Source of the DNA: Scilla litardierei | Taxonomy: Eukaryota; Streptophyta; Magnoliopsida; Asparagales; Asparagaceae | Assembly (NCBI GenBank): GCA_030789695.1 | Contig: CM061141.1 | Location: forward strand, 195,869,689 to 195,933,688 | Length of the DNA: 64,000 nucleotides | Direction: 5' to 3' | Shown: positions 1 to 64,000 of the stretch, piece after piece | Layout of the letters: every line of letters starts with the position of its first letter | Numbering within the stretch: position 1 is the first letter of the stretch | Notes under the pieces: model-generated | Told to the model about the DNA's origin: nothing | The model's database searches: none | The model's input: the letters and a program-made list of their open reading frames with translations, nothing else | Position numbers and translations under genes: made by a program

Positions 1-422
1 GACGCCTGGTCGACCAAGTGGTCGATCCTTGGGAGGGGGAAGCTGTCCTTCGGACACACCTTGTTGAGGTCGGTGAAGTCGACGCACATGCGCCACTTCC
101 CACTGCCCTTTTTCACCAAGACGACATTGGCGAGCCAGTCCGGATAATCCACCGGCCTGCTAAATTTGGCCTGGAGAAGCCGCTCCACTTCTTCCTGGCT
201 GCCCTCTTCTTCTCTCCTCCGGTGCTCCTCTTCTTCTGCCGGACGGTCAAGACCCCGGGTCCGCATTCAACTTGTGGGAGATTACCGTTGGATCGACCCC
301 TGGCATGTCCTCGGGCGACCAGACAAATATGTCCATGTTCTCTCGGAGGAGGCTGATGAGGGCCGCCCTCAGAGAAGCCGGAAGCTTCGTACCGATGGAG
401 ACAAACTTTCACTCCTCCGCAG

Positions 423-1136
423 TCACGGGCACCACCTCGACTTCCTCAGCGGGCGTTGGCCGCTGGTCACAAAATTCCTCCTTTCGTCAAGGAGGTCGAC
501 CGACAAAGCCTGCTCCGGGCCCTTGTGCTTGGTCGACCCCACGTAGCAGCTTCGGGACAGCTTCTGGTTCCCCCGCACTAGCCCCACCCCTCGCGGAGTT
601 TGGAATTTCACCATCTGGTGGAGAAGGCTGGGGAGCGCTTCAATGGCCGTCATGTATGGCCGCTCAATGATCCCGTTGTATGCCGACACAATGTCGACGA
701 CAACGAATTGTGTCATGCGAGTGACGACCATCAGTTCCTCCCTAAGTGACACCGGCAAGGTGATCACCCCCACAATGGGGACCGAGTGACCAGTGAAACC
801 GACGATGGGCCCCGTGCAAGGCCTCAGGTCTACCTGCTTCAACCCCATCTTCTCAACCGTCGACATAAACAGGATATCGCAAGAGCTACCTGTGTCGATC
901 AGGAGCCGGCTGATGATGGCCGTCCCGATCTGAGCTTCGATGACGATGGCATCGTCGTGTGGAAGCTCGACTCCTTCCAGGTCCTCGTCGGTAAAGGTGA
1001 TGAGGGGCCGCGTCACTCTTCTCCGCTTCGCCTCGCTGCCGAGGCCCGTCGCCATCACATGTCGGGCATATGCCTTCCTACTTGGCGATGACGCTCCTCC
1101 AGAGGACGGTCCACCGCATATCACATCTATGCGCAT
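423..1136 (-). pseudogene. Tat-type aspartic protease
   Basis: This is the pol protease that would cleave the Gag-Pol polyprotein. The active-site motif LLIDTGSSCDI is intact, followed by the GFTGHS and QFVVVD strands typical of plant gypsy proteases. The 3' end is frameshifted: an AAA run here corresponds to AAAA in the copy at 31233-32240, so the last residues read ERRNF instead of EKEEF. Reverse transcriptase would follow at 1-280 but is cut by the window start. Only the region around the DLNKVCPKDSFPLPRID motif is visible there, on the minus strand. Confidence 0.8.
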
Positions 1137-1220
1137 GACCGGCTTTGGCTGGCGGGGCTCCTCTCGCTCGTCACGTGGGGGCGGATCTGCTCTTTGCGCC
1201 CTTCGCGTGGTTCTATCCTC

Positions 1221-2812
1221 TCAGACCAGTCTTCTGCCCTCGACGAAACCCCTGAGGTGACCCGCCTGGATCAGCCGCTCGATCTCCCTCTTGAGGGTGA
1301 AGCAGTCGTCTGTGTCATGGCAGTGGTCCCGGTGATATCGACAATATTTCCGGAGATCTCGCCGCGCCGGGTCCGATCTCATCTCCCTGGGCGGCTCCGG
1401 CAACAGTCCAGCCGTCGTCGCTACGGCCAACACCTCTATCATGGGGGTGTTAAGCTGCTTGTAGTGGGCCTGCAGGGGTCACTCCAGCCTTGGGATCGCT
1501 TGGGCAGGCTCCCGGGTGGGGCGAACTCTCGCACTGGCCCTGGGCGATCTTGCGGACGACGGCCCCCTGGGTCGCGCCTGGCCTGAGTCGGGGGTCCGTC
1601 TTCTTGCCTCGGCCTTGGATAAGACCGCGGATCGCCCTGGGGCAGCTTCGCCGGGGCGGCCAGTTTCTTCCCGCCGAGAGTTTCCTCACTCAGCGCGTAC
1701 CTCTCCACCTGAGCGATCAGCGCGTCGTAGTCGGCGGGCGGGTCTCGGAGCAGGGATTTATGGAGGCTCCGATTCTGCAGTCCCATCTTGAAGGCCAGCA
1801 TGAGCACTTCATCACCGCAGGCCACCACCGCCCGTCTTTCGTCCTGAAAGCGGTGCAGGTACTTTCCAGTTCTCTCTCCTTCCCCTTGGACTATCGTGCT
1901 GAGGTAGTCCAAGGGCTTCTTCTTTACGCGCCCAGCCCGGAACTCTTGGCAGAACTTGTGGGATAGTTCGCCGAAGCTCCCAATGGATCTCGCCGGCAAG
2001 CCATAGTACCACTCCAGCGTCGTATCCCGCAGGCTCTACAAGAAAAGTCGGCACAGGAACGCGTCATCCACATCCTACGCCTCTATCGCCCCCCGGTACT
2101 ATTGTACGTGCGAGAGGGGGTCGCCTCTTCCGCCGTAGGTGGCCAGATGGGGGACCTTGAACATTACGGGTCTTGGGGCTGACGTGATCCACCGTGCCAA
2201 CGGCGTGGCCTCCTCGGGGTAAGCGGGGCGATCTGGCTCGCGTCCTCTCCGCCACTCCGGGGTTTCCCTCCTGTCCCGCCTCGGCTGCCGCCGGTCATCA
2301 TGCCCCGGGGAATTGCGAAGCGGTCGCCGAGGAGGACTCCTTCCTCGTGATGGGGACTCGACGGGCGACGGGCTACGGTCATTCTAGTGTCGCTGACCTA
2401 CAGCCGTCGCCTCCGGGATCTCTCTCCGCTCCTGATTCTCCCTTAGGAGCCTTTCACCCTCTGCGGCAAGGAAGCGGAGTTGTTGATGAACGACTTCCTT
2501 GTCCAGACGATCTGGGGAGAGATGCCGACGGGGCGGACTTTGTCCCTGTGGTGGGGACTTGGCGAGCGGCGGGCTGCGCTCGTTCATGTGTCACCGGCAC
2601 GTCGCCGACGCCTCCGGGATCTCCCGGTTCTCCTCATTCTCCCTCCGGAGCCTTTCACGTTCTGCGATAATGAAGCGGAGCTGGCGTCGGGCGGTCTCTT
2701 CGTCGATGAGGATTTGTCGGGCGGATTCGGCCGCTTCGTCCAGATGCCTCTGTGCGGCCGCCGCTTCCTCCTGGCGCCTTCGCAGCCACACGATCTCCAT
2801 TTCTTCCTCCAA
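1221..2812 (-). pseudogene. gag: Tat-type gag, broken into several frames
   Basis: Gag forms the nucleocapsid of the retrotransposon particle in the cytoplasm. Three parts are visible. An N-terminal charged coiled-coil segment rich in E, R and Q lies at 2591-2812. The core retrotransposon gag domain lies at 1439-1999 and includes the stretch FGELSHKFCQEF and a run ending RYALSEE. A Cys/His-rich tail (C-x3-H-x3-C-x5-C spacing, around KYCRYHRDHCHD) lies at 1221-1442. The parts sit in different frames separated by stops and indels, as in the sister copy, so some lesions predate the split of the two copies. Confidence 0.8.
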
Positions 2813-2907
2813 GAGTTTCTGTTGGGCCGCAATCTACTCAGCGAGCCCTTTGTCTCCCATTTCTTCGACGAACTGAGGGTGAAGATTCCGCCTCAATTCG
2901 GGGTACC

Positions 2908-3740
2908 ACTTTTTCACCCACCCTGGGTGAAGTCCGCCTCCTTAGCGTCCTACGGTTTACACGGGTTTCCAAACATGAGAATGAATAACTTAAAGTAATT
3001 GTCTTTTAATTATAATTATTGTTATCCCATGGTTACTTGTTTCGCTGTTAAGTTAATGTTGTTAACTCATGCTGACCCATTCCATTGTTTATTATAAATG
3101 TCTAGTACTTGCATGTTATTATGTTCTCCCACTTACCTTCAGCACTTGCATGTTATAACATGGTTACTTATGCATGTTCACAAGTTCTTCTTTGATGCTT
3201 ATACATCGTGTTGTGATTACTTTTATGTCCTGAGAGCTTTACTTGTTAGACCACCCTCCCTAGATAGGTAGACCAGTTCTAAAACTGGGTTCTACTAGAG
3301 TGTTAGGAGTTTCTGATGGGTCACGCGTTGACGTGTCCCCGTTGACTTTCAGGTCATGTGAGTTGGAGGTTGGAGATAGCGGCTGGAGCTTTGGAGTTGG
3401 TGATCTGTTGTAGTATTGGGTGGTGAGGGATATGATGAGAGACTTGTACTTTTGGTGTTTCTTTTCGGGTGGACCTTTGTACTTAGAGTCGTGAAAATGA
3501 AGATGTTGGTGTATGTATAAGATGTATCAATGTATCAATAAAATGGAATATTGTACTTTTGTTATTTTCTCATTGTTTTATCTGTGATGGAGCCTTACTC
3601 GTACTTCCCAGCGCGTGCGTAGTGACCTGCAGAGTTCTTTTACTTTCTTTCCTTCTCTCTTTCTTCGTAACACTCGCCTCTTCGGGAATACCCGATACAG
3701 ATTCGTACTTATCGGGTATCCTGGAGATCGGGTCGTTACA
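2908..3740 (+). mobile_element. 3' part of an LTR (element X), plus strand
   Basis: The segment ends in GGGTCGTTACA at 3740, the usual terminus of Tekay-like plant gypsy LTRs. It carries an AATAAA-type poly(A) signal near 3537 in the plus direction, as expected for the R/U5 part of an LTR. It is cut on the left by the Tat fragment near 2907. Immediately after the terminus comes GGCAG, the same five bases that precede the LTR start at 9716. No coding capacity is visible. Confidence 0.6.
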
Positions 3741-3745
3741 GGCAG

Positions 3746-4312
3746 GACCTAAGGTTATATTTTTTTTATAAACAAAAAGTAGAGGCTGCGGTTGTATAGG
3801 CCTTGGGTTCTAGGGTTCTAATAATAGGAAGTAGGCCTAAGTCATTGCACATGGGGTGCGGCTGAGTCCTAGGTCTAGGTTATAATTAAATAACAACATA
3901 TGTGATGTAGGGGCCTTAGGGTTTAATGATAAAATTAAAAGGAAAAAAAATAATAGGAAGGATAGTGATTAAATAGGTTAATTAGGAAAAATAATTTATT
4001 AGGAAAAGAAAGTAAATAAGATTTAATACAATGAAGATCATGGCCATTCAATCTGTTTAATGAGTTTTATAAAGGAAAATCTTCATTTGACTATTAAAGA
4101 TTTAAAAGATTTCGAAATTAGATTTGAATTTTGAAAGTTCAAAAAGAAACAAACAATTCAAATGAGACACACACCAAATAATAATAATAATAATAACAAT
4201 AATAAAAACTTAACTAAGTAGCTTGATATAATGATAGCATCAAATAGTATGAGAAGTAGGCAAAACACTAGAAAAATACAGATAATAACACCGATAAGAA
4301 CCGGTCGTTACA
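3746..4312 (-). repeat. U3 part of the Y element's 3' LTR
   Basis: Minus-strand LTR start (TGTAACGACC at 4312) running left to 3746, where element X interrupts it. The left end contains repeated GGCTGCGG and CTAGGGTT-type motifs that continue the pattern seen at 9560-9710. This supports the view that the two segments are parts of the same LTR sequence. Confidence 0.6.
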
Positions 4313-7066
4313 TCCTACCCACCTTAAAGAAAATTCCGCCCTCGGAATTCCCTAACAAACACAGGTCAGGGAACAGGTTGGGGTAACGCTCTATCGTCTC
4401 ATCTTCCAATGCCTACACCATAAACAACCACCATGGCATATCCAAATAGTATTTCTATTATTCGTATCGATACCAAATGTATTACCATATATCTTATACA
4501 CCCACAATCTATAGTGATATAGTACCACATGTCACTTAGACATACCACTAATGCAAAATACAATCATTCTTAGTCAATTAACATTTCAATCGTACAACTA
4601 CTTTTACATACCGCATATCACCATATACACACATAATAATACAAATCACTACACGTATATACATGCACGTAATACATTACACCACACACAGATTTATACA
4701 AGCCTTACTCCTAGCACTAGGGTCATCGTAATCTACCCACCTTAGGATCAAGTCCGTCTCCTGACTTCCTTAAATAGGCCGACGTAGAGGTGGCGGACTT
4801 AGACACTAAAGTCGTTCTATCCTGGACACACATACATTATAAAGAAACCATATACATCCATATACACTCACTTAATCATATAGCACACACTTTCAAATTC
4901 CCATACATATATCAATTTCACATACGTATACATACGTACTCACACTACTCCACTCTTATCTCGCATCTATATAGGTCACATATACCCTCACCGGCATACA
5001 CAACCATGGTAATCTACATAGGTAAGTATACTATTTCATACATTCACATATACGTAGTCGCAAACATATGACTATACATACTTCCTGGTATACACATGCT
5101 CATACATCATCCCGTAGGGGTAATATTATAATCTTACTATACATAAAACACACTTATCCATCCAATATACGTATATACATACATACCTATAACTAACCAC
5201 ATACATATATCCACACGAGCATACGCCAGACATATAAATCACACAATAAATCTGCACACACAACTTCATGCACACCTGTCATCATACACCTAACTTGCAT
5301 AACACTGTATTAGCATATAATTACAACCATTAACAAGTACGACTAAGGTACATATACTCTTAGTAACTAGCCAATACTAAATCTAACACGCACGGTTATT
5401 CCTATAGTGATATAGCTAATCGCTTGCCTAAGTATACATATAACACTTACTAATCTATACTCAACTATATACATATATCACACATTATCGTACACACACA
5501 TACCACACGGTAGATAATCACACTATACTAATATACTAAGGGTAAGCTCACTCATACATGGGTGGTATATAGAGATTAGCATGTGCGGGTCCACATTCAC
5601 TATCTATATACATGCACCATATCAACACCACAATCAATGCTAATGGTCATTATACTTAGACTAAAGCTGACATAAGTAATGGTAACTAAGGGATAGGGTA
5701 GGATTCAAAGTTGAATGTTGCAACGAATATAAGCTGTGATGGAGGGTTCCGAATGTGACATGGGTAAGAGGTCAGCTGGTTGGGTGACATAAAATATTTA
5801 TGAACCAAGGGTAAGAAGATAAGGATGTGTGTGAAAATAATAACATCGTAAAATAGCGAACATATGGTATAAATTAAAATGTAAAATGTGATTAGTCAAA
5901 TATTAGGTGAAGAGTAATACGTGCCTAGTGATGTGGTGCTTGTTTTGCAAATGGAAATGGGTTTAAAAAAATGTGAAGGCAATGATTTTTGAAACTGACA
6001 CACAAGATTTTGAAGTTCTATTTAACTTAGTAAGGTATATATATATATTTTAAAACTATATAGGAATGACTGTTTTTGAAATATGTTGGTAAGAAAAGAT
6101 GATATTTTGAACTAGCAAAATAGAAATAAAGGTTTTTTATATAGAGAAAGTTCATTACATGAGGAAAATAGAGTGGCTATACAAGGTTATGCAAATTAGA
6201 AGTGCGGAGAATGTATGTTGGAAAATTGCTGTAAGATGGTAACTAAGGATCGTGTCGGAAAAGTTCCATAATCAAGGTTGGGTTTAAGTCGACCGAAGTG
6301 TAGAAAAGCTAAGTGAAATTTTCGAAAGAATTTTAAACTTAGCGAAGAATTCAAATAATGGAATATCGAAAAACACTTTTGGAAGTCCCGGGATCTGTAA
6401 TGGGGAGGTTCAAGGTTAAAGATGGCGGATCTGAAGAGTTTATGTGAATCGAGGACAAGGATCTGGTTCGACGATTGAAACGTAAGTACGATTAAGAAGT
6501 ACTCCGTGGATACGCTACGATGGCTTCCTACGATCGCTAACACGGAAGTGTAGTGATCGGAAAAGTAAATTCGGGGGAAAATAATCATTGATCGACTAAG
6601 GTTTAGCACTAAGGTTCGTCAAAGAACTAGACTGTGATAGGGAAGCCGAGGTGGTGGTTCATAGAGGATCAAGGTCGGGATCTTATGGGTCTGGGATGTC
6701 TTACGTCTCGAAGTCTACTCATTGCAGGCGTCTCAGGTTCAATTGGCTTGGCGACGATCGCTACGGTCAGTTGGGCCCTAGATTCGATAAATCTAAGCGA
6801 ACGACTAATGAAGCTAATACGATCAGAGAATAGCTAGGGTGACTCCTAAGATTATAATACGAAGTTGCGGCAAGGTGTCTAACTAATGAGCACGAGCATC
6901 TAACTAACTCTTCCTATCATCCTGACATTGGGTTCCTATCGTGCCGAGACAAGGCGTTCGAGTAATTTCGCGTACGAACTAATTCTGGACGTTTTGGCTA
7001 ATGAAAAGTGTTCTCATTGTTCTGAATTTCGCAGTTGCATGACTTGCATGGGCCACCACTAAAACC
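4313..7066 (-). other. Internal region of Y, no genes, part strongly G-poor
   Basis: From about 4390 to 5640 the plus strand is made mostly of A, C and T with few G, in loose CATA/TACACA runs that look like low-complexity sequence. A second block resembling the polypurine-tract region (ACCCACCTTA) occurs near 4738, suggesting a local duplication. From 5650 to 7066 the sequence is ordinary AT-rich DNA with no recognisable protein. Open frames here are short and have no motif. Confidence 0.5.
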
Positions 7067-9715
7067 TGTAACGCCCCGCTTCCCAAAAGACACCGGAAGC
7101 GAGAGCGTTACACGGCCCGCTTGAACTGGAGCGGTGAAGCTCAAGTCCAATAAGCGTCTGTGATAAAAACACAGAAGAGGTCCTTGCATTTGTGTATCAG
7201 AACAATCAGAACATTCAAAGGTAAATGCCACATCCAGATATATAATGCGTACACGAAATTACAAGACAAGCCACAGCAGGGCCAAAAAGAACTACAACAA
7301 CACACTAATCCTACTACAAGGAACTAAACTAAAACTCAAGCAGTGACGAAGGCCCTAGTCTTCCGCAGAAAGCGGCTCGGCGTCTACGACCAACTCTGGC
7401 TCTCCGAGCCAGGCGTCACGTACGAATCCTCCGGGTACTCAAGTGCTGAATCTGACATACATCCACAAACAATGAATGTATGTCAGCAAGGTCTGCAAGG
7501 AAAGATTAGCATCCCAAGGAAAGATGTATAAATAATATGAATTTAAGAAGCAATAATAATATTTTAAGGGAACGACTTGCAGCAATTTAACATCTACAAT
7601 TTTAGAAACAGAAATGAACAATCCTAGCATGTAGTTCTAGACGGTTGCAAGTTTAAAAGTTAAGATTTCACTGAGTTCAATAGCATTTAAATTTTCAAGA
7701 TGACCAAGTTTGCGTTGCAATGTCCATGTCAAGAATTCACATCTAATCTAGGGTTCTCGCCTTTAGGTCGTGATGAGAAGGTCGTTCCTCTCACGGGGGC
7801 TTACCGTGATTGACACTAACCCACCGCGTCGGGTGGTGCTCTTGAGGAGAGTACCTTTCATACGCCCAGTGGCCGCTCAACCTTAACCCCACCCAAAAGT
7901 TTGCCGGAACACGAGCCGGCCTAGTCGACTCACACGACATCACGAATCACGAGTTCGCCTTTGAGGCGCACGATTTCACGATGTCACTCTCGTTAATGTC
8001 CAAGCAAGATATTCATTCATTTCCAGTTTTCAATGTTTCATAGTGCACAACATTTACAAAAAATTGAAGGGATGTCGAGATGAGTTACTGGTTACAGGAA
8101 ACAATGTTCTCTGCTAATGTCCAAAGTTGAAACTTATCGAGTTGTATGTCAAAATGTCACATTCTTAGTCTAAAACATTCTCATGTGCCGTTATACGCGC
8201 GGTTTTTAAGGTATACGCATTAAAGTAAAGAAAATGACACAAATATTCACCAACTTCAAAAATTCATATTTAAGTGCACACTTGCCTGATTTGACGATTC
8301 GGATATTCAAGCGGACGTACCAAGGGGCGTGAAGTATCTGTGCCAACGGATACGCGATATCAATCTTAAAGAATTAAACATAAATTCTAACTTATTACGT
8401 GCACCAATCTCTTATTACTGGTTTAATAACATGTCGTATTTTTAACTAACAAGTCGATACTGATACGAAGGATGCAAATGTGATATTAATAGTATTTACA
8501 TCAATAAGATAATCCCTAACTTACAGAAAATGTCAACTGTTAACTAAACTACAAGGAAAACTAATTATTTAACTAACTTATTAACGATTTAAACTGTCAT
8601 GCAAACTTACTGGTAACATTTTTTTAAAGATCCAACAACTTGGTATAACACTGACTAATTGTGATAGTATAAAAATAATGGATTTCTTAGAGTTCTGTGT
8701 ACGTAAACCCACAGTATTTCATAACTTATATAAATGATATGTAATAGCATGCAGTAACCAAAGTGTAGCATCTTACAGTACTCTAACATATAATAACATT
8801 ACACTAGCATGTTCACTCTTGTGAGGTACTGTTGCTATAAGAGAAGCAATTTTTCATTATTTAAGCCACTTACAGTTTTCGAAGGAGGAGGCACGGCTAC
8901 GGCGTCGGGACGAGGTGGCTCACGGTGTTTCCCAGCGGCGAGTCGTAGAGGGGGTTGTCGGTGTTGGCGTGAAGCGGACGGCGCGGTCGGGCAAGCGGTG
9001 GTGTTGACAGAGATCTGGGGTGTCGTCGGCTACCGTGGTTGAGGGAGGAAGACGGTGGAGGTCAGTCGGAGGGGTGAGGACTGCGCGATGGCTGACCGTG
9101 GCAGGAGGGGCTGCGGACCGTCGGATCTGGGCGTGAAGAGTGGGGATGGTGCTGTGAGCTGTCGGTGCTTCTGGGTGGTGGTGGAAGGGGTGCGCGCGGC
9201 TCTTCTCGGTGGCCTGGAGTTGCTGTGGACGGAGGAAGCGCCGGCCGCGGGTGTGTGGGCTGCCGGCGAGGGAGGAAGGAGGCCGACGTTGGCTTGCGTG
9301 GGGGAAAACAATGGCAGCGGCTGCGTTTTGGCCCTAGCGTGGAGGAGTGGAGCACAGGGTTATGGCTGAGGGAAGAAATGAAGCCTAGGTTTATAATGTA
9401 GTATAGGGAGGCGGCTGAGCTGCGATTGAAAGGAGAAGAAAAGAATAGACCTAGGGTTTGTAGGTTCCTATAGTGTTTCTATTTATATGTTAACTAGGTT
9501 TGGGGTTGGGGGAAATCAGCACGTGAACTTGGCCTAGGTTAGTTATGTAGAGGATGTTGCGGCTGAGCTTGGAAAACTAAGGAGTATAGGGTTTGTTATA
9601 GAGCTAGGGTCTAATATTAGATATAGGCTGCGGCTATGGGGCCTTGGGGTTTTTATTAAAAGAGAAGCTAGGTTTTTTTATAAGAGTAGCCTTAGGGTTT
9701 GTTAGGCTGCGGCAG
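7067..9715 (-). repeat. R/U5 and part of U3 of the Y element's 5' LTR
   Basis: The LTR end is TGTAACGCCCCG on the plus strand at 7067. The segment 7350-7460 resembles, on the minus strand, the region before the end of the Tekay-like LTR at 38030-40441. The GC-rich block 8880-9370, read on the minus strand, looks like an untranslated leader downstream of a promoter. A TATA-like motif (TATAAATAG on the minus strand) lies near 9480. Open frames in this block have no protein signature. Confidence 0.55.
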
Positions 9716-10030
9716 TGTAATGACCCTACTTTTCATATACGCGTATTTGTACGTATTTTTGACATAGATACGTCCGTATATTTTTGGGAAGTAAGCCCAT
9801 ATTTTTCTTTTAATTATTTGATGTAGGAATTTATTTTAAAAGATTTTAAACTCATTACTTGAATTTAGTAAATGAGAGTATTTGGAGAAATACATGTATT
9901 TGGAGTGTATGAAGTATTTCTTCAAGTATTTTTAATTTCTTAAAATACAAAAATCCACATTTTTATTACCATGACAACACATCCTATTAGGTGTCATGTT
10001 TTTAGTTAATTAGAGACACATGGCTTAGTA
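9716..10030 (+). mobile_element. 5' end of an LTR (element X), plus strand
   Basis: Starts TGTAATGACCC at 9716, directly after GGCAG. With the end piece at 2908-3740 it would give an LTR with near-palindromic termini (TGTAAYGACCC and GGGTCGTTACA). It is cut off on the right by the SIRE-like copia around 10030. The right boundary is approximate. Confidence 0.5.
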
Positions 10031-11069
10031 GGTGTAAGAAGGAGAGGGATTTGGGGATTCCTAAAACCTTTGGGTATACCTGTATCACTTGGAACAAATT
10101 CAACAATTTGTTAGAAGTGTTAGTCTCAACAATAGAATCATTAATCTTAACATTATTTAGAGAATCACAAAGAATATCTACATTATCATCATCAACATGA
10201 GGAAAATCAAAATCTTCATAAAAAGATACATGAAGTGATTCCTCAATCGTTGAAGAAGTTTTGTTGTATATCCGGTAGGCTTTGCTATGTGTGGAATATC
10301 CAACAAAAATTCCTTCATCGGATCTTGGCTCAAATTTGTCTAAATTACCAAAGGTGTTCTTTATAAAACATTTTGAACCAAAAACACGAAAATATTTTAC
10401 TTGAGGCTTTTTATCATAAAACAACTCAAAACAAGTTTTGTTCGTTCGGGGTCTCACTAGGATCCTATTGAGCACATAACATGCCGTGTGTACCGCTTCT
10501 GCCCAAAATTATAGTCCTAAATGACTATCATGGAGCATAGTGCGAGCACACTCAATAAGAGTCCTATTCTTTCTTTCTACAACACCATTTTCTGGTGGTG
10601 CACGAGGAAAGGAAAAGTTATGAGTTATCCCGGAGTCATCACAAAACTTAGTAAAAGACTCATTCTCAAATTATCCTCCATGATCACTACGAATAGTGAT
10701 AATGGTGGATCCTAAAAGATTCTGAATCTTCTTTGCAAATTTGGTAAACTCTTCATATGCTTCATTCTTATTAGTTAAGAATGAAACCCAAGTAAATCTA
10801 GAAAAGTAGTCAACGACAACTAATCCATAATGAGCATTACCTAAAGAAGCGATTCTAGTTGGCCCAAATAAATCAAGATGAAGAAGTGCTAGGGGCCTCT
10901 TAGAAGTAATCCCTTCTTTAAGCTTAAATGAAGATTTACTTAGTTTACCTCTTTGACATGAATCACAAAAGTTTTTCTTATTAAAAACAATCTTAGGAAA
11001 ATCTTTGACTAGATCATGCTTAGCTAACTTATATAAGTGCTTGAAGTGAACATGACCAAAACGGCGATG
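10002..11069 (-). pseudogene. SIRE-like copia integrase, decayed
   Basis: Read on the minus strand this holds the integrase of a Ty1/copia element. Visible are the HRRFGH start of the zinc-binding region with a later C-x2-C (CDSCQRG), the catalytic-core motif HLDLFGP, the RSDHGG motif and the NGVVERKNR motif with the catalytic Glu. The C-terminal VFGSKCF and GIFVGYS stretches also remain. In-frame stops replace a Glu after RSDHGG (10671-10673), an aromatic residue before FWAEAV (10509-10511) and the Trp before HRRFGH (11070-11072). No reverse transcriptase follows: the element is truncated at about 10030. Confidence 0.82.
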
Positions 11070-11460
11070 CTATAATAGTTGTTCACTTGTGTTAGCAACT
11101 AAGCAATGTTCTATGGTTTTAGACAAGCTCAAATAATAAATATTTTTACGCCTAATACCGGAAAATAAAACATTTGAATCACAATCAACAATAGTACACA
11201 ATCCTTCTCCAAAGTTAACCTTGTAACCTTTGTCACAAAGTTGACTAATGGAAATGAGATTGTGACACAAACCACTAACAAGATAAACATTAGTAATTAA
11301 GGGTTTTGAATGATTACCAACGATACCTACTCCAATGATGGTTACCTTTTGATTACCTCCAAAAGTGACCATTGCACCATCCTTGATGCTAATCACTTCG
11401 GAGAGCAATGAGGGATCTCCCGTCATATGTTTGGAGCAACCGCTCTCAGGAATCCATCCT
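11070..11460 (-). pseudogene. Copia protease C-part and GAG-pre-integrase
   Basis: The stretch WIPESGCSKHMTGD marks the protease active site of the SIRE-type copia family, which usually reads D-S-G-C. Here the catalytic Asp position is Glu, which one base change could explain. The region continues with GLCHNLISISQLCDKG, typical of the segment between protease and integrase, and ends at a stop where a Trp codon is expected. The frame is open over about 118 residues. Confidence 0.75.
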
Positions 11461-11567
11461 TTCCATTTAGAGCTAATAAGACATTTATTGCTCTTCTTCT
11501 TTCTCTTGGGTACCTATATAATATACCATAAGCTTATGGTACCCAATGTTTGTTGGGTCCAAGGGGA

Positions 11568-12815
11568 TTAGCCCTTTGGAAGCCAAGTCCAAGTGGACTT
11601 TCGCTTCCCAACATAATTATTATTTCTAATCACATCATGAAAATAGGAATCAACATAAGCATTCCTATCATTAAGACTATTGTTCTTAAGACCCCAAATA
11701 GTGTACATCTTGGGAGTCCTATTCCTAATTGCATGCATATGTGTTAGATTTCTATGTGATGCATGCTTCTTAGGAACATGATTTCTAGCATAGAGATGTG
11801 GTGGAGGATATGCATTGTACATTCTAGGATGATATGTATGCTTGGGAACATGCATATTATATGAAGCATATGGATCATGCATGACATGATGAGGATGAGC
11901 ATACATGAAATAATGATGCGTATGAGCATACGGGTGTATAGGATCACGTACATGAGTATTTCTCATGTGTGGTTGTGTACGTGTCCGTGGGTGCGGAGCA
12001 TAGAATGTGTCATGATTATCCACTTGTGAAGTAGGATGTTTCCTACGTGGATGAGTGTTAGTGTACATATAAGCATGGCCTTTCTTTTGGTTTCCACCCT
12101 TAGTGGGTTTCTTGCCAAAAGGAAGAGAAGGTGAAGTGGTGACATTCTTGGTAGGAATGCTACCTATAGTGTCTTTGACACCACTTATGGATGCACCAGA
12201 GGAAGGCCTCACAAAATCTATAGTGACACCACTATAGGAGGTGCGAGCATTGGATGCATTCGCTTTTACAAATCCAAGGCCAACACGATGTGTGGCAGGA
12301 AATTGGTTTGCAAGTAAATCATCCAATTGTCCTTTTCCCTTATTGAATCTCACAATACAGGAGGACATGAGCTCATATTTCTGCTTTAAAGAAGAAATGT
12401 TGGTATCCAAGGTGGACACTCGTGCTTTGAGCTCGTGCACTTGGGTTTTAAGTGAATCATTCTCTAAACTCAATTGTGTGTGACGTGTAACTAGATCACT
12501 ATTATCCTTAGGATGTGTTTGATCTAGTTGAGATTTGAGAGAATTCACCTCATCTTTCAATGTGACATTTTGAGAAGCTAAGTTTGCTTTTTCAAGCGTT
12601 AAAGTATCAATAATGGTGTCATTGTTGATAATACATAGAATGGATGACTTGCTAATATTCAATTTCTTTAAGCTAGTATACTTAAGCATTAAAGATTGGT
12701 ATTTAGCAAATAGTTTTTCATTAGCTATGCGAAGTTCATCCATTGTTACCTCGGTGTCGTCCATGTCGGAATCACTCTCATCGGAGAGTGTGTCTTCTAG
12801 GGCCATGAAACACAT
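11568..12815 (-). pseudogene. SIRE-like gag C-terminal region with coiled coil
   Basis: A 415-residue open frame lies between the zinc-knuckle part of gag and the protease. Residues about 25-160 are heptad-rich with Leu, Ser and Lys (a likely coiled coil). The second half is rich in His, Pro, Tyr and Asn in short HP/TH repeats. A long region of this kind between gag and protease is common in SIRE/Maximus copia elements. One stop separates it from the upstream frame that ends at 12825. Confidence 0.65.
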
Positions 12816-12824
12816 GTGGGCGCT

Positions 12825-13499
12825 CTAACCCTTCTCATCATCGGAATCGCTTGCTGAGTCATCACTTGAGTCATCGAAGGTACCTACGAGTCCTTTCTTC
12901 TTGTCTCTCTTGTTCTTATCGGACTTGTGGTAATTCGGTGCCTTCCACTTTTCTTTGTTGTTTAGCATTGGGCAATCCCTCTTGATGTGCCCTGGCTTAT
13001 TACACTTATAACAAAGAGAGAAAGTAGCATTAGTAGACTCAAAACGTTTGTTTGAGGGAAATTTACCTTTGCGGAAGAAGCGTTGGAACTTCTTCGCCAT
13101 TTGGGCCATTTCACACAAATCCATCTCGTTCTCGGATTCATCACTTTCGGAGGATGATGAATTGGCGTTGAATGCCAAAGCTTTCTTCTTGGCCTCCGAG
13201 GGATTCATCATGGCTCGAATCTTCAATCGGTTATCCCATCTTACTTCGTAAGACATAAGAGTCCTGATGAGATTCACCACGATGTAGTTCTTCAAGTCAT
13301 TGACCTTCTCGATGGCGATTGCTCTTCTTTCCCATTTGGAGGTCATCCCCATGATGATCTTCCTTACCTTTTCAGGTTTGGTGTAGATTTGTCCAAGGGG
13401 TTTCCAATTCATTCGTGATGGCGGTAAAGCGTCCGTACATCGATGCAGTGCTCTCATTATCCTGCATATGAAACAAATCGAAGTTTTGCATGACAACAT
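12825..13499 (-). pseudogene. gag: SIRE-like gag, zinc-knuckle part
   Basis: Contains a classical CCHC zinc knuckle (CYKCNKPGHIKRDC) that would bind the element's RNA, followed by a Lys-rich and then an Asp/Ser-rich acidic tail. The frame overlaps the upstream gag frame (13372-13938), and a frameshift near 13380-13450 separates the two. A stop at the end splits it from the coiled-coil region. Confidence 0.8.
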
Positions 13500-13938
13500 A
13501 TAACTTTGAAAGCTTTACCTTGTTCGTTCCCTCGTGGGTAACGATGAGATGGTTCCAAATTTGATATGCACTCTTACATGTGCATATCTTGTTGAACTCA
13601 TTCAGGTCCAACACACAATGAAGAGCGTTCATTGCTTTAGCGTTGTTGACTTCGGCGGACTTCTCGGAAGTCGTCCATTTCTCGAAATCCTCTTCGACGG
13701 GCTCTACGTACTCCTTGTGGATAGTTCTCCAAAGAGAAGCACTCCTAAGGAATGTCTCCATCCTACACTTCCAATAGCCAAAATTAGTACCATTGAAACG
13801 TGGAGGACGTACCGTAGATTGACCTTTGAAAAGTGTGGACGCTCCATCACGGTCGTGATCGTTGTACGTAGGCGGCGGAGGAACGTTGTTGTTGTTGGAT
13901 GCCATAGATAAAACCTTGCGCTCTGATACCAATTGCAA
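13372..13938 (-). pseudogene. gag: SIRE-like gag, N-terminal (UBN2-type) part
   Basis: The likely start is the Met of MASNNNNVPPPP, a short distance after the primer-binding site. The stretch RFNGTNFGYWKCRMETFL is the conserved opening of copia gag, and CVLDLNEF and AYQIWNHL follow as in the UBN2-type gag domain. The open frame ends soon after a frameshift; the continuation is in the neighbouring frame at 12825-13499. Together they would form a gag of usual length. Confidence 0.8.
13920..13931 (-). other. Primer-binding site, initiator-Met tRNA type
   Basis: The minus strand reads TGGTATCAGAGC two bases inside the LTR end (CA at 13934-13935). This is the standard methionine-tRNA primer site of plant LTR retrotransposons and fixes the 5' end of the SIRE-like element. 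Confidence 0.88.
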
Positions 13939-15219
13939 GGACCTTGTCTATGGGGAAAACACTAGAAGGGGGGGTTGAATAGTGTTTATGCAAATTTAAA
14001 AGGAATTTACGCCAAATAAAATGCAATCCAACAAATAGTGCGGAATAGAAAAACAACCCAAAATGAAACACACGCAAACGCAGAGATGTTTCAAGGGTTC
14101 GGATTACCTAAGTCAACTCCCGACTTGTTCCCGATTTCCTTAAAGCCCACTTGTAGCAACCCTACAAGTGCATTCGAATACAATCGATGTCCTTGACTCC
14201 CACAACCAGGGAGCAAGAAAAACCACTCTCACAACTGAGAGCACAACTCAAATAACGAATGTTATGAACTAATGAAAACAACACTTACAATCACCTAAGC
14301 ATTGAAGTAGAACTTGAAGGAGCAGTGTGATGTGTGTTGAAGAACTCTCTTGGAAGAGAGGAAAAGCCCTTTCTCTTGACTGCACCAATTGCCTAGAAGA
14401 TCACTCTTTGGTTCTACGTTGGGAGCAAGAGAACAAGATATGGAAATACTTAGGGCTTTGGATTTGAGAGCTTTGATCTTTGGAAATGAAAGCTTGAGAG
14501 ATTTTGCAATGAATGAGTAACGTTCCAATGGAACAGTAAAAGCTCTATTTATAGTTTTCTCAAATCCACAAAACAGTTTAGGCAAAAACCCAATTGAAAT
14601 CCGTGAGAAAAATCGCAATGGATATAATCTGAACTCGCGACAGTCGACCGTTGAACAATCCTCAGTTGACTGTTGAACAGTCAGCAAGGGTAGGTGAGAA
14701 TTCATAACGGTAACTTACCACGTGGACAGTCGAATGATGAAGCAAAGACAGTCGTCTGTTAAACCACCAGGCGACTGTAATTTCTTCGACAGGCGACTGG
14801 CCGAGAGATGGGTAAGTTAGACAAATACTGGAAATCTCACAGTAACAGGACAGATGACTGATTCAAGAAATGCAGTCGACTGTTAATCAGAACAGGCGAC
14901 TGTAAAACCTTAAACAGACGACTGTCAAGATGACGTAGAGAAGCAAGATGACGAAGACTGAAGAGAAGATGAAGTGTCGAAGAACATCAGTCGATCTCGT
15001 CCGATTAGACCAACTCGCTTCAGAATGTGGCGTCCGAGGTGGCGTATAGGGAAGAAAAAACTCATCTTGCCTGCTAACGTGGCCGCCTCCTCAAGGAACC
15101 CGAACTGACAGAACCGATGTGACTTGTACTTTTCATGGGCCTCGAGAAGTCAGGCCCAGTTCTCGAAGGGACACTGCTGCTGATGTGGGGCTGATATGCT
15201 GAGAGCAGGTTGAGCAGGT
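13934..15219 (-). repeat. 5' LTR of the SIRE-like copia, start truncated
   Basis: Extends from the primer site upward. The end (minus strand) is ...GGTCCTTGCA, preceded by the block CCCCCCCTTCTAGTGT typical of SIRE-like LTR ends. Between about 14640 and 14950 it carries many short CAGTCGACTG-like motifs. The LTR start is not seen: at 15220 a different LTR begins in the opposite orientation. Confidence 0.65.
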
Positions 15220-17785
15220 TGTTGATATATTAAATCTCACATCGTGTGGTTTCGATGATGAACAAATAATGCATCTAAACTATTTGAGTGCAAGAGCTAA
15301 GGAAAATCAAATGAAGCACTCAAATAGATTAGGGATGAGCTAAACAAGGTCATGGACCAAATTGGAGCAAGACAAATGCTTGAAATAGCAAGAATGCATC
15401 AATGGGCTTCAATGAATTATTTTCATATTGATGTAATTTTTATTATTTTGTCTTAGTTTAGTAAGGCATTGCTAGAAGCTCTCACACTTTACAAATGATT
15501 TTAAAAATGTTTAAATGATTTTTCATTAAGTATCCTACGTATCATCTGAATAATCGACTAATCGACTACTCCTTATATGTGAGTCGACTACTTTCATTAG
15601 GAAATCTGTCCCACGAAATAGTCGATTACCATTGTTTTGGGAGTCGACAACAGTTGTTCTGAGAGTCGACTTCCAGTTGTACTGTAGTCGACTACCGATA
15701 GCTGGAAATAAAACGCAGTTACCGGATTTTCGGTAAGCTGTTTTTTAATCTGTTGGAGTGGTGTTTTGGGAACAGATTTTCAACGATTTTCACCCCATAT
15801 AAGTTGTGTTTTGCAGAGGTTTTAGCAAGGAATATTGATCATATTTTCAAGAGAAGAATAGTTTCCAAGCTCAAAAGCTTTCAAGCAAAAATCCTTTTTT
15901 CTTTAGCAAATGCTATACATTTTTCTCAAATCTTTAGCGAAAGTTTTTTGATCTCAAAAGATTTCATTTTCAATATCTTTAGAGATTAAGCTTTAGCTTA
16001 TAGCCAACACAACACAAAGCTTCCAGGCAAGGCTATATGTAAAATTGTCTTCATCCAAAAGAGAAATGAAAATCCTCAAAGCGTTGAGGTGGTGAGTTTT
16101 AATTTCTTGAGAAGAAAATGTTGTAAGCTAGACCTCTTAGGAAGATGCAATTGTAACTGTTTGGAAAATAGTGGATTGAGCTGAGTGGAACTTGGGTGAC
16201 TAGATTAGAATACGTGAACCAAGTGGGTATCCGAACCAGGGTAAACTCGTGTTTACGTTTGCTATCCATTTTCTGTGTTTCAATTATTTATCTTGTTTGT
16301 GATTTATTTCTGCTGCACGTATATTATTTGTTGATTAAGTTTAAATTAGGTAACACTAATTATAAATTTAGGTAGATAATCTAGCGGAAGTTTTTGTTGA
16401 GGGATATATGCCCTCAGTTCATTTGTAATTGATGCAAATGGATTAATTGCATTTGATGCAATAATATTTAAATACATCACAAATTGTTTGCGAGCGTATT
16501 TTAATGGCATAGAAATGAAGAGGATTTTTCCACGAATGTCACGAAAAAAACCGCACTCAAATCGGAGCTCAGTAGGAGCATAAAAGCTCCAGTAAAAGGA
16601 CAAAGGCTAGCCCAGTCTTGGGGGGGATTAGAGTCCGCCCAGCATGGCAGGCTAAGCCCGCCCGCATTTGCGGGCAGGGCGAGCCTGTCAAGCGGGCTCA
16701 GCCCGCCCGCAAATGCAGGCAGGTCAAGCCCGCCCGCGCGGGCGGGCTCGCCCCGCGGACTGGGCGGCACAACTGTCCTTTGGTCCCCATTTGTGGGCCC
16801 ACGCTAGGGTTTTAAACACAATTTTCAGCGGTGGCTGTAATTTTGGCGAATTGCTGATTTTAGCCCAACTTTGGGACTACGTTTGAGGGATCAAATGAAG
16901 TCAAAATGGAGCACCGTTTCTTTCTATGCGTTCACCGTTCGATGCTCTTCGATATAGGTTGTATCTATTACGAAGCTTAACGGTGAGGGAGGAAAATTCG
17001 CTAAAGATTGCCTTTGTGAAAGTCAAACTTTAGTTGATTTTTTCCCACTGCATATCTTTAGTCACACATCGGATATGATGAGAAGGGGAGGGGTCAGCCG
17101 TCTATATAAATAGGGGCCAACACTCTCCTTGAAAACTCGTACCAAGTCCCAAAATCCGAGAAGCTTCCAAAAGTTTGGAGCACGCTCGGATTAAGACTTA
17201 AATTAATTATTCCCTCTCTCCCTAAAATTCTTTCTTGCTCCTGATTGGGCTCTAGCAAATTTACAAAGGAGTTCGGATCGGATTCGAAGTCTTGACGGAG
17301 GTCCACTCAAGGTGAAATCTTCTTCTTCGGTGCATGGTTGGCTCGACGACAATGGTGTTGCTCGCCTCGGGATGCGGTGCGGTTTGGGACGCGGTTCGGC
17401 TTACGATGAGGTGCGGCTTGGGACGCGGTTCAGCTTGAGAGAAGCGATGCAGGGCCAAAGAAATGTTGCTGAAACGACGCTTCGTATTCTGCGGAAACGA
17501 AGTGAAAGGTATGTAGTTTAAATATTTATGCGTTTATAATTGCAAATGTTAGATAGATCTATCCTTAGGGGTTGGTCGGACCCAATCTCGGGATAGTAGA
17601 GATCTTGGCTAGGGTTTGTTCTCTTTAGGGCTAGATTTAAAATAGTTTTAAATCGGTTTTTCCGCTGAAATTTTGTTTTCGTCGTTCGTCCGATTTAGGC
17701 CGGACGTCGATTTTATAGCCCTAAGGACCCAGAAAACCCAACAGTTTTATTATTTCATTGGGCACTAATTACTCCCTTCTAATGT
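15220..17785 (+). mobile_element. SIRE-like LTR, plus strand, interrupted by a solo LTR
   Basis: Begins TGTTGATATATTAAATC at 15220. It includes repeated AGTCGACTAC-type motifs at 15550-15700 and resumes after the nested insertion at 17749 with ACTAATTACTCCCTTCTAAT, matching in style the end block of the other SIRE-like LTR. The exact end near 17785 is uncertain, and no primer site or internal region follows, so it is a solo or truncated LTR. Confidence 0.55.
16395..17743 (+). mobile_element. Solo copia-type LTR with 5-bp target duplication
   Basis: Starts TGTTGAGGGATATATG and ends AGAAAACCCAACA, giving TGTTG...CAACA termini. It is flanked by GTTTT on both sides (16390-16394 and 17744-17748). 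The length is 1,349 bp. A plus-strand TATA box (CTATATAAATAGG) near 17102 supports the orientation. There is no internal region, so it is a solo LTR left by LTR-LTR recombination. A GC-rich repeat block lies at 16640-16765. Confidence 0.85.
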
Positions 17786-18125
17786 CTACTTGTCATCCAT
17801 GGATGGAAGTCACAACACGGGTAAGGGCGACGTGCGGGCTGAACGGCATGGAGCTTTTCAGCGAGATCATGAGTTTGTACAGTTACGATTTGTTCCTACC
17901 TAAGTCAGTTTGGACTTGATCGTGGAGATCGAACAGCCAAAACTGGCTCCCATCCTCTCGCCCAGGCTCCCCCCTTAGGCAAGTTAAAAGGCGGAGGATG
18001 CCAGTGGTTAGCTGCACTTGTACTTAACCATTGCTCGTTTGTTTACAATAGCACTTCTGAGTTTCTGACTTGTTCGGCGACTGCCGCTTCCTTGTTAGAA
18101 AAGATAAATTTTCTTTGTTGTCCTT
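17786..18125. other. Stretch with no recognised feature
   Basis: I see no protein motif, LTR terminus or repeat here. It lies between the SIRE-like LTR and the small unknown open frame. Confidence 0.4.
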
Positions 18126-18171
18126 TTGCTTCTTTGCTTCTTTCTTCCTATGTTGCAAAACACAGTTATGT

Positions 18172-18515
18172 CGGACGCCACTGATTCCCAAGCAACTCCT
18201 TCCGACAACTTCATGTTGTCAACACCAGAGAGTTTACAGTCGCAGACAGAGATTTCCGTCGGGGGGGGATGGGTCATCCCATCGAGGGGATGTGAGAGAA
18301 AACATTGGAATTCGAAGTTCAATGGCCTCACAACTTGGCATCTGTGGAGGGGATGCTATCGGCTCGCTACTGTGGTGCTCATATTCACAAGGCTATGCCA
18401 TCTGCCCCCCTCTGACCTGTTGCTTCGATTGTGTGACGGCCAGTATCCATCACTACCGTATTTTGGTACAAATACTTTCAAACAGTTACAAATAATAAGT
18501 TTATATGATTCTTAA
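18172..18515 (+). CDS. Small unknown open frame
   Basis: An open frame beginning MSDATDSQATPS follows a T-rich leader that could pass for a 5' untranslated region or the start of a retrotransposon gag. No domain is recognisable, the composition is ordinary, and AT-rich DNA follows. It could be a first exon or chance. Confidence 0.15.
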
Positions 18516-19200
18516 ACTAATTAAGTTTTAAGATACTATTATTTTATACCTTTTTATATTTACTAATTACTTTAACTAATCTGGAGTATGATATGATATG
18601 ATTAAGACTTAGTATGTTTTGCATGTCATTAGTTTTTATTATTACTAAGTTGATATGATTAAGATAATTACATTAAGTTAGCTATTATAAAATCGGAGAA
18701 TCAATTTATTAAATTCAAATTCAAAGTTTAAATTTCATTTCAAAATTCTAAAAACTTTCAAATAACTTTCTATTAAAACCTATAGCTAATTAAGAAGTTT
18801 TTCTCTCACTCAATCCCCCCCTAATCACTCCTTAATAATTGTTTTTAATTCAAACTTTCCTTAACTCCTAACTATTAATCTCCCTAATAATTGTATTTAA
18901 TTCAATCCTTCCTTTTATTCTTAGCTTTATCACAGGCCATTTCAAATCCTTTCTTTCTTTCACTTAGCAATTAGCACCTACCAAATCAATACCAAAAGAA
19001 TAAACTTTAACGTAACCCTACTTCAACCCTCAGCCTTCATCTCTATTTCTCAAATTATCAACCTTCTCAATGAAACTCTCCCTCCTTCATTCTTCTTATC
19101 TTTTCTCCCATCTCATCCCCAAAACCCATTGCAGACCCCGCCCCCGCCTCTTCCCTTCAGGCCAGCAGCACAATCCACAGGAGGCCGACGGATCATCCTG
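18516..19200. other. AT-rich then pyrimidine-rich stretch up to the gap
   Basis: From 18516 to about 18780 the DNA is AT-rich. From 18790 to 19190 the plus strand is rich in C and T, as in many plant leaders. No gene motif was found. The contig ends at 19200. Confidence 0.4.
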
Positions 19201-19700
19201 NNNNNNNNNNNNNNNNNNNNNNNNNNNNNNNNNNNNNNNNNNNNNNNNNNNNNNNNNNNNNNNNNNNNNNNNNNNNNNNNNNNNNNNNNNNNNNNNNNNN
19301 NNNNNNNNNNNNNNNNNNNNNNNNNNNNNNNNNNNNNNNNNNNNNNNNNNNNNNNNNNNNNNNNNNNNNNNNNNNNNNNNNNNNNNNNNNNNNNNNNNNN
19401 NNNNNNNNNNNNNNNNNNNNNNNNNNNNNNNNNNNNNNNNNNNNNNNNNNNNNNNNNNNNNNNNNNNNNNNNNNNNNNNNNNNNNNNNNNNNNNNNNNNN
19501 NNNNNNNNNNNNNNNNNNNNNNNNNNNNNNNNNNNNNNNNNNNNNNNNNNNNNNNNNNNNNNNNNNNNNNNNNNNNNNNNNNNNNNNNNNNNNNNNNNNN
19601 NNNNNNNNNNNNNNNNNNNNNNNNNNNNNNNNNNNNNNNNNNNNNNNNNNNNNNNNNNNNNNNNNNNNNNNNNNNNNNNNNNNNNNNNNNNNNNNNNNNN
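19201..19700. other. Assembly gap, 500 N
   Basis: Exactly 500 unknown bases, the same length as the second gap, which points to a placeholder and not a measured size. Open frames through it are meaningless. Confidence 0.99.
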
Positions 19701-19897
19701 CCACCGGGGATGAGTGAGGAAGGGTTCTCGGATTCCACGTCCCTGCCCCCTGCGAGGCCTGACCGGGGCTCGTTGGGCCCTCCGGCCTGGGATGCGCGCC
19801 GAGCCGTCAAGGTTCTCCCCTGTCGATCGAGATGCGACCCAAGTACCGGTATTGGGGCTGTGTCCCTCCTTCTTCGGGACTGGCGGGGCAGCACCAT
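19701..19897 (-). pseudogene. gag: Start of a Tat-type gag, cut by the gap
   Basis: On the minus strand an open frame begins MVLPRQSRRRRDTAP shortly after the primer site and runs into the gap. It is basic and GC-rich, like the N-terminal part of other Tat gags, but no domain can be confirmed in about 65 residues. Confidence 0.35.
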
Positions 19898-19930
19898 TGC
19901 TGGTGTGGTTGCACTGTGTGGGTGTTAGCT

Positions 19931-19950
19931 CGTTCCCACAGACGGCGCCA
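19931..19950 (-). other. Primer-binding site of a Tat-type element
   Basis: The minus strand reads TGGCGCCGTCTGTGGGAACG, identical over 20 bases to the site at 29510-29529 of the other Tat element. It lies two bases inside the LTR end at 19953. Confidence 0.8.
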
Positions 19951-19952
19951 GA

Positions 19953-20434
19953 TGTTTACGGGTGTTTTCTCACCACTGGATCGTTGACCGGCGCTTAGAC
20001 GGTCAACGCGGTCAATATATCGATTGGAATCCCTTGGTCCTACCGAGCGTTGGGGTTCTCAACAAGGGTAGCGCGAGGTCCCGCTTCAGCACGGAAAACG
20101 GCTCGCTTGGCGGGTCGAGGACGAACGGGCTCTTTGTCCGTAGTGTTGGGCCTCGGTCAGCGGGGTGCGGAGGGGTAGCGTCGGCACCTAAGTGAGCGCT
20201 CGCCCTCGGTCAATCAAGTGCCGAGGGGAAGCCTTGGCGCCCTGATTATCACTTAGACTTAGTTGATGGTGATGTTCATTAGTGACGAACGGACTCGCTG
20301 TTGTGCGAGCCTTGCTTTGGTGAGTTCCGCACTGAGGGGCCTCGTAGGTTGGGCCAAACTCCTTTTGTGGGCCTCTCGCCTCTGGTTTGGGCTCGGGCCG
20401 CTGGCTTTTGGGCCTCTCCAAAGTGGTCGTATCA
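19953..20434 (-). repeat. 5' LTR of a Tat-type element inserted in the GT gene
   Basis: On the minus strand it starts TGATACGACCACTTTGG at 20434 and ends CACCCGTAAACA at 19953, 482 bp. Both termini match the solo LTR at 42247-43198, so they are one family with an internal length difference. It sits directly against glycosyltransferase-like coding sequence at 20435. The internal region and the other LTR would lie in the gap. Confidence 0.82.
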
Positions 20435-21010
20435 TACGTGATTTGGGAACTTGCACAGGATTTGCTTCGAGTCCTCGGTGAACTTTTCTCCCACGCAAGC
20501 ATAGAATTCTCGTCAGTGTTTGGGCAGCTCCCCAGCTGCAAGGGAGCTGGTGAAGGTAAGGGGTATTGGGGTGGATCCGTGGATGTGCTTGAAGAACTCG
20601 GTTGCAGTCCATTTAGGTCTCTCCTTAACGACTTCACCCAGTTATGGGTTGTAAAGAGAGATTGATGAAAGCTCGGGGAGAGAGACTTGGGGTCATTGTA
20701 GTATGCCATGAGTGCATACTTGATCCATAGGTAGTAGTAGGGAGATACTTCGATGTCATCTTCCAAGAAGATGCCGAAGTCATCATCAGATGAAGGATTC
20801 CAGCTCTCGCTAACTCCTCGGATCAGACCACCTTGAACTATTCTCCTTCTTATGAATTTGTGCCCATGTGTCCAGTTAAATGATTCAACAACCTTCAGAG
20901 TCTCCTCATCGACCTTTCTGTCAATATTGAAGCTTAGAGGGATCTCGTCTCCAATGTAGTACGCATTCTGAAGGGACTGGCGGAGTCTCCGGAGGGAAGA
21001 AGCACGGTTT
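20435..21010 (-). pseudogene. Glycosyltransferase-like gene, N-terminal/central part
   Basis: The minus strand encodes a stretch with VVESFNWTHGHKFIRRR, then FGIFLEDDIEVSPYYYLWI (an acidic EDD of the kind that binds a nucleotide-sugar metal in GT-A folds), then HPNTPYLHQLPCSWGA and NPVQVPKSR. I recognise this as a plant glycosyltransferase family-2-like protein (Arabidopsis At5g60700 type, from memory). It is broken: frames change several times after the EDD block, a stop lies near the LTNP/TTHN region, and a TGA stands where PKHW would be expected. A Tat LTR interrupts it at 20434. The C-terminal part lies at 42201-43646 on the other strand. The protein would act in the Golgi or ER lumen if intact. 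Confidence 0.7.
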
Positions 21011-21059
21011 TGTGTGATGATGTTGACTTAGATCGTCATCCGATTCCAGTCTGCGATTC

Positions 21060-21516
21060 ATAAAATGAAGGGGTTGACATCCATATCTGTAGTCTTTATT
21101 ACATTGCCTATTGATTCCGATGAACCCTGCAGCCGGAATCAGGTCGTGCAGCTGGAAGTTGGGCGATGAGGAGCTCGCCAAGCCAGTCGAACAAGACGAC
21201 GGAAACGGTAGCAAGACAAAAACGACAGCGGAAAGGGAAGATGAGCAAGACGACGAGGATTTGGACTTCTTGGACTTTCGACACGCGCCGTTGACGGGGT
21301 CATGCGGAGGGCACCGCCATTGGTCCAGTACCGACGGCAGGTCCTACAGAAGTGGCGGGGCTGAGATAGTGAGTAGTTGTTGTAGTAGCAGAACTTGTTG
21401 TTGGAGGAGTCGCATCGCGTGCAACTGATCACCTGCTCCGGTGACTGCATCATCGCCACTGCCACCGCTGCGGTAGATGCAGAAGGAGAAGTGTTTTTGG
21501 AGTTACCTGTCATCAT
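21060..21516 (-). pseudogene. Dof zinc-finger fragment, frameshifted
   Basis: Dof proteins are plant transcription factors that bind AAAG sites through one C-x2-C-x21-C-x2-C finger. The finger is complete here (CTRCDSSN ... [11 protein letters not shown], about 21300-21429) and preceded by a short Ser/Ala-rich leader starting [10 protein letters not shown] at 21516. Directly after GGALR the frame breaks near 21300: one base is missing, and the basic tail ([12 protein letters not shown]) continues in another frame. The usual Val-Pro-Val-Gly-Gly-Gly linker is also altered. The start codon lies only 13 bases inside the duplicated 330-bp segment. Downstream it merges with the glycosyltransferase-like sequence without a normal gene end. 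Confidence 0.78.
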
Positions 21517-21528
21517 GATGATGAGCAA

Positions 21529-21858
21529 GATTGAAAGAGAGGAGAGAAGGAGAAAGAGGTAGTTTAGGTTTCTTGAGGGAGATTGAAGAAGGGTGTAACC
21601 ATTGAATGGGATCATATTCATGCATAGTCTGGAGCACTGTTTGGTGACGAGGGTTAGCTCAGCAGCAAGCTGTCGCAGGATGGGGTCCACACTCGATTTC
21701 CTTTCTGGCGAATTGATGAGCGGGCCCACCCCTCTGCTTCACGTGGAATGCACAGTGGCTCGTTCTCTCTACCTTCTTGTCAATCCCGCAATTCGACGTT
21801 TCGGTCCATTGCTTTCCGTGTCTACACCGTTGACTGGCCGGTGTATGTAGCACGCCTC
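21529..21858. repeat. 330-bp segment, copy 1 (probable terminal inverted repeat)
   Basis: Matches 44203-44538 along its length with small indels. Shared landmarks are TAGTTTAGGTTTCTTGAGGG, TGGGATCATATTCATGCAT, GGCGAATTGA and GACTGGCCGGTGTA. In the window both copies read in the same direction. Similarity stops sharply after CACGCCTC at 21858, where ATGAAAAA follows. The inner end is next to the Dof start codon. Confidence 0.85.
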
Positions 21859-21954
21859 ATGAAAAAATGCTGGGGTTTTCTGTAGTTACTTGGCACGAGC
21901 CCTACACGTGTATATGATTAAATAAGGATAAACTCGGCGTACTCCGCATCACAA

Positions 21955-22180
21955 GTGACGGGAATTTTTTTTTGTTTATCGGAAAGGATCAACCGGGCCC
22001 CAAGACCGGCTGCCAGCCCGAAGCAAGAGCCTGGGGGGCCACTACAAGTCTACACTAGCCATATTATGGGTATAATTACACAAAGGGGTAAGGGGTTTCG
22101 AACCCGGGACCTCACACCTGAGGTCTCGGGTTCTCACCCGGGTGCCAATGCGCCAAAAGCGCTCGGCGGTGACGGGAATT
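21955..22180 (-). mobile_element. tRNA-derived SINE with 12-bp target duplications
   Basis: The body is 21967-22168 (202 bp), flanked by GTGACGGGAATT at 21955-21966 and 22169-22180. The minus strand holds an RNA polymerase III box A (TGGCGCATTGG, 22145-22155) and box B (GGTTCGAAACC, 22094-22104) with tRNA-like spacing, and ends in a short A-run (T-run on the plus strand). It encodes nothing and would depend on a LINE for mobility. Confidence 0.88.
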
Positions 22181-23245
22181 CAAATTAGAGTTTTCGAACA
22201 AAGAACGAACGTGAGCAATTATGTACGTGTGTGTAGCAACTCCCTTCAAAATATTGATCCCTTTCGGAGTGGCTGAGTGTGAAGTGTGTTCCTCTTCATC
22301 CGAGAGGCAAGGGATCCAGCAACGATGGCTATCTCGCTTAATTCCCTCGACTCACATGGTATGCGGGGTGGGTCAGCCTTGCATACCACTGGTTTGGCGT
22401 CTTGTCGCCCCACTAGTGCGGCGGTGCGGGAGTTCGGGTCATTAAAAAATCGCTATGCGCACATACTGTTTTACTCCTGTGCACAATCGAGATTCTGTTT
22501 ATTTACAAGTTTGCCACTCAGAATTACTCACAGCGAACAACCTTTAGAAAACGACAAAAATACGGGGTAACAAAAGGCCTTGGTCAAACTCGAATGTGCC
22601 GATTAGCCCATACGGGGCTAACCACAGTGCCAACTAGTTCATACGGGACTAACGTTTTAATGAAGTTTTTCATTGGGCTCTACTCTTTGAAGATTAGCCA
22701 TAGTGCTCTACTTCATGCGAGATTAGCCATGTCATTGTGCTCTACTCTACGGAGATTAGCCAATGTACTTGTGATGTTGTGCTCTACTCTACGGAGATTA
22801 GCCAACATGCTTTCAAATTTTTTTTGAAAAAGATGTTTTTCAAATAGGTTATGTCCCGTCCTTAATCGGGATAGCGCAATTTATAATTCCAAGTCATACC
22901 ACGATCCGGCCATGGTTATCTAACCCATGGGTGTGTAGAACAGGTCTCGTGGCTTGGCAATTGTTGCGCTAAAATTCTTTGCGCTAACTCTCACCTATTC
23001 TATTTTGAAAGATATGTTTTTCAAAAGTATTTTTCCGCTGCTGGTACCATACGGGTATCATTTCTGATTTCTTTTTACTTGAGATAAGTAAGAGGGATGC
23101 TTTGAAAGTTACTTCTAGATGGTAGTTGGGAACGTAGTGAACTTCTCGATTCTAGAGTAACATTTCAACGCATCCAAGGAACTTATCAAGTGTTTAAAGA
23201 ATCGAAACTTTATGCATAGAATTTTGATCGTGTTTTTCATTTTCT
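22181..23245. other. Leader region of the copia element, with short repeats
   Basis: From 22590 to 22810 a loose repeat containing GATTAGCC and CTCTACTC recurs about four times. No sequence similar to the LTR at 28429-29032 and no methionine-tRNA primer site was found, so the 5' LTR of the copia element is missing or too diverged to see. Confidence 0.45.
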
Positions 23246-25465
23246 TTGCAGTTTTTTGAATCGAATATGTCTACCGCTTCTAAAAACATAGTCGCAGAGC
23301 TTAACAAAGGTGAAAAGCTCAACGGCGACAATTATAAACTTTGGTCAATAAAAATCCAATATGTTTTGGAGGAGCAAGATGTGCTCGAAACACTCCAAAA
23401 CATAATGGAAGAACCTGAGTTGGGCAATACGGCCCAACACAAGAGGGACCGGGAAGCTTATGACACTTGGACTCGAAAGAACAAAATAGCATGTATTACG
23501 TTACTGTCCGCCATGGACAATGACATAATGCGTCTATTTCGGGAATTCGACCTAGCCAAAGACATATGGTCTGAGCTAGAGATAAAGTTTGGTGGAACTT
23601 CGGTTACCAAACTCCGCTCCTTAAATATTCAATTTGATTCGTACAAGATGCGGCGAGATCATTCTATGAAAAAGCATCTCCGCCACATGGCGAATCTCAT
23701 ATCTGAATTAAAGGATGCGGGTGTTACGCTGTCTGACGAACAGCAGATCCAAGCAGTCATTCGTTCACTCCCAGATAGCTGGGATAACATGAAAATGCAT
23801 CTCACTCATAATGAGTGCATTAAAACTTTAAGCGATGTATCGAAACACCTCGAACTCGAGGAAGAGCGGATTCAAGCCGCAAAACCAAGTGCAGAAGTGC
23901 ACGTGGCCGCTAGTTCCTCACATGGAGGAAATAAGCGGAAGAATAAACGCTTAAGGTTTGTGAACGAACGAAAGCAAGAACCGGAAACCTCAAAGAAGAC
24001 TAAGAACAAAAAGTGGCAAAAGAATGTGCACTCAAAGAAGAAAAACTTGAAGAAGATCAAGTGCTTTAAGTGCAACAAGTACGGTCACTTCGCCCGTAAG
24101 TGTACGGATGGAAGTGATAAGGTAACTTGTAGGGCTAGTTACATATGTGTTTCTAGTTCCATGTTTCTTGCTAAATCTAACTATTTTTGGTTGATTGATT
24201 CAGGGGCCACAGACCACGTAGCGAAGGACAGAAGGTTCTTCGTAGAGTATCGAAGGATAACTCAAGGAACAAAGTGGATATACGTCGGCAACAACACTCG
24301 TGTTGAAGTCAAATGCGTCGGAACATGCAAGCTAGTTCTCGACAACGGCCGGACTTTATTATTACACGACGTCCTCTTTGCTCCAGATATTAGAAGGAAT
24401 ATCGTTTCCGTGGTCATGTTAATGTCTTTAGATTATGAGTGGAGGTTCTATAAACAATATGTTGACCTAGTTTGTAATAATTCTTTGATTGGTTCTGGTA
24501 ATGTTTGTAATGGATTAATTGTTTTAAATACAATGTATGATGATTCTTCTTCCATTAATGAAGGTTTCCATTTGACAAATGCTTCTAACTCTGAATCTGA
24601 GATCATTTGTTGGCATGCAAGACTTGGTCATATTGGACCAACTAGAATGGATAGACTTGCCAAAAGTGGCTTGCTATCTAATGTTTCAAAAGTTGAAATG
24701 TCAACTTGCGAACATTGTCTTGTAGGGAAAACTTGTCGCAAGCCGTTTGGAACTGGCACAAGGGCCGAAGTTCCATTACAGCTTATCCATTCGGACATTT
24801 GCGGTCCAATGAATATTAAGACAAGACACGGGAAGTCCTATTTCATCACATTCATTGATGATTTCACCCGTTTCGGACATATCTATTTGATATCCCACAA
24901 AAGTGAAGCTTTGGCTTGCTTTAAAAACTATATGAGTTTAGTGGAGAATCAATTAGATCGCAAGCTTAAGGTTTTGCGAACCGATAGGGGTGGTGAATAT
25001 CAATCAATAAGTTTTAAGGAACTTTGTGATGAAAAAGGCATAGTTCATCAAATAACTATGCCTTATACTCCGCAACAAAACGGTGTTGCGGAAAGAAGAA
25101 ATAGGACATTAATGGAAATGGTCCGATCAATGATGTCTCAGGCAAATTTGCCTATCACCTTTTGGGGTGACGCATTATTGACGGCAGCTTTCATCTTAAA
25201 CCGTGTACCCTCGAAGTCGGTAAGTTCTACTCCTTATGAGTTGTGGAACAATAGAACTCCAGACTTAAACATTCTAAAACCTTGGGGTTGTGCCTCTTAT
25301 GCACATTTGTCCTCTCACAAATATGGCAAACTTGGGCCACGTGGGAGGAAGTGTATCTTCATCAGATACGCTGAAAACTCCAAGGGATATGTTTTCGTCG
25401 GTCAAGAGGACAATGGGGGGTCTTATAGAATTCGAATCGAGGGATGTTGTCTTCTTGAAAAATGA
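23246..25465 (+). pseudogene. Copia gag-protease-integrase
   Basis: A 739-residue open frame. Gag opens with LNGDNYKLWSIKIQYVL. A CCHC knuckle (CFKCNKYGHFARKC) starts at residue 273. The protease active site (LIDSGATDHV) has its Asp at residue 318. The zinc-binding part of integrase (WHARLGHIG ... CEHC) is followed by catalytic motifs HSDICGP, RTDRGGEY and NGVAERRN. The start could also be the Met of MSTASKNIV, seven codons in. A run of six G at 25415-25420 shifts the frame, so the conserved ESRDVVFL continuation is read from the next frame. One extra G explains it; it may be real or a sequencing error. Confidence 0.9.
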
Positions 25466-27371
25466 GTTTCCAAGACAGGGTGAGATAAGTCAAGACTTAT
25501 CCTTGTTTGAGACTTGGGATCAAGAAGGATCGGAACGTTCGAGTGGGAGAATTCTTGGTGAAGAAGAAAATACGTTTCAAACTTCACCAATGGATGATAC
25601 GAACGATACCAATCCTATTCCGAGTGGGAGTGATATTATTCCAAGTAGGATTCCGAGTGGGAGTGATATTATTCCAAGTGGGAGTGATGTCATTCCAAGT
25701 GGGAGTGATCAAACTCAAACAAAACGTAGTAATCGAATGAGGCTAACACCTCTGAGATTTGAGGATGAATTTCCTCAAACATTCATAACATTACTACAAG
25801 ATGATGACGAACCTGCAAATTTCAAACAGGCCGTCACATGCCCTGCTAAAGATAAATGGATAGCGGCTATGGAAGAAGAACTTCAATCCATGAAAACAAA
25901 CCAAGTCTGGGACTTGGTTGATTTACCTAAGGGACGTAGAGCCATTGGGAACAAGTGGGTTCTCAAAATCAAGCATAAGGCTGATGGCTCCATCGAGAAA
26001 TATAAAGCTCGCCTTGTTGCGAAAGGTTTCACGCAACAGGAAGGAATAGACTACGAAGAGACTTTCTCTCCTGTCGTGCGTTTTACCTCCATTCGCTTAA
26101 TTCTGGCAATGGTGGCTTGTTTGGACCTCGAGTTACATCAGATGGATGTAAAGACTGCTTTTCTTAACGGAGAACTAGATGAGGAGATCTACATGGAACA
26201 ACCAAACGGGTTCGTACAAGAAGAAAACAAACATAAGGTTTGTAAACTTCGTAAATCCATATATGGTCTTAAACAATCCTCAAGGCAGTGGTAGATGCGC
26301 TTTCAAGAAGTCGTTTTGTCGTATGGTTTCTCCATGCTCGACGAAGACAACTGCGTATATATTAAGAGGATTAAAAACAAGTATGTAATTATGTCTCTTT
26401 ATGTAGATGACATATTTATAGCCGGAAATGATAAGCGTCTTATCTTGGATATCAAAGCTTGGCTTTCATCCGTCTTTGAGATGAAAGACATGGGTGAAGC
26501 TGCATATATCCTTGGGGTTAAGATCTCAAGGAATCGTTCCAAGAAACTTCTTTCACTCTCTCAAGAGACATATATAAAGAAAGTTTTAGAACGATTTAAT
26601 ATGCAGGACTGCAAGCCAATTGATACTCCAATAAGCAAAGGCGAGGGTCTATGTTTGGAGATGTGTCCCAAAGATCCAAAAGAAAAGAAAGCTATGGAAA
26701 AAGTTCCATACTCCAGTGCTGTCGGGAGTCTGATGTACGCCATGATGTGTACCAGACCGGACATTTGCTATGCTGTTGGTATGGTAAGCCGTTACCAATC
26801 CAACCGAGGACAAGCACACTGGAAAGCGGTAAAGAGGATATTAAGGTACCTCAAAGGGACTGCGGACTATGCGTTATGCTATCAAGGCAATACCTTGAGA
26901 CTCGAAGGCTATACCGATGCTGATTGGGCAGGTGATCTCGACGAGCGAAGATCTACCTCAGGCTTTGTTTTCTTACTCGGGAATGGTGCAATATCCTGGA
27001 GCAGCAAGAAACAAACCTGCATCGCTCTATCAACCATGGAAGCCGAGTTCGTAGCATTCAGCATGGCGGTCCAAGAAGCTGTTTGGCTTAGGAAATTCGT
27101 AGACAGGCTGACGAATGCCACTGACTCAAGCACTGTTCCTATATACAGTGATAGTCAAGCTTCGATTGCCTACGTCAAAGATCCTAAATTTCATTGTAAG
27201 ACCAAACACATTGACATTCGATTCAAGTTTGCGAAGGAATATGACAAACGGAAGGAAGTAGACATAGGATACATATCCACGCATGAGATGATAGCGGATC
27301 CCCTTACTAAGGCGATCCCCAGAAATGTGTTTTACAAACACTTATCATCTATGGGAATGCGTAGGTGCTGA
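25421..27371 (+). pseudogene. Copia reverse transcriptase and RNase H
   Basis: Continues the same pol. A PSGSD repeat linker precedes the transcriptase, which shows NKWVLKIK, ARLVAKGFTQQEG, MDVKTAFLNG, YGLKQSSRQW and the catalytic YVDDIFIAG. A TAG at 26293-26295 follows SRQW where a Tyr codon is expected and is the only stop in the domain. RNase H has YTDADWAGD, STMEAEF and SDSQAS, and ends with the typical HEMIADPLTKAIP. Apart from the G-run shift and this stop, the polyprotein is intact, so the element is young. Lineage within copia is not assigned with confidence. Confidence 0.9.
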
Positions 27372-28428
27372 GCTGTATCTTGTAATATTTCCCATGTCTA
27401 TAGAAGATCAAAGTTTAATAAAAGAAAGAAGTTCTTTTATATATTGCATACAAGTTTCTTACAAATGATTTTATACATTTGTGTTTTAAGTCTCAGCTAT
27501 TTTATTGTGTGTATGTCGGACAGATTAAGGTTGGCTCTCTCACATGAGCAACCGCCTTATCTTATCAGAAGGATAAGATAGAGATGAGACTAGTTTAAAG
27601 TCAAAATCATTAGACAAATGATTTAGAGTCATGACTTAAACAAGATAGTCGAATTAAAGATCTGCATCATATGGATGCTTACAAAAGATCTGAGATCTAT
27701 ATCACAAGGATATCTGAAAGAGATCTCATAGGATTTTTTTAAATCCTATCTGTCTTATGCAGGATGAGAGTCCGTGAATATTTCACGAGTAGTAAGGGGA
27801 CTCAAAAGATAGGCACTGTGGTGTCTGATCTTTCATCCGTACAACATCATTAAGACATACTCTCCCTGGGAAAGGAGTGATGTTGTAATACGTGTTCATA
27901 CCACGTATGCATTTCGACCACTGAGTTAGTAGCAATAGTGTTTGCTATTATGTGAGACTCAAAGGCCATACGGGTCTTAACTCTTACCCTCAAGGACTCC
28001 AATTGGTTCCTTTAGATTTGACGAGATGATCGCTATCTTAGCGTGTTGCTAATGGGCTATGGTAATTCGGCTCGGCGGGGCACGTTAGAAAAGCGAATCA
28101 AGTCAAGATCAGAAGGTTCGCAAGAAGAGGAAGATTGATTTCATATTCGCATTTGGACTTTAATGATTCAAAGCTGGCCAGCCAATTGTAATCCAGATGG
28201 GATTCAATTGTTGAATATAAAGTATAAGAAATGTGAAGAAATAATCTAGGGTAAAGCATGCGTTGAACTACTCAACTTTGCACCTTCGAGGTCGTTGTGT
28301 ATCTCTAACAAGTGCACAACAACAGACTCTACGCGCATGACGGTCGCACGGTCTATTTCTCGGTATGATAGATGAAAGAACTAAGGGAAAGACGTTCTCT
28401 TACAATCCCCTCAAGTGTGAGTGGGAGA
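27372..28428 (+). other. 3' non-coding region of the copia element
   Basis: About 1 kb between the pol stop and the 3' LTR with no open frame of note. It ends in a purine-rich tract (GTGAGTGGGAGA, 28417-28428) that would prime plus-strand DNA synthesis. Confidence 0.6.
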
Positions 28429-29032
28429 TGTTGGATATGGAAGACGTTTGTACACCCTTGTGGGGGATGTACGAGGAAATACGGACCTCGAACGTCGCGT
28501 ACACGAAGTCGTGTACAAAGGGAATCTGTTCCCTTGCGGAGAGGATCTCTGGATGAGTGGGAAAGTCGCATTATATATGCATAAATGCATGCGACATATG
28601 GCTAATAAAGGGGGAATATCTTAAGCTTATGTTGTATCATGCATATGGTACAACTTAAGCTTATAATGTGCCATGTATCATGGTACACCTTAATTAAGTT
28701 GTTCCAAAGGAACAACTTACCCTAAAATAACTACCTTGGGGGCTATAAATAAGACCCAAGGGTAAGCCATTTCTTACACCTTTTGCATGAAATTCATGCA
28801 TGCATCTTCATCCTAGCGAAGCTCTGCAGAAATCCTTTCTCTTCCTCTATCCAAGTTCTTAATCTAAAATAGAGATTTAGATTGTGGATTAGTAGCCTTA
28901 CTCCGTTCGTGAGAAGACTCGATCCGTCGTGGCGAATCCGAAGAAAAAGTTCCGAGACTACCGTTCCGCATACGCAAGCGTAAGTCTCAACTTTAATTAT
29001 CGATCCTAACTCTGTTTTGGCAGGATCCTACA
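28429..29032 (+). repeat. 3' LTR of the copia element
   Basis: Begins TGTTGGATATGG right after the polypurine tract and ends near ATCCTACA at 29032, about 604 bp. A TATA box (CTATAAATAAG) lies near 28742. No matching LTR was found upstream of 23246. It abuts the partial Tat LTR. Confidence 0.65.
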
Positions 29033-29507
29033 AAATACCCCTTCACTTATTACGATGGAGAGGTTGGCAAATTGACTCTCAATCTTATCATTCACACACA
29101 AGAGCAAAGGTCGTCCATATCTTTGTTCTTCCACTCATAGCTCGTCACGTACGGTCGGCTCACCCTCAGTTCTACCTACGTGCCTAGCCCCCGCTTTAAG
29201 TCCTATTACTAACTTAGGCATCGGAGAGGCTAAGGATTGGACCCCAACCCGGCCTTTCTGACGAGTTGCTCCTTGTGCAGGTTAGCTCGTCATCCCCGGT
29301 CAGGCTCGCCCTCACCCTAAGCAGTTCGGCCCCTCCATAATATCCTACCGGATTCGACACCGTAGTCAGCTTCCGCAGCAAGTTTAGCCTCATCATCCCA
29401 CTAATCACCTGTTAAATAGCCTACCATGATCCTGTCATTAGCATAACCATCGTGCCCTTAGTTCCCCATAATATAAATTCATTGTACGCGAGTTCTACCC
29501 CGCAACA
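29033..29507 (+). repeat. 3' part of the 5' LTR of the plus-strand Tat element
   Basis: Contains ACTTAGGCATCGGAG, a landmark also present in the solo Tat LTR at 42797-42811, and ends CGCAACA at 29507, two bases before the primer site TGGCGCCGTCTGTGGGAACG (29510-29529). The left part is missing where the copia LTR abuts. Confidence 0.65.
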
Positions 29508-29686
29508 ATTGGCGCCGTCTGTGGGAACGAAGGGTCACACCCATGTCAAATCCCATACCAGTCAACCGAAACCCTGACCACGGAAAGGATCCCATGGATC
29601 AAGAATCCACATCCCATCCCGTGACTCCTGCGACTAATCCACACCCGGAGGTGGAGGTCGACACGGTCTAGGCCTCGGCCCGCGCG

Positions 29687-31236
29687 GTGCAGCAGAGCTT
29701 CGAGGCCTTCGCCAAGATAATGGCGGGTTTCACAACGACTAGAGCCGAGGTACCCCGGGCCCCTATGAGCCCCGAACGTGAGGCGGAATCTTCACCCTCA
29801 GTTCGTCGAAGAAATGGGGGACAAAGGGCTCGCCGAGTAGATTGCGGCCCAACAGAAACTCTTGGAGGAAGAAATGGAGATCGCGTGGCTGCGAAGGCGC
29901 CAGGAGGAAGCGACGGCCGCACAGAGGCATCTGGACGAAGCGGCCGAATCCGCCCGACAAATCCTCATCGACGAAGAGACCGCCCGATGCCAGCTCCGCT
30001 TCATTATCGCAGAACGTGAAAGGCTCCGGAGGGAGAATGAGGAGAACCGGGAGATCCCGGAGGCATCGGCGACGGGCCGGTGACACATGAACGAGCGCAG
30101 CCCGCCGCTCGCCAAGTCCCCACCACAGGGACAAAGTCCGCCCCGTCGGCATCTCTCCCCAGATCGTCTGGACAAGGAAGTCGTTCGTCAACAACTCCGC
30201 TTCCTTGCCGCAGAGGGCGAAAGGCTCCTAAGGGAGAATCAGGAGCGGAGAGAGATCCCGGAGGCGACGGCTGTAGGTCGACGACACTAGAATGACCGTA
30301 GCCCGTCGCCCGTCGAGTCCCCATCACGAGGAAGGAGTCCTCCTCGGCGACCGCTTCGCAATTCCCCGGGGCATGATGACCGGCGGCAGCCGAGGCGGGA
30401 CAGGAGGGAAACCCCGGAGTGGCGGAGAGGACGCGCGCCAGAACGCCCCGCCTACCCCGAGGAGGCCACGCCGTTGGCACGGTGGATCACGTCAGCCCCA
30501 AGACCCGTAATGTTCAAGGTCCCCCATCTGGCCACCTACGGCGGGAGAGGCGACCCCCTCTCGCACGTACAACAGTACCGGGGGGGCGATAGAGGCGTAG
30601 GATGTGGATGACGCGTTCCTGTGCCGACTTTTCTTGTAGAGCCTGCGGGATACGACGCTGGAGTGGTACTATGGCTTGCCGGCGAGATCCATTGGGAGCT
30701 TCGGCGAACTATCCCACAAGTTCTGCCAAGAGTTCCAGGCTGGGCGCGTAAAGAAGAAGCCCTTGGACTACCTCAGCACGATAGTCCAAGGGGAAGGAGA
30801 GAGAACTGGAAAGTACCTGCACCGCTTTCAGGACGAAAGACGGGCGGTGGTGGCCTGCGGTGATGAAGTGCTCATGCTGGCCTTCAAGATGGGACTGCAG
30901 AATTGGAGCCTCCATAAATCCCTGCTCCGAGACCCGCCCGCCGACTACGACGCGCTGATCGCTCAGGTGGAGAGGTACGCGCTGAGTGAGGAAACTCTCG
31001 GCGGGAAGAAACTGGCCGCCCCGGCGAAGCTGCCCCAGGGCGATCCGCGGTCTTATCCAAGGCCGAGGCAAGAAGACGGACCCCCGACTCAGGCCAGGCG
31101 CGACCCAGGGGGCCGTCGTCCGCAAGATCGCCCAGGGCCAGTGCGAGAGTTCGCCCCACCCGGGAGCCTGCCCAAGCGATCCCAAGGCTGGAGGGACCCC
31201 TGCAGGCCCACTACAAGCAGCTTAACACCCCCATGA
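29687..31236 (+). pseudogene. gag: Tat-type gag, several frames
   Basis: Starts MQQSFEAFAKIMAGF, then frameshifts. A charged coiled-coil segment (29862-30083), two Arg/Pro/Ser-rich segments up to 30510, the PVMFKVPHLATYGG opening of the Tat gag core and the rest of the core (30676-31236, with FGELSHKFCQEF) are all present but separated by stops and shifts. The order is the same in the inverted copy at 1221-2812. Confidence 0.82.
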
Positions 31237-32240
31237 TAGAGGTGTTGGCCGCAGCGACGACGGCTGGACTGTTGCCGGAGCCGCCCAGGGAGATGAGATC
31301 GGACCCGGCGCGGCGAGATCTCCGGAAATATTGTCGATATCACCGGGACCACTGCCATGACACCGACGACTGCTTCACCCTCAAGAGGGAGATCGAGCGG
31401 CTGATCCAGGCGGGTCACCGCAGGGGTTTCGTCGAGGGCAGAAGACTCGTACGAGAGGATAGAACCCCGCGAAGGGCGCAAAGAGCAGATCCGCCCCCAC
31501 GTGACGAGCGAGAGGAGCCCCGCCAGCCAAAGCCGGTCATGCGCATAGATGTGATATGCGGTGGACCGTCCTCTGGAGGAGCGTCATCGCCAAGTAGGAA
31601 GGCATATGCCCGACATGTGATGGCGACGGGCCTCGGCAGCGAGGCGAAGCGGAGAAGAGTGACGCGGCCCCTCATCACCTTTACCGACGAGGACCTGGAA
31701 GGAGTCGAGCTTCCGCACGATGACGCCATCGTCATCGAAGCTCAGATCGGGACGGCCATCATCAGCCGGCTCCTGATCGACACAGGCAGCTCTTGCGATA
31801 TCATGTTTATGTCGACGGTTGAGAAGATGGGGTTGAAGCAGGTAGACCTGAGGCCTTGCACGAGGCCCATCGTCGGTTTCACTGGTCACTCGGTCCCCAT
31901 TGTGGGGGTGATCACCTTGCCGGTGTCACTTAGGGAGGAACCGATGGTCGTCACTCGCATGACACAATTCGTTGTCGTCGACATTGCGTCGGCATACAAC
32001 GGGATCATTGAGCGGCCATACATGACGGCCATTGAAGCGCTCCCCAGCCTTCTCCACCAGATGGTGAAATTCCAAACTCCGCGAGGGGTGGGGCTAGTGC
32101 GGGGAAACCAGAAGCTGTCCCGAAGCTGCTACATGGGGTCGACCAAGCACAAGGGCCCGGAGCAGGCTTTGTCGGTCGACCTCCTTGACGAAAAGGAGGA
32201 ATTTTGTGACCAGCGGCCAACGCCCGCTGAGGAAGTCTAG
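31233..32240 (+). pseudogene. Tat gag tail and aspartic protease
   Basis: A 335-residue open frame. The N-terminal part is the Cys/His-rich gag tail (KYCRYHRDHCHDTDDC). The protease follows with LLIDTGSSCDI (Asp about residue 183), GFTGHS and RMTQFVVVDIA. It ends at a stop where the linker to reverse transcriptase should continue, and two further frame changes lie between 32240 and 32500. It shares the four-base overlap of start and stop with the preceding frame. Confidence 0.85.
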
Positions 32241-32409
32241 GTGGTGCCCGTGACTGAGGAGGAGTGAAAGTTTGTCTCCATCGGTACGAAGCTTCCGGCT
32301 TCTCTGAGGGCGGCCCTCATCAGCCTCCTCCGAGAGAACGTGGACATATTTGTCTGGTCGCCCGAGGACATGCCAGGGGTCGATCCAACGGTAATCTCCC
32401 ACAAGTTGA

Positions 32410-34275
32410 ATGCGGACCCGGGGTCTTGACCGTCCGGCAGAAGAAGAGGAGCACCGGAGGAGAGAAGAAGAGGGCAGCCAGGAAGAAGTGGAGCGGCTTC
32501 TCCAGGCCAAATTTAGCAGGCCGGTGGACTATCCGGACTGGCTCGCCAATGTCGCCTTGGTGAAAAAGGGCAGTGGGAAGTGGCGCATGTGCGTCGACTT
32601 CACCGACCTCAACAAGGTGTGTCCGAAGGACAGCTTCCCCCTCCCAAGGATCGACCACTTGGTCGACCAGGCGTCCGGTTACGAATTGTTGAGCTTCATG
32701 GACGCCTTCTCGGGCTATAACCAGATCCCGATGGCAAAGGAGGACGAGGAGAAAATGTCCTTCATCACCGATATCGGCACCTTCTGTTACACGAAGATGC
32801 CCTTCGGGTTGAAGAACGCCGGGGCGACCTACCAACGGATGGTGGACCGAATATTCAGCTCGCAAGTAGGGCGGAACCTGGAGGTATACATCGACGACAT
32901 GCTGGGGAAGAGCAAGAGAGCTCCAGACCACCTCGCCGACTTGCGGGAGACATTCCAGAAAGTGCGCCAGTATGGCTTGAGGCTGAACTCGGCGAAGTGC
33001 GTCTTCAGCGTGCAGTCGGGGAAATTCCTTGGCTTCATGATAACGAAGCGGGGGATCGAGGCGAACCCCGACAAGGTATCGGCCCTTGTTAACATGGCGG
33101 AGCCGCGCACCATCCTTGATTTGCAGCGACTGAACGGCCGGATCGCAGCATTTGGGAGATTCTTGTCGAAATCGACAGAGAGGTCGCTCCCTTTCTTCAG
33201 AGTCCTGCGCACGGCCCTCGGTGAAGCAAAGATCAACAGGAAGGTGATCCCCTGGGACGACGACTGCGTTCGGGCATTTGCAGAGCTGAGGACTTACTTG
33301 CAGAGCCCTCCTCTGCTCGCCAAGCCGGAAGAAGGGGAACAACTGGGGTTGTACCTGGCTAGTAATGAAGAAGTCGTCAGCTCCATCTTGATCAAAGAGG
33401 AGAACGGAGTTCAGCGGACAGTATACTATGCGAGCCGGATTCTCCGAGAGGCGGAGACTCGCTACAGCCCCATCGAGAAGGCCGCCTACTGTCTGATCAC
33501 AACGGCGAGGAAGCTCTGGCCATACTTCCAGGCCCATCCCATCGCCGTCCACACCGACCTGCCCCTCGAGAAGAACTTGATGAGGTTGGAACGATCGGGC
33601 AGGATGCTCAACTGGAGTGTCGAGCTCAGCGAGTTTGACATAACATACAAGGCTCGGACGACGATCAAGGGCCAGGCGCTGGCAGACTTCCTGGTGGAAT
33701 GTACTATCGAAGACCCCCGGAGAACCTGCCGAACATACCACCAGTGGCTCCACCCCCGCAAGCAATGGAGGTGGGTGAACCCCCCCCCCCCCCCCGAGCC
33801 CGCACGAGGAGACGCGGGCAAACTATGGATCGTTCACATCGATGGCTCGGCAACAGGATCTGGGACGGGGGCAGGTATCGTCATCCATACCCCCGACGTA
33901 TGCCTGCTGGAGTACGCCCTGCGCTTCAACTTTCCGGCCACCACCAACGTCGCGGAGTATGAGGCCACGGTCAATGGGCTAAATCTTTGTAGAGCGGTGG
34001 GGGCGATGAACGTGCTGCTGCTTAGTGATTCACGACTCGTTGTCCAACAGATCCAAGGGAGCTTCGAGGCTCGAGAAGAGACGATGAAGCGCTACCTCAA
34101 GCGCATCCAGGCCGAGCTCCAGAAGTTCGAGACGACAGAGGTCCAACACTTACCCTGCACTAACAACCTCCGGGCAGACGCCCTATCCAAACTGGCCTCC
34201 TCCTCTGCGGCTGAAATCGGAAAGGCCATCTACGTCGAGAGTCTGCAAGCCCCACCATTGAAGAAGAAGAACTAA
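32410..34275 (+). CDS. Tat reverse transcriptase, RNase H and second RNase H
   Basis: A 621-residue open frame. Reverse transcriptase runs from about residue 36 (PDWLANVALVKK, DLNKVCPKDSFPLPRID, MPFGLKNAGATYQ), with the catalytic YIDD at residues 160-163. The usual Val after YIDDML is Gly here. The first RNase H follows (EKAAYCLITTARKL, ALADFLVE). A linker with five Pro from a 15-C run (33781-33795) leads to a second, archaeal-type RNase H beginning near residue 473 (HIDGSATGSGTGAGI, YEATVNGL, LLSDSRLVVQQ). This double arrangement is known from the Tat lineage of Ty3/gypsy. The domain is intact, but its connection to gag and integrase is broken. Confidence 0.9.
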   Translation: MRTRGLDRPAEEEEHRRREEEGSQEEVERLLQAKFSRPVDYPDWLANVALVKKGSGKWRMCVDFTDLNKVCPKDSFPLPRIDHLVDQASGYELLSFMDAFSGYNQIPMAKEDEEKMSFITDIGTFCYTKMPFGLKNAGATYQRMVDRIFSSQVGRNLEVYIDDMLGKSKRAPDHLADLRETFQKVRQYGLRLNSAKCVFSVQSGKFLGFMITKRGIEANPDKVSALVNMAEPRTILDLQRLNGRIAAFGRFLSKSTERSLPFFRVLRTALGEAKINRKVIPWDDDCVRAFAELRTYLQSPPLLAKPEEGEQLGLYLASNEEVVSSILIKEENGVQRTVYYASRILREAETRYSPIEKAAYCLITTARKLWPYFQAHPIAVHTDLPLEKNLMRLERSGRMLNWSVELSEFDITYKARTTIKGQALADFLVECTIEDPRRTCRTYHQWLHPRKQWRWVNPPPPPEPARGDAGKLWIVHIDGSATGSGTGAGIVIHTPDVCLLEYALRFNFPATTNVAEYEATVNGLNLCRAVGAMNVLLLSDSRLVVQQIQGSFEAREETMKRYLKRIQAELQKFETTEVQHLPCTNNLRADALSKLASSSAAEIGKAIYVESLQAPPLKKKN

Positions 34276-35529
34276 TGTGTGTCGGCCCGACGGCGACGTG
34301 GATGACCCCAATAGTGAAGTACTTGGAGACGGGGACCCTACCCGAGGAGCGACTGCATGCTAAGAAGGTAGAAAGGCAGGCCCTATCATTTGTGCTCCTT
34401 GACGGAGTATTATACCGCCGGCGCCGCGCCAACTTTGACGTCCTGCCATTCCTGAAGTGCTCGAGCAAGTCATCCGCGAGGTACACGAGGGCTTTTGCGG
34501 AAACCACCATGGTGGCCGCACTATCGCCCACAAGATGGTGCGCCAGGGGTATTACTGGCCGATTATGATCCATGACATGGCTCGGTACGGTAAGAAGTGC
34601 GAGGCATGCCAGAAATTCGACCGACGCACGGCAGCGCCTCCGACCGACTTGGTGCATATTGTGAGCCCTATCCCATTTTCCAAATGGGGGCTTGACATCC
34701 TCGGACATTTCTGAATGGCTTCCCGGGGAAGGAAGTACCTAGTCGTCGCCATGGACTACTTCATTAAGTGTGTCGAAGCTGAGCCGTTGGCACGCATCAC
34801 GTGGACGGATATGAAGGGCTTTATTTGGCAGTCTGTGATATGTCGCTTCGGGATACCCCGCTCCATAGTAACGGACAATGGAAGACAGTTCGACTGTGAA
34901 GGCTTCCGCGACTTCTGCTCGGGTTGGGGGATCAGGCTTCATTTTGCATCCGTCGCCCACCCGCGGTGCAATGGGATGGCGGAGGCCGCGAACAAATGCA
35001 TCCTGGGCCCCCTGAAGAAGAAGGTCGACGCCGCCCTCGGGGCGTGGGTGGATGAGCTACCAGGTATTCTTTGGTCATACCGTACCACCCATAAGGCCTC
35101 GACCGGAGAGAGCCCATTCATGCTGGTATACGGGTCGGAAGCGGTCGTCCCCGTGGAAATCGGAGAGGAGACACTTCGGCTGAAGTTCTTCGATGAAGAT
35201 ATCAATGGGGAGGGCCTCGGCCTCAGTCTCGAACTCGTGGAAGAAGTGAGGGATCAAGCTCTGACGAACCTCGTCCGGCACAGCCAGAGGATGGCCCGGC
35301 ACTACAACTCCCGGGTGAAGAAGCGGACCTTCAAAATCGGCGACTTGGTCCTCAGAGACCCACCTTCAAGCCTGAGACCGCTCGCCAAGGGAAGTTGGCC
35401 GCAAAATGGGAGGGACCCTACGAGATCGTCGACATCGTCGGGCCAGCCACGTACATCCTAGCGACCCTTGATGGAAGCGAACTAGCTCACCCATGGAACA
35501 CGGAGCACTTGCTGAAGTATTATCAGTGA
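34275..35529 (+). pseudogene. Tat integrase, with frameshifts and a stop
   Basis: The zinc-binding HHCC region is visible (HEGFCGNHHGG ... CEACQKF), as is the catalytic core with WGLDILG, VTDNGRQF and the Glu in GMAEAANK. A TGA splits GHF from MASRGRKY near 34712. A frameshift near 35380 throws the C-terminal end out of frame; it continues as KLAAKWEGPYEIVD and ends HLLKYYQ at 35529. At least one more shift lies near 34450. The protein would insert the DNA copy into chromosomes if intact. Confidence 0.85.
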
Positions 35530-35611
35530 TTGTGAGTCTTCTTAATAAAATATCTTCTTTTCCGCACATTTCCAAACTTTGCTGTCTCCACTTGAGTATT
35601 CCAGTTCGAGC

Positions 35612-37020
35612 GCACAAGACTCTGGGGCAGGGCCAACCCTCGCCACCCAAACCAGAGAAGGGCACGGGCCGGGCTACACGCTCGCTCCCCCCTCAAGAAC
35701 TCTGGGGCAGGGCCAACCCTCGCCACCCAAACCAGAGAAGGGCACGGGCCGAGCTACGCGCTCGCTCCCACCCTCAAGAACTCTGGGGCAGGGCCAACCC
35801 TCGCCAACCAAACCAGAGAGGGCACGGGCCGAGCTACGCGCTCGCTCCCCCCTCAAGAACTCTGGGGAAGGGCCAACCCTCGCCACCCAAACCAGAGAAG
35901 GGCACAGGCCGGGCTACGCGCTCCCTTCCCCCCTCAAGAACTCTGGGGCAGGGCCAACCCTCGCATCCCAAACCAGAGAAGGGCACGGGCCGGGCTACGC
36001 GCTCGCTCCCCCTCAAGAACTCTTGGGCAGGGCCAACCCTCGCCTCCCAAACCAGAGAAGGGCACGGGCTGGGCTACGCGCTCGCTCCCCCTCAAGAACT
36101 TTGGGGCTGGGCCAACACTCGCCACCCAAACCAGAGAAGGGCATGGGCAGAGCTACGTGCTCGCTCCCCCCTCAAGAACTCTGGGGCAGGGCCAACCCTC
36201 GCCACCCAAACCAGAGAAGGGCACGGGCCGACCTACGCGCTCGCTCCCCCCTCAAGAACTCTGGGGCAGGGCCAACCCTCGCCACCCAAACTAGAGAAGG
36301 GCACGGGCGGGGCTACGTGCTCGCTCCCCCCTCAAGAACTCTGGGGCAGGGCCAACCCTCGCCACCCAAATCAGAGAAGGGCACGGGCCGACCTACGCGC
36401 TCGCTCCCCCCTCAAGAACTCTGGGGCAGGGCCAACCCTCGCCACCCAAACCAGAGAAGGGCACGGGTGGGGCTACGCGCTCGCTCCCCCCTCAAGAACT
36501 CTGGGGCAGGGCCAACCCTCGCCACCCAAACTAGAGAAGGGCATGGGCCGGGCTACGCGCTCGCTCCCCCCTCAAGAACTCTGGGGCAGGGCCAACCCTC
36601 GTCACCCAAACCAGAGAAGGGCACGGGCCGGGCTACGCGCTCGCTCCCCCTCAAGAACTCTGGGGCAGGGCCAACCCTCGCCACCCAAACCAGAGAAGGG
36701 CACGGGCCGGGCTCCGCGTTCGCTCCCCCTCAAGAACTCTGGGGCAGGGCCAACCCTCGCCTCCCAAACCAGAGAAGGGTACGGGCCGGGCTACGCGCTC
36801 GCTCCCCCCTCAAGAACTCTGGGGCATGGCCAACCCTCGCCGCCCAAACCAGAGAAGGGCACGGGCCGAGCTACGCATTCGCTCCCCCCTCAAGAACTCT
36901 GGGGCAGGGACAACCCTCACCGCCCAAACCAGAGAAGGGCACGAGTCGAGCTATGCGCTCGCTCGCTCCCCCCTCAAGAACTCTGGGGCAGGGACAACCC
37001 TCGCCACCCAAACCAGAGAG
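35612..37020 (+). repeat. Minisatellite, about 18 units of 79-84 bp
   Basis: The unit contains CAAGAACTCTGGGGCAGGGC, CACCCAAACCAGAGAAGG and GGGCTACGCGCTCGCTCCCC. Unit starts at TCTGGGG were traced at 35621, 35701, 35782, 35861, 35942, 36021, 36100, 36180, then every 80 bp to 36580, then 36659, 36738, 36818, 36898 and 36982. It lies between the integrase end and where the 3' LTR should be, the hypervariable 3' region of Tat-type elements. Long open frames here arise because the unit lacks stops in the frames used. They are not genes. Confidence 0.95.
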
Positions 37021-37091
37021 TGATGTAACGTGAATCGTGCAGGAGATCGTGCAGGATAGTGATGTAACGTGAATCGTGCAGGAGATCGTGC
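37021..37091 (+). repeat. 32-bp direct duplication at the Tat/Tekay junction
   Basis: TGATGTAACGTGAATCGTGC and the 12 bases after it occur at 37021-37052 and again at 37060-37091. The second copy runs directly into integrase coding sequence. This marks the joint between the Tat minisatellite and the truncated Tekay-like element. Confidence 0.85.
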
Positions 37092-37983
37092 GACTTCACA
37101 GAGTCCCTGTGAGTATCGTGTCGGACAGAGACACGAGGTTCACATCTCAGTTCTGGCAGAGTTTGCAGAAGAGTTTGGGTACGCGTCTGAGTTTCAGCAC
37201 GGCGTACCATCCGCAGACGGATGGCCAGTCCGAGAGGATGATTCAGATTTTGGAGGACATGCTGAGGGCGTGCATGTTGGATTTCAAGGGTTCGTGGGAG
37301 GACCATCTACATCTGGTGGAGTTTTCTTACAACAATAGCTTCCAGGCGAGTATTGGCATGGCGCCTTTTGCCGCGCTGTATGGGAGGAAATGTCGATCGC
37401 CATTGAGTTGGGATGACGTTGGTGATCGGGAGCTGTTGGGACCTGATATGATTGTGGAGGCCGTGGATGTTGTCAGGAACATTCGGGAGAGGTTAAGGAT
37501 TGCTCAGGACCATTTTAAGCATTGGGCGATGCTAAACGCCGTCCTTTGGAGTTTCAGCTGGGCGACCATGCGTTCTTGAAGATTTCCCCGAATCATGGTG
37601 TGATTCGCTTTGTGAAGCGAAGGAAGTTGAGCCAGCGATACTTTGGACCGTTTGACATTCGGAAGAAAGTTGGCGAGGTAGCCTACCGCCTAGCCTTGCC
37701 GCCATCTTTGGAGGGAGTTCACAATGTTTTCCAAGTGTCGCAGCTTCGTCGATACATTAGCGACCCATCTCGTGCTGTGGATTTCTCGGAGATTACCGTT
37801 CGCCCTGATATGACGTATGACCAGCAGCCAGTGCAGATTCTGGACAGGCGTCAGAAGTCACTTCGAAACAAGGTTGTCAATCTTGTGAGGGTGATGTGGC
37901 GACACGGCTCGCCCGGAGAGTCTACTTGGGAGAATGAGGATGAGATGCGAGAGCGTTTCCCACTTTTGTTTCCGGACACGTGA
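37076..37983 (+). pseudogene. Tekay-like integrase C-part with chromodomain
   Basis: Begins inside the integrase core ([27 protein letters not shown] with the catalytic Glu, [15 protein letters not shown]). A frameshift near 37525-37575 moves the remainder to the second frame ([18 protein letters not shown]). The last about 60 residues are a chromodomain (VQILDRRQKSLRNK, VMWRHGSPGESTWENED) that would direct insertion to marked chromatin. Everything upstream of the core is missing. Confidence 0.9.
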
Positions 37984-38029
37984 GTGTTGGGAAATTCCGA
38001 GGACGGAATTTTTCTTAAGTTGGGGAGGA

Positions 38030-40441
38030 TGTAACGGTTGGTTTTCATGTTTCTAGATTATTTATATTATATATATGTTTTGGTGGATTTTCTCCTTATG
38101 CGTGGTTTTCGTCTCCGTAGCTTTCACTTTCGATCGTTTCGTCGTGATTTTCTAGCTTCTTCCTTAGAATCGTTGGTCTTGGAGTAAGTCATTCATGACG
38201 GGCTTCATATCGATCATATCTTGTTGTTAGATCAAGCCTAGGAGTCTTAGGAATCGATCCCGGAGCTTCGCGCTCCATTTCGGAACTTTCTGTGCACGTT
38301 AGCCGGTACAAGAAGGGGAACCGATCGACTAGATGACGATTTAATCGGTCGGCAAACCTTCATGGACCGACTAGTGGGCTTTGTTAATTGTACAGGAGTT
38401 ACTGTTTATCGATAGTCGGTCTAAGAACATTTGTCGACCGACTAGGTTGCAAACTAGTTGGTCAGCAATCGTTCTTTAACCGACTAGCTCTATGATCATT
38501 TTGATACCAAGTACTATTCATTCTTAGTTGGTCTAAGAACGTTCGTCGACCGACTAGATGAGAAACTAGTCGGTCAATAGTTGTTCTTTGACTGACTAGA
38601 TCTAAATCCTATTTTTCATCAGGAGTTACTGTTTACACTTAGTCGGTCTGCGTTGGTCAAGCGACCGACTAGTTCCCAAACTAGTCGGTCAGAGGTTGCT
38701 CTTTGACCGACTAATCAGTGTCGAAACCCTAATTTCTGGGCCGCCGCCAGCTCTTCCTATTTAAAACCCCAAACTTTTTTCTTTTCTTCTTTCATTTCTC
38801 CTGAGCCTCTTTCTTCCCCAAATCATCATCCAACTAACCCTAGCCCTCCTCCTTCATCAAGAGCCCCTCTCCCTCTCCATTTTGGCCGGTCACCACCTCT
38901 AGGTCACCGGAAAACTCCCAAAACCCCATTTCTCCAGATTTTCTCCCCATTTCCAGATCTAAACCGTAGGTTCCCCGGATCGTTTCTTCCGTCGTCGTGC
39001 TTGCGGCATCGTTCTTCCGCTAACGATTCGGTAATAACTCGATTCTATAATATTCTCATAACCCATTTGTGTTTTTTTAAAACCCTAATAAAACTAGGTT
39101 GGATGTTGTTCTAATAATGTTTTGCCATGGCAGCGATCTCATCTCCGTAGTTAGCATTTGTGTGACGGCCTCGTTGATCGTCATCCTCGGTGCTAGGCAA
39201 GTGAAACTTGCCACTTAGGGTTTTGGGCCATGTCTTAGGCCATTTGCTTGTTGTAAGCGTAAAAGAGACTAGGCGACGAAATGAAACTCGCCTAGGCGCA
39301 ATTTCAGGAACTAGCTTGACAACGAAGTTAGATCCGTCATTTATCATGTTGCATAACTACCATGTCATGTTTAATTTTAATTAACGGTACGCGAATTAAT
39401 TGTCATCCATGATATCCATGTTGAATGTCGCATTCGTAGCAAACGCTACAATACTTGTGTTTCCTGGCTCATGTTCCAGAAGCGGGCCACGTGAGTTGGT
39501 TGATAGCCAATGCCCGATCTACTTGTTTCCGACTAGGCACCTGCGTTGCAGGCATAACCCTACGCCATACGTGTTAAATACACTTCCTGGCTCGTGATCC
39601 AGAAGCGAGCATTCCGTGTTCGGGGTAATGCCCTGGATCGATACACGTGGAGGGGTAGGGATAAGCGGTCACCTGAGCTTACGAGTCGGCCCGATCAGCC
39701 ACTCTAGCCAGCAGACGAAATCTCTGTGCACAACTTGTTTCCTTGACGTGTTTACTTGACGTGATCACTTGACGTGAACCACTTGACTTGTACTTGTCCG
39801 TGTTTTACTTGTAAAACTTGTTATCCATCTCACACTTGCTACTTGTACTTCCCTTTACTTGTCACTTCCATACTATACTTGCCATGTCATGCATCATACT
39901 ATAACTGCTAGGTTGTTAGTTTACATTACTTTCAGTTTCCTTGCCCAAGTCTTTTAGACTTGCTGACATGTGCCCATTTACTCTTTTGGGTGACACATGT
40001 TAGATCCTGAGCCTGAGTTCATTGTTGAGGACGAGGTGTTTGTGGACGCCGAGCCCGAGCCTGTGTTTGACGAGGACTTCGTCGACACGGGCGATCAGTC
40101 GTAGAGACTGTTTGTGTTGTTGTTCAGACTGTTTTGTTGTCGGTGCGTGGCACCAATACTCTGTTTATGTTTGTCTTTGTTTGGTCTTGTTCTGGGCCTT
40201 TAGACTCTTTCTTTTAGCCTGGTGGCTTTTCTGGATGTGGAACTTAATTTTAATGTTGGACCAACTCTGAGATTTGAGATTTTTTTGCTGCCTCTTTTTG
40301 TGTTATTATTGTTGTTCCGTTTGTGGTTACAGGGACCTGCTTATGTTTTATTGACGCTTATCGCGTTTGGGGCTTCACAGCTCCACTCTCATGCGGACCT
40401 TTTCACGTCTCGCCTCCATCTTAGGGAAGCGGGGCGTGACA
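38030..40441 (+). repeat. 3' LTR of the Tekay-like element
   Basis: Starts TGTAACGGTTGG after a polypurine tract (AAGTTGGGGAGGA) and ends GGGAAGCGGGGCGTGACA at 40441, 2,412 bp. The upstream part (38320-38720) carries about ten CTAGTCGGTC/GACCGACTAG motifs. A TATA-like TATTTAAAA lies near 38758, followed by a C/T-rich leader. The end type matches the Y element's LTR. Confidence 0.8.
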
Positions 40442-41700
40442 GATATCAATAGTATTATTACAATCGCATTCATCTCAAAAATAGATTACAACAATAAGGT
40501 AAGGAAGAGAGAGACCTTACGGCCCTTACAACATGGAAAACACAAATCTGATACAATGGAAATTACGAGGAGGAGGAGCCTAAGAGTACCCTCCCGGAAG
40601 AGTCATGCCTCTAGTGGATCCCGCTACGCTGGAACTAAGATCTGCCAAAATGCACTTAGAACCTGACGGATATTGCAAGAAAAAACACAAATACAATGCC
40701 AGTCAGTGAGGGTTACTCATGTAGGTTCCCAAGCATCAATCTCATTTAAATAATTAGAAGAATATAGTAGGGCAATAACCTTGTCTACTAACAGAATAAA
40801 AGCATGTGAGCATAGTAAGGTGTAGTGAGCATAGTAAGGTGTAATGCACAAGGTAAAGCGTAGTGAGCATGGCAATTACACATGAGCATGGCAAGTGTAG
40901 TGTGCAAAGTAGTGCGCATGGCAAGTGTAGTGTGCAAAGTAGTAAGCATGACCTTTGTAGTGTAGTAAACATAGCAAGGTGTAGTGTGCATAGCAAAACA
41001 TGATAAGAACTTAGCTTGTAGTTTATACAATTTATCATAGCAGCAGCAGAAGTAAAATGAGACTATCAATCAGTATTTAATCTAGTGACAAGCCCAATGC
41101 CAGAGGCGGAAGCGACTACAATTACACCCAAGCCAATGGGAGCTACCCGTGGCTTTATACTCACCGACTCGGCCAGGTGTCAGTCAAGTTCACCAATAGA
41201 GTGCAATTTAGCATTCCGATCTCTACTGTAGTGGACTACCACACCCAGAAGTGTCCATATGTGTATCCGTATAGTTCAATGTTTGTCCTGTGGCTAACAT
41301 TCCGTAAATGCCCCGCGGGCCCAATATCCGTAAATGCCTGAGGGCCCAATATCTAAAAATGCCCGAGGGCTCAACATCACATTCCATTTGGTCTTAATTT
41401 GTAATCCATTATTTAATATATGTCTTATTGTTCTCAATTAATGAGTACATAACAGTATGTGCATCAGAAAACCATATGTTCATCATGTTATCAAGAATCC
41501 ACAACAAAATACATTGCATTAAAAAGGAGTATAAGTCACTTAATATATTACTAATACCATTATACAATAATTCTAATGGCTTGAACATTACTAATACCAA
41601 CAAGAATTAATGAATTCACATGAGTAATGATGTATTAATATTGACTTTAAGAAAAAATTCCATAAAACTGTCACCAAGCCGATTATATCATATTTACATG
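40442..41700. other. Non-coding stretch up to the gap, possible LTR debris
   Basis: No genes were seen. Loose tandem repeats of about 20 bp (GTGTAGTGTGCATGGCAAG and variants) occupy 40801-41001. Three units of about 25 bp (TCCGTAAATGCC, GGGCCCAATA) lie at 41301-41376. The composition of 40442-40730 and 41080-41300 resembles minus-strand Tekay-like LTR sequence, but no terminus was found. Confidence 0.4.
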
Positions 41701-42200
41701 NNNNNNNNNNNNNNNNNNNNNNNNNNNNNNNNNNNNNNNNNNNNNNNNNNNNNNNNNNNNNNNNNNNNNNNNNNNNNNNNNNNNNNNNNNNNNNNNNNNN
41801 NNNNNNNNNNNNNNNNNNNNNNNNNNNNNNNNNNNNNNNNNNNNNNNNNNNNNNNNNNNNNNNNNNNNNNNNNNNNNNNNNNNNNNNNNNNNNNNNNNNN
41901 NNNNNNNNNNNNNNNNNNNNNNNNNNNNNNNNNNNNNNNNNNNNNNNNNNNNNNNNNNNNNNNNNNNNNNNNNNNNNNNNNNNNNNNNNNNNNNNNNNNN
42001 NNNNNNNNNNNNNNNNNNNNNNNNNNNNNNNNNNNNNNNNNNNNNNNNNNNNNNNNNNNNNNNNNNNNNNNNNNNNNNNNNNNNNNNNNNNNNNNNNNNN
42101 NNNNNNNNNNNNNNNNNNNNNNNNNNNNNNNNNNNNNNNNNNNNNNNNNNNNNNNNNNNNNNNNNNNNNNNNNNNNNNNNNNNNNNNNNNNNNNNNNNNN
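41701..42200. other. Assembly gap, 500 N
   Basis: Exactly 500 unknown bases, a placeholder. The right edge falls inside glycosyltransferase-like coding sequence. Confidence 0.99.
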
Positions 42201-43646
42201 GAAATTTCTGATTGACATGATATACTTGAGAGGGTATGTTAGTTTGTGATACGACTATTTTGGAGAAGCCCAAAGGCTAGAAGCCCAAGATCCAGCTGTG
42301 GACGAGAAGCCTGCTAGTAAGGTTGGGCCCTGCCAGACGAGGCCCACGAAGAAAACGCGGCCCGATCGATGAGGCCCCCGAGGAATCTCAAATCCGAACC
42401 GTCCACGATTCGACACGCTCGTAACCGGCCCACAATCCCCAGGAGAAACCACTCCCCCGGGGTGTACGGCCTTAATGTCCATTAAGGGGCCCCGTAATCG
42501 GCTCCCCCATGACGCTGGCAGGCGCCATCGTGGGGACGGATCTCGAGGGCGTGAGTGGGGGCGGACGGCGTGACGACGCGAACGGGGGGCAATCGTGGCA
42601 AAGATCTTATAAAAGGACCGGAGGGACAACGGAGCAAGGGATCGAACCCCAGGTATACTAGTCTGAGGTATTCCATCAACGACCTTGGTTTTCCTCCATT
42701 ACTTCTCCCTCCCCCTGCTCGTGTCGCGGGTCAGTGCATCGATCTCCTCTCGAGTCGAGCCTACCCCGCCGAGCACATTTCAGACCCTGATCTGACTTAG
42801 GCATCGGAGGGGATACGGCCGGAACCAAGGTCCGGCCACCCTAACGAGTTTTCTTGTCTATTTAGGAAGGAGCCGACCGAGGCGCCGAGGCTACCCCTCA
42901 GCGCCCGACGACCACCCACGCGGTTAGCGGGAGTGGCGACCAGAGACCGAGCTCCCAGCGAAGCGCCGATGCTACCCCTCATCGCCCATCCGTCCGAGGC
43001 CGAGCCCATCAAACAGAGCCGAGACCTCTCCTCAGCTCCGCTTCAGCCAAGGATCGACGCTCGACCTCGACTCCGTTTCCGACTGACGCTGAGTGCACGT
43101 GAGCTAGGCGTGACCAAGGGATCCCAACCATTCCCTTGACCACGTTGACCGATCAGCTGTCGGTCAACGATTCAATGGTGAGAAAACACCCGTAAACAGT
43201 TTGTATCCAAACTTTCCACTGCAAATGAGCTTTCCACAAATCACTTGGAGCCTGGTGCACACATCAATGCTAAGGACAATGTGGTGAAGCACGACAGGGC
43301 GGACTACGAAGTGCCATTGATGAAGGATGACTTCACCAGGTTGTTGCCGGGTGGAAAAAGAGAAGGACTCTATGCACCGAGACGTTCGGTGCATAGAGTT
43401 GACAAGCTTCTAAAAATGGGAACGAAGGGACACTGAGGTGAGATAAGATGATTTATAAATTCTTTTTTTTTCAAATTTGGAATTTATTCGCATCCATACA
43501 CCGAACTTTAGGTGTATATAGCAATACTCGTGGAAAAATACATTCGGCCTCAAAGTTACCAGTGCTAGCTAGACTTGTTCAATCAACCTACACCTTTAAA
43601 AGACCTGAAATCAACAGGGGCAAAGCTTGGACAAGATGTCATGTAG
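42201..43646 (+). pseudogene. Glycosyltransferase-like gene, C-terminal part
   Basis: Starts at the gap with KFLIDMIYLRGYVSL. A solo LTR (42247-43198) plus its duplicated GTTTG interrupts the frame. Skipping it, the frame continues YPNFPLQMSF. A one-base loss then shifts to the next frame, which reads TNHLEPGAHINAKDNVVKHD and VPLMKDDFTRLLPGG. An insert or intron of about 190 bp with hairpins follows. ASKLPVL and, after another shift, GAKLGQDVM with a stop at 43644-43646 look like the end. These pieces match the C-terminal half of the same family as 20435-21010, which ends in KSR. By my recollection of the family only about ten residues separate KSR from KFLID. Confidence 0.68.
42247..43198 (+). 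mobile_element. Solo Tat-type LTR with GTTTG target duplication
   Basis: Starts TGATACGACTATTTTGG and ends CACCCGTAAACA, 952 bp, flanked by GTTTG at 42242-42246 and 43199-43203. The termini match the 5' LTR at 19953-20434. ACTTAGGCATCGGAG occurs at 42797-42811, and ATAAAAGG near 42610 may be the promoter. No internal region remains. Confidence 0.93.
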
Positions 43647-44202
43647 TGTAGCAATGACAAAGAAATTGTTGTTGTTGATCACAAAGGAGACATACCTCAA
43701 ACTTGCTCACCCTTCTAAAGGGAGGACAACCATCTCATCTCCCTTGTATGTACATGTTTTGGTGTTTGTGTGAGGGAAGGGATGTGCATGCATGTGGGCA
43801 TCTCATCTCCCGTGTATGTACATGTTCTGCTTGTTTTGCCTTGTGAACAGTTGCTGAAATAACTTAACTGTAAGACTACAATACAAATTAGTCAATGGGC
43901 AATGTAAAAAAGGCCAAAGGACAATGTACATATATCCTACTAGAACGAAACATCAGAACTAGTCCGATGTCCATGAGTAGCAGCAAAACATAGGCTTAGA
44001 ATGCATCCATCCAGCCTCCTTTCCTAACAGGAGTTCATCTTCTTTAACTACTCGAGTTGGACTGATAATTAAAGGCTGACACGATTCTTCGCCTGATCTT
44101 AACCAAAACTGTCAGCGGACTTACACTTGGAAGCTCATGAAGATTACAGGCCAAAAAACCCGAGCTCACGAGGTGGTTAGTTTAGGTTCCAAGTGAAGAC
44201 TG
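43647..44202. other. No recognised feature
   Basis: I see no coding motif. An imperfect duplicate of CATCTCATCTCCC with GTATGTACATGTT occurs at about 43731-43760 and 43799-43830. The stretch lies between the glycosyltransferase-like fragment and the 330-bp repeat. Confidence 0.4.
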
Positions 44203-44538
44203 AAAGAGAGGGGAGAAGGAGAGAGGCAGTTAGTTTAGGTTTCTTGAGGGAGAGGGAAGAAGGGTGCCATTGAATGGGATCATATTCATGCATGGGATTG
44301 CATTAATATTGGAGTCTGGGGCACTGTTTGGTGACAAGGGATAGCAGCTGGCGGTCGCACGAAGGGACCCACACGATTTCTTTTCTGGCGAATTGACGAG
44401 CGGGCCCATCCCACCGCTTTACGTGAAAGGAGCAGCGGCTCGTTCTCTCTTCCGTCGCGTCAATCCCTCAATTCGACGTTTTATCACAATTTTTTCCGTG
44501 TCTACACCGTTGACTGGCCGGTGTATATAGCACGCCTC
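44203..44538. repeat. 330-bp segment, copy 2 (probable terminal inverted repeat)
   Basis: Partner of 21529-21858, with a 20-odd-bp insertion near 44290 among other small changes. It ends CACGCCTC at 44538, followed by TTTTTCAT. It carries GTATATAG near 44522-44529 where copy 1 has GTATGTAG, so a TATA-like element exists only in this copy, about 30 bp upstream of the leader of the serine-rich gene. Confidence 0.85.
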
Positions 44539-46085
44539 TTTTTCATCTTCCCTCCCGTTCTCTTCCCCCAAAGCCCTAACTTTCAAAAATTTCACAAATT
44601 TCCATCGCCGCTCGCAGTCTCCCTCAGCGTTGCCTTCCTGCGTCGATTTTGCGGTGCGGCCTCGCCTAGCCTCGGCCCTCCTGCTCACCGCCGCCCCGAC
44701 GACCGCGTCAGGTACATCCATTCTCTTCGCTCACACCTCCCGAGATTATTACTTCTAATTTATGATAAATTGATGTTCATTCATTTATTTGTTTTAAATT
44801 TGTGCAGAAAAGCAACATTCTACGAGGGATTATCTTCCGTATACTTGGAATTGGGTATACCTGAGGTAATTAATGTATAGACCTATGTTTTTTGAGTCAG
44901 TCTGAGCTTCTTCAGTTCATAAGGGTCTAAATGCCTGATTAAAAATAGAAGATGCTACTATATGATATTGTTAGTCATAACTTTTGGTGGATTAGGTTTA
45001 CAGAGTCATTAAAAAAAATCTTTCATCCATAAGCTGAAATAAATAACACTGAAGTGGATTTTGGGGTTAACAAAATCATCCAGACATGAGAACGAATCAA
45101 AAAGACTAGAAATATCTTACATGCATTGCTGAATGTTTCATGAATAATTATATATATTTGGATTTTGATAAATTCCGAAAAATATCAGTATATTTATTAT
45201 TAAATGACATTTTAGACCAGAGTTTGGCTCTAGTAGAATTTTCTTCTTCAACGCTTAAATTGTTGCTTTTAAATATAATATGGACATGGATTATTTTGAT
45301 AGAGGATTTTTTTTCCATACAGGTCTATCTTCTTAAGCTAGCACAAGGCCAACCAAAAGAGTGCCAGTGGGGGGTCTTGCGTGTTTATGCCCGATACCTC
45401 AACCCTAACAATGACAACAAAAGCACCTCCATCACTACATGACTCTCCAGTTGACTCCTCCGATTTATCCTCCTCCGAAAGTTTTTCCTCTTGCTCCTCC
45501 ATTTCATCTTACTCCAGAGATCAACCTTCCACTAACACAAGAAAGTCCGATTCACAATATTTGGCAACAATGTCCGCAGGTTATTTCAATGATGCATTGG
45601 AATCTAATTCAGTAGCGTTCATGACTAATGAAATTGCACCTGACTCGTATTCTGAAGCTGAACAGTCGAATTCTGGATTTGACAAGTCAGATTCTGCGTC
45701 AAAATCGTTAAGATTTAACGTCGATGAATATGTGAGTGACACATATTCTATGGAGTCTGAATCGTCGAAGCCTGATTCTGATAGGTTTGAAGCTACCACA
45801 CTCGAAAGCAAACTGAAGAAAGAAGAATCCGAGACAATGGAGACAATACATACAACCGGGGACAACGAGAATGAAAGAGATATGGTCGATGCAGTTCCAA
45901 CCGATAAGGGAAGTCCTCGGTTCCAGAAAAACAATGAGAGGAGAGCGAAGCTGGAGGACTTAAAGGAAAAGTTTCCATTACTTACAGATACCGTGATTAA
46001 GATGGAAAATGGTATAGCAATGGAGTACTTTGAAAAGATTAGTACCGTGAAGTTGGTGGCATTGGAGAAGAAATTAAAGAAATAA
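44539..46085 (+). CDS. Spliced gene for a serine-rich protein of unknown function
   Basis: Proposed exons are about 44539-44711 (donor CAG|GTACAT), 44808-44867 (acceptor TTGTGCAG, donor GAG|GTAATT) and 45323-46085 (acceptor CATACAG). The first ATG in the main frame is at 45387 (MPDTSTLTMTTK), giving 232 residues; a second ATG follows eight codons later. Residues 20-60 are very Ser-rich, the middle is acidic, and the last 50 residues are charged (RRAKLEDLKEKFPLL ... VALEKKLKK), possibly helical. No family is recognised. A second frame is open across all three exons (KATFYEGLSSVYLELGIPE then VYLLKLAQGQ) but has no ATG, so an upstream start may have been lost. The leader (AAAGCCCTAAC) is typical of plants. 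Confidence 0.55.
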
Positions 46086-49000
46086 AAGATGGCAGAGAAG
46101 AGTCATGATTTGCGTGTGAAAAAATTCAACCAAGATTACTGCAAGTGGATCACCAGCTCCATATATAATTAAATTTAATCCAGTTTTGTATACAATCCGT
46201 CACTGATTGTTGTGTAAGAGACTAAGAGGGAATGCTCAGGTTATTATACTAGAGCAAGTCCCGTAGTTTCCACCGATGCTTTTTCTCTCTTTTGTTTTTA
46301 TTTTGTTTTTGAGAGTAGGCTGTTCCCTGGTGCAAGCAAGATGTGGAACACCAAGTTCATGCATGCCCAGTGCAAGGTGCTTTACCAACGTGGTATCATG
46401 TTGATAGCTGTCTGTACTCTTAGAAGGCTTGTAGTTCAAACAATCATCTGTTAAGAAGGGAAGCACTGGTTGCCAGATATTTTGTCTAGCTTGTCTAGCC
46501 GTCTCTTCTCTTGTTTAGATATTAATTTTGAGCTATTATTTCCAATGCTTCAAGTTGCACAACAATGTTTTGAAATTAAGCTTTCCTATTATTCTTCCCT
46601 TTTCTGATGTTTTCCCCACAGTGATCCATGTTTACTGATCTATAAGTATACCAATTTGATTAGATTAGGTGAAACACAAAAACAAGATGTCTTTTTATGA
46701 TGTGATTTGCTGTTAGGAATATGTACAATGGTCATCGATCTACCATTAAATATTAATTATTTGGAAAAACATTGCAAGATTCTAACTGCTTTGTTGCTGA
46801 TCAAAGACATCCTACTGGGCCACACACGAACCAGGAAGTCTAGTTTATTAATTAGGCTGCAATATGATTCTCTTGTTGAGTTACAAATAATATTTTCTCC
46901 AAGGAGATGTGTTAAGAAGTTCTCATCTATTTAGATAGAAGTTGGTGGAAAATTATCCAGCTGGACAGATTATCATCTAATGCTACCACATTTTGGGGAA
47001 TATCTTTGTAACATCAATTGTAAATTGATTAAATCGAAATGGTCAATATTTTCTGTGATCCTGGTTTTAGCGCCTTGAATCGTTATGGTACATGTCACCA
47101 TCATCGTCAGCAGGTTATATGCTGACTCTCCAAAGCTGGTTTAGTACTTCTCGTTTCCTTTTTAAAACACAAATTACAGCATATGCTTTCCAATAAGAAA
47201 ATCAGGGTCAGGAATGCATCCCACTTTTCTTATGCTCATTCCTCTTCTGATATTGATAGGAAGATGCTTAACCATGGCTTTGTTTCGGAGTCCAGTTACT
47301 TTCAGCTAGAAAGCAAGCAAAAGCAGTGGCCAAGGTTGTTCAATTAGCTCATCATCACGATGCCACTTCTGGTGAGGCCCGATTTGTGTGACCAATTAAT
47401 GATGCAGGCTCAATTTCTTCCAGGTGAGCACTCCTGGTTTTTTTAATTTCCAGCAGATTCAGGCAAATTAAATTGTCGTATGAGAATGTTCTGTATCTTT
47501 TATCGGTCTGATAAAACAAAATTTGAAGCCAAATCTGATACAACCTTTATCGATACTGTCCTGCATTCACTTGATCGAACCATTTAAGCCCATAGCAGGG
47601 CACACTAACTCCTTCTGGTTACATCATGTGTATACTCACGGAAAAAATGGCGAGACAGTATGTCAATCCACCACATCATACTGAAAACAAAAATACCAAT
47701 TCTAGTATTAGTTTATTTCAGCTCTATTGTTTATATCTAAACATATGGTAGCGTTGGTCAGCTGTGGCCGTAGCATCTGATTCTATTCTCTTTTGGTGCA
47801 CGTATCTTATCTGGTTTAACGGACTTACAGAGTTGCACTCTGTCCAGTTAATGCTATTTCAGTGCTGCAGCACAAATGAAGGAAAACTCTTGATGATTTC
47901 TATTTAGAAACTGTTTTATCACAATGCCTACCTTTTCTGTTGTAGCTGGGACATGAGCGATCCTGTTTGCTGGCTGAATGGCTCTGTTGTGCTCTTAATT
48001 TCTATAGTCCTGAGAAAAACATATAGGGGGTGATAGCGCCCAATCAGAGGTCTTATTCTTTCAGATGGTTGAAGAAAGAATGGAATCCACTACAAGCCGC
48101 ATGTATGGAATATGATTACTCGAATGTATGGAATATGGAGCCATCATCTTTATGCAAAGGTAAGGCATCGTTGCCTAATGGCTTACACCGTAGCTAGGTT
48201 TGATGCATATATCTTGTAGCACGTCACTTGTATACACTGCAGGGGCTCGCAACTGTATAAGTTTCGGTCTCAAAGCAGTCCAATATTGCTGATCCAAATA
48301 CGGTTTTCAGTTCTCAGGTATGTATATCAACCGAGCTCAACTCTCAGAACTTTTGGTTAGTGAAGATCAAGGTTATAAGGCCGACACATGCTTGCTGTTT
48401 TCTGAACGAGTAAAGCCATCAAATGCTTGATTTGAGCTTAATGCAATGTTCATGGTCATTTAATCCTTGGATTTGCTACATAACAATTTGGCTGATGCGA
48501 GTTACTGTCTCTTCATACGGCTTATTCGAGTTTTCTGTTCGATGTTAAATGCCTTTGCTGACAACAAATTGAGAACACATTACATATCATTTGGCGTCTT
48601 GGCTATTGGTAAATTACGTTTACATGTTTCAAAATGCTTTTTTCCTTTTCTATTTCATTGCTGATGCTTTACTGAGAGTCAAGTTTCCACCCCTGATGTT
48701 TTTTATTGCTTGCATCTGATTTCAACCATAGATTTTTTTCATGGGTTGAACGTTTCTTCCTCTTCTTTTGTTTGGTTGCTTGAGAAAGAGGAGGGCTTTA
48801 AAAATGGCTAATAAAAATGAACTGCTGACAATCATTTTTTTAAAATGGTCGCAGTATGAAACAAACCCAATAATAATAATATAATAATAAAATAATTATA
48901 AATGGCACTTTTCCTAGCTGCTTTTTCCTCTTTACGTTTTCTTTCTTCGTTATTTTTGTTCTTTGTTTTTGGTCCAACGTGGTTAGAAATAATTGTTTTT

Positions 49001-49465
49001 GAATTAGTACAACAACAACGGCTAACAGCACTCAAAACACTCATCAATTGACCCATATGGCACGTGACGCGGATGAAAAGGATTAATTTTGAGGAGTTAT
49101 GGATTTAGTATGTTTTTTATTTGTTAAGACACTAGGTTAGTTGACCTACTGTCACGTGGCATGACGAAAAGAATTAATTATCAGGGGATATAGATTTAGT
49201 AAGTTTTATCAATTTGTGAATCAATCCCAACTCTGGCTTACTAAAATCATTACTCACAACAATTTGGCTTTGACAAAACCCATTCATATGTTTTTACAAA
49301 GCTCTTACTAGCAGCTAAACATGCTAGGCTAACCGAGCTTATCTCGAATGGTAACGACATATATGCTCATTGTGAAAGGTGATCTGTTTGAGTCTCCTCG
49401 TACAAAGCATTCAAGATGATATTTTGAACTAAAAACACATTGGCTTACTCCTCACGGCAGCCCAA
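46086..49465. other. Host-like sequence with few features
   Basis: AT-rich, no transposon termini and no long open frame. It could be 3' untranslated, intronic or intergenic sequence of the serine-rich gene. Confidence 0.45.
48065..48159 (+). other. Possible exon
   Basis: A 95-bp segment lies between an acceptor-like TTCTTTCAG and a donor-like AAAG|GTAAGG. One frame is open and reads WLKKEWNPLQAACMEYDY and further. The protein is not recognised, and the next candidate exon (from about 48241) does not continue the frame cleanly. Confidence 0.22.
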
Positions 49466-49501
49466 CCCCCCCCCCCCCCCAAAAAAAAAAAAAAAAAAAA
49501 A
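49466..49501 (+). repeat. C15 run joined to an A21 run
   Basis: Fifteen C followed directly by twenty-one A, with more A-rich sequence after it. It may be a retroposed tail remnant or a slippage product. Confidence 0.8.
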
Positions 49502-50207
49502 CAAAAAAAAACTCACAGAAATCCCTTGACCCCCCACCGGATTTCACGCAGAACCATTAATAGCTTCCACTCCCTCCCTCCAGAAACCTTGGCTGCCCTC
49601 CCCCTCCCTCACCGCCCAACACTCCCCCCTCAAAAATCTCGGCTGCTCCCATGGATGTTTTTCTCCTCCGGTGAGACATTTTCCCTCTTCTTCTGTTTAA
49701 TTCCGCCTCAAAGATTCTTTTGAATTTTGGCTTGATATTGGTTGTAGGTTCTTGAAAATTTGATTGGAGGTTTTTGGTATAATATTCTTGGTTGGATCTA
49801 ACTGTTTGCCCTAATCTTTTGACCCGACACAAACATGTATTTGGTATCATAGTCTTGGCTTGATTGTATTTTTATTGAATATTGAAATTTTTTGGTAACT
49901 GATTATCGGGTTTTGCAAGAATTCGTATCATGATTGACAGATGCATCCTTGATTTGGTTATTGGTGTTTGTACGGTTATATACAGTGAAAAGTGAAAAGG
50001 TGAATGTCATAAATTAGATGTTTTAAGAACGCAATATTACTTGGTTCAGCATAGGAAGACTGCATATCAAGGAATTGCAAATGCTATGGACAAAGAATAA
50101 TTGAAGTATGTTTATGAATACATTGCCATAACATTTATATGGTAAGGAATGATTATGAGCAACCAATACTGGATTTGGACTTTGTCGGATTTGTATGAAA
50201 TGAATTT
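49502..50207. other. Host-like sequence left of the gag-only element
   Basis: Contains a C/T-rich leader-like block and ATGGATGTTTTTCTCCTCCG followed by a possible donor GTGAGA near 49670. A segment of about 130 bp (49762-49890) is repeated at 58563-58690. No family is recognised. Confidence 0.35.
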
Positions 50208-50580
50208 GTTAGGAACTAACAAAAGGCACGATTTTTATTGCAAAAATAGTAACTAGAACACGATAATTGAATACCAAAGAGGGGTATTCTTCTCCCAAGA
50301 CGCCAAAGAGGACGTCCGCACTCGTTTAATCTAGATCTAACCTAAAGACGCTCAAGAGAAAATATCATTCATCAAGCATGTCTAAACAAATGACGGCTAG
50401 CCCCTATAAATAAAAGAAAATAGGGTTCCTAGGCTAATGGGGCGCGCTCATGGGCTAGGGAGGCCGGCGGCTATGGGCTTGGGCCAATGGGTGCGGCTGG
50501 TGTAGACCCGAAGGGTCTATCAATACTCCCCCCAAAGAGCCACCTTGTCCTCAAGGTGGTGTATATAAGTACCGGCGTTG

Positions 50581-52639
50581 CTACTCCGAGTGGGAGTCGT
50601 CCTCCCATCCGATCTCTTCGTCCTCCACGTCATCTTCCTCGTCTGCTTCCGCTATCAACACTTGCAGCTTTCGATCCACACAACGGTGTCCCGGAGTGAA
50701 GCGCTCGTCGCATCTGAAACAGAGCCCTTTTTGCCTCCTCTCCATCGTCTCCGCATCGGTCATCCTTCGGAATTGGCCCCCAGCCGGTGGTGGGTTGTTC
50801 TGCTCTCCCGTCTTCTCAAGCCCTGACCGATCTGCCTCAGTAGTGACCCCTGCTCCGCCGGCTCCAGTCGCGGTGCCCAGCTGTATTTGCCCACTATAGC
50901 TGCTCCCGCCTCTCCTATCCTCAGTCCGGGAGTCCTCTACCATCTGTGCCATCTTGATGAATTTTGAAAGCCCCCGAGGCTTGTATGGCCTCATCGCCGC
51001 TCGAAGGCTAGGTCGCAGCCCCTTCAAGAAGGTGCCCTCCAGCGACTCGTCCGTGACCCCATGAACTCGCCCTGCCAGTGTCTCAAATCTCTCGATGTAC
51101 TCCCGCACTAGCCCCTCCTGCCCGAGGGCATATAGCTGCTCGTCTAGGTTCCCCAAACGGGGGTCTCTAAACTTCTCCAGCACTAAGTCTTTCAGCTCCT
51201 CCCAGCTCCGGATCTGTTGCCTCCTCTCCTTCCACTGGAACCACCCTAAGGTTCTTCCCTCCATGCAAATGGCTGTCGCCTCCAGTTTCTGTGCCTCGGT
51301 CATGTGGTGCGCCGCGAAATATCACTCTGTTGTGAACAACCAGGCGTGTGGATACTCCCCAGAAAATAGCGGCATCTTCAGCTTTCGTACTCGGCAATCT
51401 CCTCCAAAGTGCCCCTGCTCGGGCCTCCCCTCAACACGGTGAAGCGGACTGTAGTGTTGTCTCCTCTCATCCTGGGTCTCGTACTGCCTATGTGGCCCTC
51501 CTCTGCGGCCCCCATAATCTTCTCGGTCTCCGTGCCCCTCGTCGCCTCAAAACCCACCCTCTGGCCACTCCTGGTAGTCTCTGTATCTCCCCCGACGCCT
51601 GCTGTGCGTCTCTCCTGGTGGTGGGGCGGTGGCTGCCACCTCTCATCGTCAAAGCGAGGGTCGGGGGTCCCGATAGCCCTCGCCGTAGTCTCCGTGCTCC
51701 TGAAAATCTCAGGGTCCCAAATCCTCCTCGAAGTCACGTGTCGGAGCCTTTCGACGCCGCTGTCCGTCGCGAAAAGTCTGAAAATTATCGCTCGTAGCCT
51801 CGAAAACCCCGCGCGAGGGTCTGTGCCTGTCCGCGGGGCCGCAGCTTGCCTGGGGCAGGGCCGTCGGTCCCGCCTGGTAGTCCTGGGGGCCCCAGCGGCC
51901 CCCGGGGGTTGGGGGTGTCGTCGGCCCCCGGGGGATTCGCCGCCCCTGGGCGGTGGTCCTGGGGGCCCCAGCGGCCCCCCCGGGCTCGGGGGGGGGGGGG
52001 GGGGGGGGGTTCGCCGGCCCCCCCTGGGGCCTTCGACGCCCCTGGGCGAAGGTCCTGGTGCCCCAGCAGCCCCCAGGGCTCGGGGGGGGGGGGGGGGGGT
52101 TCGCCGGCCCCTGGGCGAAGCCAGGGGAGGCCGCCGCCTCCTTGGTGGCCCTCCTGGGGTCGGCGGGGCCCTGGGGGTTGCCGCGGCACCCCCTCCGCTT
52201 CGCGCGCCTGTCGGTGGGGTTGGATGTAGCCGTCGGCCCATCCTTGGGCTTCCGCCGCCTTTCGCCTCACTTCTTCTCGATAGTCGACCTTCCACGGCTC
52301 CTCTTCCTCTTCTTCGACCAAATCCTCCACCAAAAAGTCATTTTTCGGGTCAAAGTTTTCAACTTTCTCCTTCCCCTTGCCTAAAGGTGGCGCCTTTCCC
52401 GCTGATTTAGGGTTCTCATCCACTTTGTTGTTCGTCGCCAACTGATTTAGGGTTCCCATCAATTGCGCGAATTGTTCGTCGTGCTTCGCTTGATTCGCCG
52501 CCAATTGGTTGATGTAAGCCGTCAACTTTGCCATGGATTCATCGTTTGCCGCCAACGATTTTTTGATCCCGTCGATCTCGCTTGTAAATTTCGCCTCCAA
52601 AGCCTCAATTTTGTTTTGCGATCTTGTTGAAGCCGCCAT
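50581..52639 (-). pseudogene. gag: Gag of the gag-only element, copy 1
   Basis: Starts MAASTRSQNKIEALEAKF at 52639 with a helical N-terminal part (about residues 1-70) and an acidic EEEEEE block. A Pro/Gly-rich insert with two long C runs on this strand follows and disturbs the frame. The gag core resumes at 51303 (MTEAQKLEATAICMEG, FQWKERR, EYIERFETLAGRV) and ends with a knuckle (CFRCDERFTPGHRC) and an acidic tail. A TGA stands where an Arg codon is expected just before YFAAHHMTE (51322-51324 on the plus strand). The same stop is in copy 2. Confidence 0.85.
51988..52099 (+). repeat. Two long G runs (22 and 18) inside gag, copy 1
   Basis: G22 at 51988-52009 and G18 at 52082-52099, within a repeated GGGGCC/GGCGAAGG context. 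On the gag strand they are C runs coding mainly Pro. Confidence 0.9.
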
Positions 52640-53010
52640 GGATCGTCACGTGCTCTGATACCAAATTGTTAGGACCTAACAAAAGGCACGATTTTTATTG
52701 CAAAAATAGTAGCTAGAACACGATAATTGAATACCAAAGAGGGGTATTCTCCTCCCAAGACGCCAAAGAGGACGTCCGCACTCGTTTAATCTAGATCTAA
52801 CCTAAAGACGCTCAAGAGAAAATATCATTCATCAAGCATGCCTAAACAAATGACGGCTTGCCCCTATAAATAAAAGAAACTATGGTTCCTAGGCTAACGG
52901 GGCGCGCGCATGGGCTAGGGAGGCCGGCGGCTATGGGCTTCGGCCCATGGGTGCGGCGGGTGTAGACCCGAAGGGTCTATCAGAATTCTTACGAAAATAA
53001 ATTTAGAAGG

Positions 53011-53015
<5 letters not shown>

Positions 53016-53086
<71 letters not shown>
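53016..53086 (+). repeat. GA microsatellite, copy 1
   Basis: About 35 GA units in the host sequence beside the gag-only element. The counterpart in the duplicated copy is at about 56103-56167. Ser-Leu open frames on the other strand are a product of this repeat. Confidence 0.95.
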
Positions 53087-53092
<6 letters not shown>

Positions 53093-53160
53093 TGAACTTC
53101 TGAGATACGGATGGTGGAACATCCAAATTAATGATCCACCCAGTCTCCATCACGATCATG

Positions 53161-53350
53161 ATCCTTAAAAACATATATGATGCATGGTTACAGATTGAAG
53201 CATGTTTCAACAAACTCAACGAATGACTTACTTGAGTCATCGGTAGCATGTCCAATCCTTAAAAACATATATGATGCATGATTACAGATTGAAGCATGTT
53301 TCAACAAACTCAACGAATGACTTACTCGAGTCATCGGTAGCATGTCCAAT
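53161..53350 (+). repeat. 94-bp tandem duplicate in host sequence
   Basis: ATCCTTAAAAACATATATGA begins units at 53161 and 53255 with one or two base differences. The same pair is present in the second copy of the large duplication (from about 56236). Confidence 0.85.
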
Positions 53351-53394
53351 CATATGATTTCACGTACATGTCTTACCTACCATGGATATGCACA

Positions 53395-53647
53395 TTTATT
53401 AGTAATAAACTGAGAATAAAAGGGATAAAATGATTACAATTATAGGGGTAATCGCCCTCCCAAGACGCCGATTGATAGGGGACGTTCGCACCCTCCGTAG
53501 AAGAACCTTCTCCTCTCAAATATCAAATCACTCACAAATTCCCCATCCTAGGGCCGGCTGGCCTCCCACTTATTTATAATATAAAAATAACAAAATGCCC
53601 AAAGCCCCTAATGGGCCCAAAGCCCCTAAAGAGAGCCGGTTCTAACA
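53395..53647 (-). repeat. Partial LTR of gypsy family Z, copy 1
   Basis: Matches 57743-58025 from TTTATTAGTAATAAACTGAG onward but lacks about 25 bases at its minus-strand end. It ends ...GGTTCTAACA at 53647 (plus strand), followed by a polypurine-tract region and the pol remnant (HHLEDKV). Confidence 0.8.
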
Positions 53648-54378
53648 TTACTCCGCCCCCAAAAATTCACCTTGTCCTCAAGGTGGTGCATGATGTCCAC
53701 GAGTGTGCTTTTGCCGAGGGTTGGAGCATATCTTATCGCCCCTCCTGGATCGAACTGCCACCCACGAGCTCTGTCATCCTCGAAACATTGCTGAAGCAGT
53801 GGGAGAGCATTCGCCGCCGAGTCTTCTTCGCACTGGCGCTTGTCGCTCTGAATTTGGTTTCCAAACAGGCCCGGGACCGCCAAAATATGGAACCGGCGTA
53901 GAAAATCTGCCTCAGTAGTGACCCCTGCTCCACCGGCTCCAGTCGCGGTGCCCAGCTGTATATGCCCACTATAGCTGCTCCCGCCTATCCTATCCTCAGT
54001 CCGGGAGTCCTCTACCATCTGTGCCATCTTGATGAATTTTGAAAGCCCCCGAGGCTTGTATGGCCTCATCGCCGCTCGAAGGCTAGGTCGCAGCCCCTTC
54101 AAGAAGGTGCCCTCCAGCGACTCGTCTGTGACCCCATGAACTCGCCCTGCCAGTGTCTCAAATCTCTCGATGTACTCCCGCACTAGCCCCTCCTGCCCGA
54201 GGGCATATAGCTGCTCGTCTAGGTTCCCCAAACGGGGGTCTCTAAACTTCTCCAGCACTAAGTCTTTCAGCTCCTCCCAGCTCCGGATCTGTTGCCTCCT
54301 CTCCTTCCACTGGAACCACCCCAAGGTTCTTCCCTCCATGCAAATGGCTGTCGCCTCCAGTTTCTGTGCCTCGGTCAT
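53626..54378 (-). CDS. Chimeric open frame: gag core fused to the 3' end of family Z
   Basis: Across the duplication joint at 53906 the frame stays open for 250 residues. The N-terminal 160 or so are the gag core of the gag-only family (MTEAQKLEA ... VTTEAD). The rest comes from family Z internal sequence (FLRRFHILAVPGLFG ... MHHLEDKVNF) and replaces the zinc knuckle. It is a by-product of the duplication; expression is unknown. Confidence 0.6.
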   Translation of the reverse strand: MTEAQKLEATAICMEGRTLGWFQWKERRQQIRSWEELKDLVLEKFRDPRLGNLDEQLYALGQEGLVREYIERFETLAGRVHGVTDESLEGTFLKGLRPSLRAAMRPYKPRGLSKFIKMAQMVEDSRTEDRIGGSSYSGHIQLGTATGAGGAGVTTEADFLRRFHILAVPGLFGNQIQSDKRQCEEDSAANALPLLQQCFEDDRARGWQFDPGGAIRYAPTLGKSTLVDIMHHLEDKVNFWGRSNVRTGSL

Positions 54379-56097
54379 GTGGTGCGCCGCGAAATATCAC
54401 TCTGCTGTGAACAACCAGGCGTGTGGATACTCCCCAGAAAATAGCGGCATCTTCAGCTTTCGTACTCGGCAATCTCCTCCAAAGTGCCCCTGCTCGGGCC
54501 TCCCCTCAACACGGTGAAGCGGACTGTAGTGTTGTCTCCTCTCATCCTGGGTCTCGTACTGCCTATGTGGCCCTCCTCTGCGGCCCCCATAATCTTCTCG
54601 GTCTCTGTGCCCCTCGTCGCCTCAAAACCCACCCTCTGGCCACTCCTGGTAGTCTCTGTATCTCCCCCGACGCCTGCTGTGCGTCTCTCCTGGTGGTGGG
54701 GCGGTGGCTGCCACCTCTCATCGTCAAAGCGAGGGTCGGGGGTCCCGATAGCCCTCGCCGTAGTCTCCGTGCTCCTGAAAATCTCAGGGTCCCAAATCCT
54801 CCTCGAAGTCACGTGTCGGAGCCTTTCGACGCCGCTGTCCGTCGCGAAAAGTCTGAAAATTATCGCTCGTAGCCTCGAAAACCCCGCGCGAGGGTCTGTG
54901 CCTGTCCGCGGGGCCGCAGCTTGCCTGGGGCAGGGCCGTCGGTCCCGCCTGGTAGTCCTGGGGGCCCCAGCGGCCCCCGGGGGTTGGGGGTGTCGTCGGC
55001 CCCCGGGGGATTCGCCGCCCCTGGGCGGTGGTCCTGGGGGCCCCAGCGGCCCCCCCGGGCTCCGGGGGGGGGGGGGGGGGGATTCGCCGGCCCCCCTGGG
55101 GCCTTCGACGCCCCTGGGCGAAGGTCCTGGTGCCCCAGCAGCCCCCAGGGCTCGGGGGGGGGGGGGGGGGGGGGGGGTTCGCCGGCCCCTGGGCGAAGCC
55201 AGGGGAGGCCGCCGCCTCCTTGGTGGCCCTCCTGGGGTCGGCGGGGCCCTGGGGGGTTACCGCGGCACCCCATCCGCTTCGCGCGCCTGTCGGTGGGGTT
55301 GGATGTAGCCGTCGGCCCATCCTTGGGCTTCCGCCGCCTTTCGCCTCACTTCTTCTCGATAGTCGACCTTCCACGGCTCCTCTTCCTCTTCTTCGACCAA
55401 ATCCTCCACCAAAAAGTCATTTTTCGGGTCAAAGTTTTCAACTTTCTCCTTCCCCTTGCCTAAAGGTGGCGCCTTTCCCGCTGATTTAGGGTTCTCATCC
55501 ACTTTGTTGTTCGTCGCCAACTGATTTAGGGTTCCCATCAATTGCGCGAATTGTTCGTCGTGCTTCGCTTGATTCACCGCCAATTGGTTGATGTAAGCCG
55601 TCAACTTTGCCATGGATTCATCGTTTGCCGCCAACGATTTTTTGATCCCGTCGATCTCGCTTGTAAATTTCGCCTCCAAAGCCTCAATTTTGTTTTGCGA
55701 TCTTGTTGAAGCCGCCATGGATCGTCACGTGCTCTGATACCAAATTGTTAGGACCTAACAAAAGGCACGATTTTTATTGCAAAAATAGTAGCTAAAACAC
55801 GATAATTGAATACCAAAGAGGGGTATTCTCCTCCCAAGACGCCAAAGAGGACGTCCGCACTCGTTTAATCTAGATCTAACCTAAAGACGCTCAAGAGAAA
55901 ATATCATTCATCAAGCATGCCTAAACAAATGACGGCTAGCCCCTATAAATAAAAGAAACTATGGTTCCTAGGCTAACGGGGCGCGCGCATGGGCTAGGGA
56001 GGCCGGCGGCTATGGGCTTCGGCCCATGGGTGCGGCGGGTGTAGACCCGAAGGGTCTATCAGAATTCTTACGAAAATAAATTTAGAAGGGAGGGAGG

Positions 56098-56170
<73 letters not shown>

Positions 56171-56980
56171 ACTTCTGAGATACGGATGGTGGAACATCCA
56201 AATTAATGATCCACCCAGTCTCCATCACGATCATGATCCTTAAAAACATATATGATGCATGGTTACAGATTGAAGCATGTTTCAACAAACTCAACGAATA
56301 ACTTACTTGAGTCATCGGTAGCATGTCCAATCCTTAAAAACATATATGATGCATGATTACAGATTGAAGCATGTTTCAACAAACTCAACGAATGACTTAC
56401 TCGAGTCATCGGTAGCATGTCCAATCATATGATTTCACGTACATGTCTTACCTACCATGGATATGCACATTTATTAGTAATAAACTGAGAATAAAAGGGA
56501 TAAAATGATTACAATTATAGGGGTAATCGCCCTCCCAAGACGCCGATTGATAGGGGACGTTCGCACCCTCCGTAGAAGAACCTTCTCCTCTCAAATATCA
56601 AATCACTCACAAATTCCCCATCCTAGGGCCGGCTGGCCTCCCACTTATTTATAATATAAAAATAACAAAATGCCCAAAGCCCCTAATGGGCCCAAAGCCC
56701 CTAAAGAGAGCCGGTTTTAACATTACTCCGCCCCCAAAAATTCACCTTGTCCTCAAGGTGGTGCATGATGTCCACGAGTGTGCTTTTGCCGAGGGTTGGA
56801 GCATATCTTATCGCCCATCCTGGATCGAACTGCCACCCACGAGCTCTGTCATCCTCGAAACATTGCTGAAGCAGTGGGAGAGCATTCGCCGCCGAGTCTT
56901 CTTCGCACTGGCGCTTGTCGCTCTGAATTTGGTTTCCAAACAGGCCCGGGACCGCCAAAATATGGAACCGGCGTAGAAAA
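53906..56980. repeat. 3,075-bp tandem duplication, copy 2
   Basis: Second copy of 50831-53905. G runs here are 18 (55064-55081) and 24 (55154-55177). The gag-element LTR is at about 55742-56057, and the gag N-terminus (MAASTRSQ) at 55718. After the right edge, family Z continues with sequence not present after copy 1. Confidence 0.93.
55257..55718 (-). pseudogene. gag: Gag N-terminal part, copy 2
   Basis: Same start and helical N-terminus as the gag at 52639 (one A-to-V change near residue 48). The frame runs out in the Pro/Gly-rich insert, and the gag core continues in the chimeric frame upstream of the joint. Confidence 0.85.
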
Positions 56981-58025
56981 TCGGCAGAAATTCACCCGAA
57001 AATCCCCGAAAATTGCAAAATCGCACTGTTCATCGGCTTTGGCCGAGCCGTCGGTGGAGCTGGCTCGGCTCGTGCCGATGGATGCATCTTGTGATCGGCT
57101 GAATCGAGCCAATCCCGAGCCGCCATCGGATCGCCGGCGCCGTCGTCGTATTCCGACGATTTCGCCGGCGGTTGCTGGCGAAACTTGTCTCAGTGGCTTT
57201 GTATCGAAGTGGCGCATCTGCTGGTGATGGTTGTGGGGCGAGGTTTCGCCGGAGGGGTCGCTGCCGGCGTTCAAAAGTCGGCGCGATTGGCCGCTGCGTC
57301 TTCTTCCACGCCACACCGGCCACCGACGGGCTCGCGGGGGCCGACGAGGCCCTCTGGGGGTCGTCGGGGCCGGCGAGGCCCTCCAGGGGGTCGCCTTGGC
57401 TGTGGTGCCCTCCTGGGGTCTCGCTGTGGTTGCCGGGAGATCCTGTGGGCTCACCATGGTCTTTTGGGGACTCATCGTGGTCGCGGCGACCATCTGGGGG
57501 CTCGCTGGGGTCAGATCTGGTTCGTTGCCCCCCGTCGGCATCGGATCTAAGTCACCGACGGCTGTAACGTTCAGATCTGCGATGTTTTTTGTCGTCTTCT
57601 TCAGATTTGGCCTCGTCGCAAATTGTTGTATGAGTCGTTGATTTGATTGCTGCATCTGTAGGACTAATTGCATGACGGTCTCCAAATCTTTCTTTACGGA
57701 TCTCCTCCACTCCATTAAGATCGAACCGCTCTGATACCAAAATGATAGGAACCAAACGGATCTGAACTTTATTAGTAATAAACTGAGAATAAAAGGGATA
57801 GAATGATTACAATTGTTTGGGTAATCACCCTCCCAAGACGTCGATTGATGGGGACGTCTGCACCCTCCCTAGAACGGAGAACCTTCTCTTCTCAAATATC
57901 AAATCATTCACAAATTTCCATCCTAGGGCCGGCTGGCCTCCCACTTATTTATAATATAAAAATAAACAAAATACTCAAAATGCCCCTAATGGGCCCAAAG
58001 CCCCTAAAGAGAGCCGGATCTAACA
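56470..58025 (-). mobile_element. Second gag-only gypsy family (Z), minus strand
   Basis: The 5' LTR is 57743-58025 (283 bp; minus strand starts TGTTAGATCCGGCTC and ends GGTTCCTATCA). The 3' LTR is 56470-56722 and lacks about 25 bases at its end. A methionine-tRNA primer site (TGGTATCAGAGC) adjoins 57743. Between them lie a gag-like frame and a pol C-terminal remnant (HHLEDKV), but no protease, transcriptase or integrase. Confidence 0.82.
56849..57715 (-). CDS. Gag-like protein of family Z
   Basis: A 288-residue open frame starting MEWRRSVKKDLETVMQLVLQ, 27 bases inside the LTR beside the primer site. Residues 1-40 are helical and Gln-rich. A Pro/Thr/Ala-rich segment and a basic Arg/Pro segment (GPRRPPRARR) follow. 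No gag core or zinc knuckle can be seen, so it is a truncated gag and its function as a particle protein is doubtful. Confidence 0.5.
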   Translation of the reverse strand: MEWRRSVKKDLETVMQLVLQMQQSNQRLIQQFATRPNLKKTTKNIADLNVTAVGDLDPMPTGGNEPDLTPASPQMVAATTMSPQKTMVSPQDLPATTARPQEGTTAKATPWRASPAPTTPRGPRRPPRARRWPVWRGRRRSGQSRRLLNAGSDPSGETSPHNHHQQMRHFDTKPLRQVSPATAGEIVGIRRRRRRSDGGSGLARFSRSQDASIGTSRASSTDGSAKADEQCDFAIFGDFRVNFCRFSTPVPYFGGPGPVWKPNSERQAPVRRRLGGECSPTASAMFRG

Positions 58026-58220
58026 TTACTTCGCCCCCAAAAATCCACATTGTCCTCAAGATGATCGTCTTATCGCCCCCCCTCCTGGATCGAACGGCCA
58101 CCCACGAGCTCTGTCATCCTCAAAACATTGTTGAAGGAGTGGGAGAGCGTCTGCCGCTGAGTCTTCTTCGCATGTCTCTTTCCAAAATAAAACTTGTCTC
58201 AAAGTGAGCTGGATCTAACA
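58026..58220 (-). repeat. Extra piece of family Z internal 3' region and LTR remnant
   Basis: Resembles 53648-53830 and 56723-56900 (polypurine-tract side of the interior) and ends GAGCTGGATCTAACA, which looks like the last 15 bases of another family Z LTR. This implies an LTR-interior-LTR-interior-LTR array with a deletion in the right part. Confidence 0.6.
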
Positions 58221-58700
58221 ATTACACATCCTTATTATCTCCCAGAATGATAGTAATATGCGAATTAATCATCGGTTATGTTCAGCATACAATACGTCTT
58301 TATTTCTTAAATCAAGAGATTTTCATGTGCTTTCAAGTATGTACATGTTTCGAACCCCAGGATATTGTTGGTCCTTAGCCTTATCTGTTACTGGTACAAT
58401 ACATCTAAGGTTGGATATTTTTAATGTGTGTATGCTGCATGATGTGGTAAGCTACATGCGTTTGTAGACATGTCTATTAGTTAAAAGAGTGGTTTTAGAA
58501 GGCAGTTGATTGTGTTTAGTAGTTAAAAGAGTGGTTTTAGAAGGCAGTTGACTGTGTTTAGTAGTTAAAAGAGTGCTTTTGGGTATAATATTCTTGGTAA
58601 GATCTATCTATTCGCCGTAATCTCTTGACCCGGCACAAACAGGTTTTGGCATCATATTCTTGGCTTAATTGTATTTTTCTTGAATTTCGAGATGTTTTTG
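58221..58700. other. Host-like sequence with a 42-bp tandem repeat
   Basis: AGTTAAAAGAGTGGTTTTAG begins units at 58479 and 58521, with a partial third at 58563. The following 58563-58690 is similar to 49762-49890. No gene was recognised. Confidence 0.6.
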
Positions 58701-59063
58701 ATTCAGTCATCACTTACCAACGAAGGAGGAGGCGCCGCGGCTTGACAAGCAAGGCATTTTTGTCATTTTTTCTACTAGGGGCATTTTCGTAGTTTTTGGA
58801 AATTTTGGGTTTATTTCATGTTTTATTAAGGCCGGCTAAGGGATTGAGGGGATTATGCTTGTTTATTGTGGGGGATTACTCTAGGCTCCCTAGATTGGGA
58901 GATTTAGGTTTTGATCTCGAATACAAAGCTTGGAGAGCGGCATTCTCTCGTACATGTGTCAATTATCTTTTGTAGTTTCATTTTAAATCAATAAAAAATC
59001 CAAACTTTCCCCTTTCTACATACAAATTTCCTTTTAATTCAGATTTTCACGAAGATCTTATCA
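58701..59063 (+). repeat. 5' LTR of a decayed gypsy element, start uncertain
   Basis: Ends GATCTTATCA at 59063, three bases before the primer-binding site TGGTATCAGAGTGG at 59067. An AATAAAAAA signal lies near 58991. The start was placed where similarity to the host sequence at 49762-49890 stops; the true first base was not found. Confidence 0.55.
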
Positions 59064-60779
59064 AATTGGTATCAGAGTGGTACGATTCATAGGGCGACCA
59101 CAAGATAGAAGGAGAAATACGAGGATTTTGGAGGAAAAAATACGATGGCGATGGCGAGATCAAAGATTTGAAGAAATTCATAGAGGAACACAGATCTGAG
59201 ATTAGATCTGATAATTGCATGGCAGTCGAAGGGTAGCCAAAGCGGCAGATGCAAGGATGGAGGCTTTGTTGCGACAACTTCCTAACATAACCAGATTTGA
59301 AATTCAAGCAGCAAAAGAATCAGATCCGGGTGGCAAACTAGATCTAAGGCAAAAGGAGAAGTCTTCGACGAAAGGAAATGAGAAGATCGTGGCTTTCTGC
59401 AAAGGGCTTCTATCCGATGTCGAGTGGGAGACAGATGAAGAATGAATCGTCATCAAAGAAGGCAAATGCATACCGAAACATCAATTGGGGTCCCATGACC
59501 CCCGCAGAGGAGCACCAAAGGTCGGCGTGCCCTGACGAGGTTGCCAGGAGCCTCATGGCTCCCTGACAACTCTTGCCAGGGCAACACACAGTACCTGGCG
59601 GTTCTCCAAGGCTCTGTCGATCCCCTGTCGGCCCGCCAGGGCCTCGCCGAGCACATGCAAACCTGCCAGGGGCCTTGCGGCCCCCATGCGAGCTGATCGG
59701 CCAAGTTGAGCCCTGGCTGGGCCTGCCAGGGGCCTCACGGCCCCCTGTTGGCCTGCCAGGGGCCAAGGCGACAGCGGGATGATCGCTATGGGAATCTGGA
59801 CCACCTGGCAGCCCAGCGAAGAGGGAGGAGCATGGTCGGACACATCGGGACTTTGATGAAGACATGAGGACATTCGGGGTGGTCGCGTCGTAAATTTTGT
59901 GGGAGGGAAACCCTGACGGCGCAATTTGAACTATGAGGAGTTTGCTAGATATCATGATGACGATCCAAAATACGTCAATGGTGGCGGTGGATCAGACTTG
60001 GGAGACGTCGGCTAGAGGGATGACAAAGGAGAAGAAAGGGTCAGATTTGGAGACCGCTATGCACATCAGGATTCATACAGGCAAGCGCCATTATGGGAGA
60101 TATCGAGGAGTAGCACCTTGGGATTTCCACACCGACATCCGGGTTAGGAAGCTAAATATGCCCATATTTGAGAGGATGACTCTTCACGGTGGATCTACTT
60201 GGCAGAGAGATACTTTGAGGTAAGGAACCTCCCAGAGGTGGATAAATCGAAGGCGGTGTGGATGTCTGGAAGAAGAAGCTTTATCTTGGTTCCGATGGAG
60301 GTAGCAATAGCGACCGATACGTTTGCGGGAGGAGTTTAAGGAGAGATTGCTGCAACGATTTCGGGAGGCATATGGAGGAGACCTATAGGAGCCTATATGC
60401 CCTTAGCCAGGATGTGACTGTTAGAGAGTATATTCGGAGGTTCGAGGTGCTGGTAGGCCGTGTTCGAGGGTGTCAAGGGAGTCTCTGGAGGGATGTTTTA
60501 TGAAGGGTTTGAAGCCAATTATTCGAGCGGAGCTATGCACCCACAGACTTAGAGGGCTGCTGGATCGGATGTATTTGGCGCAGATTGTGGAGGATAGACT
60601 CACGGAGGAACGACACACTAGAGGAGCATGAGGCAGATTTTCTTTCAGTAATCAGGCACCAGCAGGAGGTCAGAATGCCCGACTATGAGGGACCACTGCC
60701 AGCAAGAAGAAGGGCCGTGAGCACGACTTGGGAGATAATTTAAACGTCTGCGGATGCATAGATGCGGGACAAGAGGGCT

Positions 60780-61170
60780 AATGGACTTTGCTTCAAATGT
60801 GACGAGAAATTCTCATTAGAGTATAGATGTGGGGACCACATTCTTCAGTTGATGATAATGAACGAGGATGATGTCGTGGTGGAGCTTGAGGCAGAGAAGG
60901 AAGATCAGGAGCATCTACAAACATGGTAGAGGTGGCGCTTACCTCAATGGCGGGATTCACACCGAACAACACCATGAAGTTGGCAGGAAGGATAGCTAAA
61001 CAGATTTCAGTCTTGACTGATAGTGGGGCCACCCACAACTTCATCTCTCATAAGGTGGTGGAGCAGCGTGGGCTACAACTCAGTGATACATGAAGCTTTG
61101 GTGTTGTGCTGGGGACGGACAAGGTAGAGCAGAGCAAGGGTGTGCGACGATCATTGTTATTGATTAACAT
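60780..61170 (+). pseudogene. Knuckle and protease remnants of the decayed element
   Basis: CFKCDEKFSLEYRC near 60787 is a decayed knuckle: the family usually reads PGHRC here, so the His is lost. TDSGATHNFIS near 61017 is the protease active site, with the Asp kept. Confidence 0.7.
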
Positions 61171-61609
61171 GGTGTGCATGTTGTAAAAGATTTCCTACCT
61201 TTGGACATGGGGAGCACTGATATTTTCATGGGCATGCGGTGGTTGCAATCTTTGAGGGAGACTAGAATTAACTGGAAGTTGCTAATGATGGAGTTCCAGG
61301 AAGGGGGACGATACTCATTCTGCTGGGTGACCCTATTTTATGTTGTTCCATGGTTTCATTCAAAATCATGGCAAAGCCTCTTCAGATGGAGGGAGGAGGC
61401 TTCCTGGTGGAGTTTCAGAGATTTGCGACAGATGGAGAGGAGGCGAAGCAGGACATTCCAGTGGAGGTGGAACAGATTTTGAGTCGCTTTGAGGGGTATT
61501 TTAGACGCCTCTTGGCTTTCTACCCCCGTAGGACCACGAGTGTGCTATTGTACTTCGTGAGGGGGTTTCTCCCATCGGTGTCAAATCATATCGTTATTCC
61601 AAGTGCAGA

Positions 61610-62840
61610 AGGATGAGATTAAGAAGATGGTGGGAGAGATGTTACAGGATGGCATGTTCCAACCCAGCGTGAATTCATTCCCAGCGTGAGTTCTTTCTCC
61701 AGTCCAGCCCTGTTGGTAAAGAAGAAGGATGGAGTTGGCGGTTCTGCGTCGATGATCGGACTTTGAACAAGGGGACGATGCCGGACAAGTTCACAATTCT
61801 TGTTATCGACGAGCTATTGGATGAGTTACATGGTGCAGTAGTTTTCTCGAAGATAGACTTGAAGTTGGGGTATCATCAGATCAGTATGCGAGCTGCTGAT
61901 ATTTCGAAGACAGCCTTCTGGATGCACGAGGGACTCTATGAGTTCTTAGTTATGACTATCGGCTTGACTAATGCCCCAGCCACATTTTAAGCCCTCATGA
62001 ACAAGGTTTTTCAACCATATCTGAGGAGGTTCATCTCAGTGTTTTTCGATGACATTCTGCATATTGTAGTTTCCTGGAGGAGCATGTGTGACACTTGAAG
62101 ATAATTTTACGGGAGCTGAAGGCCCACCAACTGTATGCTAATATGAAGAAGTGTCATTTTGCGCAGCTGATGGTGGAGTACCTGGGCCACGTGGTATATA
62201 GAGAGGGGATGATTGTGGACAGATTGAAAATCACAGCTATGTTGGACTGGCCACGCCCCAGTACCTTGCGGGCTCTACCGGGGTTCTTGGGTTGACAAGA
62301 TTCTACCGGAAGTTTGTCAAAGAATACAACACCATTGCCTGGCCTTTTACAGAGCAGGGAGCAGCTCAAGAAGGACAAATTTTAGCAGGGAAATGAAGCG
62401 ACAGAGTGTTTGAGGCCCAAAAACTGGCCATGTCTACGGTGCTTGTGTTAGCCCTAACCGACTTTAGCTAACCTTTAGTTGTGGAGACTGATGCCTTAGG
62501 GTACATGCTAGGAGCGGTGTTGATGTAGAAGCAGAGCCATGTGGTGTATTTCAATCAGGTCTTGACAACACGAGCGCGTTTTAAGACAGTGTATGAGTGG
62601 GAATTGATAGGGATTGTGCTAGAAATACAAATGTGACGGTCCTACTTGCTTGACATGAGGTTCATAGTGCGTACTGATCAAAGGAGTTAAGTATTTACTG
62701 GAGCAACGCATGGTTACGAAGGAGCACCAATGCTGTCTAAACTTATTGGATACTCTTTTGAGATATTGTACAGACCAGGTTTGGAGAACAAGACAGCAGA
62801 TGCACTATTTCGCAAAGAAGAGGTGATACAGATGTTAGTT
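61610..62840 (+). pseudogene. Reverse transcriptase and RNase H remnants
   Basis: [39 protein letters not shown] and GLTNAPATF are recognisable. The catalytic box reads FFDDIL near 62043. LRELKAHQLYANMKKCHF and YLGHVV follow. RNase H is visible only as short pieces (VETDALGYMLGAVL with a stop, EILYRPGLENKTADAL near 62762). At least six stops or shifts are present. Confidence 0.8.
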
Positions 62841-63129
62841 ATCTCAATGCCGATGTTAGATTGGGAGACCGTGTGGAGAGAGAGAGGTCGACGAGGAATT
62901 GGCCTAAGTACGGGCTGCATTGTTGCAGGGTTCGGTGGAGCACCCAAGATACACATTGGATGGACACCGATTATAGTATCAGGGACGCCTAGTATTACCC
63001 CTGACTTCACCACATATTCTGTTGATTTTGCAGTAGTTCCATGGCAACGCGGTGAGAGGACATTCTGGAGTGCAGCATACTTACAGGAGGATGGTGAGAG
63101 CTCTATTAGACGGGGATAAGGAGGGACAT

Positions 63130-64000
63130 CGCTTGGATGGTGGCAAGTTGTGACGTTTGTCAACGTCACAAATACTTGGCAATGCTCCTGCATGGTTACT
63201 ACCGTCGCTATCTATTCCTGACAGGGTCTGGGAGATCACCATTGACTTTATCAATGGGCGATCGAGATCGGAGGGGTTTTCTGTCATACTTGTTGTGGTG
63301 GATTGCCTTATCAAGCATGCCCATTTTATAGCTCTTCGGCACCCCTATACGGTGGTGACAATGGCGACAACTTTCATTTAGGAGGTGGTGAGCTTACATG
63401 GTTTCCCGGCATCCATTGTTTCTGACGAGGATAATGTGTTTATGAGCCACTTCTGGATCGAATTATTCAAGGTGCAGGGGACGATTCTCAAAAGAAGTAC
63501 AGCTTACCACCCAGAGATTAACGACTAAACGGATGTCGTCAACAGGAGTGTTGAGATGTACCTGCGTTGTTTTGCATCGAATTCGCACAAGCAGTGGGCC
63601 AAGTGGTTAACATGTGCGGAGTATTGGTATAATACTTACTATCATTCTGCAGCGCAAGCCACACCCTTCAGGATTCTATATGGGCGAGATCCTCCACACC
63701 TGACCTACTACAGCCTCAGTTTGACCCCAGTGTCCTAGGCGGAGCATTATCTTAAGGAGAGGGATAAGGTTTTGGAGGAGCTAAAGTGGCATTTGGCGCT
63801 GGCGCACAGATCATGAAGTCTAAAGGCAGATGATCATCGCAGAGACGTGCAGTTTGTTGTGGGAGACAATGTTTATATGAAGTTGAGGCCGTATCAAAAG
63901 AAGTCTTTAGCGCACCGACGCAATGAGAACTTAGCGACTTACTACTATAGACCATATAAGATCGAGGCCAAAATTGGGAAAGTGACTTACAGATTGAGCT
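63130..64000 (+). pseudogene. Integrase remnant, cut by the window end
   Basis: CDVCQRHKY marks the zinc-binding end. WEITIDFINGRSRSEGF and VDCLIKHAHF form the first part of the core; IVSDEDNVF and the AYHPEIND region the second. MYLRCFASNSHKQWAKWL and ATPFRILYGRDPP follow. VYMKLRPYQKKSLAHRRNEN and YKIEAKIGKVTYRL are the C-terminal barrel. A stop lies after TTFI near 63379 and another after LTPVS near 63738. Confidence 0.8.

Follow-up and report, generated by a model that had tools for sequence, protein, structure and literature searches.

Features at the Locus

The window, that is, the whole stretch of 64,000 nucleotides from Scilla litardierei that was analysed, corresponds to C12:195869689-195933688 in its own genome. 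It contains a glycosyltransferase-like gene fragment, a Dof zinc-finger domain fragment, two LTR-retrotransposon remnants and two terminal inverted repeats, distributed over the second and third of the three contigs that are joined in the scaffold as follows:

14931-19200, plus strand: right end of contig 1, followed in a paralog by exactly 1,000 bp and then by reversed contig 2
19201-19700, no strand: gap 1, 500 N
19701-41700, minus strand: contig 2, exactly 22,000 bp, reversed with respect to gap-free paralogous segments
41701-42200, no strand: gap 2, 500 N

The preliminary description of this DNA had bounded contig 2 by 500-N gaps on both sides, as was found; the round length of the contig was absent from it. 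Over 30 kb to the left and to the right of it, no N run was found. As scaffolded, the window contains an inverted repeat (1-2903 and 29770-32675). The sequence just to its left, C12:195860470-195869688, matches contig 2 from 41555 to 32676 in reverse, and this repeat therefore becomes a direct one once contig 2 is turned. Elsewhere in the window about 3,075 bp are directly duplicated in tandem (50830-56985, 98.9% identity), and an array of a unit of about 80 bp (35579-37015), open in several frames, adjoins gypsy-type coding sequence.

The Divided Glycosyltransferase-Like Fragment

The gene fragment was located by tblastn with related proteins, the residue ranges being those of the relative P0002 placed on the window:

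20436-21039, minus strand: residues 1-202, in three frames (tblastn with relatives)
42202-42246, plus strand: residues 212-226 (tblastn with relatives)
about 43198-43358, plus strand: residues about 225-278, in two frames, the gene resuming at 43204 (tblastn)
43569-43715, plus strand: residues 288-335, the C terminus (tblastn with relatives)

As had been described, the coding sequence of contig 2 ends in PKSR on the minus strand (last base 20436) beside an LTR starting at 20434, and that of contig 3 opens with KFLIDMIYLRG on the plus strand after gap 2. The two halves had been taken for one gene parted by a retroelement and about 30 coding bases; this view stood, about 9 of the 335 residues being absent between the halves, and has to be supplemented by a solo LTR on contig 3 that had gone unmentioned. 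About 210 bp of other sequence lie between residues 278 and 288 on contig 3.

When proteins were searched with the fragment on contig 2, 38 relatives were obtained; five of the entries name an organism, in each case a plant. Residues 1-202 were placed on the minus strand of contig 2 and residues 212-335 on the plus strand of contig 3. Matches on both contigs were obtained for 8 of the 10 relatives (out of 38) whose mappings were viewed, including the named plant proteins P0021, P0023 and P0030, and P0004 and P0020 matched contig 2 only. The name "glycosyltransferase-like" is taken from a single source's label for P0018 and from the preliminary description. Neither the glycosyltransferase-like ORF nor P0023 was assigned with confidence to a Pfam family, and P0021 matched Glycos_transf_2 weakly (E 0.049); the precomputed Pfam number PF28143 is attached to 5 of the 38 relatives.

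Four genes on C9 of the same genome encode the full stretch of about 335 residues free of stops. In the closest intact one (L003), the points at which contig 2 breaks off and contig 3 opens are 25 bp apart in a single reading frame. These genes are likely to be relatives or parents of the captured fragment. All four copies, stop-free over the matched stretch, are found inside about 82 kb (C9:1519166-1601214).

Terminal Inverted Repeats, Target Duplication and Passengers

The fragment is accompanied by the following features:

21527-21858, minus strand: terminal inverted repeat, outer end 21858 (repeat comparison and alignment)
44196-44538, plus strand: terminal inverted repeat, outer end 44538 (repeat comparison and alignment)
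21859-21866: target-site duplication on the contig 2 side, ATGAAAAA on the plus strand (sequence; empty sites)
44539-44546: target-site duplication on the contig 3 side, TTTTTCAT (sequence; empty sites)
21283-21435, minus strand: Dof zinc-finger domain fragment, Pfam PF02701, E 5.8e-26, residues 102-152 of the ORF 21139-21738
19953-20434, minus strand: 5′ LTR, called Tat in the preliminary description, inserted after PKSR; its interior (19952-19701) enters gap 1
42247-43198, plus strand: solo LTR within the gene fragment, with the 5-bp duplication GTTTG at 42242-42246 and 43199-43203

The two terminal inverted repeats (332 and 343 bp) are 79.6% identical and lie on the same strand in the present order. 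Their similarity ends sharply at GAGGCGTGC, and the flanking 8-mers start right there. As previously claimed, these 8-mers are reverse complements of each other (ATGAAAAA and TTTTTCAT), and the agreement is exact. A chance match was rejected: the probability that two 8-mers drawn at random from the window are reverse complements is about 1/46,000, and it is about 1/1,700 if the draw is restricted to those with exactly one G/C. A reading of the repeats, in the present order, as the LTRs of one element was rejected on mismatch of the outside bases in a by-eye comparison.

Both LTR remnants show TG...CA ends and a 5-bp target duplication, GTTTG for the solo LTR and ACGTA for the other insert in its copy on C8, where the ACGTA behind the insert equals the bases preceding the LTR. 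Only 46 bases separate gap 2 from the solo LTR.

Copies of the Element on C8 and C4

A gap-free copy at C8:136506757-136512214 spans the element from terminal inverted repeat to terminal inverted repeat. It runs from contig 3 (44538 to 42201) through 991 bp into contig 2 (19701 to 21858) at about 98.5% identity, only window positions 44094-44132 being missing, and is flanked on each side by an 8-bp duplication of its own, TTAAGTTT. Within the 991 bp lie the coding bases that are missing, together with the rest of the LTR-retrotransposon remnant and the ACGTA duplication belonging to it. The flanks of the C8 copy (3 kb per side) gave no match to the window, and the copy is therefore a separate insertion. 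The halves in the window differ from it at 25 of 2158 (1.16%) and 29 of 2297 positions (1.26%), and divergence this nearly equal is as expected for the halves of one element.

In a more distant copy on C4 (82-93% identity in pieces) the halves show the same adjacency and the LTR inserts are lacking; no second inverted repeat turned up in the stretch retrieved. Two such distant copies, C4:251699244-251701236 and C4:251833281-251835271, are oppositely oriented, with about 132 kb between them, and have 2 kb of sequence in common at 98.5% identity. This pair may be a second case of a flipped piece, or else an inverted duplication that is real.

Empty Target Sites and Gap-Free Paralogous Segments

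A search with the contig 3 flank (44547-45340) gave 12 matches, from which the window's own and four others were examined, matches on C13 and small ones on C12 being set aside. The four comprise three more C12 sites at 99-100% identity and a fourth at 96% over 582 of the 794 bases. Natural empty sites were found in three of these four copies (L026, L027 and L028), each with a single TTTTTCAT, across which the reversed contig 2 flank (identity 99%, 99% and 86%) runs straight into the contig 3 flank; in the remaining copy, L025, the site is preceded by different DNA. The empty sites indicate that the two flanks were adjacent before the element arrived, and they fix the length of the duplication in the window at exactly 8 bp.

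The strongest evidence for the orientation of contig 2 was provided by two N-free paralogous segments on C12. In C12:195771579-195805295, contig 1 (14931 to 19200) is followed by exactly 1,000 bp and then by reversed contig 2 (41700 to 41550), an 8.65-kb insertion, contig 2 again from 41555 to 29885, a 2.8-kb insertion and 29887 to 29033, all reversed. The segment ends with 717 bp replacing window 22563-29032, reversed 22562 to 21859, and contig 3 from 44539 to 46840. In C12:195676560-195710353, contig 1 (17250 to 19200, with a 0.6-kb insertion) is likewise followed by exactly 1,000 bp and by reversed contig 2 (41700 to 41550). The next 15.4 kb have no listed match; they are followed by contig 2 from 39982 to 29033 and from 22562 onward, again reversed, and by contig 3 from 44539; contig 2 positions 41549-39983 are unmatched here. 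The order of contig 2 in the window is thus reversed with respect to both segments read, and the site of the element is empty in both. These reference segments are paralogs in the same assembly and not the other allele; they represent two of the four further units and carry insertions of their own.

Two further C12 copies of the right end of contig 2 near the window both lie on the strand opposite to that of the window's. This end falls in a repeat with 3,206 candidates, 40 of which were scored, those examined being the C12 neighbours and C1669. When the contig ends were compared with the window at low stringency, no bridge for the end of contig 1 was revealed.

One strand of C12 carries at least four copies of the stretch with ORF 45342-46085, which lies next to the insertion (195570123, 195708060, 195803002 and window 44547-46840). 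They are 95-138 kb apart at 99-100% identity and apparently form a tandem segmental array of recent date that is nested with LTR elements. No homolog of this ORF was found at E ≤ 0.001 among 359 candidates. Window 22563-29032 is a 6,470-bp stretch with copia-like ORFs between TATTT and TATTT, in which no LTR pair was found; the neighbouring unit has at the same site 717 bp without a window match (C12:195801582-195802298).

Orientation of Contig 2

The flipped order proposed in the preliminary description is displayed alike by the split gene, the C8 copy, the empty sites and the two gap-free C12 segments. Judged by the gap-free paralogs, the arrangement in the window is almost certainly a scaffolding artefact, and the true order would be contig 1, then reversed contig 2, then contig 3, with about 1 kb between neighbours. 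It is very improbable that the apparent inversion of some 22 kb reflects real biology, and the flip would cut one transposon in two.

A true inversion confined to this unit, spanning about 22 kb and with breakpoints inside both gaps, would accord with the present order of the scaffold, and the neighbouring units are paralogs from which one unit could differ. Against it, both breakpoints would have to fall on N gaps, contig 2 measures a whole number of kilobases, and both segments place the ends of contigs 1 and 2 at a distance of exactly 1,000 bp. Such round lengths have no biological reason and, together with the gaps at both breakpoints, they argue for an artefact, so that a true inversion is highly improbable. 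Still less credence is due to a rightly placed and oriented contig 2 whose repeat-bearing end, like that of contig 3, belongs to a different copy of one transposon family: the family is indeed multi-copy (near-identical on C8, more distant on C4), but two separate copies were rejected on the perfect 8-bp duplication across the ends, confirmed by the empty sites, the complementary gene parts with so few residues missing between them, the nearly equal divergence of the halves from C8 and the adjacency of the flanks in gap-free paralogs.

For the artefact, a cause within the assembly process can be proposed. Misjoin correctors of the 3D-DNA type cut at 1-kb bins and set 500-N gaps. The length of the middle piece and the exactly 1,000 bp missing in two paralogs make cuts at 1-kb bins look likely, and the 991 bp of the C8 copy could be 1,000 bp with small indels. 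In a region where near-identical segments and retrotransposons are nested, the misjoin correction of the Hi-C scaffolder would then have cut one original contig and dropped two slivers, each about 1 kb long, and the 22-kb middle piece would have been reinserted inverted between 500-N gaps. PMC11514472 describes debris that is excised and moved to the genome end. PMC7672694 gives an orientation error rate of 4.3% for 3D-DNA and notes that short contigs are hard to orient for Hi-C scaffolders, orientation errors being concentrated there; more such errors at lower contiguity are reported in PMC6719893. Contig 2 resembles a misoriented short Hi-C contig in being a short piece between fixed-length N gaps, reversed with respect to gap-free sequence. 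It differs in that both its length and that of one missing stretch come out at round kilobases, a pattern pointing to cuts made by the scaffolder itself and not to natural contig ends.

The apparent inversion, the inverted repeat 1-2903/29770-32675 and the split gene all arise from one flipped contig, and structural-variant or gene calling at this locus would be misled. A cheap screen for errors of this type suggests itself, directed at scaffold pieces of whole-kilobase length and at target duplications whose two copies agree only once a piece is flipped.

Nature of the Transposon

The real feature is a gene-carrying TIR transposon, recently moved and ordinary in kind. Once contig 2 is turned, it would consist of TIRs of about 340 bp within an 8-bp target duplication, the Dof fragment, and the glycosyltransferase-like fragment broken by two LTR-retrotransposon remnants. 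Neither of two ORFs of the element scanned against Pfam was transposase-like; the element thus appears to carry no transposase and was presumably mobilised by that of an autonomous relative. Entry after duplication of the segment is most likely, because two other units at 99% identity lack the element; excision from those units is the less likely course.

hAT elements have 8-bp target duplications and short inverted repeats. The element shares the length of the duplication, whereas its inverted repeats of about 340 bp are unlike the short ones of hAT. For MULEs, PMC3310237 gives target duplications of 9-11 bp and TIRs of 100-500 bp, a range that includes both TIRs of the element. Like a Pack-MULE, the element holds fragments of host genes (the Dof domain, and the glycosyltransferase-like sequence with intact relatives on C9). 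Unlike one, it has a target duplication of 8 bp, both in the window (TTTTTCAT) and on C8 (TTAAGTTT), the two copies in which this was read, and it also contains the two retrotransposon remnants. Since 8 bp falls outside 9-11 bp, the element was not filed as a MULE despite its fitting long TIRs. It may perhaps, though this is rather doubtful, represent a recently mobile plant TIR family with 8-bp duplications and TIRs of about 340 bp that is neither MULE nor hAT, with the Dof and glycosyltransferase-like fragments and two nested retrotransposon remnants as passengers.
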